Below, piece by piece: positions 1 through 64,000 of a DNA stretch of 64,000 nt (its first letter is position 1; every line of letters begins with the position of its first letter). The notes below the pieces were generated by a model, which had not been told where the DNA came from, did not search any database, and saw nothing but the letters and a program-made list of their open reading frames with translations. The DNA lies in contig JAGFNK010000061.1 in NCBI GenBank assembly GCA_025769875.1, positions 62,001 to 126,000 on the forward strand, read 5' to 3'. The translations under genes were made by a program, and so were the position numbers. Source of the DNA: Russula earlei (taxonomy: Eukaryota; Basidiomycota; Agaricomycetes; Russulales; Russulaceae).

Positions 1-1522
1 CAACAAGCAGTAATGATGTTTGTACTTCCGCTCTTAGCAGATGCATAACATGTCACTTGTTGACATATATCCAGTATGCGACCGCGATGTTCAAGATTAT
101 ATTCTCCTATTCGGGATGGCAAAACGTAAATTATGTCCTCAATGATGTCAAGAACCCAGTGCGAACGCTCAAGATTGCGGGACCCCTTGGACTCGGGATC
201 ACGTCCGCGCTGTACATCTTGGCCAATATATCATACTTTGCGTGCGCGGGCCTTGCATATTAACAATAACTAATCCCTGACCGCACCCAATGCAGTGCAT
301 CTTCAAAGCAGGACATCCTCTCATCTGGCACAACTGTCGCTTCCTTATTCTTCAAAAATGTTTTCGGACGTCAGGCGCAGAAGGCGCTAACAGTTTTCGT
401 TGCACTAAGGTACGTCCTCCGCGCACTCCGATGGCTCTAGATCCTGAGGCAAATTACGTCATAGTGCGTTGGGGTGAGTGATCTGAATTTCTCGAGACCA
501 TGTATTTCACGAAACCCTTGCTTTCCAATGCCTTCAGTGTGAGTGCCCACTCTCGAATGTTTCATTAATCGGTCCGCTCACCGAGCCCGCAGAACGTCAT
601 GACTGTGGTGCGCTTCATACGGTTGATTCCGTTTCAAAGTCGGTGACGCAACGGCTTAGACATTCTCGGCCGCACGCGTGAACCAAGAACTCGCGAAGGA
701 AGGTATACCGCTACCTTTCGGCAACCGTTTCTGGGCATCAAATTGGCCGACGAAAACAGCGCCATTGCCGGGATTGATCGTTCACCTCATACCTTCTGTG
801 AGTTATCATATCTCTGCCGATAAAGAATATACCGACCCACATCATCAAGGTCATTGTCATCATACTACCTCCACCGCAAGTCGCATACCCCTTCATTTTG
901 GACGTCGCAGGGTACCCAGAGCAGATTCTCAACCTATTCATCATTGTGGTACGTAGAACTATGCGATATCCCCCGTTCTCCTCTCATTGATCCTGGATAG
1001 GGACTCTTCTACCTCCGCTGGAGCAACCCCCGATTAGCCCGGCCATTCAAAGGCACGTCTTCCTAATTTTACCGTGATGTTACTGCCGACCTAATGCAAG
1101 CCATACAGTTTGGCTCCCCCTGGCCTTCTTCTTCCTAATAGCCGACGCTTTCCGTCCGTCATTCCGCACCATTCATATCATATTCGATGTTGACGTTATA
1201 CCTTGAACCTTGACCGCGTTAGTACTCGTTGCACCGTTCATACGCCCAGCCAACAAGGTTGGCGATACGCCGCCCCTGCCCTACTTCCTCTACCCACTCA
1301 TCGGAATTGCCGTCATGTTTTTTGGAATTCTCTATTGGGCAGTCTGGCAACTAGTGTTACCCTATGTATTCAAGTTCCGCCTTGTGCCGAGGAAGGAGGT
1401 CCTTGAGGACGGAACGGTGGTCACTGCAGTAAGTCGGCCGACTTGGCTCTGCACGAGCAATACTCCCAGTCGAATGGTCAGCGCTAACTATAATTCAGTT
1501 TTCGAGAGAAAAGGTAGAATGA
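1..1522 (+). CDS. APC-family amino acid permease (methionine permease-like), 5' end outside window
   Basis: This is the C-terminal part of a multi-pass plasma-membrane transporter that imports amino acids, most like fungal high-affinity methionine permeases (Mup1/LAT group). The window opens in an exon (1-17) whose next exon starts at 75. Spliced exons read YATAMFKIIFSYSGWQNVNYV, the loop TLKIAGPLGLGIT, SGTTVASLFFKNVFG, the RVNQELAKEGIPLPFGN loop, APPPQVAYPFILDV-like helices and a last exon giving FSREKVE then stop at 1520-1522. The intron after the PFK codon uses a GC donor (gcacgt), also conserved in the paralogue downstream. All exons I could join stay in frame, so this may be a working gene. 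The 5' half is not visible. It is a tandem paralogue of the gene at 2641-5229. Confidence 0.82.
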
Positions 1523-2640
1523 TCGAGACGAAGGAAACGACAAGGAGATGCGAAAGCCCCAGAGGCTGGTCGATCCGAGGGTTGGGGCTCTCTTCCGTTT
1601 GAAAATGTGAGTAGGCGGCTTAAGCGGTGAATAACACACGAGTTGGTAGGAAGTACGAGAGTGGGAGCCGAGGGAATGAAAAACATAACGACAGAACTAG
1701 AGCCAGAAGTCTAACGTGCTTGGGCTTGCGTACACGGGCTCGCGTCGATGCTGCTACACACAGAATTACGAGGGAAGAGACAGGAGGCTCAGATAGCTTC
1801 GAGGCTTGAGCGAGAGTAGAAGGTCAATGACACCTATACAATACGAACGGTTGATCGCGAGTAGCAAGCCATTCTTGCTACGTCGCAAGACCTGTTCTAA
1901 GCTTCCCAGCCCGTGATGCAAAAGTCGAAACAAGATCATTAGGCAGACAACAGAAATAAAGGCTTGAAGTGTCAAAGGGAATCGAAGCGGATGCGGAATG
2001 ACCCACTGCCTGGGGATCGCACATAACATAAAAGAGGGGGACGCTGTGTCGGCCAAAGACAGAAGGGAGGCGTGACGAATCGTATCGTGCGAGATGAGGG
2101 CGGCCCCGTGAGAGCACCAGTGCGTCGGGTGGGTACACGAAGAAACGATGGGAAGAAGAGAAGTTCCTCTTCGGCCGACACGCGCCTGACCCGACCGCGT
2201 ATTTCCAAACCAATTGAACATCATCACCCCGCGATTTTCAACGGCGGATGCGCGTCATCGACTCCCTGCCTCTGATTGCGGATCGCCTTTCCCCAGCAAC
2301 GTACTGGACTTGCAAGTACATTTCGGCTTGTCGTAGGGACGAGTGTGTCTTTCCGACCCGAGCGGGAGCGGGTACAATCAGTCGGTTCTGTGCTGCGACA
2401 TGCTGGCTCTTGTCAGCATGCCATGTGCAACGTCTCCGTTTTGGCCATCTCCCTGCTCAACGCGGTTTACTGTGCCGTCATTCCCCGCCTCTGAGAAAGC
2501 CTCTTTAGCACCGGGCGGGTTCTGATGTTACCAAGTCCCACATCGATGCCTCAAAGAACCCTTCCTTTAACAAGAAGCGGGTGGGACGGTCAAACCTCGC
2601 GACGTATCCCGCCCTCCTTTTCTCTACCACTTTCTTCAGG
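1523..2640. other. Intergenic, between the two permease genes
   Basis: About 1.1 kb with only short overlapping open frames on both strands and no recognisable protein motif. It should hold the terminator of the first permease and the promoter of the second. I see no repeat or RNA gene in it. Confidence 0.5.
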
Positions 2641-5229
2641 ATGTCCCTCCCCCATTTCCATTCCGGAGTTGGACGCTCTCATGATGAGAAGGGCGTCGTC
2701 GCTGCAGCGGAAACGTCCTACGTCAGCTCGGATTCGGATCCCGCGTCGGATATCAACCCCGGCGAGCTCACATTTGAGGAGGGTCAGTCGCCGCGACCAT
2801 CTTCCTTCTAGAAGCCGTCTCACGCGTGATGCTAGACACAGCTGGTGGGATGGGTCGGCACCTAGGGCATATTCAGTTGCACCATGCTCAAGTATGCGTT
2901 CCTTCCCCTTTTTGTCTCAATCCGTTCTCGCTTCACTGCTACCAGCATCGGCGCCATCATCGGCACCGGCATATTTTCCACTCCCTCGTCCATCCTTGAA
3001 TCAGTCGGATCCGTCGGCGCATCCCTGATGCTCTGGGTCCTTGGCTTCGCACTCTCGTTCTGCGGCCTCTTCATCTGGCTTGAATTAGGCACCATGTTTC
3101 CACGCTCTGGCGGCGAGAAGGTGTACCTCGAAGCCGTATACCGCCGACCGAAGCACCTCGCGACCGTCGTCTTCGCCGCAAATGCGATCATCCTCAATTT
3201 CTCGTCGAGCAACTGTATCGTGCGTCCTTCTATAATGCTTCCTCGGTCGGCACTTCTCATACGTCTTTGCTCCCAGGTTTTTGCTGAGAAGTATGTCTTC
3301 ATTTCCACCCATCACATGTGCATGTGATAACTCTAATTAGCATCCTCATATCCGTCGGGCATGATGCCGATCTCTGGTCGGTACGTGGGATAGCCATTGG
3401 AGGTACGCGTCTAGATTTGATTCTGGGACCGTACTTCAGATGACTGGCAATCAGTCATTGTCTTCACGATCTCTCTTCATGGATTTACCCCGCGACTGGG
3501 TGTGTATGTCATGAACGTAAGCGGGACGTATTTCCTGTTCTATTAAATATTCAAACTTGCCAGGCGTTAACACTATTCAAAGCCATCATCCTTGTATTCA
3601 TTGTGGTGACCGGTTAGTCACCACATGATTTCTCAGAGCGATATATATGATATTACCCAACGCCAGGCTGGATTGTACTGTCAGATAAGACACGAGTGAA
3701 AGACCCGCACGCGAATTTCCGCAGCGCATTCTCCGGCAGTTCGAATAGTGCCAGTGACGTTTGTACCCAAAAATTTTAAAAACATCGATATGTCTCCCTA
3801 ATGATCCTGTAGTATGCAACTGCGATGTTCAAAGTCCTCTTCGCGTATTACGGATGGCAAAACGCCAATTACGTCCTCAACGATATCCGAAATCCCATAC
3901 GCACCCTCAAGATTGCTGGACCTCTTGGACTTGGAATCACCGCCACGTTGTACATCTTTGCCAATATTGCATACTTTGCGTACGTGTCTCAAACCGATCA
4001 TCAAAAAGCGTTCTGGAAATCCATCTACAGTGCCGCTTCGAAGGCAGATATCCTCGAGTCTGGCACAACTGTTGCCTCCGTGTTCTTTGAGAACGTGTTT
4101 GGCACAGGCGCGCAGAAAGCGCTGACAATATTTGTGGCCTTAAGGTGTGTCGTCAACACAGGGCTCACACTATCTGATTCTGACACGCATGACAGCGCAT
4201 TGGGGTGGGTGATTCTACGTTTCATTCTTCTACACCGATTCATTGTCGCGCTTTTACCAATATCGCAGGGTGAGTGTCCAGCGTCGGGTGTTCAAGCTTT
4301 CAAGGGCCGGCTAACTGCAACCGCAGAGCGTCCTCAATTTTGTTAGTATCACAGGTTATGCATCATTGGATAGATGTTTTGATGCTGCGGTCCAGGCTTA
4401 CAGCGCCTCGCGCGTGAACCAGGAGCTCGCAAAGGAAGGCATCCCGCTACCATTTGGGAATCGACTTTGGGCCGCAAACTGGCCCACCCAGAATGCCCCG
4501 TTCCCGGGACTCGTTGTCCATCTCGTCACTACTGTGAGTGATTGCATCCCTTTTGCTCGATCCGATCCAACTGTCGTCGAGGTTGTTGTCATACTCGCAC
4601 CGCCGCCGCAAGTTGCGTATCCGTTCATCTTGGATGTCGCAGGCTACCCGTCGCAGATCATTAATATGCTCGTCATTCTCGTACGTGTGGCATGGCTTGA
4701 TCTTGCTCCCGCCACTTCTCATCACATAGAGCAGGGTCTATTCTATCTCCGCTGGAAGAAGCCTCATCTACGCCGGCCGTTCAAAGGCACTTCCCGTTCT
4801 GCTGCACGAGGTGGTCCTAGACAACTGACTTTTGAACGATGGATGCAGTGTGGCTTCCTCTGGCATTTTTCTTCCTATTCGTCGAATCATTCCGTGCGTC
4901 GTGGTTTCCTTCATTCGATCGCGTTCAAAAGCTACAACACGCTCCCCAGTGCTCATTTTCCCGTTCCTGCGACCATCCAACGGTGTCGGCGACACACCAC
5001 CGCTGCCATACTACCTTTACTGTCTCATCGGGATTGCCGTTATGATGTTCGGAGTGCTCTATTGGGCAGTCTGGAAACTGATGCTACCTTACGTGTTCAA
5101 ATTCCGCCTGGTTCCGAGCAAGGAGGTGCTCAAAGATGGGACCGTGGTCACCGTAGTAAGTCGACTGTGCTGTTCCATTTAGATGAGGGATTGACAAGCA
5201 TTCAGTTCTCCCGCGAAAAGGTGGAATGA
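2641..5229 (+). CDS. APC-family amino acid permease (methionine permease-like), complete
   Basis: Proton-coupled amino acid importer of the APC superfamily, closest in motif to fungal methionine permeases; expected at the plasma membrane. The start at 2641 begins an acidic cytoplasmic N-terminus ending in DINPGELTFEE. After two introns comes the first helix with the APC signature IGAIIGTGIFSTPSSILESV, then GLFIWLELGTMFPRSGGEK, ISVGHDADLWSVRGIAIG, ALTLFKAIILVFIVVTGW, YGWQNANYVLNDIRNP, GPLGLGITATLYIFANIAYF, a helix-loop RVNQELAKEGIPLPFGN, and GDTPPLPYYLYCLIGIAV near the end. The last coding exon is FSREKVE. Roughly a dozen short introns are needed; one (after the PFK codon, near 4788) has a GC donor. 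An in-frame start at 2581 is an alternative. No disabling change was found. Substrate is inferred from family only. Confidence 0.85.
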
Positions 5230-6033
5230 ATGTGACGGGATAAGAAATAGAAAGAATCAACGGCGGTGGAGGGTAGCGGGCAGTGTGGTCACGTGATGCA
5301 TCCACTGGTGTTTTTTTTTGGTTCTGCGATGCCGGCCTGTGCACATCACCATCACATGAACCTCGGGCACCATAGAACAAGGTTGTGACATCTCATTTCC
5401 AAGCGAGCTTATTCCATGGCGACAAACTGCCAATTCTGCTCACATTTGCGCCGTCATCCGTTCCAGTGACCTGATCCTGAGATGGAAGGGCGGTGCCTCA
5501 TATCAGTTACAGGTGGACATCTGTCTACCCTTTCAAATTGCCAATATGCCCTTCCACAGCGGTACCATGACACGCTGCGCATCGATACGGAGTAGGATGT
5601 GAGCCATTCCGTAACCTTCACGTGCGATGTTACCGCCTACGTACTGCTTCGTGAGAACACTTTGTTGCAAAAGATTCGACTTGCCGCTCTCCGCTTTCGC
5701 AAGTCCCTACTTACCTCGGCCTTACTTACATCCATCTAGGCAGTCAGATCCCCGGGCCTTCTTGGTGACTTCATCCTCCACTCTTGCGGCGTCATGCGAC
5801 GTAGGGCTGTCCGCTCCTTGCAGCAAGCCAGCCTCATGTTTCACACGTGATGCCCAACACTGCAAACGCTCTGTACCATAAATATCATTCTTCCCTACTT
5901 CCGAGTCGCCTTCCATCCTCCTGTAACACTCGCTCCGCAACACCAGCTACCTCGCATTCTGTGACCATCCTTCTACAACACGTACAAGTAAACTCAGCCT
6001 CGGACCCCCTGTGCGGCAGGTCTCTCATTCGGC
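5230..6033. other. Intergenic, upstream of module A gene
   Basis: No coding signal recognised. A short T tract lies near 5311. The region should include the promoter and leader of the chimeric-family gene starting at about 6034-6058. Confidence 0.45.
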
Positions 6034-8450
6034 ATGCATCCGCGGCAATCCTCGAAAATGGTCTTCGACGATGTCGAGGAGTTTGATGCATACTACGGAG
6101 AGCAAAAAACACTGACCCCCGGCTCTTCCATACCCAGATTCAGCCCTCCGCCATCCATATTCGGATTCAGCCCTGCGTCATCCATATCCGGATCCAGCCC
6201 TGCGCCATCTTTGACAGCCTTTCCTGTTGACCTAGAGTTTGCCGAGTCCGGCGAAGAGGAGACGAGGCCGACTAAACAATCACCTACTACCTCAGGAGTC
6301 ACACCAGAATCTGCTACCGCCGTCTTTTCACCCATACCGACACAACCGCCGGAGTCAACAGCCCTCGTACTACCCGTTCCCGAACCTACTTCTATTACCG
6401 AAGGTGCGCCGGCTGCCAGATCGCACATCGTCTCTTTTTCAATTCCGGAGCCCCATGCGACCGCTCTTACAGGAAGACCTCCTGAGCCGATTCAAGAAGA
6501 TCCCGCAGTTTTGGTCCCAAATCTTCCAGAATCTTTCAGTCGTGCTGAGACTGAGCACGCTGCAGACCGGTCCCAGTCGACTCCGCCGTCAGATGGGATT
6601 GAATGGCCGGGACAGGATGAACGACAGCTGCCGACCAGGATCCCTTCTCAGCCTGAAGAGGCATTTGCCGCTCCTATGATATTCTACCCTCATAAATACA
6701 CTTTTCCGAAAACGAGTAAGAAAACAATGTCTGCTTCTCCCAATCCAGTGTCCTCCGACCCTGCTTTACCTCCGCCAACGTTGACGAATATTGCGGCCTT
6801 GACGGTTGATGGTCCAAGTAGCACCGGTATGACGACCCCACCGCAGAACCCTGTAGAACCTCGCCAAGACTGTGGTGTTGCGTTCCCTCCTAGTAGCGGG
6901 TGTGTTCGTCGTTATGTGGAGATGGCTCTTGGGCATGACATCATTCAATAGGGCCGTCGAAGGTCCAATTGCTAATCCATTTGAGTGCGAGCAGTCTTCC
7001 CGGGCGGCTTCCTCTGCAGAACGACATATCGTACCAATTCACCAGTGAGAGAAACTTTCTTGTGTGTTTTGACCCCAGGAGTGACTGTCTTACAAGAGCA
7101 ACCTCAATTGGAGCTAGTTCCAGTAATTGTGATGCAGCGTCGATCGACGTCCCCCTCCCCTCCCCTAATGAATTTGGATTTCCTATGTAGGTTGTTCCGC
7201 TGCCAATGAAATTCAATGAATTCTAACTCATTCGATCAAGTACTTCATGGCCCATTCAAATAGCATCTGTTGACGGAAGGAAAAGTAACAGGTATTCATC
7301 AGGAGAATTCTTCGGGTATGATACAGGCATGGAGTACGTGAATCAAATCCTTCTGAATGGTGTCCTCTTCATTACCGATAGCGAGTTGCGTCCACTTCTA
7401 CAAACATCCACCACTTCCCTCGAATATACACATACTCCTAATTATGGACAGACACGGCCTGTGCGATCAGGTGCAAGCGTTACATCGCAATATCAGGGTC
7501 ATATGGGAGCTGTTACAAGACTTCGATCTGCAAGCGTTGAGTGGCAGGAATTCTTGTTACCAGATGGCAGCCGCTACTTCTCACACCGTACTCTCCGCAT
7601 TGTCACTGATGTTGACTTGCGCGGCGTCGAAAGATTAGATGCAATCACAAGATTCCTTGATGAACCCAACATGGAGACTATACCTCCACCGGGGTGGGAA
7701 TTATGGCTCCGTGATGGGCATAAATCAACAATATCTTTTATCCCGTCCCAAGCCTGGATACATCACGGGAAGCGGATGGTAGTGTTCGAGTCACCAGCAC
7801 CAGATCTGGGGGAACTTATGAGCAGTGACATTGATAGTAAGTCACAAGGATTTACATGCGCCAACGTTCTGTTGATAATTATGCAGAGATGGAGTCGGAA
7901 TATCAGTACTGGTTGTTCATGGTTTCCCACCCTGTTCATGCCCCGCTTCCACCAGAGTCCGTTGCCGAAGCCATCGAGGTCCTCACGTGGTTTTATATCA
8001 GTCGGTTACCTGCTTGTTTTGGTTGTTGCCATTCATTAAGGATGTGTCAGATCGGTTGCTACCGTCGCCGCGGCTTTCCCCTCCCCCATTCAGTGAGGAG
8101 GAATGTCAAGAGTTGTTAATGCAACTTCGTTCTTTTAACCGTGAGCCTTCCGACAGTGACCTCTGGCCTCCTGACGTATATCCTCCTAGACATGTCTGTA
8201 CAGACTGTGTCACTTGTCCGCACATGTGTTGTATCTACAGTTCTTGTTCGTGTTGGTAAGTTTTGGCACGCCTACGAGCCAGCTGCCTGGTCTTATCAAG
8301 TATTGCCCTGTCAACCGGCATTTCGCTTCTCCGTGCTGCGGGCGATTTCGTTATTTCTTTCATTTGTTGTGGAACAATCACATCATCGAAATTTCTACAC
8401 AAGGACTTGTGTACGCGGTAACGCTGGTCTTGTACTCAATCGTGGATTAG
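6034..8450 (+). CDS. Chimera-family gene A: unknown N-terminus + WW-like/tail-anchor module
   Basis: First of nine copies of a shared 3' module. The N-terminus (MVFDDVEEFDAYY from 6058, or 24 nt earlier) is unrecognised and followed by a short SP-rich repeat (FSPPPS/FSPASS/SSPAPS). The module then shows SRAETEHAA, SDGIEWPGQDERQLP and EEAFAAPMIF. Introns begin at the AGCGG/gtgtg site (about 6899), after CAC CA (gtgaga), after CCTAT (gtaggt) and before the WW-like exon (gtacgt). The WW-like exon reads WQEFLLPDGSRYFSHRTL then VTDVDLR and WELWLRDG. Later exons give YWLFMVSHPVH and PPFSEEECQELL. Near the 3' end a deletion relative to copy B removes the exon that begins AWRQGR, together with its acceptor, and the frame ends in GLVYAVTLVLYSIVD. 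Function unknown; the tail may be impaired. Confidence 0.6.
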
Positions 8451-8848
8451 GGAATTCTGGTTATAAGCGATGGATTATAACTCCATCTCATGACGCTATA
8501 TCCCCGTGACTTGGCATCAGTCTTGTTCAGGCGTCGCAGGTTTCCCTGTCATCCTACTCTCATCTGTTTCTGCCGTTTCTGTAAGTCACATTACGGAGTA
8601 TAGAACATTCCACCACATACCCTTTCAATGAAGGAGGGGGGTGAGAGTACTGTGGCGAGGGAGGTACATGCTACACACCGATGTATTTTCACGGTCCCCG
8701 GTAGTTCAACGCATGGCAGGAAACGGAGAGGACGTGCTTTAATTCCCTCTGACGTGCAGTGCCTCACAGCACAATCCAAGAAGACATAGACGACGTCGTG
8801 GGCAATGGAAGTAGACAAACCATCTGAACTGCCCGGCCCTCGCCAGGC
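8451..8848. other. Intergenic
   Basis: Follows the stop of the module A gene and precedes the F-box gene. No coding or RNA gene recognised. Confidence 0.4.
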
Positions 8849-10561
8849 ATGCCTGCTACCGTGACTACTCTCTGCGTTGCACCAGCAGTATTGGAACGCA
8901 CTGCGCAAGATGGAGTGCAGCGAGACGAAAGACGTCTTGGGGATGATACGAAACCTGCGCGGATGCTCAAGCGGAGTTCGAACCAGTCTGGTGTCTTCCG
9001 CCCACCCATTGAATTGGCCTTGGAATGCGCTACCAACATGCGCCCAGTGGATCCAGAGTCCAGAGGTACTCTCCCTGCTTCTATATCATTTCATCAGCCG
9101 GTATTAACGTTCCCGACTTGGACAACAGACCCGGTTCAAGCACACCAATCCACCTGCTCGACGATGATGTGCTCCTCATCATTTTTGACATCTATCAAGA
9201 GGATATCTCAACAGCATATAATGACATCCTTTTGGAGCCCAATTGGGACAGCGCCCGCTGGTGGTACAAGCTCGCACAGGTCTGCCGACGGTGGCGGTAC
9301 CTTATCCTTTCATCACCAGTCCGCTTAGGTCTCCATCTCGTCTGCACGTATGGCACGCCTGTGGCTGAGATGTTGGCACATTCACCTCCCCTGCCACTCA
9401 TCCTCAATTTGCTGGACAAGGTCTGCGAGCCAAATGCGGAAGATGAACAGGCTATACTGCTTGCACTCCAACATCGTGATCGTGTGCGTCGCATTGGCCT
9501 GAGGATGTCCGCGACCAAAGCTGTCGAAGCACATATTGGCCATAAGCGAACAATTTCCTGTTCTTGAGAGCCTGTTTATTTGGCCTCTGTCCGGGGACAA
9601 CACTAACCTGATGCTTCCTGCAACATTTCAGGCACCACATCTACGCGTGCTCTTGCTGTCGTACGTTTCCCTCCCATTGGGATCTCCGTTGCTTTCAACT
9701 GCCACGGGCCTCACGGCTCTCGAGTTCAAGGATATCCTGCCATCTGCGCACTTCCCCCCCAGTTATTTGGTCGCACGTCTTTCATCCTTGCCACAGTTAG
9801 AGTGTCTTTCGATTGGATTCAAATTTGCGGACACTACCCGTGCCATTGAGAGCCACCCGTCGCATCTCGTTGGGCCACTCGTTACCCTTCCCAGTCTTCG
9901 CCTGTGTTTTTTTGAGGGCATTGGGACCTACTTGGAAGGCTTTCTTGCTCGAATCAGGACGCCTCTCCTAGAATCGCTCCGAATTCGACTCTTCAACCAG
10001 CTCACTTTTAGCTTCCCACACCTCTTGCGGCTTATAAACACAACAGAAAATTTTAGGTTTAGCTCTGCGCAGCTTTTTTTCTTTCAGGGACTAGTTGGTC
10101 TCACTGCCGATCGCCCTGAGGGTGACATCCAAATCATAGTCGGTTGCAGACACATCGACTGGCAGGTTTCAGCCGCAACACAGATTTTCAGTGCGCTCGT
10201 GCCAGCACTCTCTGTTGTAGAGAGACTTGTACTCCACTATGAGGAGCATGATCTACCATCGGAGTGGGACGACGATGTCAGGCGCACAGGATGGCGTGAC
10301 CTTCTCACACCGTTTACCAGCGTCAAAGATCTTCACGTGGATGGTGGGCTCATCCAGGAGCTCTCTCGCTCCCTACGAACAGAGGGCGAAGAATCTTCTC
10401 TCGGGCTGTTACCCGAGCTGAAGGAGCTCATTTATTACAAGGATGGCGACCCGAGCGAGGACCCGAGCGAGGCATTTGCCTCGTTCATCAACGCACGCCA
10501 GATCGAAGGCCATCCTGTAACAGTCATCCCCCATCCCCCATCCTCCTTCTCCTTCATCTAG
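8849..10561 (+). pseudogene. F-box protein, frameshifted
   Basis: F-box proteins recruit substrates to SCF ubiquitin ligases. A likely first exon (8849 to about 9065) is followed by an intron gtactc...catcag and then the F-box: IHLLDDDVLLIIFDIYQ, a W-rich stretch WWYKLAQVCRRWRYLILSS and the typical basidiomycete continuation GTPVAEMLAHSPPLPLIL. A leucine-rich C-terminal region with degenerate repeats (FPVLESLFIW, LRVLLLSYVSL, LTALEFKDILP) runs to a stop at 10559-10561. The two halves are in different frames: the first stops at 9565-9567, while the homologous sense resumes as ILAISEQFPVLESL one frame over. A single-base change near 9515-9525 explains this. It is either a recent pseudogene or an assembly error, since the rest is clean. 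Confidence 0.72.
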
Positions 10562-12641
10562 TCTGTGAGTTGTGGTGCGTGACGAGCCTTGCTACGGGAC
10601 AGTCGAGCCTATTACCATATTACGCCATCGGTGATCAGGGTGTTCCTTTCCCCCTCCGCCTGCTTCTCTCACACTGATTTCGTCCGACCTCTTTCGCCTA
10701 CACGTCCATTGGAGACACTCAGGATGATATTTTAAGAAGCAACTCCTGGATGGGCGATCACCATCAAGACACGTGCCGCATTTCTTCACCGTCGTTGGTT
10801 CGAGTTCGGAGATTTTGGCGCTTATCTGGGCGCTTCTTCCCCCGGATAACGAGGAATTCCTCCAGAAGCTCGGTATCACGTCAAGTTGCTTGACCAGCTC
10901 ACCACTCCACTCCCATGGCCCATGCCATTATTGACGACAACGAAGAACCTCGAATTTGCGGTGCCTTGCTCAATATCAATGGGACGCTTGATGGACATAG
11001 TAAATGTTATCCTGCAGAAACCATGACTGGCAAGTATGTTTTATGGCACATATTTTCAATCTCCTCAGGCCCATAGTGTCTAGTGTGGTTAATCACTCTC
11101 CTCCCTATGGGGAGCGTCCCTAAAGTGGCACAACTAGGCTGACTGCTCACGATGGAACAGACTCGACATGTCAATCTACAACGTAAAGACACTTCGAATA
11201 CATCATAGGAGCTCTCCCATTGTCTACAATGGAACGACGAAGAGCCACCCATAGGGCTGTCAGTTGAGCTGACGGAGCTCCCATATCATGGAAATAGCGA
11301 TGCCGGCTCGGGGATGGATGTAGGGGACTAGTTCACCCGATCTGTCATCCTTATCTGTAAATTATTCCCACTTCTGGTTTACTGAATGAATCGCTTCATT
11401 GATCATGACAGTCACCCGCCCGAGCTCTCATATGTACTAAAATCTGCGATGCAGAACACACCCAAGACAGAGGGGACGTTCTTGAACGCATGACTGTCTG
11501 GCACTGTCATCGTGATGAACCTCATAGGTTCTGTCGTCTTTTCTTTTCCACCTGCAGTCCATGTACACCACATTCGCGTCGTGGCCACTCATCGAGATTG
11601 ACTGGACTGCCTCATTCCGGTCTGCGAGGCGAATCCTACCATCCTGGGTGGAGGACAGCGGCTATCGCCATGGCGATGGTATGATCATCATTCTCGGCAA
11701 CCTCGACAACCTCAAGCGCAGATGCCTTATCGGACCGCAAGTATGAAGGTGGACTAGCCAGTGACATCAACGCCAGCAGCAGCCCTTGTGTAATTTATGC
11801 AGCATTGGGGTCGATGATGATGGTAAGATGACGAGCAGTTGAAGCGTTAGTCACAACGCATCAAGACTTGGAGGAGATCCCCTTGCTGATGTTCATACCA
11901 CTACAGTACTATAGGACGATGACCGCGCGCCCTCGGACTGATTTATGATAGCCCATACGAGAAAAGAATACAAGTTGCTGATATAGATGAGTTTTGTGAC
12001 CGACAATTCTGAGCACCTTGTACGGCGGATTCGGGTTGACAGACAGACAAAAGAAAGAGTCAGGTCAGGATTGCCAAATTGGGACAAGTGGTGACCACTC
12101 CAATTGTCGGTCTGTTACGTTCAAGTTCAATTCTGCATGGACAGCCCGAACCCGAACAATGTTTGACAGTTGACAATTAGCCAATTGTGGGCCCCTCGTA
12201 GGCATGGCAATTTTATGGAGCACGGAGTGCCCGCCAATGCGGCATCGCCGTTGACGACGTCGTCCCACCCCAACACCAACAAGCAATATTGAACAACGAC
12301 CTTTTTTTGTTTTCTTGCTAGGGGTACGCCGGGGTACTGGCCTTTCTTCATCTTGAATCCCGTTCCCCCCCCCCTTTTGACAATACTGACTCGAACGTAG
12401 CAGGAATTTAATGGCGGCATGCATGCATGTCAACCCGGATCATGATGGGGCCCTCACGCAGAGGGCTGGGGGAGCTTTTTTTTTTTTTTTTCGGCACAGC
12501 ATCGCCCCACAATTGCGCTCACATTGCTTCGTGTCCTGGCGGCGCATCTCGCCCAATGAAAGCACAGATAAAAGCCGCACCTGACGTGCGGCGATCTGGC
12601 CTCATAGACACGCCCCATCATCATCGACTGAAACCTTGGTC
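10562..12641. other. Gene-poor stretch with low-complexity tracts
   Basis: Two kilobases without a convincing gene. It contains a C tract near 12367, a T tract near 12477-12492, and a block at 11738-11875 that is repeated in diverged form around 16860 and 17530-18290. Short frames around 11560-11746 have no recognisable motif. Confidence 0.45.
11738..11875 (+). repeat. Diverged repeat shared with 16860-16895 and 17531-18290
   Basis: The text GCAAGTATGAAGGTGGACTA...GTGACATCAAC, then GCCAGCAGCAGCCCTTGTGTA, then GACGAGCAGTTGAAGCGTTA recurs in the same order with changes near 16860, 17540 and 18248. In the second location about 650 bp, including the GT microsatellite, separates the last two blocks. 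The copies look like the flank of one repeat family split by later insertions. Confidence 0.5.
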
Positions 12642-13281
12642 ATGTCTCAGCATGCTATCACTCCCGAGGTCCTTGCTGCTTGGCGGCATTTGGAGCTCGA
12701 TGAGGAGCTTCGTACGTGCGAACGTGATCGCGAAGCTGAGTCGAGGGGGATGAGGGAGCTGGACACGTTGGATGATGGTACGAAGCGTTCCTTTCAGAAA
12801 GGTCTCTGTCATGACCATGTTCTCAACCTTGGTCTCTGCAGCGGTCAAAAAGTCCAAGACCCTTGGAAACATTCTCAATTTATATAAGCTCACGTTTGAA
12901 CTCAGACGCTTCAGACGCCAATCGTGCGCCCGTACCCTGGAGCGATATCGCTGCCAGAGAGTCTGTGCCGCCGATCTCGAAGCACGACCCGGGGCATACA
13001 CAACCTTTGGCACCGAGGAAGACGTCCGACGGCTCGCGAAGGAGATGCGACCGCAAGACGACAAATTTGCTCAGACGATGGCAGAATTCGAGCAAGGGCA
13101 ACGTCATGAGGCCAACGACGAGAGAATACTTGCGGGTGTGAACGATCTCATCGCCCGCCGCCTCGCCGAACTGCGAAATACCGAACTGGATGGCGATGAG
13201 AAAGAACTGGAACTGGATTATGATGAGAGCGAACCGGATGGCGATGAGAGCGAATCGGATAGCGATATGGTCCAAGAGTGA
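12642..13281 (+). CDS. Small hypothetical protein with acidic repeat tail
   Basis: Not recognised. An N-terminal helical piece starts MSQHAITPEVLAAWRHLELD at 12642 and probably leaves the frame at a gtacg donor near 12778. The C-terminal part, read from about 12900 to the stop at 13279-13281, is helical (EEDVRRLAKEMRPQDDKF, then VNDLIARRLAELRN) and ends in an Asp/Glu-rich tail built from imperfect repeats of DGDESE type. The exact junction between the two parts is unclear: a GT-AG intron ending near 12905 leads into a different frame from the acidic tail, so either another splice site or a frameshift is involved. A start at 12772 in the tail frame is the alternative. It could be a gene fragment. 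Confidence 0.35.
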
Positions 13282-13360
13282 AACTCAGCCCTTGCAAATA
13301 CCCCCGCTGCTATACTGTCAAGAGTGGCGATAGTTACATTATCGATACAGTGTTGGTAAA

Positions 13361-13402
13361 ATCCTATAAATAGCGTTTGTACCGCAAGTCCGTACTATTG
13401 TT
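13361..13402 (+). promoter_or_regulatory. TATA-box-like core (CCTATAAATAG)
   Basis: A clean TATAAATAG with pyrimidine/purine spacing typical of a core promoter lies about 85 bp past the hypothetical gene. No plus-strand gene follows it closely, so it may be a relic of an LTR or a chance match. Confidence 0.25.
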
Positions 13403-13688
13403 ATTCAAGTTCGCCGCCTATTCTGAGGAGGTTTAGGCCATGAAGCAATCACATCTCAAGACCCGCCCTTGGACAGGGATGCGACTTACTCTGCATGATC
13501 GACTCCAGGAAGTTGAGGGTATTCGTTATGTGTGTTACCGTCTCGATGTGGTGGGAGACTGAGTTGATGACCCGATACGTCCGATGTGGGACCTGAATGT
13601 TGCGTGAAAGTGTGTACCATCTCTATGAGTAGCTGCACATTGCGGAGAACTGATAACGCTCGTTCATCATCTAGAAGCGCCACAACGG

Positions 13689-15271
13689 CTAGGACGTACT
13701 CGGACTGAGGCGATCCTTCTTCGCAACCTTACCAACGCTGCTTGGGACAGTCAGGTTATAGAGTCGCTCCAATTTCTTTTCGTCAGTTTCCCTTTGCTTT
13801 CGAAGGCTGTTGGCAGCTTTCGGGTCTTTCGGTTGGTCGACACGCTTACGTTTTGGGGCGGGGCGATGTTCATGAGGTGCTCGTAGACTTGTGGACGAGG
13901 TGCCTTTGTTAGGAAGGGCGAGGCTTGCAATCTGCGTCTTCATTATTACTTCGTCACGTTGCCTTTGATTTCGAAACCTTGTGGTAGCTCTCGGGTCTTT
14001 CGGTTGGTCGACACGCTTACGTTTTGGGGTGCGGCGATGTTCATGCGGTTCCTGTAGAGTGGTCGACGAGGTGCCTCGTTGAGGAAGGGCGGGACTCGCA
14101 ATCTGCGTCTTCATTCTTTCTCCGTTACTTTGCCTTTGATTTCGAAGCCTCGCGGTAGCTCCCAAGGTTTTCGGTTGGTCGATACGCTTATGTTTCGTAG
14201 CGCGGCGATGCTCATGCGTCCGTAGAGTCGTCGACGCGGCGCCTTGTTGAGGAAGGGCGGGGCTCGCAATCTGAGACAGAGGACCAGGTGAACCTGGTCC
14301 CGTGAAGAAGGGCGGGCCACTGACCGTGTTGCCTTGCAGTTCAGATAATGATGAGGGAAAAACATGATCGGAATCCAGGGAACATCTTGTGTATGCGATG
14401 ACGACTCCAGTACCTTGTCCGTAGACCAAGCAGCAGGATGATACGCACTCGCCAGGGCCGGTGGAGAACCAGGCTGCTTGGGAAATTGCGGAGATACAGC
14501 CGACGTGGCCTGATACTGATCCCCAAAAGCATGTGGAATCGCAAAGACGGTCTGCATATTCTTTAAGTGAAGGGCGTCCGCTTCGCTGTAACGCCTTGTG
14601 TGACTTAAAAGTGCAGGTTCTAAAGGGAGTGAAGGAGAAAGGAGGCCTGCATTGGGCGACACAGGCAACGTTCTCGGTTGTATGTACTTAGGCACCAACT
14701 TCGAACCCGCGGTGTGAGCTGGTTGACGTACGTTCGTATACGAAGCAGGGTACACGAAGCAGCCTCTATCACTTGGAACTGCCGTTGGCGGAGGAATGAG
14801 GCATGGCCGAGACAATGCTCGAGAATGTGAGTAAGGGTGGCCTTGGAATACATTGCTTTGACTACCGGAAGCTAGAGGCAGGTTACATCGGTGACCGTAA
14901 CCTTATGCCAGGAAGAACAATGACTTACCCAGAGAAGAAAGGGGAAAGCGTCCGCACGTTGCAAATGACGATGATATAGTTGGGTCAGGGGGACCCGGGG
15001 CAACGAGACCCGTCTCTGATCCGTCACTCTGACTATCAACAGAGAGTGGCGTGTGTATCTGACTGAGGCTTGCTGGGGTTCCATATGGAGTAAACATTCC
15101 CAAGAAAGATTCCGCCTGCTGGAGACGAGCCGACGAGGGAAGACCTACAGCCACGCCTGGAAGTTGATTGAATGTAGTATCAGGATATTGCTGCACGTCG
15201 TCGGAGGCCGTGCGTATGTGATACGTTGACCTAGATATCAGCGAAGAGCGTAAGTTGCTGGGTGAATCCAT
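13689..15271 (-). CDS. Basic-region protein with three tandem C-terminal repeats
   Basis: Probable nuclear protein, function not established. The start is taken at 15271 (MDSPSNLRSS). An intron at 14872-14928 (gtaagt...ctctag) joins to a Ser/Pro-rich exon (SHSRALSRPCLIPPP and on). A second intron of about 90 nt near 14337-14426 ends after a CTGAAC branch-like site. The last exon holds three tandem units of about 55 residues: IASPALPQQG, STTLR..HEHRR, KHKRIDQPK, then RLRNQRQ. Only the final unit continues into LERLYNLTVPSSVGKVAKKD and the stop. The basic stretch KRKRVDQPKDPKAANSLRKQ resembles the basic region of fungal bZIP-like factors, but no leucine zipper heptads follow. The repeats look like a basic segment duplicated twice. 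Confidence 0.55.
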
Positions 15272-15605
15272 ATGCCGTTGAAAAGTCGGGTCATTCGAAG
15301 CTATGTCCCACAGGTATAAGTATGGTATGTAAAATGTACAATGGACTACACGCTTAGGCCGTTGAAGGTGCAAGGACTTTGCACACACTCATGCGGCAGG
15401 GGTTACAACCGATGAAGTAAAGCGGTGAGGAGACAGATTGACCGAGTACAAGTCCAACTGGCTCCTCGGTAGTAACTGACAGCGCCATTTCCTTGTGGTT
15501 ATCCTTGTCCGCAGGTTTCGGGGCCAAACGTTGTGCCTGAAGACGTCACGAGGGGTGGCAGAGGCAGAGTAGAGATGGAGAACAACAAGGAAGACAAATG
15601 GCGGG

Positions 15606-17530
15606 TTCGGGCCGCCAGGAGCGCGTACGGATCACTGGGTTTTCAATTTGATCCCTGAATTTTTGGCATTCCCCCCAGGGAAAAAAACAAATTCTCATCA
15701 CTCCTTTTCTACTTTGTTTCATTCAGATCAAAATTGAAAAAGTCTGAAAACTAAGAACTCCAGTCTCCATTCCATAACAGTTCCACTCTCCTTTTCCTGA
15801 TAAAAATGTGCATACATACAACATCAGATGCACACACCAAAACTGGAGCAAGTGCATAAGTGGCTGACCAACAGGCAGTGCATTATTTCTGTCAAAGTCT
15901 GATGTTCTCTCACTATCCAATTCCTTCTACATTTTATGTCTGTTTCAATCAACCTCCCTGCTCCTATTTTATCTTCTAAGTAGCATACTTGTAAACATAT
16001 AAAAAGGCTCATTATTACCTCCAAATGTAAAAAAGAGTTGTGTTCATTGTTCTCAAAAACCTCTCACATGCACACAAAAAAGCCCCTTTTTTGCTCCCTC
16101 ATTTACTCAACTTTGCATCCATGCCTTCCTCTGTCTCCACAACATGTCAATGGCCTACCAGCTGCCTTCCTAACACATGCATTCCATTGCCTGGGTATTG
16201 CATCTTTGCCACAGCCATCTAAAGTAATTAGGCACACAATGTCAAATACCCACACATGAGGTGAGTTCCCTTCCAGTTGTTTGACTGTAGTGAGTGCTTC
16301 CTTTGTCACCGACTGGGGGTGGTGTCGCTGACAAATCTGTTCACATGTGAGACAAATGTAGCTGAGTCAAGTGAGACAACAAGTTCTCACAGAGTTTGGG
16401 GATCTCAGTGACAACACAGTAAAGGCTAGTGTGTACCATGGAATGGAGAAACTATTGATAAGTCTTTGTGTCCAGAGGACTTAGCAACACAGGAGTTTTC
16501 AGACAGAGAGCTGGAAAGTTCAGAGAGGGACAGTTTCTGAGGTGTTCAACTAGTATATTCACAGGAGAACAAGACTAAGGCTTGTTCTCTTCAACTGGAC
16601 AGCTTATATACAGTCTGGTACTATATCAAATAGTGCCTGCAGGATACAGTGAGTCATGTACAAGGTGATTGGGGGCTGGGCATGAGGGAGAGTCATGGTA
16701 AACACAAGTTAACTAAATGAGTCACAAAACATGAGTCAAACATGAGGTATGTCTGGGTAGGCTATCCCCGTTGCCTGGTCCAGTCCAAAGTACCGGTTCT
16801 GTGACATCCTTCCTAGCATTGGCCATCTTGGCCTCCTTGCTTTCCCCCTATCTGGCTGCAAGTATGAATGTGGATCAGCTGGTGACATCAACAGGTATTA
16901 ATTAGTGAATATGTGACAACCAGGCAATGGAATGCACATGTTGGGAAGGCAGGCCAGTAGGCCATTGACATGTCATGGAGACAGAGAAAGGGATATGAAC
17001 ATGAAACTGAGTGAATGAGAGTGCAAAAGAGAACTTTTGTGTGCATGTGAGAGGTTTTCAAGAACAGTGAACACATTTGGAGATAATAATGAGCCTTTTT
17101 ATATGTTTACAGGTACACTTTTTGTAACCTATTTAGGAGAAAAAATAGGAGTAGGGGATTTGTAGGAGGTTTTGAGTTGGAATGGAAAAGGTATTGTATA
17201 GTGAGAGAGCATCAGACTTTGACAAAAATAATGCATTGCCTGTCAGTCTGGCTGATGTGCTTGCTCTGATTTTGGTGCATGCATCCAATAGAATCATGGA
17301 TGTGCATTTTTATTGGGGACAGGAGAGTGGAACATTTTGAATGAAGACCCGTTCTTGGTTTTTGAACTTTTTTGATTTGATTTTGATTTGAATGAAACAA
17401 AGAAAAAAAGGGGTAAAAAGAACTTATTTTCCCCTGAAAGGGAATGCCAAAAAATTCAGGGATCAAATTGATCCCGGGGACGCGCCGTGTTGCGTTCGCG
17501 CCCATCCGTATGCGCCCCTGGCGGCCCGAA
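15606..17530. mobile_element. Non-autonomous element with about 600-bp terminal inverted repeats
   Basis: The left arm (15606 to about 16198) and right arm (about 16917-17530) are imperfect inverted copies. Both outer ends carry TTCGGGCCGCCAG, followed inward by TACGGAT, CAATTTGATCCCTGAAT, GGCATTCCC, then CTTTGTTTCATTCA. Further in, both arms share CAATGCATTATTT(C/G)TGTCAAAG, AACATATAAAAAGGCTCATT and CACATGCACACAAAA. No transposase is encoded inside; the centre holds a solo LTR. No target-site duplication is obvious: the flanks are aatggcggg on the left and actgtcattg on the right. The element is AT-richer than its surroundings. It resembles a long-TIR or foldback MITE. Confidence 0.7.
16323..16806 (-). 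mobile_element. Solo LTR, probably Gypsy-type
   Basis: Read on the minus strand, the segment begins TGTCACAGAACCGGTACTTT and ends GTCAGCGACA, so it has TG...CA ends, and it contains a TATATAAG box (plus-strand position about 16611). The length of 484 bp and the absence of internal retroelement coding on either side point to a solo LTR left by recombination. The neighbouring five bases (ggtgg / tcctt) do not match, so no target duplication is seen. It sits in the middle of the long-inverted-repeat element. Confidence 0.55.
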
Positions 17531-18082
17531 ACTGTCATTGATGCCAGCAGCGGCCCTTGTATATTTATTTTAATAGTGATGGCTGCGTGGGTGAGCAATA
17601 GTCGTTCGCCCGAGAGGAAGTGTAGACAAAGGAGGAAGGGAGGAAGAGGTGGGGCAAGAATGCGAACGCAAGAGCGAACGCGTGCGGAACGAGACGGCGA
17701 CGACGCGCGCGCGCGCGATGCGCTTCGAACGGGGTGCTAACGATGCTGCTGGTATTCGGTTTTGGTAGAGTGTCTGTCTCCTTCTCAAAGACGAGGACCA
17801 AGTTATATACATGTATTCTAGGTGGTAACTAAGGAAAAGAAACGCGAGGCGAACGGGGCGCGTGTGTGGTCGAAGAACGTCACTACGAAGTATAACTACA
17901 AGAGAAAGAAAAGGAGCTAAGAAATGGAAAAGTCGGACGGATGAGAAAGGAGGCTGAACGCTGTTCGATGGCGACGAGGGCGGTGGCATTGGTCGAGGCT
18001 CTTTGACCTTTCGTTTTGGGGTTCGTCGACTTGTCGGACGAGGGGCGGGCGATGGCGTTGGCGCATGCGGTCAAGGTGGCGG

Positions 18083-18085
<3 letters not shown>

Positions 18086-18168
<83 letters not shown>
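18086..18168 (+). repeat. GT dinucleotide microsatellite
   Basis: An uninterrupted run of about 41 TG/GT units. It creates artefactual open frames of alternating Val-Cys (plus) or Thr-His (minus) that are not genes. Confidence 0.97.
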
Positions 18169-18169
<1 letters not shown>

Positions 18170-18292
18170 GACGACGCGCGCGTTCTGGTATGGCGATTCC
18201 GATCCGATTCACGCACTCACAGCCGCAAGGGTCATCTTACAGTATGACTGACGATCAGTTGAAGGGTTAGTCACAGCGCATCAAGCTGGTGA

Positions 18293-18550
18293 ACACCTCT
18301 GCACAGTGCCTTCCCGGAGAGCTCAGCGCACATCGATCGTGGCGCAAACATGAAAGCACGCCAGTGGCACTATCAGACTCCTTTGTATCTCGCGGCGGGA
18401 ACTGGACACATCGGAGTTATCGATCTGCCACTTAAACGTGATGCAGACGTAGGTCTGTTGAATGATGAGGCGAAGACCATGTCAACTGTCGCTGGAAAGA
18501 GGACATCTGAAGGAAGCATGATGCACGCACGAAGCACGATGTATGTATGA
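18293..18550 (+). pseudogene. Ankyrin-repeat fragment
   Basis: The frame from 18350 gives QTPLYLAAGTGHIGVIDLPL then KRDADVGLLND, which fits one ankyrin repeat (TPLHLAA..GH...V..LL..GADV). Nothing upstream or downstream extends it into a repeat array, and it ends at a stop at 18548-18550. It is an isolated relic in repeat-rich DNA. Confidence 0.55.
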
Positions 18551-18905
18551 GGTTCGTCGAATCGTCGTAGACTCCATAGTCTCTCAGCTGGCATTTGGAC
18601 TGAGCAACAAAGCCGACCAATCCAATTGTAGCGGCGCACCAATTATCGTAAGGCGGTGGTGCTTGCTGTGCCTCTTGGCTAGCAGCCACCCAAAGATGGT
18701 TGAAATTCAGAGCGCTCGGCACATGTGCTCCTCCTGCCTTGCACTCCTCCCTCTTTGCATAAGATTCGAGCAATAGGGAGTCTCTCTTCATCCGCCACAC
18801 CACACATCCTCCCTTTTTGCACAGCCTCAATCCTGTGCTCGCTTTGAAGTGAAAAGTGGGAGCGACAGAGCGCCTGGAAAACAACAACTATCCTCAGTCG
18901 CTACC

Positions 18906-20980
18906 ATGTCAGTGAAGAATTTACAGCGTACGCAGCATGGGATTTTAATGCTCTCAAATATGACATACTCACTTTCCGCTGTAGCAAATGTCGACAGAAC
19001 GTTAATCAAGGTCGCCGAGTGTGTCAGGCTCTTCGAGAGCATCTACAATGAGATGCATGCTTCTACGGACATAACACAGGAAGATGGGCTTGAAAGAGAT
19101 CTCAAGACGCAGTTAAAGAAGCTACAACGACTCAGAAATGAGATCAAGACGTTGGTGGCCAGCAATGACATCAAGGATAAGGCGGCACTTCTTGAGAACC
19201 TGGGGCTCATCAAGACGGTACGTATTCCTTATTTTATCTCTTTCCACTAGACGCCCCTATATCGTGAACTTTGGCCATTATCTCGCTTGGGGAAGCAGCC
19301 CGCGGTTGCGCGTCCCGGGCGGTCCTGAAATCTCTTTTGCATGCCGTTACTTGTCACAACTCCCTGCTAATTCGGCCCTCTATGCAGCAAATCACGAAGT
19401 TCAAAGCGTACCTTTTTAAAAAGGAAGATATCATATATTTTGGCCCTAGAGTGTATGAGAAACTTGCACTGGAGGAGTGGTCAAGAGAGTGCCTAGATAC
19501 ACTCCAATATCAAGTTGACGCAGAAGATCTATGGATAGACATGTTACTATATGAAGAGGAGGGCAAAACGGGTGTTCTAGAGAAGAACCAGAACAAGATA
19601 GAAGAGGTCAAACGAAGGATTGAGCGTCAAAAAGGGGTCATGTCCCGTTTAGAGCCCATATCCATACTGATAACCCAAAACATACTTTCGACGGTGCAGA
19701 TCGGAACACTGAAAGACCATCTGGACTACTTCATGAATCACGCGGTCGCTGCGCGCTTCTCTTTAGCGGAAGCTGCTAGTCTAACATCTGCAGAACAGGA
19801 CGGTTATGACGATGAGGACGAGAACATTTTTGGAGACTTTCCCCTCGACGAGGAAGAATGTAGTTCGTTAATAGCGGAGTGTTATAACAGTCGAGGTCAA
19901 CGCCACGGCCATAAAGCCATTCTACGATATCTATCGAGTTTCACCGTACGTGTTTTGTATTGCTTGCCTATTATCATGTGTTGGATACTTATATTTTTAC
20001 TCAAAAGGGGACGACAGTCACCCTCCTTACCAAGAACGCCAAAACATTTGAGGGTGTCATCGGTTCTACTACCAAGAAGCATGGCCAGAAACAAGGCGTT
20101 ATCCTTCGTGATGCAAAGGATCTGACCGTTCCTGGCGCTCCTGTGCAAACTCAGATTTTCATCGCGTCAACAGACATCGACTCCTGGTCTTTCCCCGCAG
20201 ATCCTAACATGTCTGGTCTGAGGACATCCACTACCAATTCGCGCGCAGACTCCAAGGAAAGTTCATTGCTTCAGACCCTCAGACTTCTCGCCGTATGTGA
20301 TATCTATGAAAGCTCACGACGCTTTCGCTCATACGCTGATTTGATCAGGGGACTATAATTACCCTCACTACCAAGGCTGCGAAACGCTACGAGGGCACCG
20401 TGGAATATTCCTCAGAAAACGGGAATATGGCGGGGCTTACTCTTCGCGACGTCAAGGAGCTTTCTACTCCTGGTGTCCCACTCAAGGGCCAAGTGTTCAT
20501 TCCTGTAACTGATATCGACACTTGGTCTTCCGGTCCCGAAGATGCTAAGGTTCGAAAAGGGGCGTGTATGTGTTACAAGACCTTTATACGCCTTTATCCA
20601 ATCTAAGCACCTGTCTTCCAGCTTCCAAGACTGAGGCGGATGCTGATATCAGTCAGAAGTCTCCGCACCGCAGATCTGATCTCTATACTTGGCAAGCTAA
20701 CTTGCCGCCGCCTGCAATCGCATCCGCAGGACCCTCACATGGGCAGCGTACTAACGATGTCACATTCGGTGCTGGCGCTTCGAGACGTGTAGAATGGAAT
20801 GACTTCTTTGCCGATAGAAAACCGTCCCCCAAAGAGGCTAGTTTTTCCAAGGATCTGTTTGCTAATATGCAGGGCCGATTTGGCGCGGCTTTAGCGGAAC
20901 GTAATATGACCGGAACACCCATTTGGCATGAGACTGTGCAGGTACGTCCGAAAGCCAATTCCGCAGTCCGATGGCATTGA
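18906..20980 (+). CDS. Chimera of NOT3/CNOT3 N-terminus and two ataxin-2 Sm-like repeats
   Basis: Six exons join in frame: 18906-18927, 18985-19217, 19388-19945, 20008-20292, 20349-20565, 20622-20980 (about 557 residues). Residues 1-270 follow the N-terminal coiled coil of NOT3/NOT5 of the CCR4-NOT deadenylase: MSVKNLQ, VDRTLIKVAECVRLFESIYN, KKLQRLRNEIKTLVASND, IKDKAALLENLGLI, ending in an acidic DDEDENIFGDF stretch. Residues 272-366 and 367-439 are two copies of the ataxin-2/Pbp1 Sm-like domain (GTTVTLLTKNAKTFEGVIG, GVILRDAKDL; GTIITLTTKAAKRYEGTVE, GLTLRDVKEL), each followed by STDIDSW/VTDIDTWSS. The last exon holds a weak LsmAD remnant (DADISQ, DLYTWQ, WNDFF). NOT and ataxin-2 proteins both act on mRNA in the cytoplasm. 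The gene stops just after it meets module B. Confidence 0.72.
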
Positions 20981-22882
20981 ATGGGATGGACAGGATGAAC
21001 GACAGCAACCGACCAAGATGTCTTCTGAGCCCGAGGAGGCATCTGCAGCTCCTGTGATGCTCCCTGTCCATAAATACATCTTCAAAAATTCGAATAGGAA
21101 CCCAAAGTCTTCTTGTCCTAAGTCAACCAACCCCGCTTTATCCCCTACAATACCCATGGAATGTCTGCCCTCTGCTTAATAACGCCAATAGTGCTCATAT
21201 CTCAATGCCATTGCAGACCTGTATAGAACCTCGCGGGGAAGGCGTTGATGCACCCCTTTCCAGTAGCAGGTGCGTCTAAGATGATACTCTGACAAGACAT
21301 GATTTCAATGGGCCACGGAAAATCCGTTTGCTAGTCCAATCGACGGCGTGCAACCCGCCGCAGCACCTCCAGTGGAAAAAGAACCTACTTTTCTAACTAC
21401 GGAGTGAGAGAAGTTTTGTTGTACTGTTACTCCCGATGTGACCGTGTTCCCAGACCAGCCTCAACTGGCTCAAGTTCCAACGACTTTGGGGATGCAACCT
21501 CAATCGATGGTCCCCCCACACCCCCCAGTGAGGTTGGACACCCAATGTAAGTCGGAACTTTACCAATGAAACCCAACTTATTATCTGATTGTGTACATCA
21601 AGGTCCATTGAAACGGCGCCTCCTGACCACAGTGCAGTAGGAGAAGGAAGCAAATATTCATCAGGAGAGTGTATCGGGTATGACACAGGCGCAGAGTATG
21701 TGAACGAAATCCTTTACATGGTCTTTTCCTCATTATTCATAGTGATGTTCCCCCATCTCCGCAACTATCTACGACCTGCCTTGAAAATGCCTCTAATCAC
21801 GGACGCCCGGGCCCTGAGCAATCACGCACGATGTTTGGCTCACAATATGAGGACCATACGGGGCGAGTGCCGATGGGTCGACTCGCGAGCGCTGGATGGC
21901 AAGAATTTGTGTTACCAGATGGCACTCGTTACTTCTCGAACCGTGCTCTCAACGTCGTCGCGGATGTTGATCTGCGCGATGCTGAAAGATTAACAGCAGT
22001 CACAAGATTCCTTGATGGAGACGATGTGGAGACTCTAACCCAACCAGAGTGGGAATTATGGCTCCGCGATTCGAGCGAGCTAACGACAGCTTTTATCCCG
22101 CGCCAAGCCTGGATACATCACGGGGAGCGGATGGCCGTGTTCAAGCCAACAGCACCAGATCCGGGGGAACTTATGAACGAGGACATTGATAGTAAGTCAC
22201 TGGGATTTACGTATTCGAATGTTTCTGTTGATAGTTATGCAGAGATGGAGTCGGAATATCAGTACTGGTTGTTCATGGTTTCCCATCCTGTTCATGCCCT
22301 GCTTCCACCAGAGTCCATTGCCGAAGCCATCGAGGTCCTCACATGGTTTAATATCAGTCTGTTCCTCGCTTATCTTGGTTGTTGCAATTGATTAAGGATG
22401 TGTCAGATCGGCTGCTACCGTCGCCGCGGCTTTCCCCTCCCCCATTCAGTGAGGAGGAATGTCAGGAGTTGTTAACAGAACTTCGTTCTTTTACCCGTGA
22501 GCCTCCTTGCAGATATCTGGCCTCTTGACATATATCCCTCCTAGACGTGTCTGTACAAACCGTGTCGCTTCTCCGCACATGTGTTGTATCCACAATTCTT
22601 GTTCGCGTCGGTAAGTTTTATCCGGCCTACGAGCAGCTTGATCTGATCGAGTATTGTTTAGTTGCATGGAGACAGGGTCGTCGCTATCACAGTGCGACAT
22701 CTCAAGATCCGCAGAATGATAAAAGCACCCTCTTAACTGGCATTTCGCTTCTCCGTACTGCGGGCGATTCCATCGTTTCTTTCGTTTGTTCTGGCCTCTC
22801 AAACATGTCCTTGGGCCATCGAGAACTGGTGTACATCGTGCTGATGGCCGTAGCCTGGTTATTGGCCCTTTTTCTCGCTTGA
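20951..22882 (+). pseudogene. Chimera-family module B, 5' part degraded
   Basis: Module sequence starts abruptly at SDGIEWDGQDERQQPTKMSS, out of frame with the NOT3/ataxin-2 gene it abuts, and reaches a stop at 21177-21179. The usual AGCGG/GT splice site has become AGCAGG, and the matching acceptor is lost. From about 21600 the exons look sound: KYSSGECIGYDTGAEY, then the WW-like exon WQEFVLPDGTRYFSNRAL, VVADVDLRD, WELWLRD, then YWLFMVSHPVH, PPFSEEECQELL, SVQTVSLLRTCVVSTILVRV, and a C-terminal tail helix LVYIVLMAVAWLLALFLA ending at 22882. It may once have been the 3' half of the upstream chimera, or of another gene. Expression of the 3' half alone is possible but unproven. Confidence 0.6.
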
Positions 22883-23106
22883 TCTTATGTAAAGATTTCT
22901 AGATACATGACATGCCAATAATCTTTCTGCTATACCCCCCCAATCGCATTCATCACACTTCCACATATCAGTAATTTAAATGGTTCCCTGCCATCGTTCT
23001 CTCTCCATGTATCCTTTTTGTTATTGTATTCTAGTTGTACAGATGCGAGTTGTGTATTAAAAGTCCTCATGACATATCCTCGCACTGGTAGAGGACTGGT
23101 TCTTTG

Positions 23107-24721
23107 TAGAGTGCCACGTACCGTACCCGTGTACTTTCCTGCAGGACTTGCACCTATACAGTACGGTTATGCCGTTTACGGCCGTTGTCATGTGGTGATG
23201 TTTCAGCAACACACACAAACAAACCATGTGGCACGTGCCGCCTCCTCTCCTTCCTTCCAATCTGTTGACGACGACGCACCAAACCTATTTTCTTAGAGGA
23301 CGAGTAGTGGAATCTGTCAACTCTTCAATACCCTCCGAGTCTTGTGTGCACAACCTCTATTTGACTACTCATTACACCACACGCTTGCCTTGCGTGTCGT
23401 GTCTTGATCTGGCCCCTCCACGTGCTGCCTCTTGATTCAACTTCAACCCCCTTGTCAACGTCAACGCCTTAGCATCACCAACGCTGCCAACATCTTAGCT
23501 TTGCCGCCACAACCCCTCTAGCATCAACCAACGCCCACATCTGTGTCTTGCTTCCGATTCACTTGCCAGCTCAGCACCTATGCCTCGGGTACCTCAATCC
23601 CGTCCACGCAACACTTCAGCATAAGCTCTTTGTGGTCCACAACAATCTAATATGAGCGACTCAACAGCTACTGATCAATATGCCTTGCGACTAGATGGGA
23701 CCTTGAAGGACGCATCAGAAATGGTCTGGTATAATGACATGGATGTCCATACACCTATGTCGTCTGCAAATGCTGTTCAAACACGTTAGTATGATTGCCT
23801 TCCATTCTCTTTCTTGCACACTCAATCCACCAGGGCGATACCAACGAACCCGGAACACCATGCGGATGCGGGAAATAATTGAAGCAGAGCAACAACCCAG
23901 CGACATCGAGTCACGTCCAAGGCTTCAGACCTGTAATCCAATTCAGTGGTGGTCAAGTTCGTTTCCCAATCTGTATTGCCTTGCATGTGATATCTTGTTC
24001 ATCCAAGGTGAGTTTCCTGTTCTTTTTTGCGCCATATGTGTCTCACTGTCGTTGCCAGCTTCTGCTGTGGGCAGAGGAAAGAGTTTTCTCGGGGGGTCGA
24101 GGCGCATCTCCCTCCGTCGTGCTAGTTTGAGGGCAGAGACCATCAGAACCCTTATGCTGGTCAAAAAGAGGTACTTAGAACAAGAACACACAAACTGGGC
24201 ATCTCACACTTACATCTGGGTGGCCACAAAATCACGCGCGCAAATGTATGTGTCATCGCGTCACATCATCGATCGTTCTCTTTTGTTGTTCCCTCTCTCA
24301 CTTTGTCCACTTCACCACCCTTTGATCGATCGCCGCTCTTCGCTGCCACTGTATGCGAGGGCTCACAACACAAATGCCTCGTGTTCACCCCTCGTGTTCG
24401 ATTGCGATCGCCGCTTCAACGCCGAACCCTCCTCAAGAACTGCTGTCACCTCCTCGCGTGCGATTGCGATCGCTGCTTCGATGGCTTGTTTCGCCTCCCT
24501 CACTGCCTCGATCTCTCAAGAATTGCTGTAGGGTTTCATGATCGGGTGGAATTGGATATAATATCCCTAGCTACTCTATTCTCTAACATACCATCTCGGT
24601 GTGCTACAGAATACAAGTGCTTCGTTTTGAATGCAACCCGTAATCCCGTAATACGGTCGTGAATTCACCCGTACCCGTCCCGTTTTCAAGTAACCGTAAT
24701 ACGGTACGGTGGGCAGCTCTA
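23107..24721 (+). mobile_element. Internally deleted hAT-type element
   Basis: The left end TAGAGTGCCACGTACCGTA and the inverted right end (TAGAGCTGCCCACCGTACCG, read on the minus strand up to 24721) fit hAT terminal repeats (TAGAGN(N)GCCA). Subterminal GTACCGTA/TACGGT motifs occur on both sides. Inside lies a shortened transposase relic. An 8-bp target duplication is not clear; AGTGCC occurs at both borders. Boundaries are therefore approximate. Confidence 0.5.
23652..24180 (+). pseudogene. hAT transposase relic: N-terminus joined to dimerisation domain
   Basis: Exon 1 (23652-23784) encodes MSDSTATDQYALRLDGTLKD then SEMVWYND. It splices (intron 23785-23833) to RTRNTMRMREIIEAEQQP, directly followed by CNPIQWW and FPNLYCLACDILFIQ, the start of the hAT C-terminal dimerisation region. 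After another intron the next exon shows AEERVFSGGRG in one frame and ISLRRASLRAETIRTLMLVK in the next, so a one-base frameshift splits the hAT signature. The RNase H-like catalytic core is missing; the deletion joins near IEAEQQPSD. This cannot encode an active transposase. Confidence 0.6.
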
Positions 24722-25295
24722 AGTGCCATACATAATCCTTTCAGTATTATTCTCTTGTAACCGCTTCCGCCGTCGACAAGTATGGTACAAGGAGGACACC
24801 ACATCGATTTACGCAGTGGGTAGGTATGAAGATCGTTGGACTCGTTGACGTACGATCAACATTTCAAGGTGGCGGTGTCCACGACGACACGTGCCAGCCA
24901 GGACTGACTTGACTTGGAGGAATGGACACCCGTTCTCTCGCTCTTCGCCTCTGTCGAATGACCTGCTATTAGTTCGCCTTCTGGCAGGTCATTTTCGAAA
25001 AGGATACCCGAGCCTGCGTATCAGATTTCCACAGGTGACCCCCCGTCCACCTTCGTAATCGTAAGTATCTCCTGCTTGCATCTCGACTTTCATCCCCGAT
25101 CCATTTCCCATCTCTTCAAAATCGTTATCATTCTTTCCGCGGAGTGTTTCCCGTATCCTACTGTTCCTCCAATGTGTTCGCGTGACTGTCGTTTCATCTC
25201 TTTATATATGTTCTCCGAGTTGTCCTCCGTTTGTGTTGCACGCCTGGCTTTCCCGGTTTGAATCCTTATCGGCCTGCTCACCTTTTCGTGATAGA
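24722..25295 (+). promoter_or_regulatory. Upstream region and 5'-UTR intron of eIF4G-like gene C
   Basis: Bases 25061-25294 look like a 5'-UTR intron (GTAAGTATCT donor, TTCGTGATAG acceptor) ending one base before the start codon. Gene D has the matching intron at 31359-31510 with the same donor and acceptor words, and the stretches before it share GGATACCCGA and other words, so the leader was duplicated with the gene. Confidence 0.5.
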
Positions 25296-28200
25296 ATGAG
25301 CAGATCCTCAACAGCAGCAACGTCAAGGTATCCTTCTCAGCTTCCGTCAAAGTCTGCTTGGGCACGGGGCCCGCCACAACAAAACAGTTCTACCACCATA
25401 CCACGCGCGCAATCTCCTGTCCCACCTACCCCCGTTTCCTCCCCAACTTACCCCTTGTGGTTTGGACATTCTCCCCCGAGCACATTTGGCACATTTGGGC
25501 AAGAGGTTCCTACAAAGGATGGTGTTAGCATCCCTCGAAACCCGGCGAAGAAAGGTATTGTTTTCTTCATCTGCCCGCCCTCCCTTGAAGGCACTCATCT
25601 CTTCCTCACCTTCGTTCGTCTCCACCACCTGTCGAAGTCATCACACATTTTGGTTCCGTTTCTATCCTGAATGACAAGCCTGACTCCGCAGAGTCTGTAT
25701 CCCCACCGACCTCCACGCCGCCTCCTGCTCCGAAGAATGACAAGCCTGACTTCGCAGAGTCTGTATCCCCACCGACCTCCACGCCGCCTCCTGCTCCGAA
25801 ATTTGATAAGAAGGCCCTTGAAAAGCTCTTTCAGGGTCCCTCAACTCATCGTGTAAGTGACCCCTCCCTTAGGTGGCTTCTCCTGCCTCACGATCTCCTG
25901 CCTCACCTTCCCAACCCGGTCAGGGTCAGCCGTACCAGCCTTGGCTCACCTCTCATCCTCTACGCCAAGGTCATAACGGTGATCCTTTGGCCCCATGGCC
26001 ACCCGTATATTTACGTCCAATGGCGAACGGCCAAAACAATAACGTCGGCGTCAGCAGTCGGCCACAAGCTGGTGCTGGCGATGGTTTCGCGCCTCCTGCA
26101 GCTCTGTCTAGTCCGAGGCTGACACCTCACCCACCTCCCCCCATGTGGTTTGATTTCGTGGGTCTGGTTCATTTATCTGATAACGTCACGTCATCAACAT
26201 CTTTTGACACGCCCTGCTTTAGCCACAGGATCAACCCGGTTTACCCCAGAACCAAATCTATCAACCACGACAGCCCGGCTTCCTCAAACCTCAGGATCAA
26301 CCTCCGCAGCCTCCGCAGCCTCCTTACCTGCTAATGTCATCAAGGAACCCCTCTTTACCGTTACAGCATCCCGTCGATGGTGATCTCCAGGAGCTTTCCG
26401 ACCAAGTTTTCAGCGCTTTCGCAGAAGAGTCCAGTCCTTCGAGCTTCTTCCCCGATATCCGTACTAGTCAGTCGCCCATTTTTCGTCCTGCTCACCCCCC
26501 CCCCACCTTTGGTCACTTCACCTACACCTGCACCTTCTACCTCCAATCGTTCAACGCCACTCAGCGCCAATGCAGACGCTTTCGTCAGTGGGCAGAATGT
26601 CTCAATTAAGACTCCCCCTGGACAGGAAATTAATATCCTTGACGCACTGGGGTTTTCTCACCCTCCAACGGTTCCCCCAACTCCATCTTCTGTCAAGAAA
26701 GGTATTAAGCGGCAGCCTGTTCGCCTCGAGAGTGAGGAGCAGAAAGGAAAACGGCTCGCCGAAGAGAGAGCGAAAGAAGGGGAAGTCGAGGAAAAGAGCA
26801 ACCTGAGTGAAGCTCTGGTCAGGGTTAACGAGGGGGCTACTCGCCGGGAGATAGGGGAGCAAGAGCCTCACAGAATACAGGAACAACGCAAGATGAAGGA
26901 GGAAGCTGAGCGCGCCGAGAAAGAGCTAAAGGAAGCCGAAGAAAGGAAAGCGCGCGAAGAAGAGGATCGGTACAAAGAGCTCGTGGAGGAAGAAGAACGT
27001 GCTCAGCGCGAAGCCCAGGAAAAAGCAGAAAAAGAGCGCGTAGAACAACAACGCTTACGACAGCTCCGAGAGGGAGAAGAAGCTTCCGTGAAGGAGGGCG
27101 AGTCACAACGCGGGTCAGAGGGAGACGCTGCCGAGGCCCCTCCGGGTGCCCATGCATTCGTCGACGAGGAACCCACTTTCCTGCCAGAAGGAGGCGAGTT
27201 TAAGGATAAAGTGTCCCAACCCACTACCGACAATTCGGAAAAGATAAAACCACTGATCCTTCGTCGCCATCACTGTCATCTATCAACAGCAACACCGCTT
27301 CGCCTTTGCCTTCTGCGCTAGCCACTGCTCGCCATATCGAAGACATCAATCGTATTACCTACCCCCAGGGTATCAAGGGCCCCGAGGTTGAGCTCAACGT
27401 AAACACCCAGAAAGGCAAATTTCGGTATGTCAGCCTGATTAATGGCATTACTCCCCTGTTCCTCAACATGTTCCGTTGGTAGTTATGATCGCGATTTCTT
27501 ATTGCAGTTTATGAATATCTGCAAGGAGGAGCCCGATAACCTTCCACCGCTTGATGTCATTGGGCTAGAACCGAGTGACACGTCTCACACCGTCATACCA
27601 ACACAACCATTAGTTGGATCCTCTAAGGGGGCATCAACGCCCCTCGTACATCCCGTTCCCGAACCGGCTCTTCCCGCGGAAGTCGCTCCAGACCCCAGAT
27701 CAGATATTGTCCCTGCGTCAATCCATTCGACAGCTCTAGAAATACATCCTGAATCGATTCAAGTATATCCGGCATCCTACGTCTCAACCCCTCCAGATTC
27801 CCCCAGTCGTGCAGAGACTGAGCACGCTGCAAATGGGGCCCTGCCAATTCAGCAGTCCGACAGCATTGAACAACATGGTCGGGATGAACCACAGCTATCG
27901 ACCAAGATGTCATCCCAGCCTGACGAGGCATTTTTGGCTCCTATGATATTCCCGCCTCTTAAGTACTGTACTAATCTTACGAAGAAACCAAAATCTGCTT
28001 GTCCTAATCCTGTGTTAAACGACCACGCCATATCATCCCAAACGGCCGTGAAGGCTTCGCCCGTGCTCGTGTTGGTTGACAATGCAAGCAGTGCTGATAC
28101 GAGAATCCCCCAGAACAACACTACAGAGCCTCGCCAGGAAGCTGTTGTTACGCTCCCTTCCAGTAGCGGGTGCGTTTGTTGCTATATAAAGATGGCGCTT

Positions 28201-29798
28201 GGACATGACATCGCTTATTAGGGCCATGAGAGATCAATCTGCTAATCCATCCGAGAGCGAGCAATCTGCTTTGACAGCTTACGCGGGAGATAGAACCATT
28301 CCTGAGTGAGACTCGTTTTCTCATGGGATAATTCCCAATGTGGTGGCGTTTCTAGATTAACATCAATCGGATTTAGTTTCAGCAACTCCTGCGATGCGTC
28401 CCCAATTGATGATCCCATTCCACCCACCAGCGAGGTTGGATCCGCTATGTGAGTCGCTCTTCCGTCAATCAAATTCAACTCATTCAATTGCACACTTCAA
28501 GGCCCGTTCGAAAATCACCTTCAGGCGACTGTGCCGCAGGAGACAGCAACAAATACTTATCAGGAGAGTTCTTCGGCTATGACACAGGCACAGAGTGTGT
28601 GGACTAATCCTCTAAACGGTCCCTTATTCATTTTACGTAGCGAGTGGCCTCCGGTTTCGCAACAGCCTATAGTTTACCTCGAAGGTACTCCCGATCACGG
28701 TCAGACCCGGCCTACGGAATCAGGTACGATCCTTGCGTCACAATACGATGATCATGTGGGGCTCGTGTCAGTGGATCGATTCGCAATCATTGGGTGGCAA
28801 GAATATTTGATACTAGATGGAACGCGCTACTTCTCGAACGCTACTCTTCACGTAGTCACGGATGTTGATTTGCGCAAGTCTGAGGAGCTAGATGCTGTCA
28901 CGAGGTTCCTCGATGGACCCGACACAGAGATTCTTCCTCCGCCACAGTGGGAATTATGGCTCCGTGATGGGAATGAGTCGACACAGGGATTCATTCCGGT
29001 CAAAGTATGGATACATCATGGAGCACGGATGGTGGTGTCGAAGCATCCTGGATCAGACCTGGTGAAACATCTAAATGAAGGGATTGATAGTAAGTCGCTG
29101 AAAGTTATACGTGTCAATGTGCTGTTGATGATTTTGCAGGGATGGAATCGGAATATCATTACTGGCAGTATGTGATGTCTCATCCGGTCCACGCTTTGCT
29201 GCCACCAGAAATCACTGCCGAAGCTGTCGACGTCCTCACGTGTATTTATAGCAGTCTGTTAGATGGCTTTTCTTAGTTTACTCTTCATTCATGCAGTGTC
29301 AGGTTGGCTGGCACCGTCGCCCCCCCATTCTCGGCCCCCATTTAGTCAAGAAGAATGTCAGGAGTTGTTGACGCAACTCCGTTCTTTTAGTCGTGAGCCT
29401 CGCCATGGTTATATCCGGCGTTTTGACAGACTTTCCACCCAGACACGTCTGCTCAGACAAGGTCCCTTGCTCGCACATCTGTTGTATCTACAGTACTTGT
29501 TCGCGTCGGTAAGTTTTTGACCCGTCTTTGAGCCATACGTCTTATTGAATATTGTTTAGTTGCATGGCGGCAGGGTCGACACTGGGACTGTGGGACATTT
29601 CAAGATTCGCGACAAAGTAAGAATGACCCTTCAGATGGCGCTTCGCTTACCCGTACAGGGGGGGGATTCTCCATTTCCTCCTTTGGTTCTGGTCTCCATG
29701 TTTCCTGGAACGATCACATCATCAACGTTTCAGCACGGGAAGTGATGTACGTAGTACTATTGGTCTTTGGCTTTTCATTAGGGCGCCTACTTGCTTGA
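25296..29798 (+). pseudogene. Chimera-family gene C: eIF4G N-terminus + WW-like/tail-anchor module (one frameshift)
   Basis: eIF4G is the scaffold that binds the cap protein eIF4E. From MSRSSTAATS the exons follow the fungal eIF4G N-terminus: SKSAWARGPPQQN, QEVPTKDGVSIPRN, FDKKALEKLFQGPS, SSPRLTPHPPPP, NVSIKTPPGQEINILDALGF, RLESEEQKGKRLAEERAK, a charged coiled coil (26780-27120), then ARHIEDINRITYPQGIKGP, VELNVNTQKGKFR. After an intron ending at 27482 comes YDRDFLLQFMNICKEEPDNL with a full eIF4E-binding motif (YxxxxL-hydrophobic). The MIF4G domain is absent; at LEPSDT the sequence passes into the module (VIPTQP, SRAETEHAA, EAFLAPMIF, WW-like exon, YWQYVMSHPVH, tail). A deletion relative to gene D near 27240 leaves the coiled-coil exon out of frame with the 4E-binding exon unless an unseen splice repairs it. 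Confidence 0.62.
25669..25800 (+). repeat. 66-bp in-frame tandem duplication in gene C
   Basis: Two adjacent 66-bp copies differ by one base (gactccgca / gacttcgca). Each encodes NDKPDSAESVSPPTSTPPPA. Near identity shows it is recent. Confidence 0.95.
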
Positions 29799-31511
29799 TC
29801 TACGGTTCGAAGTTCCTGGTTACATGACGCGATGACATATAACCCTGACTCGGATTCATCTGGCTGCTAATATCCTCGATTTCCCTGTGGTATGCATCAC
29901 ACTGCTTGGCATCGTCCTTGTCTCAAACGCTGCTGGTTCTCGCATTTATCTTTATCCTTTCACAATGTACAAATACAAGCTGTGTATTGACAATCTTATT
30001 ATGTACCATCGCAGAGAAGGACCAGTGCATGCCATCGGGAAACTGTGTTTATTGTGGGCTGGACTCTGAACACGAATGTGACAATGATGGCCTATCCTTA
30101 ACCCCAGTCCTTTTCCACTGCGCGAATTCCCGTATTCGCATTCCCGTGTTCGTTACATGGATCGCGGTACCCAAGCTGAGTCGACACCACTTTAGTGATT
30201 TACACCAAGACCGTTGGATCTGATATCTACTTGCATATCGTTGACGGTGTTCTCAACCCAACGTGACTCAAATATGGCATTTACAGAGGCGCGTGGACTC
30301 GAAGTGACCGTTTCGCGGTGATCGCTGGTCAATGAAGGGTACTCGCGTCATTATATGTTGCCTGTATCTCACACAATGACAGCGACATCGCCCACCTTTT
30401 GTCGAGTCCTTGGAAGGTCATGGGACACACGAGTCAAAGGGGGTGACATTGAGTGATTTGGGGACGTAAGATAGACATGCTATCCACTTCAAACATCAAG
30501 CCGACTGAGATCCAATCCAGAGATTGCGCCTGAATAGTACCAGCGCGCAGATATACCGAACGAGAGCGAGGAGATTAAGACACGATAGCCCTCTGACAAT
30601 GGAAAGTCCAGTAGAATCAGATAACACACACGCTATCAGCGCAAAGTTTACTTTGGCCCCGAAAAGGCGACTGAGCCTCTTGTGTCGTCCCACTCGTCGC
30701 CGGAAGGGGTGAAGTCGGGTGCAGGCGTGTGATCATTGATGTCGCTAGCCCAGTCCACATCAACAAGCTCTTGCCAAAACACAGGCAACCAGGCGATCAC
30801 TCTACCCTCCAGCCCCGAGAAGTGCAAACAACATCACTGTTGCCATACGTGCCGGTCGCGGGTAACCCATGGACGATGATGTGTGGAATGATCGTGGGGA
30901 GGTCCTTGGCATCGCACGAAGCGGCATGGGTCGTGCCACACGCGCTCATACGCGCCCACAGCGGTGATATACACATCGTTCTCCCTAGGGCCACGGAAGT
31001 CCGTCAAAGCGCAGCGGCGGAGAGCGATACGTAGAAGTACGTGTCATCGCGGAGCGATGCGTTGGGCGGCCGCATCGAATAGCGGTGCCTGTTGCGGTCG
31101 ATACGTGTCGGGGTCGAAGTGTAGGTAAGTCAATGAGGAGAGCTAAGCGGCGGTAGGGAACGTTGAGATGAGGGATACTAGGTATGAACTGTACTACTGA
31201 CCAATGAGTTACCTCGCTCTAGTCATCTGCGACGAGACTCTAAGGGTGCCGGGTCCACGTGGCTCAAAGCTACGCCCGTCCGCAAACTGACTGGCAAGAG
31301 AAGGATACCCGACCCTGCGCCTCCACCACATTCAGTCAAGTTTCCCCCGATCACATTCGTAAGTATCTAGTGTTTCCCATAACCTACTGTTTTCTAATGT
31401 GTTCGCGTGGCTCCCCTTCCATCTCTTCTTATATGTTCATCTCGCACGTCTGGTTGTCCTCTGTTAAATCCTTATCGTCCTTCCTGGACTTGCTCATCTT
31501 TTCGTGATAGA
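29799..31511. other. Intergenic spacer with minus-strand relic, first copy
   Basis: Follows module C and matches 36740-38100 behind module D over most of its length, with further partial copies at about 55240-55960 and 60690-61260. The minus strand at 30797-31000 reads SCDAKDLPTIIPHIIVHGLP then ATGTYGNSD, which looks like a damaged P-loop (GLPATGK[ST]). Other frames are broken. The end of the stretch is the leader of gene D. Confidence 0.5.
30797..31000 (-). pseudogene. Relic of a P-loop (kinase/NTPase-like) gene
   Basis: The frame HIIVHGLPATGTYGNSDVVC resembles a Walker A segment preceded by a beta strand, with the critical Lys-Ser/Thr lost. Cognate sequence occurs on the minus strand at 37676-37948 (DAKDLPTSM, NFDVDRANDVKDHKSTSD), 55590-55877 and 60857-61252 (GLPTTGMGS), each differently broken. 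The original family was not identified. Confidence 0.35.
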
Positions 31512-34500
31512 ATGAGCAGACCCGCAACAGCGACGTCAAAGAATCCTTCTCACTCTCACAGGCAGCTTCCGCCACCGCCAAGGTCTGATTGGGCTGTGGG
31601 CCTGAATCCACCATCCTCCCAATATCCTGCCCCACCTACTCCCCTTTCCTCCGCAAATCCCGCCTCCATACAAAGAGCCCCTTCGAACAATCCTTCTCGG
31701 CGTCCGCCACCACCAAGGTCTCATCCTGATTGGACAGTTGGATCGAAGCGACTATCTCCTGCCCCACCTGACCCCGTTTCCTCTGCAAATCCCGCCTCCT
31801 TACAAGGACCCTTCCCAAAGAATCCTTCTCAGCTTCCGCCAAAGCTTGCTTGGGCACGGGGCTCGCTACAACAAAACAGTGCTGCCACCACACCACGCTC
31901 GCAATCTCCTGCCCCACCTAACCCCGTTTCCTCCGAAAACTCCGCCTGGCGGAATGAAGCCCTTCCCCGTAGTCTGAGCACCCTTGAACAAACGAATAGT
32001 GTTCGCAGTTCACGAAACGCGGTGAAGCAAGGTATTTTTTTTCTCCCGCCTTACCTCCCTTAAAGGCGCTCATCCCTTCCTCATCTTTATTTCCACCAGC
32101 GGTACCCCCTGTCGAAGGCGTCCCATATTTTGGCTCCGATGCCGTCCAGAATCGCGGTTCTGACTCCGCAAACCCTGCGGTTACCAGGCGACCGATTCCC
32201 ATCGTTGTTCCTTTGCCTTCATCGACCCAGCCCAAGGCCCCACCGACTTCTATGCAGCGCCATGCTCTAGACGCTGATAATAATATTGCCATGCTCCTTC
32301 AGGGTCTTCAGGGTTTCATACCTCCGTCTGTAGTGACCCCTCCCCCAGAGGTGGCTACTCGTGCGTCACGATCTTCTGCCTCGCCTTCCCAACCCGGTCA
32401 GGGTCAGTTGTACCAGCGTCCGTTCACCCCTGGTCCTCCACGCCAAGGCCAAATCGGCAATCCTTCGGCCACTCGGTCACCTGTATATTCATTTCCTATT
32501 GTGAACGGCCAAAGCAATGGCGTCAGCGTCAGCGATCGGCCGCAAGCTGTTCCTGGCGGTCCCAGTGCTGGTCCGGCGCCTACAACTCTGCCTAGGATGA
32601 CACCCTACCCGCCTCCCGGCGAACCTAGTGGTCTGTCTCCACCTCCAGTGTGGATCGATTACGTGCGTCTGGTTCATTTATCTGACGACGTCAGCATCCT
32701 TTTATACGCCCTACTTTAATCACAGGATCACTCCCAGTTCGTTCCTGGTGTACCCCCAGACCAATTCTATCAACAACAATGGCCCGGCCAACTCCTCCAA
32801 CCTCAGGATCAACCTCCACCGCCTCATCATTCCCCAAGTCTGGCCCCACCTTCCACAGGTTTGCCAATGTCGCCGAGAAATCCGCCACCCTTACGGCAGG
32901 TTCCCGGTATCCCTACTCAGTCACATGCCATTCTTCATGCCCCTCACCCATCTGCCCTCCCCCCGGTCACTTCGCCTCCACCTCCATCTTCTGCCTCGAA
33001 TCGTTCAACGTCACTCAGCGCCAAAGCAGGTGCCTTCGTCCCTGCGAAGATCTCCATTAAGAATCCTTCTGGACAAAAGGTTGACATTCTTGATGGACTG
33101 AAGCGTCCTCCGCCTCTAACCGTTCCCTCAACTTCACCTTCTTCCGCATTTGTCAAACAAAGTATTAAGTGGAAGCCAGTTCGCATTGAGAGTAAGGAAC
33201 AGAAAGAAAAACGGCTCGCCGAAGAGAGAACGAAAGCAGGGGAAGTCGAGGAAAAGAGCAACCTGAGTGAGGCTCTGATCAGGGTTAACGAGGAGACTGC
33301 TCGCCGGGAGATGGGGGAGCAAGGGCCTCGCAAAGCACAGGAACAACGCAGGATGGAGGAGGAAGCTGAGCGCGCCGAGAAAGAGCTAAAGGAAGCCGAA
33401 GAAAGGGAAGCGCGCGAAAAAGAGGAGCGGGACAAAGAGCTCGTGCGCTCAGTGAAGCAAACACTTGCTCAGCGCGGACTCCAGAAAAAAGTAGAAATCG
33501 AGCGTGCGGAACAGCAACGCTTACGACAGCTCCGAGAGGAACAAGGAGCTTCCGTGGAGGAGGCCGAGCGACAACGCAGGGCAAAGGGAGACGCTGGTGA
33601 GGCCCCTGAGGATGTCCATACATTCGTCGACGAGGAACCCACTTTCCTGCGAGGAGGCGAGGTTGAGGATGAAGTGTCCCAGCCCGCCGCTGACAAGACG
33701 AAAAAGTTAGCGTCGGTCAACATGGCTAGACCTACGTCGCCAGAACCGTTCCCGGTGCCGCTGCCCTCAGGATCACGTATTCCTGTCGAATTGCCCTTGG
33801 AGAAGCAGCCCCTCCTCATCGACACCTCAGTCCCATCTCCAGAACACCCGTGGAAGCGCCCGCGCGGTCGCGGTAGAACCCGGGGACGCGGCGGCGTCAC
33901 ACTCATTCAGCGGTTGGAGCACGCCGCACGGAGTGCCGCATCGGAATATGATGGAGATGATGACGATCTTGGTGCGGTCACCAGCACCCCTCCGCAAGTT
34001 CCCTCTCTTCCCGTATTCTTTGGTGGAGGCACCGAAGCGGATGATGAACCAGAGCCTGACTATCACGATGACGATACCGCTCCTGTTGACCTTCCTGTTT
34101 CGAATCGTGACAGCCTCGACGGGTTAGATTCTGCCTTTGCTAACGTGCTTAGGCGCTCCTCCTCCTCGGGATCTCTGCCTTACGATCGGACAACCACCAA
34201 TACCAATATCTCTCCGCTCCTGCCTTCTCCGGTTGCCACTTCTCGCCATATCGAGGATATCACCTACCCCCAAGGTATCAAGAGCCCCAAGGGTGAGCTC
34301 AATGTAAACACCCAGGAAGGCAAATCCCTGTACGTCCTCATAATCGATGTCATCATTCTCTTATTCCTCAACATGTTCCGTTGGTAGTTATGATCGCGAG
34401 CTCCTATCGCAGTTTATGAATGTCTACAAGGAGAATACCGATAACCCTCCACCGCTGGATGTTGTCGGGTTAGAGCCGAGTGACGCGTCTCACACCATCA

Positions 34501-36742
34501 TACCTGCACAACCATTAGTTGGATCCTCTAAGGGGGCATCAACACCCTTCGTACCTCCCGTTCCCGAACCGGCTCTTTCCGCGGAAGTCGCTCCAGTCCC
34601 CAGATCGGATATCGTCCCTGCGTCGATTCCGGAGTCCCATTCGACAGCTCCTGAAATACATTCATGAATCGATTCAAGTATATCCCGCAATCCTACGTCT
34701 CAACCCCTCCAGATTTCCCCAGTCGTGCAGAGACTGAGCACGCTGCAAATGCGGCCCTCGCTAATTCAGCAGTCCGACATCATCAGACAAGCATGGCCAG
34801 GATGAATCACAGCTATCGATCAAAATGTCATCTCAGCCTGACGAGGCATTTGTGGCTCCTATGATGTTCCCGCCTCTCAAGTACACTCTCAACCACACGA
34901 GGAAGAAATTAAAGCCGGCTTGTCCTAATCCTGTGTTAAACAACCACGCCATACTCCCCCCAATAGGCGTGGAGGCGGCGCCCGTGCTCGTGATGGTTGA
35001 TAATGCAAGCAGTCCTGATACGACAATCCCACAAAATGACACAGAACCTCCCCAGGAAGCTGTTGTTGCGCTCCCTTCCAGTAGCGGGTGCGTTTGTTGC
35101 TATATAAAGATGGTGCTTGGACATGACACCGCTTGTAAGGGCCAGGAGAGATCAGTCTGCCAATCCATTCGAGAGCAAACAATCTGCCTTGACAGCTTAC
35201 CCGGGAGATAGAACCATTACCTCAATTTCCTGAGTGAGGCTCGTTTTCTCATGCGATAATTCCCGATGTGATGGCGTTTCCAGATCAACGTCAATCGGGT
35301 TTAGTTTCAGCAATGCATCCCCGATTGATGATCCCATTCCACCCACCAGTGAGGTTGGATCCGCTATGTGAGTCGCTCTTCCACCAATCAAATTCAACTC
35401 ATTAATTGCACACTTCAAGGCCCGTTCGAAAATCATCTTCAGGCGACTCTGCCGCAGGAGACAGCAACAAATACAAATACTTAACAGGAGAGTTCTTCGG
35501 CTATGACACAGGCACAGAGTACGTGAACTAAATCCTCTTAAGAGGTTCTTAATAATTTTTCATAGCGAGTGGCCTGTGGTTCCGCAACGCCATATATTCT
35601 ACCTCGAAGGTACTCCCGATCACGGACAGACCCGGCCTGCGGAATCAGGTGCGATCCTTGCATCGCAATACGATGATCATATGGGGCTCGTGTCAGTGCA
35701 TCGATTCGCAAGCGTTGGGTGGCAAGAATATTTGTTACTAGATGGAAAGCGCTACTTTTCGAACGCTGCTCTTCGTGTAGTCACGGATGTGGATTTGCGC
35801 CACGCTAAAGGACTGGATGCAGTCATGAGATTCCTTGATGGACCCGACACAGAGATTTTTCCTCCACCACAGTGGGAATTATGGCTCCGTGATGGGAATG
35901 AGACAAGAAGGGAATTCATTCCGGTCAAAGCGTGGGTACACCACGGAGCACGGATGGTGGTGTCGAAGCATCCTGAATCAGACCTAGCTCGACATGTAAA
36001 TGAAGGGATTGATGGTAAGTCGGTGAAATTTACTCATGGTGACGTGGGTGTTGATGAATTTGCAGAGATGGACTCGGAATTTGAGTACTGGCAATATGTG
36101 GTATCTCATCCGGTTCACGCTTTGCTGCCACCAGCAACCATTGCCGAAGCGGTCGAGGTCCTCATGTGTATTTATAACAGTCTGTTACATGGCTTTTCTT
36201 AATTTACCCTTCATTCACGCACCGTCAGGTTGGCTGGCACCGTCGCTCCACCACTCTCAGCCGCCATTTAGTCAAGATGAATGTCAGGAGTTGTTGACGC
36301 AACTTCGTTCATTTAGTCGTGAGCCTTACCACGATTTTTTCTGGCGTTTCGACGGACTTTCCACCCAGACACGTCTGCTCAGACAAAGTCCCTTGCTCGC
36401 ACATCTGTTGTATCTACAGTATTTGTTCGCGTCGGTGAGTTTTTCCCCCGTCTTTGAGCTACCAGTCTTATTGAATATTGTTCAGTTGCATGGCGGCAGG
36501 GTCGACACTGGGACTGTGGGACATTTCAAGATTCGCGACAAAGTAACAATGATCCTTCAGATGGCGCTTCGCATACCCGTACGGGGGGGGAATTCTCCAT
36601 TTTCTCTTTTGGTTCTGGTCTCCCCAATGCTTCCTGGAATGATCGCATCATCAAGGTTTCGGCACGGGAAGTGGTGTGCGTAGTACTACTGCTCTTTGCT
36701 GGCACCTACTTGCGTGATCTACGGTTCGAAATTCCTGGTTAG
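31512..36742 (+). pseudogene. Chimera-family gene D: eIF4G N-terminus + module, multiply frameshifted
   Basis: Paralogue of gene C. Exon 1 (31512 to about 32030) carries three diverged copies of a SDWAVG/HPDWTVG/LAWARG...SSANPAS unit. Later exons keep PPVEGVPYFGSDA, VWIDY|DHSQFVPGVPPDQFYQQQ, ISIKNPSGQKVDILDGLK, a coiled coil and, unlike gene C, an intact RGG-like stretch (RPRGRGRTRGRGG) before RHIEDITYPQGIKSP. The eIF4E-binding exon reads YDRELLSQFM, so the hydrophobic residue after Leu is replaced by Ser. The module linker is broken by frameshifts near 34665 and 34755-34825. A small deletion in the tail replaces the usual LGRLLA end by GTYLRDLRFEIPG. The WW-like exon (WQEYLLLDGKRYFSNAAL) and YWQYVVSHPVH exon are intact. 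A full-length product is unlikely. Confidence 0.62.
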
Positions 36743-38580
36743 ATGACGCGATGACATATAACCCTGACTCGGATTCCTCTGGCTGCTAATATCCTCGATT
36801 TCCCTGCGGCATGCATCACACTGCTTGGCATTGACCTTGTCTCAAACGCTGCTGGTTCTCGCATTTGTCTTTATCCTCTCACGATGTACAGATACAACCT
36901 GTGTCCTGACAATCTTATTATTATGTACTATCACAGAGAAGGTCTAGTACGTGCCTATTTATAGCGGGCTGGGCTCTGAACACGAACGCGACAACGACCT
37001 CGTCCATTTCCATTGCACAAATTCCCATGTTCGTTACAGGGATCGCGGTACTCAAGCTGAGTGGACACCACTTTTAGTAATTTACACGCTTCCTATCAAG
37101 ACCGTTGGATTAGCAATTCACTAATTTCTACTCGCATATCGTAACCGATGATGTCCCATGGTGCTCTCAACTCGATGATTCAATCATGGCATTTACAGTG
37201 GCGCGTGGACTCGAAGTGAGTTTCTGGGGGCGATCGCTGGTCAATGATCATGAAGGGTCCTCGCATCATTAAATTTTGCCTGAATCTCACGCGGTGACAG
37301 CGCCATCGTCCACCAGTCCGTTGTCGAGACTTTGGAAGGTCATGGGACACACTCGTCAAAAGGAGCAACACTACGGGATTTCCACGGCCACCCAGACCTC
37401 CGGGGACGTAAGCTAACCCTTCTATCCACTTCAAACATTGCGCCGACTTGAAATAGTTATAGTTCCAGTGCCCAGATATAGCGAACGACCGAACGAGAAC
37501 GAGATTCAGACACGATGGCCCCCTCTGATTCTATGACAATCGAAAGTCCAGTAGAACCAGATAACCGCTACAATTCAACTCCGAGCTTTATCTGTCCGGT
37601 CGGAGCGAGGAGTGAGTGACCGAGTGAGGTAGAGCTGAGAATTGCACGTCGTCACACACACTATTAGCGCAAATTTTACTTTGGCCCCAAAAAAGCGACT
37701 GAGCCTCTCGTATCGTCCCACTCATCGGAAGGGGCGAAGTCGGACGTAGACTTGTGATCTTTGACATCGTTAGCCCGATCCACATCAAAGTTTCTTGCCA
37801 AAGCAAAAAGCAAGCAGGCGATCGCTCTACTCTCAAGCCCGAGAAGCGCCCACAATCTCGCTGTCGCCAGACATGCCGGTCGCGGGTAAGCCATGGACGT
37901 GGGGAGGTCCTTGGCATCGCACGAAGCGGCATGGCGTGCCACACACACTCGTAAGCGCCCATGAATACATCGCCCTCGTCCCTAGGGCCGCGCATTCCGT
38001 CAAAGCGCAGCGGCGGAGAGCGATACGCAGAAGTACGTGTCATCAATGCGTTGGGCGGCTGCATCGAATAGTAGTGCTTGTCGGGGCACGGCTGACACGC
38101 ATCGGGGTTAAAGGCAATACGAAGAAGAGAGGTACGCGGCGGCAGGGTGAGGTGGGCATTGCATGCGCGAGGGGCTTCGTGAGGGGGGCGCAAAGTGTCA
38201 TCACCAGTGCCGAGTAGATCGGTGGACTCACTCGAGAGATATTGATATTCCGTAATCACCGGACGGTGGTGATGAATCACCTGATCTGAGTGCTTTACGT
38301 GAGCTTACCATGTTGTGGACCAACCATGGAGGACCGACAGTAGTACTCCATGACTATCATCTATGCACGGATCCCAATACTAGTCGACACCGACACTGTT
38401 TCGTTTGCGCAGGCAGTCATCTAGATCATTGTTGAAATCATTGTTCGCTGACATCTGCACAGCACTCTTCACGTAACGTGATTCCGATATGGTCGCCACT
38501 ACTCGTCCTGTTCACTCTCCCAGAACACGACTCGCTCGCCCCTTCTCTTTCCCTTCCTACTTTCCCCCCTCGCTTGAACC
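36743..38580. other. Intergenic spacer with minus-strand relic, second copy
   Basis: Duplicate of the spacer behind module C, including the cgaacgagaacgag and gtcgcgggtaacc/aagccatgg words. Broken minus-strand frames at 37588-38280 correspond to the P-loop-like relic. From about 38280 to 38580 lies unrelated DNA that should contain the promoter of gene E. Confidence 0.45.
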
Positions 38581-41500
38581 ATGCCAGTTGACGGTTCACT
38601 CAGCTCCTCTTTATCCGTTTCCCCTACATCGCCTAGTCATCGTCCTGACATTTCATCGCACTTTCTCCCGAACTTGGATCCGGCCAATGTCGATTCGGAC
38701 ACGTTCTACACCTACGTCCCCAACACTATCAAAACCCTCAATCGCACTACCCCCGCGCAGCTCGAGATATTAGAGGATGTATTTGTCTCTGACAAGAAAC
38801 CTTCTGCGCCAAGGCGCAACGAACTCGCGAAGAGACTCCAGATGTCTCCCACAGAGATCAAGGCATGCGTCTCCACTCCTTTCCACTATGAAGACTCTCA
38901 CCCGCATCCTCTTCCTGCCATCCTTTAGGCATGGTTCCAGAATAGCCGTGCTAAAGAGAAACAAAAACAAGCCACTGCCAACAAGGTCCCCCCAGCCACC
39001 TCTCCATTGAGCTTCGACACGACTCCCCTTGCCATCGCCATCGATGTTGAGGTTGAAAAATATGCTGATCCCATTCCTCCACCACCCGTCACGAAGGTCA
39101 AGCGCCAGAAGCCCCAACCGTCACCGAGGACTCCTCAAGATCCTTCAGGGAAACCCCCCCGCGCGGCGAGCACGCGCGGCCGGTACGACTGGACGAACAC
39201 ATCTACGATACGCAAGAGCGCGCGACTCGTCTCCGCGTCTGAGGATTTGTCGAGGTCGAGCCGGGTCGTGCCCTTGCCGCGCACACAGCCCCCCAAGTCA
39301 CCCGCGGACGACTCGCGCGATCAACAACAACCCCACGCCACCTCTACTCGTTCGCCCGCAGAGGCTAGCCCATCCGTGTATGACCTCCGTCGTCCTCTTC
39401 CCATTCCCCCGTTCATTTCCCCGTACGAGCCATCAACTTCACCCTCTATCGCCTCATCATCAATCCTGTCACAACCACCGGAAGGGTCTTCTTCTGGGAC
39501 TCCAACTTCACAAGTCCTCCCATCAATCGACCCCGATTCTTCCGCAGAAAGCACACCCTATATCGTCTCTGGAGCACATCCGGAGCCCCCGTCAACCACT
39601 TTTACAGAAGTACCTTCCGAGCTAATTACAGTCGTCGACTATGCCTCAACTCCTCCCAAATCCCTCAGTCGTGCAGAGACTGAGCACGCTGCAATTGGGA
39701 CCCCGCCAATTCAGCAGTCCGACAGCATTGAACAGCATGGTCAAGATGAACCACAGCTATCGACCAAGATGTCATCCCATCCTGACGAGGCATTTGTGGC
39801 CCCTATGATGTTCCCGCCTCTTAAGTACACTCTCAAGTACACGAGGAGGAAACCAAAGCTTGCTTGTCCTAATCCTGTGTTAAATAACCACGCCGTATCC
39901 CCCCCAGTGGTTATGGAGGCTCCCCCTGTGCTCGTGATGGTTGATAATGCAAGCAGTGCTGATACGACAATTCCCCAGAACAACTCTATAGATCCTCACC
40001 AGGAAGCTGTTGTTGCTCTCCCTGCCAGTAGCGGGTGCGTTTGTTACTTTGTAAAGATGGTGCTTGGACATGACCTCATTTGTAAGGGTCATGAGAGATC
40101 CATCTGCTAATCCATCCGAGGGTGAGCAACTTGTCTCGACAGCTCTCCTGGGAGATCGAACCATTACCCCAACTTCTGAGTGAGACTCGTTTTCTCATGC
40201 GACGATTCCCAATGTGATGGCGTCCCTAGACCAACGTCGATTGGATCTAGTTTCAGCAACTCCCGTGATGCGTCCCCAATTGATGATCCCATTCCACCCA
40301 TTGGTGAGGTTGGATCCGCTATGTGAGTCGCTCTTCCACCAATCACATCCAACTCATTCAATTGCACACTTGCAAGTCCTATTCCAAAATCATCTTCAGA
40401 CGACTGTGCCGCAGGAGACAGCAACAAGTACTTAGAGTTCTTCGGCTATGACACAGGCACAGAGTACGTGAACCAAATCCTCTAAAGAGGTCTTACTCAT
40501 TTTTCATAGCGAGTGGCCTCCGGTTCTGCAACAACCTACAGCTTACGTCGAAAGTACTTCTGATCACAGTCAAACCTGGCCTGCAGAATCAGGTGCGATC
40601 CTTGTGTCGCAATGCGATGATCATGTGGGAATCGTGTCAGTGCATCGATTCGCAAGCATTGGGTGGCAAGAACATTTGTTACTAGATGGAACGCGCTACT
40701 TCTCGAACGCTACTCTTCACGTAGTCACGGACCTTGATTTGCACAAGTCTGAAGAGCTAGATGCGGTCACGAGGTTCCTCGATGGACCGGATACAGAAAT
40801 TCTTCCTCCATCACAGTGGGAATTATGGCTCCGTGATGGGAATGAGTCAAGAAGGGGATTCATTCCGGTCAAAGCGTGGGTACACCACGGAGCACGGATG
40901 GTGGCGTCGAAGCATCCTGGATCAGACCTAGATGGACATGTAAATGAAGCAATTGATAGTAAGTCGATGAAATTTACGCATGCCAGTGTGGGTGTTGATG
41001 AATTTGCAGAGATGGAATCGGAATTTGAGTACTGGCAGTATGTGGTATCTCATCCGGTTCACGCTTTGCTGCCACCAGCAACCATTGCCGAAGCGGTCGA
41101 GATCCTCACGTGGATCTATAACTGTATGTTATGTGGCGTATCCTAATTGTTACCATTTCTTTATGCTGTGTCAGGTTGGCTGGCACTATCGCCCCATCAT
41201 TCTCAGCTCCCATTTAGTCAAGAAGAATGTCAGGAGTTGTTGACGCAACTCCGTTCTTTTAGTCGTGAGCCTCACTACAGTGAAATCTGACCCTTTCACG
41301 TACTTTCCATCTAGACACGTCTGCTGAGACAAAGTCCCTTGTTCGCACATGTGTTGTATCCACAGTACTTGCTCGCGTCGGTAAGTTTTTGGCCCGCTTT
41401 GGAGTTACTAGTCTTATAGAGTATCGTTCAGTTGCATGGCGGCAGGGTCGACACTGGGACTGTGCCACATCTCAAGGATCGCGGCAAGGCAGCAATGATC

Positions 41501-41676
41501 CTTCAGATACCATTTCGCTTCCGTGTTCTGGGGAGGAGTTCACCGTCTTCTTTGTTTGTTCTGGTCTCCCCAACGTTTCCTGGAATGATCACATCATCAT
41601 CAAAGTTTCAGCACGGAACATGGCGTACGCCGCGCTAGTTATCATTTCCTTTTCATTAGGGCGCCTACTTGCCTGA
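38581..41676 (+). CDS. Chimera-family gene E: homeodomain + WW-like/tail-anchor module
   Basis: Residues about 52-110 form a homeodomain: RTTPAQLEILEDVFVSD, APRRNELAKRLQMSPTEIK, then across an intron AWFQNSRAKEKQKQ with the recognition-helix W, F and N. That intron (about 38863-38928) has a GC donor (gcatgc) and a ctttag acceptor. A basic, Ser/Pro-rich region follows (RGRYDWTNTSTIRKSARLVS), then the module: SRAETEHAA, SDSIEQHGQDEPQL, DEAFVAPMMF. I checked each later junction (AGCGG/gtgcg, TCTGA/gtgaga, GCTAT/gtgagt, ACAGA/gtacgt, GATA/gtaag, AACT/gtatg, AGTC/gtgag, GTCG/gtaag) and the frame stays open to the tail MAYAALVIISFSLGRLLA and stop at 41674-41676. A DNA-binding domain with a C-terminal membrane tail suggests a tethered or decoy regulator, which is inference. 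Confidence 0.75.
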
Positions 41677-42243
41677 TCTACAGTTAGAAATTCCTGGTTA
41701 CGTGACGCGATGATAAAGAACGCCTACTCGGATTCTTCTGGCTGCTGTCATTCTCGGTCTCCCGGTGGCATTCATCATACTCCTTGGTATCACCCTGTTT
41801 CACGACTGATTTCTTTGACGGCCTTCAAGTTCTCCTTGGATGTATTTTTATCGTTTCAAAAATGTACAGATACAAGCCGTGTATCGACAATCCCATTTTG
41901 TACCATCGCAGAGAGGGACTATTAGTTGACATTGGAAAGGTGTGTTTATAGCCAACCGGACTCTAACAAATACATGAAGGACCTATATAGGAGAGCCAGG
42001 GGATCGTACGTCCCGCTCACATGATTCCGCCGCTCGCGGGAATGTTCCTTACAGCGCACAGGGACGTGCAGTTACCGATCGTGTCGACGTGTGGAATGTT
42101 TGAAATGTCTATCAGTCCAATTGAAATATACGAGTACTGAGATTGAAACCTGACAGCTCGGGATGGGGTCGAGACAACTAACACCTGACACTCGAATCGC
42201 ATCGCCTACCTCTTATCGTCCTCATCTGTTCTCGTTCTCCTCG
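41677..42243. other. Spacer between gene E and the ILEI-caspase gene
   Basis: This segment recurs at 49317-49818 in front of gene G (words cctctggctgctgt(t/c)at, gtgtttatagcc, cgccgctcgcgggaatgttcc, catcgcctacc). It therefore belongs to the duplicated block and probably holds the shared promoter of the two ILEI genes. Confidence 0.55.
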
Positions 42244-45200
42244 ATGTCTTCTTTTCCGGTGTCTGTGAAGGCCACTACTAACAGCGAGGCAGCTTCGTTC
42301 GCCTATCCATCCCAATCCTCCAATCCTGTACCTACCAGGCCGGGCCTCAATGTTGTTTTCCTTGACTGTCATACAGGCAGTCTCATCTCCTTCAAGACTT
42401 TCGACATTCTTTTCGACTCCTCTGAATGGGATCGTTTTGCGTCCGCGATCGAGTCTGACACACTTTTCCCTAACACGTATGTCTTGATCGCCACCCAGCA
42501 AGGCCGTGCTGGAGTGGTGTCGAATATTACCGATCGTGGACGCCGTGCGATCCATCTCTTGGGAGGATTCGCGTTCCAGAATGTTGATTGCGCAAAGATC
42601 ACCGCCTGGGCCTTTGTTGGCCAGCATGGCGCAGGCATCGGTACCTCCCTCGACAGCTTTTCATTCGACGCACGCTCGGCAGAGCTTTCTTCCATCGAGC
42701 TCACCGATATGCCGCCATCTTGTAGAACTCACGTCATTCGCGCTACTTCAAACGGCACTGGATATATCAGCGCACGGATTCTTTACGACAACGTGGAGTT
42801 TGTAGGGTCCGGCTCTAATGGGCTGAACGTCGTCGTCATCGACCCGGCTTCGGCCACCGTGCAACACGTTTCATCATTCGGCTCCTCTCCTTCAGACGCA
42901 AATGCGTTTGCTCAGCTCGTAGAATCCAAACCAGCAAATTGGATTTTCGCGGTAGCTTTTAAAGCATTCTCCCCCTCCCTTCTCTCTCCGCCCATCAAAC
43001 GTGCGTTGGAAAGTATCGGCAGCAAGGTCGTGTCAGGCCCTGTCTCAAATGGAATGTCATGGGTGGTAATTGGATCACGCACTTTCGATGATACGGGGGT
43101 CAGTGAAGTATCATCCCAAGGGCCAAGCAGCCAAGCGAACTATTACTTCGATGCCGATGCAGATCGTGAAGGACAAGCTAGCTTTATACTGGAGTGCCGA
43201 GGTGCCTACAATGTTAGTCTCGATATCGTTGTTGATGGATGTGTCTTGGAGTCGTTCAAGGCTGGCCCAAACTACAACCTTCGCATCGCGGCCATATCCC
43301 CTTATACAGGGATTGTTTGTGGTCACCAAGCCTACGATGTCAGGGAACTGAGTGATCAGAAATCACTCACCGAATTCGTCGAACAGGTTCGGGTCTCTTA
43401 ACTAGCATTATTCACCCATTGACATCCTTACAAGATCCCTCTCGGTTACTTGACGGCGATTGTCTATCAGCCACCTGATGGATTCACTTTTCCCGCTGCG
43501 CTTGGCAAGCTCCTTTCTCTCATGAGTCAATTACCAATCGAACTTGTTCTTCCAGGAACTATGTATGGGCTGCTTTACCGCAAGGGTTCTGGCCCGGCAA
43601 GGTCATTCTATCGAAACATCAGCCAGTCCGCAGACGGTTGGAGTGGTGCGGACACGTTTGCCTTAACGTGCCGCGTTTTTCTTACTCGGCGGCCTCCGAT
43701 CTCACGGATCGAAGCATTTTCTGCTGGCTTTTTTGCGGGAAATCGTGCATATGTTACAATCGACATGCGCACCGTCGAGTTCAGCCGGGATAACCGCGGA
43801 CTCAACGTCGTCGCGTTCAATGGATATGGGACGGTTGTGAACATCGCATCGTTCGATACTTGGGCTAATCAGACCGCAGCCGATCGTTTCGCTTCCTTGA
43901 TCGAGGAACTACCTGCGGGCACAGGAGTGGCCGTCGTCATAGTCGACGAAGGCACACATCGTCTAAATGGTCGTGCAATTCAAGCCATAAAGTCACTTGG
44001 AGGCTCCAAGTTGGGCAGTGTAGCCTATCGTGGCTCATACGCTCTGATTGGATGCAAAGGAAGGTCTGCAGGTTGCGTCGCGGAAGCCTTCAGTCCCTCT
44101 GGGTCACTTGGTGCTCTCGTGAAATCATACACTCCGGGCGCTGAGCCGGGCCCATCTGACAAGGGCAACTGGCTTTCCATCTCGACATACTCGAGCTCAC
44201 ACAATAACCACATCCTTCTTGATGGCGTCGAGATAACGCCAGATACGACATTTGGACTAGGCATACAGCTCCTTGCGGTCGGCCAACAATATCCAGTGGT
44301 GGACGAGGTATTGGGCGATAATGTCGAGGGACTGATCGAGGCCATGCGTGAACACACACAGACAGTATATGCCATGTATATACCTGGATCGTGCTCAGGT
44401 ACACGAGCCGCTACTATTCTCAGAAGCTTCCTTGGCTCCACAAAGACGGACGATCTTAACGGCAAAGGCAGGATTGTTGTGGGTGTACCGGGTGGCGGTT
44501 CAGGAAGTGCACTGGAACACATGTTTGTGGAGGAACCTGTCTCGATCTCGTTCTGGACTGGGCCATTTGTCTCTGCGACCACGAGTCACACTCGACCAAG
44601 GAGGGTCAAACGATTCCAGTGGGTGGTAGGACTTGGGGCGATAGGGGCGGTCGTCGGACTACTGGCGTATATCGGCTTATTTTTCTTTCAAGACTCAAAA
44701 GAGAAAGATAAACCTGCCCCAATTTCGGGCCCCACGGCCCCCACCACACCATCGACCGCCGCACCCGAGGGGGTCACTGTTTCAAACCCAATCGATCCTC
44801 CGCCAAAAGACGTATCGAAGGTTGTTCGTCGAGGCCTGTTTATTGCCGTTGACTCTTGCCGTCAGATTACCGAGCCTGGCCGGGGTGGTGATCCCAAGGT
44901 GACCACCATCGGTGACTTCAAGGGAGCGGCCTATCCCAATGTCGAGAAGATACGGGCATTTTATGCCAATAAAGATGGCGGCACGTTCATGCAGAGCACG
45001 GTATTCCTCAACGACGACCCGAGCACTCCTGCGGCTCTGTGGCCTACTGTTGCGAACGTGCAAGAGCATGTACGACAACTTGTTCGAGACACCAAGGATG
45101 GCGAAGTCGCTCTTGTTCACATCTGGAGTCACGGGACTAGCGGGGGCCCATCGCTTCCAAGGGAAAAGCCGCCGCCGGGCGTCCGAAACCCGTATAACGA

Positions 45201-45654
45201 CGCAGTCACCCTTGCCCGCACTGAGCTGCAGAGCATGATCGCCAATCTCTCCACGCGGATCAACTTCACCTTCGTTTTCAATTGTTGTCATAGTGGCCGA
45301 TGGCTTGGGCCTCAAGAACAAGTGCCTCGCGGGATCGCTCTCGCTGGGGCCCGGGAAGACAGGGCGTTATCGCTCAAGCTGACTTCCGATCCATTTGGGC
45401 TTCATAACCCGACCCTGTCGTTGCACTTTCTTTTGTCGCGCTGTAAAACGGGACCCTTCCCGACGTATGAGGAAATACGCAAACAAATCGAAGACACCTT
45501 GAACAGATGGGTAAAACCGCTTCTCTTGGAACTGAAGGATGACGACGGAAACCGTTTGTACGATGACTCGACCGCCACTTTGTATATTCTCTTGCAATAC
45601 AACCCTTCCATCACCGATCCGAAGAGACTTCGCTGGTTGGACGCTATTTCTTGA
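42244..45654 (+). CDS. ILEI/FAM3-like repeat protein with transmembrane helix and caspase-like domain
   Basis: About 1120 residues in two exons (42244-43386, 43435-45654; intron 48 nt). The start at 42244 is chosen because the duplicate gene has its first ATG there; an upstream in-frame ATG at 42163 exists. Five ILEI-like units begin near residues 34 (GLNVVFLDCHTGSL), 193 (GLNVVVIDPASATV), 341 (NYNLRIAAISPYTG), 503 (GLNVVAFNGYGTVV) and 654 (GLGIQLLAVGQQYP). The fourth is the most typical, with SFDTW, LIEELPAGTGVAVVI, AIKSLGGSKL and YRGSYALIGCKG. Short strand-rich linkers separate them. A helix at about 776-798 (WVVGLGAIGAVVGLLAYIGL) crosses the membrane. Residues 843-1120 are peptidase C14-like, with candidate catalytic His947 (HIWSHGTSGG) and Cys999 (FNCCHSG). 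No N-terminal signal peptide is evident. Role in regulated proteolysis or cell death is inferred from the caspase fold only. Confidence 0.8.
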
Positions 45655-45828
45655 GAGAGGGGAGACGTGAGGGGGATCATTTCCCGAATTCCCTTTTGTC
45701 TGTTTGAATATGGTTGCGAGTGTGCGTGTGCGTGTGCGTATCCTTTTCCGTTTCTATATGCGAAATGTAGTACTACTAGTCAGCTTTCCCCGGAGCTTGT
45801 TCAACGCGTACGCTGGCACCACTGGCAA

Positions 45829-46070
45829 TGAGCCACCACTACGCACCCCTCTCTGCGTCAGCCACCGACTTCTACGCGCCTCCGTCTTTAGTGACCCCTC
45901 CCCCAGAGGCGGCTACCTGTGCCTCACGATCTTCTGCCTCGCCTGCCCAACCCGGCCAGGGACAGTAGTACCTCCTTCGTTCACCACTAGTCCTCTACGT
46001 CAAGGCCAAATCGGTTCGCCCGTATATTCACTTCCTATGGTGAACGGCCAAAACAATATCCCCTTGTCTT
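45829..46070 (+). pseudogene. eIF4G N-terminal exon fragment
   Basis: The sequence PPSLVTPPPEAATCASRSSA then AQPGQGQ and downstream words (aaggccaaatcgg, gtatattcacttcctatggtgaacggcc) match the gene D exon PPSVVTPPPEVATRASRSSA...GNPSATRSPVYSFPIVNGQ. A stop follows GQGQ and bases are lost, so it is a dead fragment. It lies directly behind the caspase-like gene, next to a spacer word (gcgtacgctggcaccactggcaa) also found behind genes G and H. Confidence 0.7.
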
Positions 46071-46628
46071 CGTGTTTCATATCTTGCACCCTTATGCTCC
46101 CCTTTGATCCCCTTCTGTATTTAACACCCTAGCTTCTTCTCAATGAAGGATGATCCTTTTTCCTTTCTCATTCTCTGATTGCCTCAAGACATTCGGAAGT
46201 TCTCATCGCGTCCGCGTTACGTTCCCCGCTGGGCTTCCTCCTCCTCCCTTCTCTCTCTATCGGGTCAGGTAACAAACGTCCCGTGCGTCCCGACTGCGCT
46301 ACAAGGCATCTGTAAAATGGATCTTGTTGAGATTCATGCTGGTGGCTCGAAAAATTGAAGTCCTCATACCTCAAGATTTTCAATCTCCAATCGTGGGCTC
46401 TGCAAGAACATTTATCATGTCCTGATTGGGTGACTAGGGAGAGCAAATGTGAGCAAGAGCAAAACCAGGGAGCATGAGACACACTTCAAGGGGAATTGGA
46501 CAGATAGCCGTTTCCGCCACTCGTGTCATTCCAACCCTTCGGTAAAAGCCATTGGGTCATCTCGTCCGAGCCAGGGTCTTGAGGACAGACGAGCACATGA
46601 TGAATCTCGACAGTTGTCAACTTCTTCG

Positions 46629-48330
46629 CTAACGACGACCCAGCCACGTTCGTTTTTTGCTTCTTCCGTTGCGGTGACGAGCCTGATGAGCCAGAACTTG
46701 GCTTGTCTGTGACACACAGTGTCGCTTGACGGTCCGCATTGGTCTCATTGACCGTAAGCAGAGGGTATCAATGATCTTGCCAATCTTGGCATAGCCCTTC
46801 CGCGAACCCCGATGCGTCTTCGAAATGGTCATTTGTAGGACCCAGAGATGCATAGTGTTCGGGTTGTCGTCATGTGTAACGATGAACACATCGATGAGGG
46901 GGAAGTTGGGGGCAGAAGGTCTGTAGTACACATTGTGAGAGACTTGATTCGGCAAAACGGAAAACTCCCCCTTTCAGTTTGACCACCAACCAAGGGGTGG
47001 GGGATGACGATTGCGATGACCCAGCCGACTGGGAGACGAACTTGTGGGGATCAGAATGAAATTTCATCTCCCTCATTGGCTGACCATTGACACCCGCGAT
47101 AATCTTCCTATGGGCATTGGCTTCGAAAACCCATGATGCAAGTGTTGCCCCTTGAGAAACAGATTTGAGATACAAGATGAGCTCGCGGTCGCGTTCTTCC
47201 TCATACTTCCGGAATTTGAGCATCACCGCCCCTCCTACCCAGACAGTCCTGAAGTCAATATCCCATTCCACCCCAAGTCCAATCTTGCGACGAGATTTTG
47301 TAACAATGAGGCAATGGGAGAACCGGTTCGTTAAGAGCTTATCGCGCTGCACGACCATATGCAACACCTCATCGAGATCTTTAGGTGACTCGTCGAGTGC
47401 GGCCATGACGTGATCATGGACCTCTTCAAAATTATAAAGTACCGCTCGGAACATGTCCCGGGCGACGTATCCAAAATACGTGACGGCGTTGTTCAGGATA
47501 TCATTGATTGCTTTCTCAAGCTTTGGCGGATTTTCCCCATGAAGTGATTTGATATATGAAAGGTGGAAGTAAACCAGATCCATATCGGTGGGACAGGCAG
47601 ATGGGAAGGGAGCACGCCACAACTCCAAGTATTTCTTCAAATGAGTTTTGAAATCTTCAAATGCAATATCCAGTTCTGAGAAACAAGTTGACAATTTCAA
47701 GGGAAAATAGACATCAAAAATTCTCTCACCAGCTCCTCAGTTCTTCAATAAACCAGAGTGGCAAGGTGGTTTAAAGTGGACCCCAATCCTTGTGCCAAGT
47801 AGAGTAATGTGCAGGGTTCAGAAATGGGGCCTGGATTGGGAAGCATAGGGGGGAATCCACCACCAGTGGGATGGGAGAGGATGCATTAGGAATGTCAAAA
47901 AAAAACCACTGTTAGAATTTTCAGGAAGATCTTCTTCTCCATCTACAGGGCCCAAAAGCTTATAGACACTACCAAGGTAAAAGAGGATTGCTCTGTGCAC
48001 ATTAAGAATGAACAATATGTTTTGGTTGTCCTGCAAGAGGCAGACAAGCAGGTACATGGGAAGATCATTTTACCTGGAGAGACTGTTTCTGCTTCTCACA
48101 GCAACGAGAGGTAACTGTGTGCTTACTGGGATTGGACTGGTAAAAATGATACCTCCATAGGGGTCGTGTACAAGGATCTTTTTGATGTGCAGAAAGACAA
48201 GGTCGCATATATCAAAAGGCTTCAGTCCCAGGTTAAAGTTAAAAATTCCGCGCCTCGTCTGCAAAGGCCTTCCAACGAGGGCGGGTTTTACGCCAACGGC
48301 CACAGGTCCACGTCCAGTTGTTAGGATCAA
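46629..48330 (-). pseudogene. Multi-exon hypothetical protein, frameshifted
   Basis: Family not certain. The upstream exon (minus strand, from 48330) reads GLKPFDICDLVFLHIKKILV then DPYGGIIFTSPIPVSTQ. Probable introns lie near 48017-48057 (gtaaaatg...cttgcag) and 47673-47725 (gtgaga...tctcag). The main exon gives LDIAFEDFKTHLKKYLELW, LVYFHLSYIKSLHG, LLTNRFSHCLIVTKSRRKIG and VWVGGAVMLKFRKYEEERDR. A one-base frameshift near 46965 is needed to continue into VYYRPSAPNFPLIDVFIV and LWVLQMTISKTHRGSRKGY, and the frame then ends at 46629. The last motif (LQMT...K.H.G) recalls the nuclease-like C-terminus of fungal Crinkler/RHS-type proteins, but this is a weak resemblance. It is a decaying gene on the opposite strand from all the chimeras. 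Confidence 0.4.
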
Positions 48331-48529
48331 TCACAGAAGCAAACAGTGTCAGTCCCGCCGACGGTTGTGGTGCGGACACGTGCCGCGTTCTATGTACTCT
48401 AATGAAAAATAAATAAATAAATTACATAAGTTGTATCGGCGTGATCCCCCTCCGCCAGCTCAACTTACCGACTTGCTCCCTCTGCTCCAAACCATGACTC
48501 ACTTGCCAGTATTTAGCATATCTGATGCA

Positions 48530-49316
48530 CATGCACCCTGATCCCCCCCACGGAACACGGGTGGTGGTGTCCGAGCATCCTGGATCAGACCTAGCGAGAC
48601 ATGTAAATGAAGGGATTGATCGTAAGTTTACGTGGGTGTTGATGATTTTGCAGAGATGGGATCGAAATTTCAGTACTGGAAGTATGTGGTGTCTCTTCCG
48701 GTTCACGCTTTGCTGCCACCAGAAACCATTTCCAAAGCCCTCACGTGAATTTACAACTGTATGTTATATGGCGTATCCTAGTTGTTACCATTTCTTCATG
48801 CTGTGTCAGGTTGGCTGGCACCGTCGCCCCATCATTCTCAGCTGCCATTTAGTCAAGAAGAATGTCAGGAGTCATTGACGTAACTCCATTCTTTTTAGTC
48901 GTGAGGCTCACTACAGTGATATCTGGCGTTTTGACATACGTTCCATCCAGTCCCCAAAAAACGTCTGCTCAGACAAAGTTCTTTGTTTGCACATGTGCTG
49001 TATCTACAGTTCTTCTTAGAGTCAGTAAGCTTTTAGCCCCCTTCGAGCTACCCGTCTTATGGATCATCATTCAGTTCCATGGCGGCAGGTCGATGCTGGG
49101 ACGGTGCGACCTTTCAAGGATCGCGGCAAAGTAGCAATAATCCTTCAGAGAGTATTTCGCTTCCGCATTCTGGGGAGGAGCTCACCAAATTTTTTTGTTT
49201 GTTCTGGTCTCTAATGTTTCCTGGAATGATCACATCATCATCAAAGTTTCAACACGGCAAATGGCGTACGCCGTGCTAGTGATATTTTCCTTTTCATTAG
49301 GGTGCCTACTTGCTTG
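48530..49316 (+). pseudogene. Chimera-family module F, 3' fragment
   Basis: Begins mid-module at GTRVVVSEHPGSDLARHVNE, then keeps the YWKYVVSLPVHALLPPE block, a PFSQEECQE piece with frame damage, and the tail exon MAYAVLVIFSFSLGCLLA. The usual stop TGA after LLA is TGG here, so the frame runs on to about 49455. The WW-like domain and linker are missing. It is the duplicated counterpart of the end of module E, brought along in front of gene G. Confidence 0.75.
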
Positions 49317-49818
49317 GTGTGCTGTTCGAAATATCTGGTCACACAATGCGATGATAAATAACGCTGACTCCGATTCCTCTGGCTGCTGTTATCCTCGGCT
49401 TCCGGGTGGTATCCATCACACTCCTTGGTATCGCCCTTGTTTTAAGTGTTACTGATTTCTCTGACGGCCTTCATCTTTATCGTTTCACAATTTACAGATA
49501 CAAGACGTGTATTGACAAACTTATTATATACCATCACATAGAAGGACTGGTAGGTGCCATCGGAAAGATGTGTTTATAGCCAGTCCGACTCTGACATATA
49601 CATGATACAGGATCGTATGTCCGGCTCACGTGATTCTGCCGCTCGCGGGAATGTTCCCACAGGGACGTGTCGATTACCGATCATGTCGACGTGGGAATGA
49701 ATCCAAATGAAGTGCTGAGATTGAAACCTGACGGCTCGTAGAGACAACTAATCTCGAATCGCATCGCCTACCACTTATCGGTGTCCTCGTCTATTCCCAC
49801 CCACCCTCGTTCTCCTCA

Positions 49819-52800
49819 ATGTCTTCTTTTCCGGTGTCTGTGAAGGCCACGACTAGCAGCGACGCAGCTTCGTTCGCCTATCCATCCCAATCCTCCAACC
49901 CTGTAACCACCAAGCCTGGCCTCAATGTCGTTTTCCTTGACTGTCATACAGGCAGTCTCATCTCTTTCAAGACTTTTGACATTCTTTCCGACTCCTCCGC
50001 ATGGGATGATTTCGCGTCCGCGATCGAGTCTGACACACTTTTCCCTAACACATATGTCTTGATTGCCACCCAGCAAGGCCGTGCTGGAGTGGTGTCGAAT
50101 ATTACCGATCGTGGACGCCGTGCGATCCATCTCTTGGGAGGATTCGCGTTCCAGAATGTTGATTGCGCAAAGATCACCGCCTGGGCCTTTGTTGGCCAGC
50201 ATGGCGCAGGCATCGGTACCTCCCTCGATAGCTTTTCATTCGACGCACGCTCGGCAGAGCTTTCTTCCATCGAGCTCACCGATATGCCGCCATCTTGTAG
50301 AACCCACCTCATTAGCGCTACTTCAAATGGCACTGGATATATCAGCGCACGGATTCTTTACGATAACGTGGAGTTTGTAGGATCCGGCTCTAATGGGCTG
50401 AACGTCGTCGTCATCAACCCGGCTTCGGCCACAGTGCAACACGTTTCATCATTCGGCTCCTCTCCTTCAGACGCAAATGCGTTTGCTCAGCTCGTAGAAT
50501 CCAAACCAGCAAATTGGATTTTCGCGGTAGCTTTTAAAGCATTCTCCCCCTCCCTTCTCTCTCCGCCCATCAAACGTACGTTGGAAAGTATCGGCAGCAA
50601 AGTCGTGTCAGGCCCTGTCTCAAATGGAATGTCATGGGTGGTGATTGGATCACGCACTTTCGATGATACGGGGGTCAGTGAAGTATCATCCCAAGGGCCA
50701 AGCAGCCAAGCGAACTATTACTTCGATGCCGCTGCAGAACGTGAAGGACAAGCTAGCTTTATACTGGAGTGCCGAGGTGCCTACAATGTTAGTCTCGATA
50801 TCGTTGTTGATGGATGTGTCTTGGAGTCGTTCAAGGCTGGCCCAAACTACAACCTTCGCATCGCGGCCATATCCCCTTATACAGGGATTGTTTGTGGTCA
50901 CCAAGCCTACGATGTCAGGGAACTGAGTGATCAGAAATCACTCACCGAATTCGTCGAACAGGTTCGGGTCTCTTAATTCGCATTATTCATCCACTGACAT
51001 CCTTACAAGATCCCTCTCGGTTACTTGACGGCGATTGTCTATCAGCCACCTAATGGATTCACTTTTCCCGCTGCGCTTAGCAAGCTCCTTTCTCTCATGA
51101 GTCAATTACCAATCGAACTTGTTCTTCCCGGAACTATGTATGGGCTGCTTTACCGCAAGGGTTCTGGCCCGGCAAGGTCATTCTATCGAAACATCAGCCA
51201 GTCCGCAGACGGTTGGAGTGGTGCGGACACGTTCGCTCTAACGTGCCGCGTTTTCTTTACTCGTCGCCCTCCGATCTTACGGATCGAAGCATTTTCTGCT
51301 GGCTTTTTTGCGGGAAATCGTGCATATGTTACAATCGACATGCGCACTGTCGAGTTCAGCTGGGATAACCGCGGACTCAACGTCGTCGCGTTCAATGGAT
51401 ATGGGACGGTTGTGAACATCGCATCGTTCGATACCTGGGCTGAACAGACCGCAGCCGATCGTTTCGCTTCCTTGATCGAGGGACTGCCTGCGGGCACAGG
51501 AGTGGCCGTCGTCATAGTCGACGAAGGCACATATCGCCTAAATGATCGTGCAATTCAGGCCATAAAGTCACTTGGAGGCTCCAAGTTGGGCAGTGTAGCC
51601 TTTCGGGGCTCATACGCTTTGATTGGATGCAAAGGAAGGTCTGCAGGCTGCGTCGCGGAAGCCTTCAGTCCCTCTGGGTCATTTGGTGCTCTCGTGAAAT
51701 CATACACTCCAGGCGCTGAGCCGGGCCCATCTAACAAAGGCAACTGGCTTTCCATCTCGACATACTCGAGCTCACATAATTATCACATCCTTCTTGATGG
51801 CGTCGAGATAACGCCAAATACAACATTTAAGCCAGGCATACAGCTCCTTGCGGTCGGCCAACAATATCCAGTGGTGGATGAGGTGTTGGACTCGGATGAT
51901 AATGTCGAGGGACTGATCGAGGCCATGCGTGAACACGCACAAACGGTATATGCCATGTATATTCCTGGATCGTGCTCAGGTACACGAGCCGCTACTAGTC
52001 TTGGAAGCTTCCTTGGCTCCACGAAGATGAACGATCTTAACGGCAGAGGCAGGCTTGTAGTGGGTATACCGGGTGGTGGTTCAGGAAGTGCATTGGAACA
52101 CATGTTTGTGAAGGAATTTATCTCGATCTCGTTCTGGACTGGGTCTATGCCTTGGAAACTGTCTGGCCCTCCTACTGCTTCAGGTGATATACCAGAACCT
52201 ACCATCACCGTCTCGTCATCTAGGCCGGCGCAACCGCCGAAGGGATCCACTGAGGGGGGGTTCGATCCTTTTGTACTGCCCACCGCTCAACCTACTGCCG
52301 AAGGATTATCGGTCTCCCCCGTGTCAGATAAAGTTCTTGTATCACCTCCGTATTCGGTGTTCCCTTCCGCTCTTGCAAGGAAACCCTCCAAGCCAAATCC
52401 AGCAACATCGGTCGATCCCGGCCCCCCTGTCTCATCGCCAGAATCCCTCGGTCTTGGCGAGATGGAGCACACTGCAGACGATGCCCTGCCAGATTGGCAA
52501 TCCGATGGTATTGAATGGCATGGACAGGATCAGCACCAGCTGCCAATTGAGATATTGTCCCACTTTGAGGAAGCATTTGTGGCTCCTATGATATTCCACC
52601 CTGATAAATACGTTTACAAGAGAACGTGTAGGAAACCCATGTCTGCTGGGTCCAACCTAGTGTCCACCGATCATACATTATCGACTCCAATGGCTACAGA
52701 GTCTCTTCCGATAAAGGTTGACAATGCAAACGGCCCTTGTATGACAACTGCAAAGAACTCTACACAATCTCGCCAGGAAGGTGTCGTTGCGCTCCCTGCC

Positions 52801-54452
52801 AGTAGCGGGTGTGTTTCTTGCAATCTTGAGATGATACACGTTTATGACATCACCTATAAGGGATGCGTCACATCCATTTGATAGTCAATTCGAGGCCGTG
52901 CAACCTGTCCTAGAAGCTCGTCCCGTGGGTCAATTCGATATTCCAAACCTCCAGTGAGACAAGGTTTCCTGCTTTACGAGTACCACAATGACGGCGTTAA
53001 CAGAGCAGCCTCAATTGGAACCAGTTCCAGCATCTTTTGGGATTGTGCAACAATCGATATCCCCCTCCCGAGCAGTGAGGTTGGATTCGCTATGTAAGTC
53101 GCTCCTCTACCAATGAAGCGCAACTCGTTCAATTGCGTACCTCAAGGCCTGTTCAAACAGCACCTTCAGACTGCAGTGCCACAGGGAAAGGTAATGGATA
53201 TCTATCTGGCGAGTTCATGGGGGATGACACAAGTACAGAGTACGTGAATCAAGTCTTACGAGTGGTGTCTTTCTCATTATTACTAGCGAATCTCATGTAT
53301 TTCTACACCCGCCTACAAGTTCCCTCGAAATTACGCCCAATTACGAACAAACCCAGCGTGCCCAATCAGACACCATCTTTGCCTCGCAAAATGAGGGTCC
53401 TGTTGGACCCGTGCCAATTACTCGGTTCCGAGCAAGCGTTGAGTGGCAAGAATATTTGTTACCAGATGGCACCCGCTACTTTTCGAATCCTACTCTCAAC
53501 GTTGTAACGGATGTTGATCTGCGCGACATTGGAAAACTAAATGCAATCACAAGGTTTCTTAATGGACAAGATGCGGAGATTCTGAACCCACCAGAGTGGG
53601 AATTATGGCTCCGTAATGGGAATGAGTCAACGACAGAGACAGCATTTAGTCCACTTATGGCCTGGGTACACCACGGATCACGGATGGCGGTGTTCGCACG
53701 TCCTGCATTAGATCCAGGGAATCCTATAAGCAACAATGTTGATAGTAAGTTGCGGTGGATCACTCAGCTTATTCTCACATTGATCATTCTGTAGAGATAG
53801 AATCGGAATATCAATACTGGTCGTTCGTCATGTCCCATCCTGTTCATGTCATGCTGCCATCAGAATCTGTTCACGAAGCGATCAATGTCCTCACGTGGTT
53901 CTATACCAGTCTGTTTACTTGCTAATCTGTTTCTCCCGTTCATCCATCTTGTGCCAGACCGGCTGCAACAGTCACCACACCCTTCCGCGCCGCCGTTTAG
54001 TCAGGAGGAATGTCAAGAGTTGTTGACGCAACTTCGTTCTTCTAGCGGTGAGCCCTCTCACAGCGATCTGGCCTCTTGACATATGTCCTACCCAGATATG
54101 TCTACCCTAGCTGTTGTTCGCACACGGGTTGTATCTTCAGTACTTGTTCGCGTTGGTAGGTTTTGGTTCATCTTCGAGTCACATCTCGTCGTCTTATTTA
54201 GATTGTTTAGTTGCATGGAGACAGGGTAGACAAGGGGACGGCGCGACATTTCAAGATCCCAGGCAAAGTAACAATGACCCCTCAGCTGGGATTTCACCTC
54301 CCCTTACTAGGGGTGAGTTCATCATTTCTTTCGTTTGTTCTGGTCTCCTTAACTTTTCCTGGAACGATCACATCGTCAAAGTCTCAGCACGGGAGGTGGC
54401 CTATGTAGTACTAGTGGCATTGGGCTTTGTATTAGGGCGCCTGCTTGCTTGA
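49819..54452 (+). CDS. Chimera-family gene G: five ILEI-like repeats + WW-like/tail-anchor module
   Basis: Exon 1 (49819-50961) and exon 2 (51010 onward) are near-identical to the ILEI-caspase gene, with the same 48-nt intron position, up to SISFWTG at about 52141. There the transmembrane and caspase parts are replaced by the module: TITVSSSRPAQPPKGSTEGG, SDGIEWHGQDQHQLP, EEAFVAPMIF. Exon 2 ends at 52808 (AGCGG/gtgtgt; intron 52809-52860). I followed all later junctions, and the frame stays open through FDIPNL, AASIGTSSSIFWDCATID, YLSGEFMGDDTSTE, the WW-like exon WQEYLLPDGTRYFSNPTL, YWSFVMSHPVHVMLPSE, PPFSQEECQELLTQLRSS and the tail VAYVVLVALGFVLGRLLA (stop at 54452). The product would carry all ILEI units and a C-terminal membrane tail but no protease. 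Confidence 0.78.
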
Positions 54453-56530
54453 TCGTGGGTTAGGAGTGTGACCTGGTGATAATGCTGCCTCGGGGCGTCA
54501 TTATCGTTAGTGCCCCACTGCTATTCATCAGATACAGATACCATGACACCGATGACATTTCAGGTGTTGCGGGTTCCCTCGCCACGTCTCTGCCTCTACT
54601 TAACGCACCTTCCCCTTTGCATGCCGCGATTATGTGTGCCGATGCCAACAAGGTTCTAGGCTAGCAATATTTCAACAGGCCACTAGTATTGGAGAAACTC
54701 AGAGATCGCTCGACGCATGCACTGCCACTACTGACAAGGAGCCACCATGTGCTTGTGGCACCAACACAACACATACATACGAATGCCCCTCGTAGTGCTG
54801 GCTGGGGACAACCCGTCCTATCGAGAGACGAAGACGAGGGGGGGGCGGAGGAGAGGGTGCGAACTCGAAAGAAGGGAGAAGGGGATAGGGGCAGCCCGAG
54901 TAAGGGATAGTAAGTGGTCTCGAGGAGCGGGGAACACGAACGTGCCAATGCATGCAACTCCAGTGCAAGCCAGGAACCATCCGAACACGACCGCAGGATG
55001 ACGCGCGCACGCACGCAGAAGTTAAACCGCAACCACCACTGGCAGGTCTAGGAAAGGGCAGCGCGCCGTGAATGCCGAGGATCGCTCATTTTCATGACCC
55101 AAGCACAATGAGACGCTGACGACACAATCAAAGGAGCGATGTTTTGCAAAGTAAGAAGGTTCCGTACTCAGGATGTACTCTAATGAAAAAAATAAAGTAG
55201 TTTACTCACTTATGATGTGCTCAACGTTGATGCGCTCTCAACGTGGTTCGCGAACTCGCTAAAGGGTCCTGCATGATCATTTGTTGCCTTCATCTCACGC
55301 TACCAAGGTGATCTGACCCACAGTTCAAAAGGCCCAACATTACAAGAGTTCCGCTACTTCAAGCTTTAGTGCTTCATTGTGCCCCCGACCGCTCAAAGTG
55401 TGGGCTAAACCCTCGATCCGCTTCAAACACTGGGTTGGCTTTAGTTATATCCGATCCAGAAGCTGCGTCCGAATAGTTCCTGTGCTAGATATACCAAATG
55501 AGGGCATGGTCATTTGGATCCGGTTGCCTTCTGAATCCCAGGATTAAGTGCAGGGGAACCAGATCACCCGTGGAGCAGCAACGGATGCACTACCAGGATA
55601 TTTTGGCCTCGGTGCTCGGGGTCTCCTGCCTCCTCGCATTGCATTGCATCGCCTCCTCTCGACGAGAACGCGAAGCCAGTTGGGGACTGGCGGGAGTTGA
55701 TATCATTGGCCCAATCTGCACCAACAAAACACCGTCAAAACATATACGGTCAGGCGAGGGCACTACCTCAAGCCCGAGCGGCGTAATCATCTCACAACAC
55801 GCTACAAATCCCGGTCGTGGGTAATCCATCGACGGCCGAAGGCGCATTTTCCATGCAGAAATCCTTGTCCCTGGCATTGAGCATCACGTAGAGCAGCGTG
55901 GGAGTGCCACAGATGATCATACGCGCTCATGACGGCGGCACATCGCTCTCGTTCTCCTTATATTATGGCCACGGAATCTGTCTGAAGCGCATTGAGCGTT
56001 GAAATGTAGTGTACAGCCTGAGGCCATCAATGGCCAAGACAGAGGCGGCTAAATTGTGAGGCAGTGCCCCACCAGGCTCCGGCGTGCACGCCGCAATCTT
56101 GCATTGACGTCAAACTCGGACGGACGGCTACGTGGATGTGTAGAACGTCCGTCCGCGTGAGGCAGACCACTAAGGACCGTATGGGAAAGGCTGTTCATGA
56201 AGCACAAATCGCCGGAGCGAAGTTCCAGGTGGCGCGTCGTAAGCACGAGAAGTGGGGGAGGGTCACCCGAGAGCGCCAGTGTCACAAGTATGTCACGTCA
56301 CCGCATTGATCACCACGTGGGCAGCCTGATGTTTGCCTGCTGACGGATGTCTGCCCAGTGCTGAGCTGAATATTCCAGTCGTTCAAAGTGGTGACACCCC
56401 CTGATATAAAAATCCGGCCCCGATTGTTCAATCCTCAAGTCAATTCCCATCCCCCAGCGTTCCCCTACACCATTTCACCAGCAATAGCTAACGCCCACCA
56501 CTTCGTGGTCTCGGATCATTCGTTTACAGG
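54453..56530. other. Spacer with degraded repeat copies
   Basis: No intact gene. Bases 54690-54760 share the tggcaccactgacaa/gccaccatg word set found behind the caspase gene and module H. Bases 55240-55960 are a third copy of the spacer with the minus-strand P-loop-like relic. Bases 56010-56130 match the duplicated unit at 61298-61516. A purine-rich run lies at 54820-54900. Confidence 0.45.
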
Positions 56531-59500
56531 ATGTCTAAACCACAATCCCAGAGATTCTCCCTTCGTGCATTGTTGAAGCGAAGGCCGACTCGTCTCAGTG
56601 ATTCCATGTCGCCACAGCCGCTCCCCAAATCGTCAAACGACCCTCTCAGACTCCACCCAAATACCCTTTCCCCAGAGTATGCCATGTCAAATCTCGTTCT
56701 CGTAGAGGATCATCGACTGATCTTAGCGGTTTCACAAGGCTGCTGCCGCTCTCCTTGTCGTCAACCAAGTCTCCCACTCCTATACATCCCCTTTCCCTTT
56801 CCTTACAGTATGCCTGCCGACTCCCGTAGATGACCTTCGGCTGATCTTAGCGGTTTCACAAGGCCGCCGTCAACCGAGTCTCTCCCACTCTCCCCAATAA
56901 TCCCTACCCAAGAGTATGCCTGCCGGATTCTGTAGATGACCATCGACTGATATTAGCAGTTTAACAAGGTGGCCGTCAACCGAGTCTCTTACACTCTCAA
57001 TTACGCCTATTCAAGAGTACGCCTGTCGAATTCTGTAAACGACCATCGACTGATTTTAGCCTTTTTACAAGGATTCCGTTGCCCGAGTATCTCAGCGTCC
57101 CCCCAATTGACATACCAAAGAGTATGGCCGCCGAATCCCGTAGATGGCAATTGACTGATCTTATCTGTTTCAAAAGGCCGCTGTCGCCCTCAAGTCGTCA
57201 ACCGAGTCTCCCACACTCTCCCAAATTTCCATTGTCACAAGGTATGGCTGCCAAATTCCGTAGACGACCATCGACTGATCTTTAAGGGTCACAAGGCTGT
57301 CACCGATCTCCCCCTCATCACACCCGAGTCTTTCCCCTGCCGTACGTATGCCTGCCGAATCGCGTAGATGACCATCAACTTGATCTTCGAGGATTCACTC
57401 ACGGGCCGCCACCGTTCTTCCCCTCATCAACCGAGTCTTCCACACCCTCCCTTGTCATAACTGTATGCCTGCCGAATCGCGTAGATGATCATCAACTGAT
57501 CTTCGAGGTTTCACAAGGCCGCCGTCAACCGAGTCTCTCCCACTCTCCCCAATTACCCTTACCCAAGAGTATGCCTGCAGGATCCTGTGGATGATCATCG
57601 ACTAATTTAGCCTTTTCCCCAGGCTGCCGTTGTCCGAGTCTCTCGGAGACTCCCCAATCGACCTTGCCAAAGAGTATGGCTGCCGAATCCCATAGATGAC
57701 CATCGACTGATCTTATGTGTTTCACAACACTGCTATCCCCATTCAGATCGTCAACCGAGTCTCTCAGGCTCTACCCAAATGCCCGTGGCCTAGAGCTTGC
57801 CATGCCGAGTCCCGTGCATGAACTCCCTCCCCGTAAAGCTGCTGAATCCATGCCAGAACCGTTGATACCGTCGACACTGTCTGGCTCTCCTACTTCTGCT
57901 CCGAGTGATACAGCAGATCCTCCAATCGCTGTCCTGTCGTCCAGGCTGGCACAACTACCGGAGGAATCCTCTGAGAGGGGGTTCAATCCTTTTTTACAGC
58001 CCACTGCCGAACCCACTGCCCAAGAACTCCCAATCTCCCCCGAGCCAGATATAGTCCCTGTATCGCCTCCGCCTCCGGTGTCTAATTCTGCTCTTACAAG
58101 GAAACATTCTGAACCAGACCCAGTCTTGTCGGTCGACCCCACACCCCATGTCTCAGATCCTCCAGAATCCTTCAGTCTCGGCGAGATACAGCACGCCGCA
58201 GACGATGACGGCATTGAATGGCATGGACAGGATAAGCAACGGCTGCCGATCGAGATATCATCTCGGCCAGAGGCCTTTGAGGCTCCTATGATGTTCCCCC
58301 CTCATAAATACGTTATCGAGAGAACGAGTAGGAACCTCGTGTCTACTTGTTCCAATCTAGCATCCACTGTATCTGCTCCGATGGCCACGGAGGCTCCCCC
58401 AATAAAGGGTGACAATGTAAGTAGTGCTGGTACGACAACTTCGAAGAACTCTATAGAATCTCGCCAGGGAGGTGTCGTCGCGCTCCCTGCCGGTAGCGGG
58501 TGTGTTTCTTGTAATCTTGGAGATGATGTTTGTTTATGACATCATCTAGCGTGCAACCTGTCCCAGAACCTCGCCCTGTAGAACAATTCAATATCCCAAT
58601 CCCCCAGTGAGACAAGTATTCCTGCTCTACGAGTTCCACCATGACAACTTTAACAGAGCAGTCTCAATTGGAACTAGTTCCAGCAACTTTTGGGACGGCG
58701 CCATAATCGATATACCCCTCCCACCCCCCAGTGAGGTTGGATTTCCTACGTAAGTTGCTCCTCTACCAATGAAATGCAACTCGTTCAATTGTGTAATCGA
58801 AGGCTTGTTCAAACAACGCCTTCAGGCCTCAGTTCCACGGGGAAAAATGGATATTTATCTAGCGAGTTCATCGGGTATGACACAGGCGCAGAGTACGTGA
58901 ACCGAATCGTACAAGTGGTGTCTTCCTCATTATCACTAGCGACTCGCACGCATATCCACAACCGTCTACAAGTTCCCTCGAAATTACTTCTAACTACGAA
59001 CAAGTCCAGCATACGCAATCAGTCACTAACTTTGCCTCGCAAAATGAGGATCCTATTGGACCCTTGCCAATTCCTCGGTTCCGAGCCGCAAGCGCTGAGT
59101 GGCGAGAATACTTGTTACCAGATGGCACCCGCTACTTCTCGAACCTTACTCTCAAGATTACTACGGATGTTGATCTGCGCGATATTGAAAGATTAGACGC
59201 AGTCACAAGGTTTCTTAATGGTCGAGGTGTGGAGATTCTAACCCCACCAGAGTGGGAATTATGGCTCCGTAATGGGAGTGAGTCAACGACAGAATTTACT
59301 CCGCTGATGGCCTGGGTACACCACGGATCACGGATGGTACAATCTTGGTCGGATATGTCGACCCCGGCTGGACCAGCAAAGCCCATATTGGACTTCGTCT
59401 TCGCGCGTCCTGCATCAGATTCAAGGCATCCTATAGGCAAAGATGTTGATAGTAAATCTCGATGGACCACAGGTTATTCTCGTATTAATTATTTTCTGCA

Positions 59501-60168
59501 GAGATAGAATCGGAACATCAATACTGGTCGTTCGTGATGGCCCATCCTGTTCATATCACGCTCCCAGCAGAATCTGTTCACGAAGCGATCAATGTCCTCA
59601 CGTGGTTTCATACCAGTCCGTTATTTACTTTTTAATCTCTCTAGTGTTCATTAACCTCGTGTCAGGCCAGCCGCAACAGTCGCCACACCCTTCCCCGCCG
59701 CCGTTTAGTCAGGAGGAATGTCAAGAGTGGTTGACCCAGCTTCGTACTTTTAGCCGTGAGCCTTCAAGTTCACCACAGCGATCTGGCCTCTTGACATACG
59801 TCCTATCCAGACATGTCTACCCCAGCTGTGGTTCGCACACGTGTCGTATCTTCAGTGCTTTTTCGCATTGGTAAGTTTTGGCCCATCTTCGAGCAACTAC
59901 TCGTAGTCTTATCGAGGATTATTTAGTCGCATGGAGACGGGGTCGACGACGGGACTGCGCGACATTTCAAGATCCTCCCGAAAATAACAATGTTCCTTCA
60001 GCTGACATTTCGCTTCCTCGTACTAGGGGGGAGTTCACCATCTCTTTCGTTTGTTCTGGTCTCCCTAACTTTTCCTGGAGCGATCACATCGTCAAAGTCT
60101 CAGCACGGGAGGTGGCCTACGTAGTACTACTGATCGTGTGCTTTTTATTAGGGCGCCTGCTTGCGTGA
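56531..60168 (+). CDS. Chimera-family gene H: repeat-expanded N-terminus + WW-like/tail-anchor module
   Basis: The start MSKPQSQRFSLRALLKRR at 56531 resembles the MSK start of gene I. The next 1.2 kb is a tandem array of about 105-bp units, each with an intron-like part; how many are spliced into the mRNA is unknown. From about 57750 one exon runs SSTESLRLYPNARGLELAMP, HELPPRKAAESMPEP, a Ser/Pro linker, GIEWHGQDKQRLPIEISS, EAFEAPMMF to the AGCGG-type donor (about 58499). Later junctions stay in frame: AVSIGTSSSNFWDGAIID, GYLSSEFIGYDTGAE, the WW-like exon WREYLLPDGTRYFSNLTL, IERLDAVTRFLNGRG, WELWLRNGSEST, YWSFVMAHPVHITLPAES, PPFSQEECQEWLTQLRTF and the tail VAYVVLLIVCFLLGRLLA. An in-frame insertion of about 57 nt (QSWSDMSTPAGPAKPILDF) lies in the WW-like exon. 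Function unknown. Confidence 0.65.
56690..57740 (+). repeat. Ten imperfect tandem units of about 105 bp with intron-like halves
   Basis: The core GTAGATGACCATCGACTGAT, followed by CTTAGCGGTTTCACAAG, occurs with changes near 56703, 56827, 56933, 57037, 57140, 57261, 57364, 57481, 57586 and 57692. Each core begins GTAGA/GTAGAT, has a CTGAT branch-like word and ends CAAG, so it looks like a 37-40 nt intron. Between cores lie 60-80 nt (GCCGTCAACCGAGTCTCTCC...ATGCCTGCCGAATCC) that resemble the flanking exons RLHPNTLSPEYAM and RLYPNARGLELAM. The array looks like serial duplication of one exon-intron unit. Confidence 0.8.
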
Positions 60169-61721
60169 TCGTGGGTTAGGGGTGCGACCTGGTCATAATA
60201 TCGCGTCAGGCCATCATTATCAATAATGCCCCACTGCTATTCATCAGATACCATGACACGGATGACGTTTCCAGTGTTGCGGGTTTTCTCGCCACCCTCC
60301 TCTTCGTCTCTACTTGACCCACCTCTTCACCTTGGCATGCCGCGGCCATGTACCCCGATGACCCACAAGGTTCTAGGCAAACAACCATTTCAAGGGCGCG
60401 AGTTTTGGAGATTGTTCGATGCGTACACTGGCACTACTGGCAACTAGCCACCGCGCACTAGCCACCACGCACTTGTGGCACCGAGATAGGAAGTGATACA
60501 ACTATGCAATCATTACCATCTTCCGAATGATGCGTTGCTTACGACCATCGCCAGCCCACAGTTCTCTCTCCGGATGTCCGATGGTTCCAAACAGTGAGAA
60601 CTGATGGCTCGAGCGAGGGTAAACGTAACCGACGTCTCCTTCCGTTTGGCATGTAGATACTTATAGTTGCAATAACATGGTAATCCATCATTCCGTCATC
60701 GACGAATCGGAACCAAGCCAAGTTACGGAACAATGAGCACATGCAGGACGAACGAACGGCATCGTCACCCAAAGCGGCTGCGAAGATCTGGATTGGTCAG
60801 TGCGAAGTCGCAAAGGTGGCACAGAAGTATAGTGAGATTGACATGCACGGGTCAGTTCAGAAGTGTGGCGCCAAAGTCGAGGGTGGGTGTGCGCCCCACT
60901 TGGGCTGCACCGCGCACGGCCAGGGGTTCGTTGTTCGTTGGCAGGCAAGGAAAGACACACACAGACACCGACTCAGCAATGGAAACACTGTCGTCGGATT
61001 AGTTTCACCTCGCTTTGGCGTCAAGCACTGAAACGGAGAGAGCTTGCTTGAACTGGAAGGTGAGGCGAGGACACTACCCCAAGCCCGAGCGGCGTGATCA
61101 TCTCGCAACATGCTACCCATGCCGGTCGTGGGCAACCCACTGATGAAAGGCGCATTTCCCATTGGGAAGACCTTGTCCCTGACATACATTGAGCATCGCG
61201 CAGAGCAGCGTGGGAGTGCCACAGATCGTATGCTCTCATGACGGCGACTCATTCCCCATTATATTTTGGCTATGGAACGTGTCTGAAAAGCGAATTGAGT
61301 GTGGGATGCACCATACAGCCCGACGGCGAGGTCATGACGAAAACGGATGAATTGTGTGGCAGTGCCCCGGGCTCCGCCGTGCAATGCACGCGAGCTGGCA
61401 TTGGCATAGGACTGCTAAGTGTGGGATGCAGTGTACAGCCTGAGATCATGACGAAAACGGATGAATTGTGTGGCAGTGCCCCGGGCTCGCCGTGCAGTGC
61501 ACGCGAGCTGGCATTGGCGTCAAACTCTATATGGATGTGTGGAACGTCCGCGTGAAGCAGACACCTAAGGGCCGAGGGGAAGAAGTCAGTGTGTAACGAG
61601 TGGCGTTGCACTGCATTGGGCCTTTGTCCTGCTTCGCGTCACGTGCAACAACCGAACATTCAAAAAGTTTGATACTTCCGAAGTTCGTGGTCTGGAATTA
61701 TTGGTTTACAATATTTACAGT
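60169..61721. other. Spacer before gene I with relic copies
   Basis: No intact gene. Bases 60420-60490 repeat the tggcactactggcaactagccacc word set. Bases 61050-61255 match 55760-55930 (caagcccgagcggcgt, atgccggtcgtgggcaa, cttgtccctgacat), the fourth partial copy of the minus-strand P-loop-like relic. The promoter of gene I should lie in the last few hundred bases. Confidence 0.45.
61298..61516 (+). repeat. 120-bp tandem duplication
   Basis: AGTGTGGGATGCA...CAGCC, ATGACGAAAACGGATGAATT and GTGTGGCAGTGCCCCGGGCT recur 120 bp apart (unit 1 from 61298, unit 2 from 61418), both ending in GCGAGCTGGCATTGGC. A more diverged third copy is at 56010-56130. No coding role is evident. Confidence 0.85.
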
Positions 61722-64000
61722 ATGTCCAAGAACCGACCTTCCAAAACCCACTCAGTACTGAGTAGGAGGCCGGTGTCCCCCCGGTACAACTTGTTGGGGT
61801 CCCCTGGGCGCACACCCCCCTCCCTACATCGCGTCCTGCCAGTGGATGGCCGAAAGCTTTTCATGCCGAATCGCACAAACGAACCCCTGTCCGTGAAGAT
61901 TGCTGAATCCCTGCCAGAGCTGTCGATGCTGCCCAACTTGTCTAGCCTTCCTGTCGCTGCTCCAGGTGATACACCAGAAACTCCCATCACCGTCTCATCA
62001 TCCAGGCCGGCGCAACCACCGGAGGGATCCTCTGAAGGGGGATTCAACACTTTTGTACAGTCCACCGCTGAACCCACTGTCGAAGAATTCTCAACCTCCC
62101 CCGAGATAGATAAAGTCCTTGTATCACCTCTGCCTCCGGTAGCCCCTTCCGCTCTTGCAAGGAACCCCTCTGAGCCAGGTCTAGTAATGTCGGTCGATCC
62201 CGCACCCCATGTCTCACGTCCTCTAGAACCCCTCAGCCCTGGCGAGATAGAGCACATTGCAGACGATGTTCTGCCAAATCGGCAATCCGACGGCATTGAA
62301 TGGCATGAACAGGATCAGCACCAGCTGCCACTCGAGATATTGTCCCAGCCTGAGGAAGCATTTGTGAATCCTATGATATTCCAACCTGATAAATACGTTT
62401 ACAAGAGAACGCGTAGGAAGCCCGTGTCTGCTTGTCCCAATCCGGTGTCCACGGACCATACTTTATCGTCTGCAATGGCTACGGGGTCTCTGCCAATAAA
62501 GGTTGACAATGCAAGTAGCGCTGGTTCGACAACTGCAAAGAACTCTACACAATCTCGCCAGGAAGGTGTCGTTGCGCTCCCTGCCAGTAGCGGGTGTGTT
62601 TCTTGCAGTCTAATGATGATGCTTGCTTATGACATCATCTATAAGGGATGTGTCGAATCCAATTGATAGTGAATTCGAGGGTGTGCAAGCTGTCCCAGAA
62701 CCTCACCCTGTAGAACAATTTAATGTTCCAATCCCCCAGTGAGACAGGTTTTCTTTCTCTGCGAGTTCCGTTGTGACGGCGTTAACAGAGCAGCCTCGAT
62801 TGGAACCAGTTCGAGCAACTTTTGGGACGGTGCCATAATCGATATTCCCCTTCCATCCCCCAGCGAGGTTAGATTCCCTATGTAGGTTGCTCCTCCATCA
62901 ATGAGGTGCAACTCGTTCAATTGTGTACTTCAAGGCCTGTTCAAGCAGCACCTTCAGATTGCAGTGCCACAAGGGAAAGTAATAGATATTTATCTGGCGA
63001 GTTCATCGGGTATGACACAGGTACAGAGTACGTGAATCAAATCTTACATGTGGTGTCCTTCTCACCATTACTAGCGAATTTCTACAACCGTCTACAAGTT
63101 CCCTCGAAAACACTTCTAATTACGACCAAGCCCAGCCTGCTCAATCAGGCACTACCTTTGCCTCGCAAAATGAGGATCCTATTGGTCCTGTGCCAATTCG
63201 TCGGCGCCGAAATGCAAGCGTTGAGTGGCGAGAATACTTGTTACCAGATGGCACCCGCTACTTCTCGAACCTTACTCTCAACATTGTTACGGACGTTGAT
63301 CTGCGCGACATTGAAAGATTGGACATAGTCACAAGATTTTTCAATGGTCGAGATGTGGAGATTCTTATACCACCAGAGTGGGAATTATGGCTCCGTAATG
63401 GGAGTGAGTCAACGACGGAATTTACTCCGCTGATGGCCTGGGTACACCACGGATCACGGATGGTGGTGTTCGCGCGTCCTGGATCAGATCCAAGGCATCC
63501 TATGAGCAAAGATGTTGATAGTAAGTGTCGGTGGACCACAGCTTATTCTTGTATTGATTATTCTGCAGAGATAGAGTCGGAGCATCAATACTGGTCGTTC
63601 GTCATGTCCCATCCTGTTCATGTCATGCTGCCATCGGAGTCTGTTGACGAAGCGATCAACGTCCTCACGTGGTTCCATACCAGTCCGTCATTTTTAAAAA
63701 AATCTGTCTTCCACCGTTCATTTCATTCACCTCGTGCCAGGCCAACCGCAACAATCGCCACACCCTTCCCCGCCCCCGTTTAGTCAGGAGGAATGTCAAG
63801 AGTGGCTGACCCAACTTCGTTCTTTTAGCCGTGAGCCTTTACCACAGCGATCTAGCCTCTTGACATACGTCCTATCCAGACATGTCTACCCCAGCTGTTG
63901 TTCGCACACGTGTCGTATCTTCAGTCCTTGTTCGCATTTGTAAGTTTTGCCCCATCTTCGAGCAACTACTCTTAGTCTTATCGAGGATTGTTTAGTTGCA
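61722..64000 (+). CDS. Chimera-family gene I: unknown N-terminus + module, 3' end outside window
   Basis: The start MSKNRPSKTHSVLSRRPV at 61722 is preferred over an ATG 21 nt upstream because gene H also starts MSK. The N-terminus (LLGSPGRTPPSLHRVLPVDG) is unrecognised. The linker is close to gene G (TITVSSSRPAQPPEGSSEGG, EPLSPGEIEHIADDVLPNRQ, SDGIEWHEQDQHQLP, EEAFVNPMIF). Introns fall at 62594-62645, from 62739, after CCTAT (gtaggt, about 62880), ACAGA/gtacgt, GATA/gtaag, ACCA/gtccgt and AGCC/gtgag, and the frame holds throughout: AASIGTSSSNFWDGAIID, RYLSGEFIGYDTGTE, WW-like WREYLLPDGTRYFSNLTL, DIVTRFFNGRD, WELWLRNGSEST, DKIESEHQYWSFVMSHPVH, PPFSQEECQEWLTQLRSF, STPAVVRTRVVSSVLVRI. The window ends just before the tail exon. 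Confidence 0.7.

Follow-up and report, generated by a model that had tools for sequence, protein, structure and literature searches.

The window analysed here, a stretch of 64,000 nucleotides of the Russula earlei genome, very probably holds copies, arranged in tandem, of a membrane-protein gene that has expanded in this lineage and has repeatedly captured foreign 5' ends, most of the resulting chimeras decaying and a few being kept. Duplicated copies of this gene bear 5' pieces of neighbouring or unlinked genes, introns included, joined inside exon 1; the start and first domain of the donor thereby precede eight downstream module exons and a C-terminal hydrophobic tail (Table 1). Judged from sequence, at least two of these hybrid genes, E and G, are intact in both R. 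earlei nuclei.

Table 1. Features of the array, with donor, gene or module coordinates in the window.
Feature	Coordinates	Module by self-BLAST	Strand	Remarks
Copy A	6034..8438	6355-8372	+	ATG 6034, exon 1 to 6899, then eight exons
B donor 1, Not3 N-terminal fragment	18903..19761		+	Pfam Not3, 76.8 bits; 68-77% DNA identity to C24, three pieces
B donor 2, ataxin-2 SM/LsmAD fragment	19901..20819		+	70.5% over 932 nt to C13
B, candidate 52-nt GT-AG intron	20942..20993		+	Inferred; would link donor and module in frame
Module B	20954..22881	20954-22811	+	Linker frameshift in both haplotypes
C donor, eIF4G N-terminal part	24941..27590		+	67.7-91.1% DNA identity to C104, introns included
Module C	27634..29797	27634-30072	+	Nine exons, open
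D donor, eIF4G N-terminal part	31440..34498		+	72-81% to C104; one 54-nt stretch 91%
D patch, 325 bp, from a different gene on C162	33864..34188		+	96.0% identity; inside eIF4G fragment; unmatched in C
Module D	34539..36716	34539-36955	+	Extra base in exon 2, giving a frameshift
E donor, 5' part of homeodomain gene	38532..39432		+	ATG 38581; Pfam Homeodomain, 64.6 bits; 71-75% DNA identity to C49, two pieces
E patch, 126 bp, from C134	39157..39282		+	81.0% identity; inside homeodomain-gene fragment
Chimeric gene E	38581..41676	39562-41968	+	Ten exons, predicted 874 aa, first intron GC-AG
Gene F	42154..45654		+	Pfam ILEI repeats, then TM and caspase-like part (reading by eye)
Stray eIF4G fragment without module	45880..46058		+	72% to C104
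3' fragment of module (F of the earlier note)	48548-49577		+	3' exons only; left end of duplicated block
Chimeric gene G	49819..54452	52147-54746	+	About 1,393 aa predicted
Module H	57865..60168	57865-60452	+	Native N-terminus
Module I	61720..64000, on to ~64237 outside the window	61939-64000+	+	Native-type N-terminus

Self-BLAST resolves the array into eight full-length copies of a nine-exon module and one 3' fragment; an earlier note on this DNA had recognized the shared module but counted nine same-strand copies. As that note had also stated, intron positions and phases are kept: nine exons and eight introns of ~50 nt recur with the same phases in an alignment of 12 rows and in a later one of 18. 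At the aligned sites of the 17 full-length copies in the genome (C76 included), donors are GT in 136/136 cases and acceptors AG in 131/136, the non-AG acceptors being those of introns 3 and 8 in A, intron 1 in B, intron 5 in C37 and intron 1 in H, where AG lies one base on and the deleted acceptor has been rebuilt as TAG with its phase unchanged. The splicing adopted for C75a agrees with the independent database model P0001 over their common part except at exon 5, where P0001 has one residue and C75a splicing gives 18. An alternative acceptor for exon 4 was ruled out by phase, and the donor GTACGT was adopted instead; the G intron at 50962-51009 (donor GTTCGG) is one of two candidates.

The surviving ancestral gene is C76: its exon 1 is long and disordered, its core is conserved, and it encodes several TM segments. 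Besides it, the genome holds 16 further full-length copies that end after approximately one TM segment; core sequence and exon structure are common to the module copies and place them in the C76-type family, with introns conserved within R. earlei, and the several C-terminal TM segments typical of C76 are absent from the array copies. A module profile retrieved 21 proteins among 8,000 scored candidates, with E values down to 4e-248. The agaricomycete multi-TM family of C76 genes (P0004, P0005, P0009, P0018 and P0022) has the module exons and conserved core in common with the array, and P0005 also the native N-terminus, whereas the array copies end after about one TM segment, many with foreign heads. 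Hydropathy windows above the KD threshold number five each in P0004 and P0022 and six in P0009. The C-terminal hydrophobic tail described in the earlier note is supported in most copies and would suit a tail-anchored membrane protein. KD19 exceeds 1.6 near the C-terminal end in 10/12 truncated copies with open frames, the values of 1.52 for A and 1.53 for E falling below; in A, the tail is weak and exon 9 is shortened by a deletion. No Pfam or PDB family was found for the module, P0001 alone matching through its captured WW. The WW-like domain claimed for the module was not borne out, since WW (PF00397) gave no profile match in module exon 5, copy E matched 0 families at E 0.1, and the 17 WW matches genome-wide include 0 on C61. 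A low-confidence model of the Lactarius relative P0009 (mean pLDDT 53.8) contains three short strands in the exon 5 region, and no fold was identified from it.

At least nine copies carry a foreign 5' end fused to the interior of exon 1, and this one recipient gene family bears at least six different heads: NOT3 plus ataxin-2 (B), eIF4G (C and D), homeodomain (E) and ILEI (G) in the window, and outside it the C2-WW part of an Rsp5-type gene (two copies) and a VAP MSP domain (two copies). The earlier proposal of one module with many unrelated N-termini holds, through Pfam for Not3, ILEI (77.8-87.2 bits) and the homeodomain, and through parents in the genome for eIF4G and ataxin-2, whose matches (eIF_4G1, 14.2 bits; SM-ATX in B, 15.6 bits) lie below the Pfam cut-off, yet whose parents are present. 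VAP goes unrecognized by Pfam in the C9a piece and is recognized in the stretch before C9d2. Of the N-termini listed earlier as unknown, those of H and I proved native to the family rather than chimeric, and A has a native-like linker from residue 58 on. The C donor runs up to and including YDRDFLLQF, which we take to be the eIF4E-binding motif, altered to YDRELLSQF in D.

Parents of the donors are found in the same genome, either elsewhere or adjoining module copies, and homology to them spans introns, e.g., over 2.65 kb in pieces for eIF4G and over 1,305 nt at 77.6% for the Rsp5-type gene. Because this homology includes introns, capture occurred at the DNA level; the DNA-level duplication of the module proposed before is supported as well. 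Sister modules carry differing heads: eIF4G, eIF4G and homeodomain in the trio C, D and E (pairing of D with E within it is unsupported, 0.13), ILEI, native and native in G, H and I, and native-like and NOT3 plus ataxin-2 in A and B. The C162 patch in D and a 91.1% stretch common to C and C104 are signs of recent events. The idea that donors are cut before their core domain fails for three of them, the homeodomain, MSP and C2 donors having kept these domains; a bias of the donors towards N-terminal parts is expected without any function, since a working fusion needs the start of the donor and the end of the recipient.

For G, the joining event can be followed in the window. A duplicated block of 3.6-3.7 kb starts within module E, takes in the front part of gene F and has its other end within exon 1 of a module of the G/H/I type; self-BLAST finds 40885-44562 repeated at 48548-52143 with 88.7% identity. 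Gene F is the parent of the G head, its caspase-like part giving no Pfam caspase match, and in G the ILEI repeats are joined to the linker within one exon at ~52143/52147 and are followed by eight module exons. In both haplotypes, the frames of G (C61 and C1301) and of E (C61 and C1295) are open and without indels. The C1295 allele of gene F has four one-base insertions; a 10-base indel also separates the F alleles, outside the exons compared. Between haplotypes, the coding sequence of E and G shows 0 indels in 6,811 bases; once the coding parts of E, F and G are set aside, the remainder of these alignments has 19 in 7,981 bases. The introns of E and G are also indel-free (0 in 923 bases vs ~2 expected), and this contrast may therefore be partly local. 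Among the copies with native-type N-termini, H is open in C61 and C706 with one 3-nt indel, I has an open frame in each haplotype across the stretch compared, and A differs from the C413 allele by one 1-nt indel over the part that C413 covers.

A neutral process of birth and death, in which chimeras form constantly, no foreign head is selected and only the module is functional, has a substantial chance of being correct, somewhat short of even. B, C and D, which are all frame-damaged, fit it and temper the earlier notion of an active chimera-forming locus, which otherwise stands as recurrent and recent and extends to the Rsp5-type and VAP heads. In B, the donor frame meets a stop at the joint and the linker is frameshifted, but exon 1 is otherwise open, as are exons 2-9 of the module; the C donor lacks 10 nt near 27243 relative to the C413 allele and has a further frame break, read by eye, near 25860. 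(To claim that the alternative haplotype lacks module D would go beyond what the contig ends permit.) Outside the window, C9b has internal stops, and in C9c donor and module meet in different frames, with a donor-frame stop at the joint. Neutrality also accommodates the neighbours among the donors (F beside G; the C2-WW-HECT gene adjoining C75a/b), the 7/10 R. earlei database models found that begin inside the module, and the near-free evolution of the captured eIF4G parts of C and D (Ka/Ks 0.88, interval 0.62-1.46). Against it stand the openness of E and G across donor and module in both haplotypes, the Ka/Ks of 0.31 and 0.30 for the ILEI parts shared by F and G, and that of 0.57 (interval 0.44-0.78) for the exon with WW and linker in C75a vs C75b. 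Module Ka/Ks (exons 2-8) is below 1 in 14/14 pairs (0.28-0.58), hand-chosen from 78 possible among 13 open copies. Donor vs parent values span 0.36-0.67 in eight comparisons and include the parent's own constraint; two rows for exon 1 of the E homeodomain part (wrong frame, 37 codons) were excluded. Five of seven joints are in frame (E, G, C/D, C75 and C9a; B and C9c are out), a post hoc grouping that is only suggestive.

Delivery of gathered gene pieces to the array by a mobile element of the Helitron or Pack-MULE type is unlikely. Such elements capture pieces of several genes, introns included, and join them (PMC4289320), and the R. earlei units resemble this in combining pieces of several unlinked genes with their introns (B, D and E). 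The genome has at least 75 Helitron_like_N matches, ten of them in open frames of 1,402-1,415 aa, and the contig of the alternative haplotype carries a transposase-like ORF (reading by eye) together with an eIF4G piece. However, 0 of the matches listed lie on the module contigs C61, C75, C9, C76 and C37, and, unlike in Helitron and Pack-MULE capture, it is exon 1 of a single gene family that receives the pieces every time.

It is very improbable that the donors are genes of their own, lying next to the modules and misread as parts of them: although the database models P0019 (A), P0011 (B), P0010 (C), P0003 (E), P0006 (I), P0002 (C9a) and P0015 (C75b) start inside the module and the donor-frame stops of B and C9c would suit this, single open exons cross the joint in C (ORF 27439-28221), E (38929-40034), G (51010-52808), C75a, C75b and C9a, and P0001 (WW head) and P0023 (ILEI head, continuing as far as exon 3 of the module) read through it. 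A search with the E head and linker found P0003, and no homeodomain-bearing R. earlei model was among the 18 matches listed.

Under the preferred reading of repeated 5' capture by a tandem array, the long disordered exon 1 would tolerate breakage, and the joins may have arisen by ectopic duplication or template-switching repair, with most chimeras decaying and a few retained. More tentatively, retained products might hold an interaction domain at the cytosolic face of the membrane, where it could compete with or sample partners of the parent protein. In Drosophila yakuba, tandem duplication reportedly fuses the 5' portion of a gene with a second gene; the R. earlei joins are alike in this, and unlike in reusing one recipient for at least six heads. 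Among the papers listed for chimeric gene families, for integrated decoys, for Helitron capture and tombusvirus factors, and for Russulaceae expansion or tail-anchored chimeras, none concerned this locus.

The chimeras could conceivably act as decoys or dominant negatives. A bolder and rather improbable proposal, drawn by analogy, is a fungal counterpart of integrated decoys, in which a membrane-anchored family would display the first domains of parasite-used hubs as baits or competitors, with rapid bait turnover. The hubs named in this proposal are eIF4G with its eIF4E-binding motif, NOT3, ataxin-2, VAP and Rsp5; VAP (Scs2) reportedly has roles in tombusvirus replication, and the other four are presumably cellular hubs used by intracellular parasites. 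Plant NLR proteins are a fixed family into which various host domains have been built independently as integrated decoys (PMC5067614), and the different heads on sister modules here resemble that repeated integration. The array differs in that NLR proteins play no part in it, a parasite target is not known, the N-terminus is replaced by the head, and the host is a fungus.

Chimeric genes are usually studied singly, whereas here one recipient carries at least six heads of several ages. With parents, alternative haplotypes, and intact and decaying products in one genome, the rates and mechanism of chimera formation and the selection on new chimeras become directly testable, and the array raises the question of whether a fungus may have built a decoy-like system from its own regulators.

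Self-comparison of the window resolves, all on the plus strand, eight full-length copies of the module (the nine-exon tail of a membrane-protein gene) and one 3' fragment; the earlier note had counted nine same-strand copies, correctly as to strand, but one of the nine is this fragment. The central part of copy E, used as a query against the 66.6-Mb assembly (window, C61:62001-126000), gives 40 exon matches, nine on contig C61 and the rest on C75, C76, C9, C37, C413, C1295, C706, C1301 and C1167. Because C413, C1295, C1301 and C706 form long alignments with C61, mostly at 96-99% identity, they look like a second haplotype, which on C413:1-21226 (L039-L043) diverges from C61 after copy C.

Alignments define nine exons and eight introns, with GT at all 136 aligned splice donors and AG at 131 of 136 acceptors in 17 full-length copies. 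The module frame is open in 13 of these (exceptions D, C9b, C9d2 and C37; B scored only from mid-exon 1 onward), and P0001, the database model of C75a, has the same splicing save for one exon 5 stretch. In copy H, intron 1 is partly deleted, acceptor included, at 58499-58550, and a TAG arose at the deletion joint with phase unchanged; with this rebuilt acceptor, H is open in both haplotypes. Pfam and PDB searches found no family for the module, so the WW-like domain proposed earlier is only a resemblance. Lactarius, Multifurca, other Russula, Phlebopus and Fomitopsis all have relatives among the matches listed (two length-limited lists, the first also capped at 8,000 candidates). P0004 and P0005 probably derive from transcripts, since each is a long open frame on a contig of 3.3 kb. 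In the C76 gene, the ancestral family member, and in its relatives, a long N-terminal linker is combined with several TM segments, whereas array copies end after about one.

The N-termini of H and I, previously called unknown, are of the native C76 type (E 4e-35 and 9e-20), and that of A is native-like from residue 58 onward (1e-19), as judged against just three sequences; A's first 57 residues have no other match anywhere in the genome. The foreign heads (5' gene pieces) named for B, C, D, E and G hold up, with parents in the genome (table). For the gene beside C75a and C75b, both the HECT part and the assignment to the Rsp5/NEDD4 type are our reading. C9c is preceded, out of frame, by sequence 70-87% similar in protein to C63, RasGEF-like by our own reading only.

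Features of the window (window positions) and of related contigs
Feature	Position	Content	Parent or match
Gene F	42154-45654	ILEI repeats, TM, caspase-like part (our reading)	
B head		Not3; ataxin-2	C24; C13
C, D heads		eIF4G	C104
E head		homeodomain gene	C49
G head		ILEI repeats	adjoining gene F
D internal patch		325 bp	C162, 96.0% identical
E internal patch		126 bp	C134, 81.0% identical
C75a, C75b heads	outside window	C2 + WW region	adjoining C2-WW-HECT gene
C9a, C9b, stretch upstream of C9d2	outside window	VAP MSP sequence	related to C77
Direct repeat (self-comparison)	73-1436 / 3811-5163	overlaps amino-acid permease ORFs	66.6%
Inverted repeat (self-comparison)	15643-16194 / 16920-17471		74% over 578 nt
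Short diverged direct repeats (self-comparison)	56620-57825	clustered upstream of module H	
Other haplotype	C413:17204-18627	eIF4G piece	
Other haplotype	C413:~4280-5290	transposase-like ORF (our reading)	

Because alignments to the parent stretches run through introns, RNA was not the intermediate in capture; the DNA-level duplication first proposed is supported. Sister copies in the module tree bear different heads, and all placeable joins fall within exon 1. In the case of G, the segment 40885-44562 recurs at 48548-52143 (88.7%), directly followed by bases of a G/H/I-type module. Donor homology begins at about the ATG (18903) for Not3 and 49 nt upstream of it for the homeodomain gene. Helitron_like_N has at least 75 matches genome-wide; ten lie in open frames of 1,402-1,415 aa, which suggests recent Helitron activity in R. 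earlei.

Neutral turnover of most heads and a selected role are given similar weight. The eIF4G part of C and D is drifting (Ka/Ks 0.88); frame breaks occur in C, with one in D and one in B, present in both haplotypes; A differs from its other allele by one base; the first intron of E is GC-AG in both haplotypes, and the ILEI intron of G has a weak donor. Seven of ten database models seen begin inside the module, and survivorship also explains the N-terminal bias of heads. On the side of retention, Ka/Ks is 0.28-0.58 in 14 of 14 module pairs of our choosing, and the frames of E (874 codons) and G stay open in the two haplotypes, free of indels over 2,624 and 4,187 coding bases, against 8 indels in 4,055 and 11 in 3,926 bases in the rest of these alignments (gene F coding excluded), a rate predicting ~16 by our arithmetic. 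Small counts of differences between haplotypes give pN/pS values of 0.55 (E; 17 nonsynonymous and 10 synonymous) and 0.36 (G; 9 and 8 over the 1,016 codons compared). Gene F is whole only on C61; on C1295 it is in pieces, and that allele has four one-base insertions, all after the part common with G.

Most open copies end in a hydrophobic segment, which suggests a head held at a membrane on its cytosolic side. The choice of interaction domains would fit a head that competes with its parent protein or acts as a decoy.
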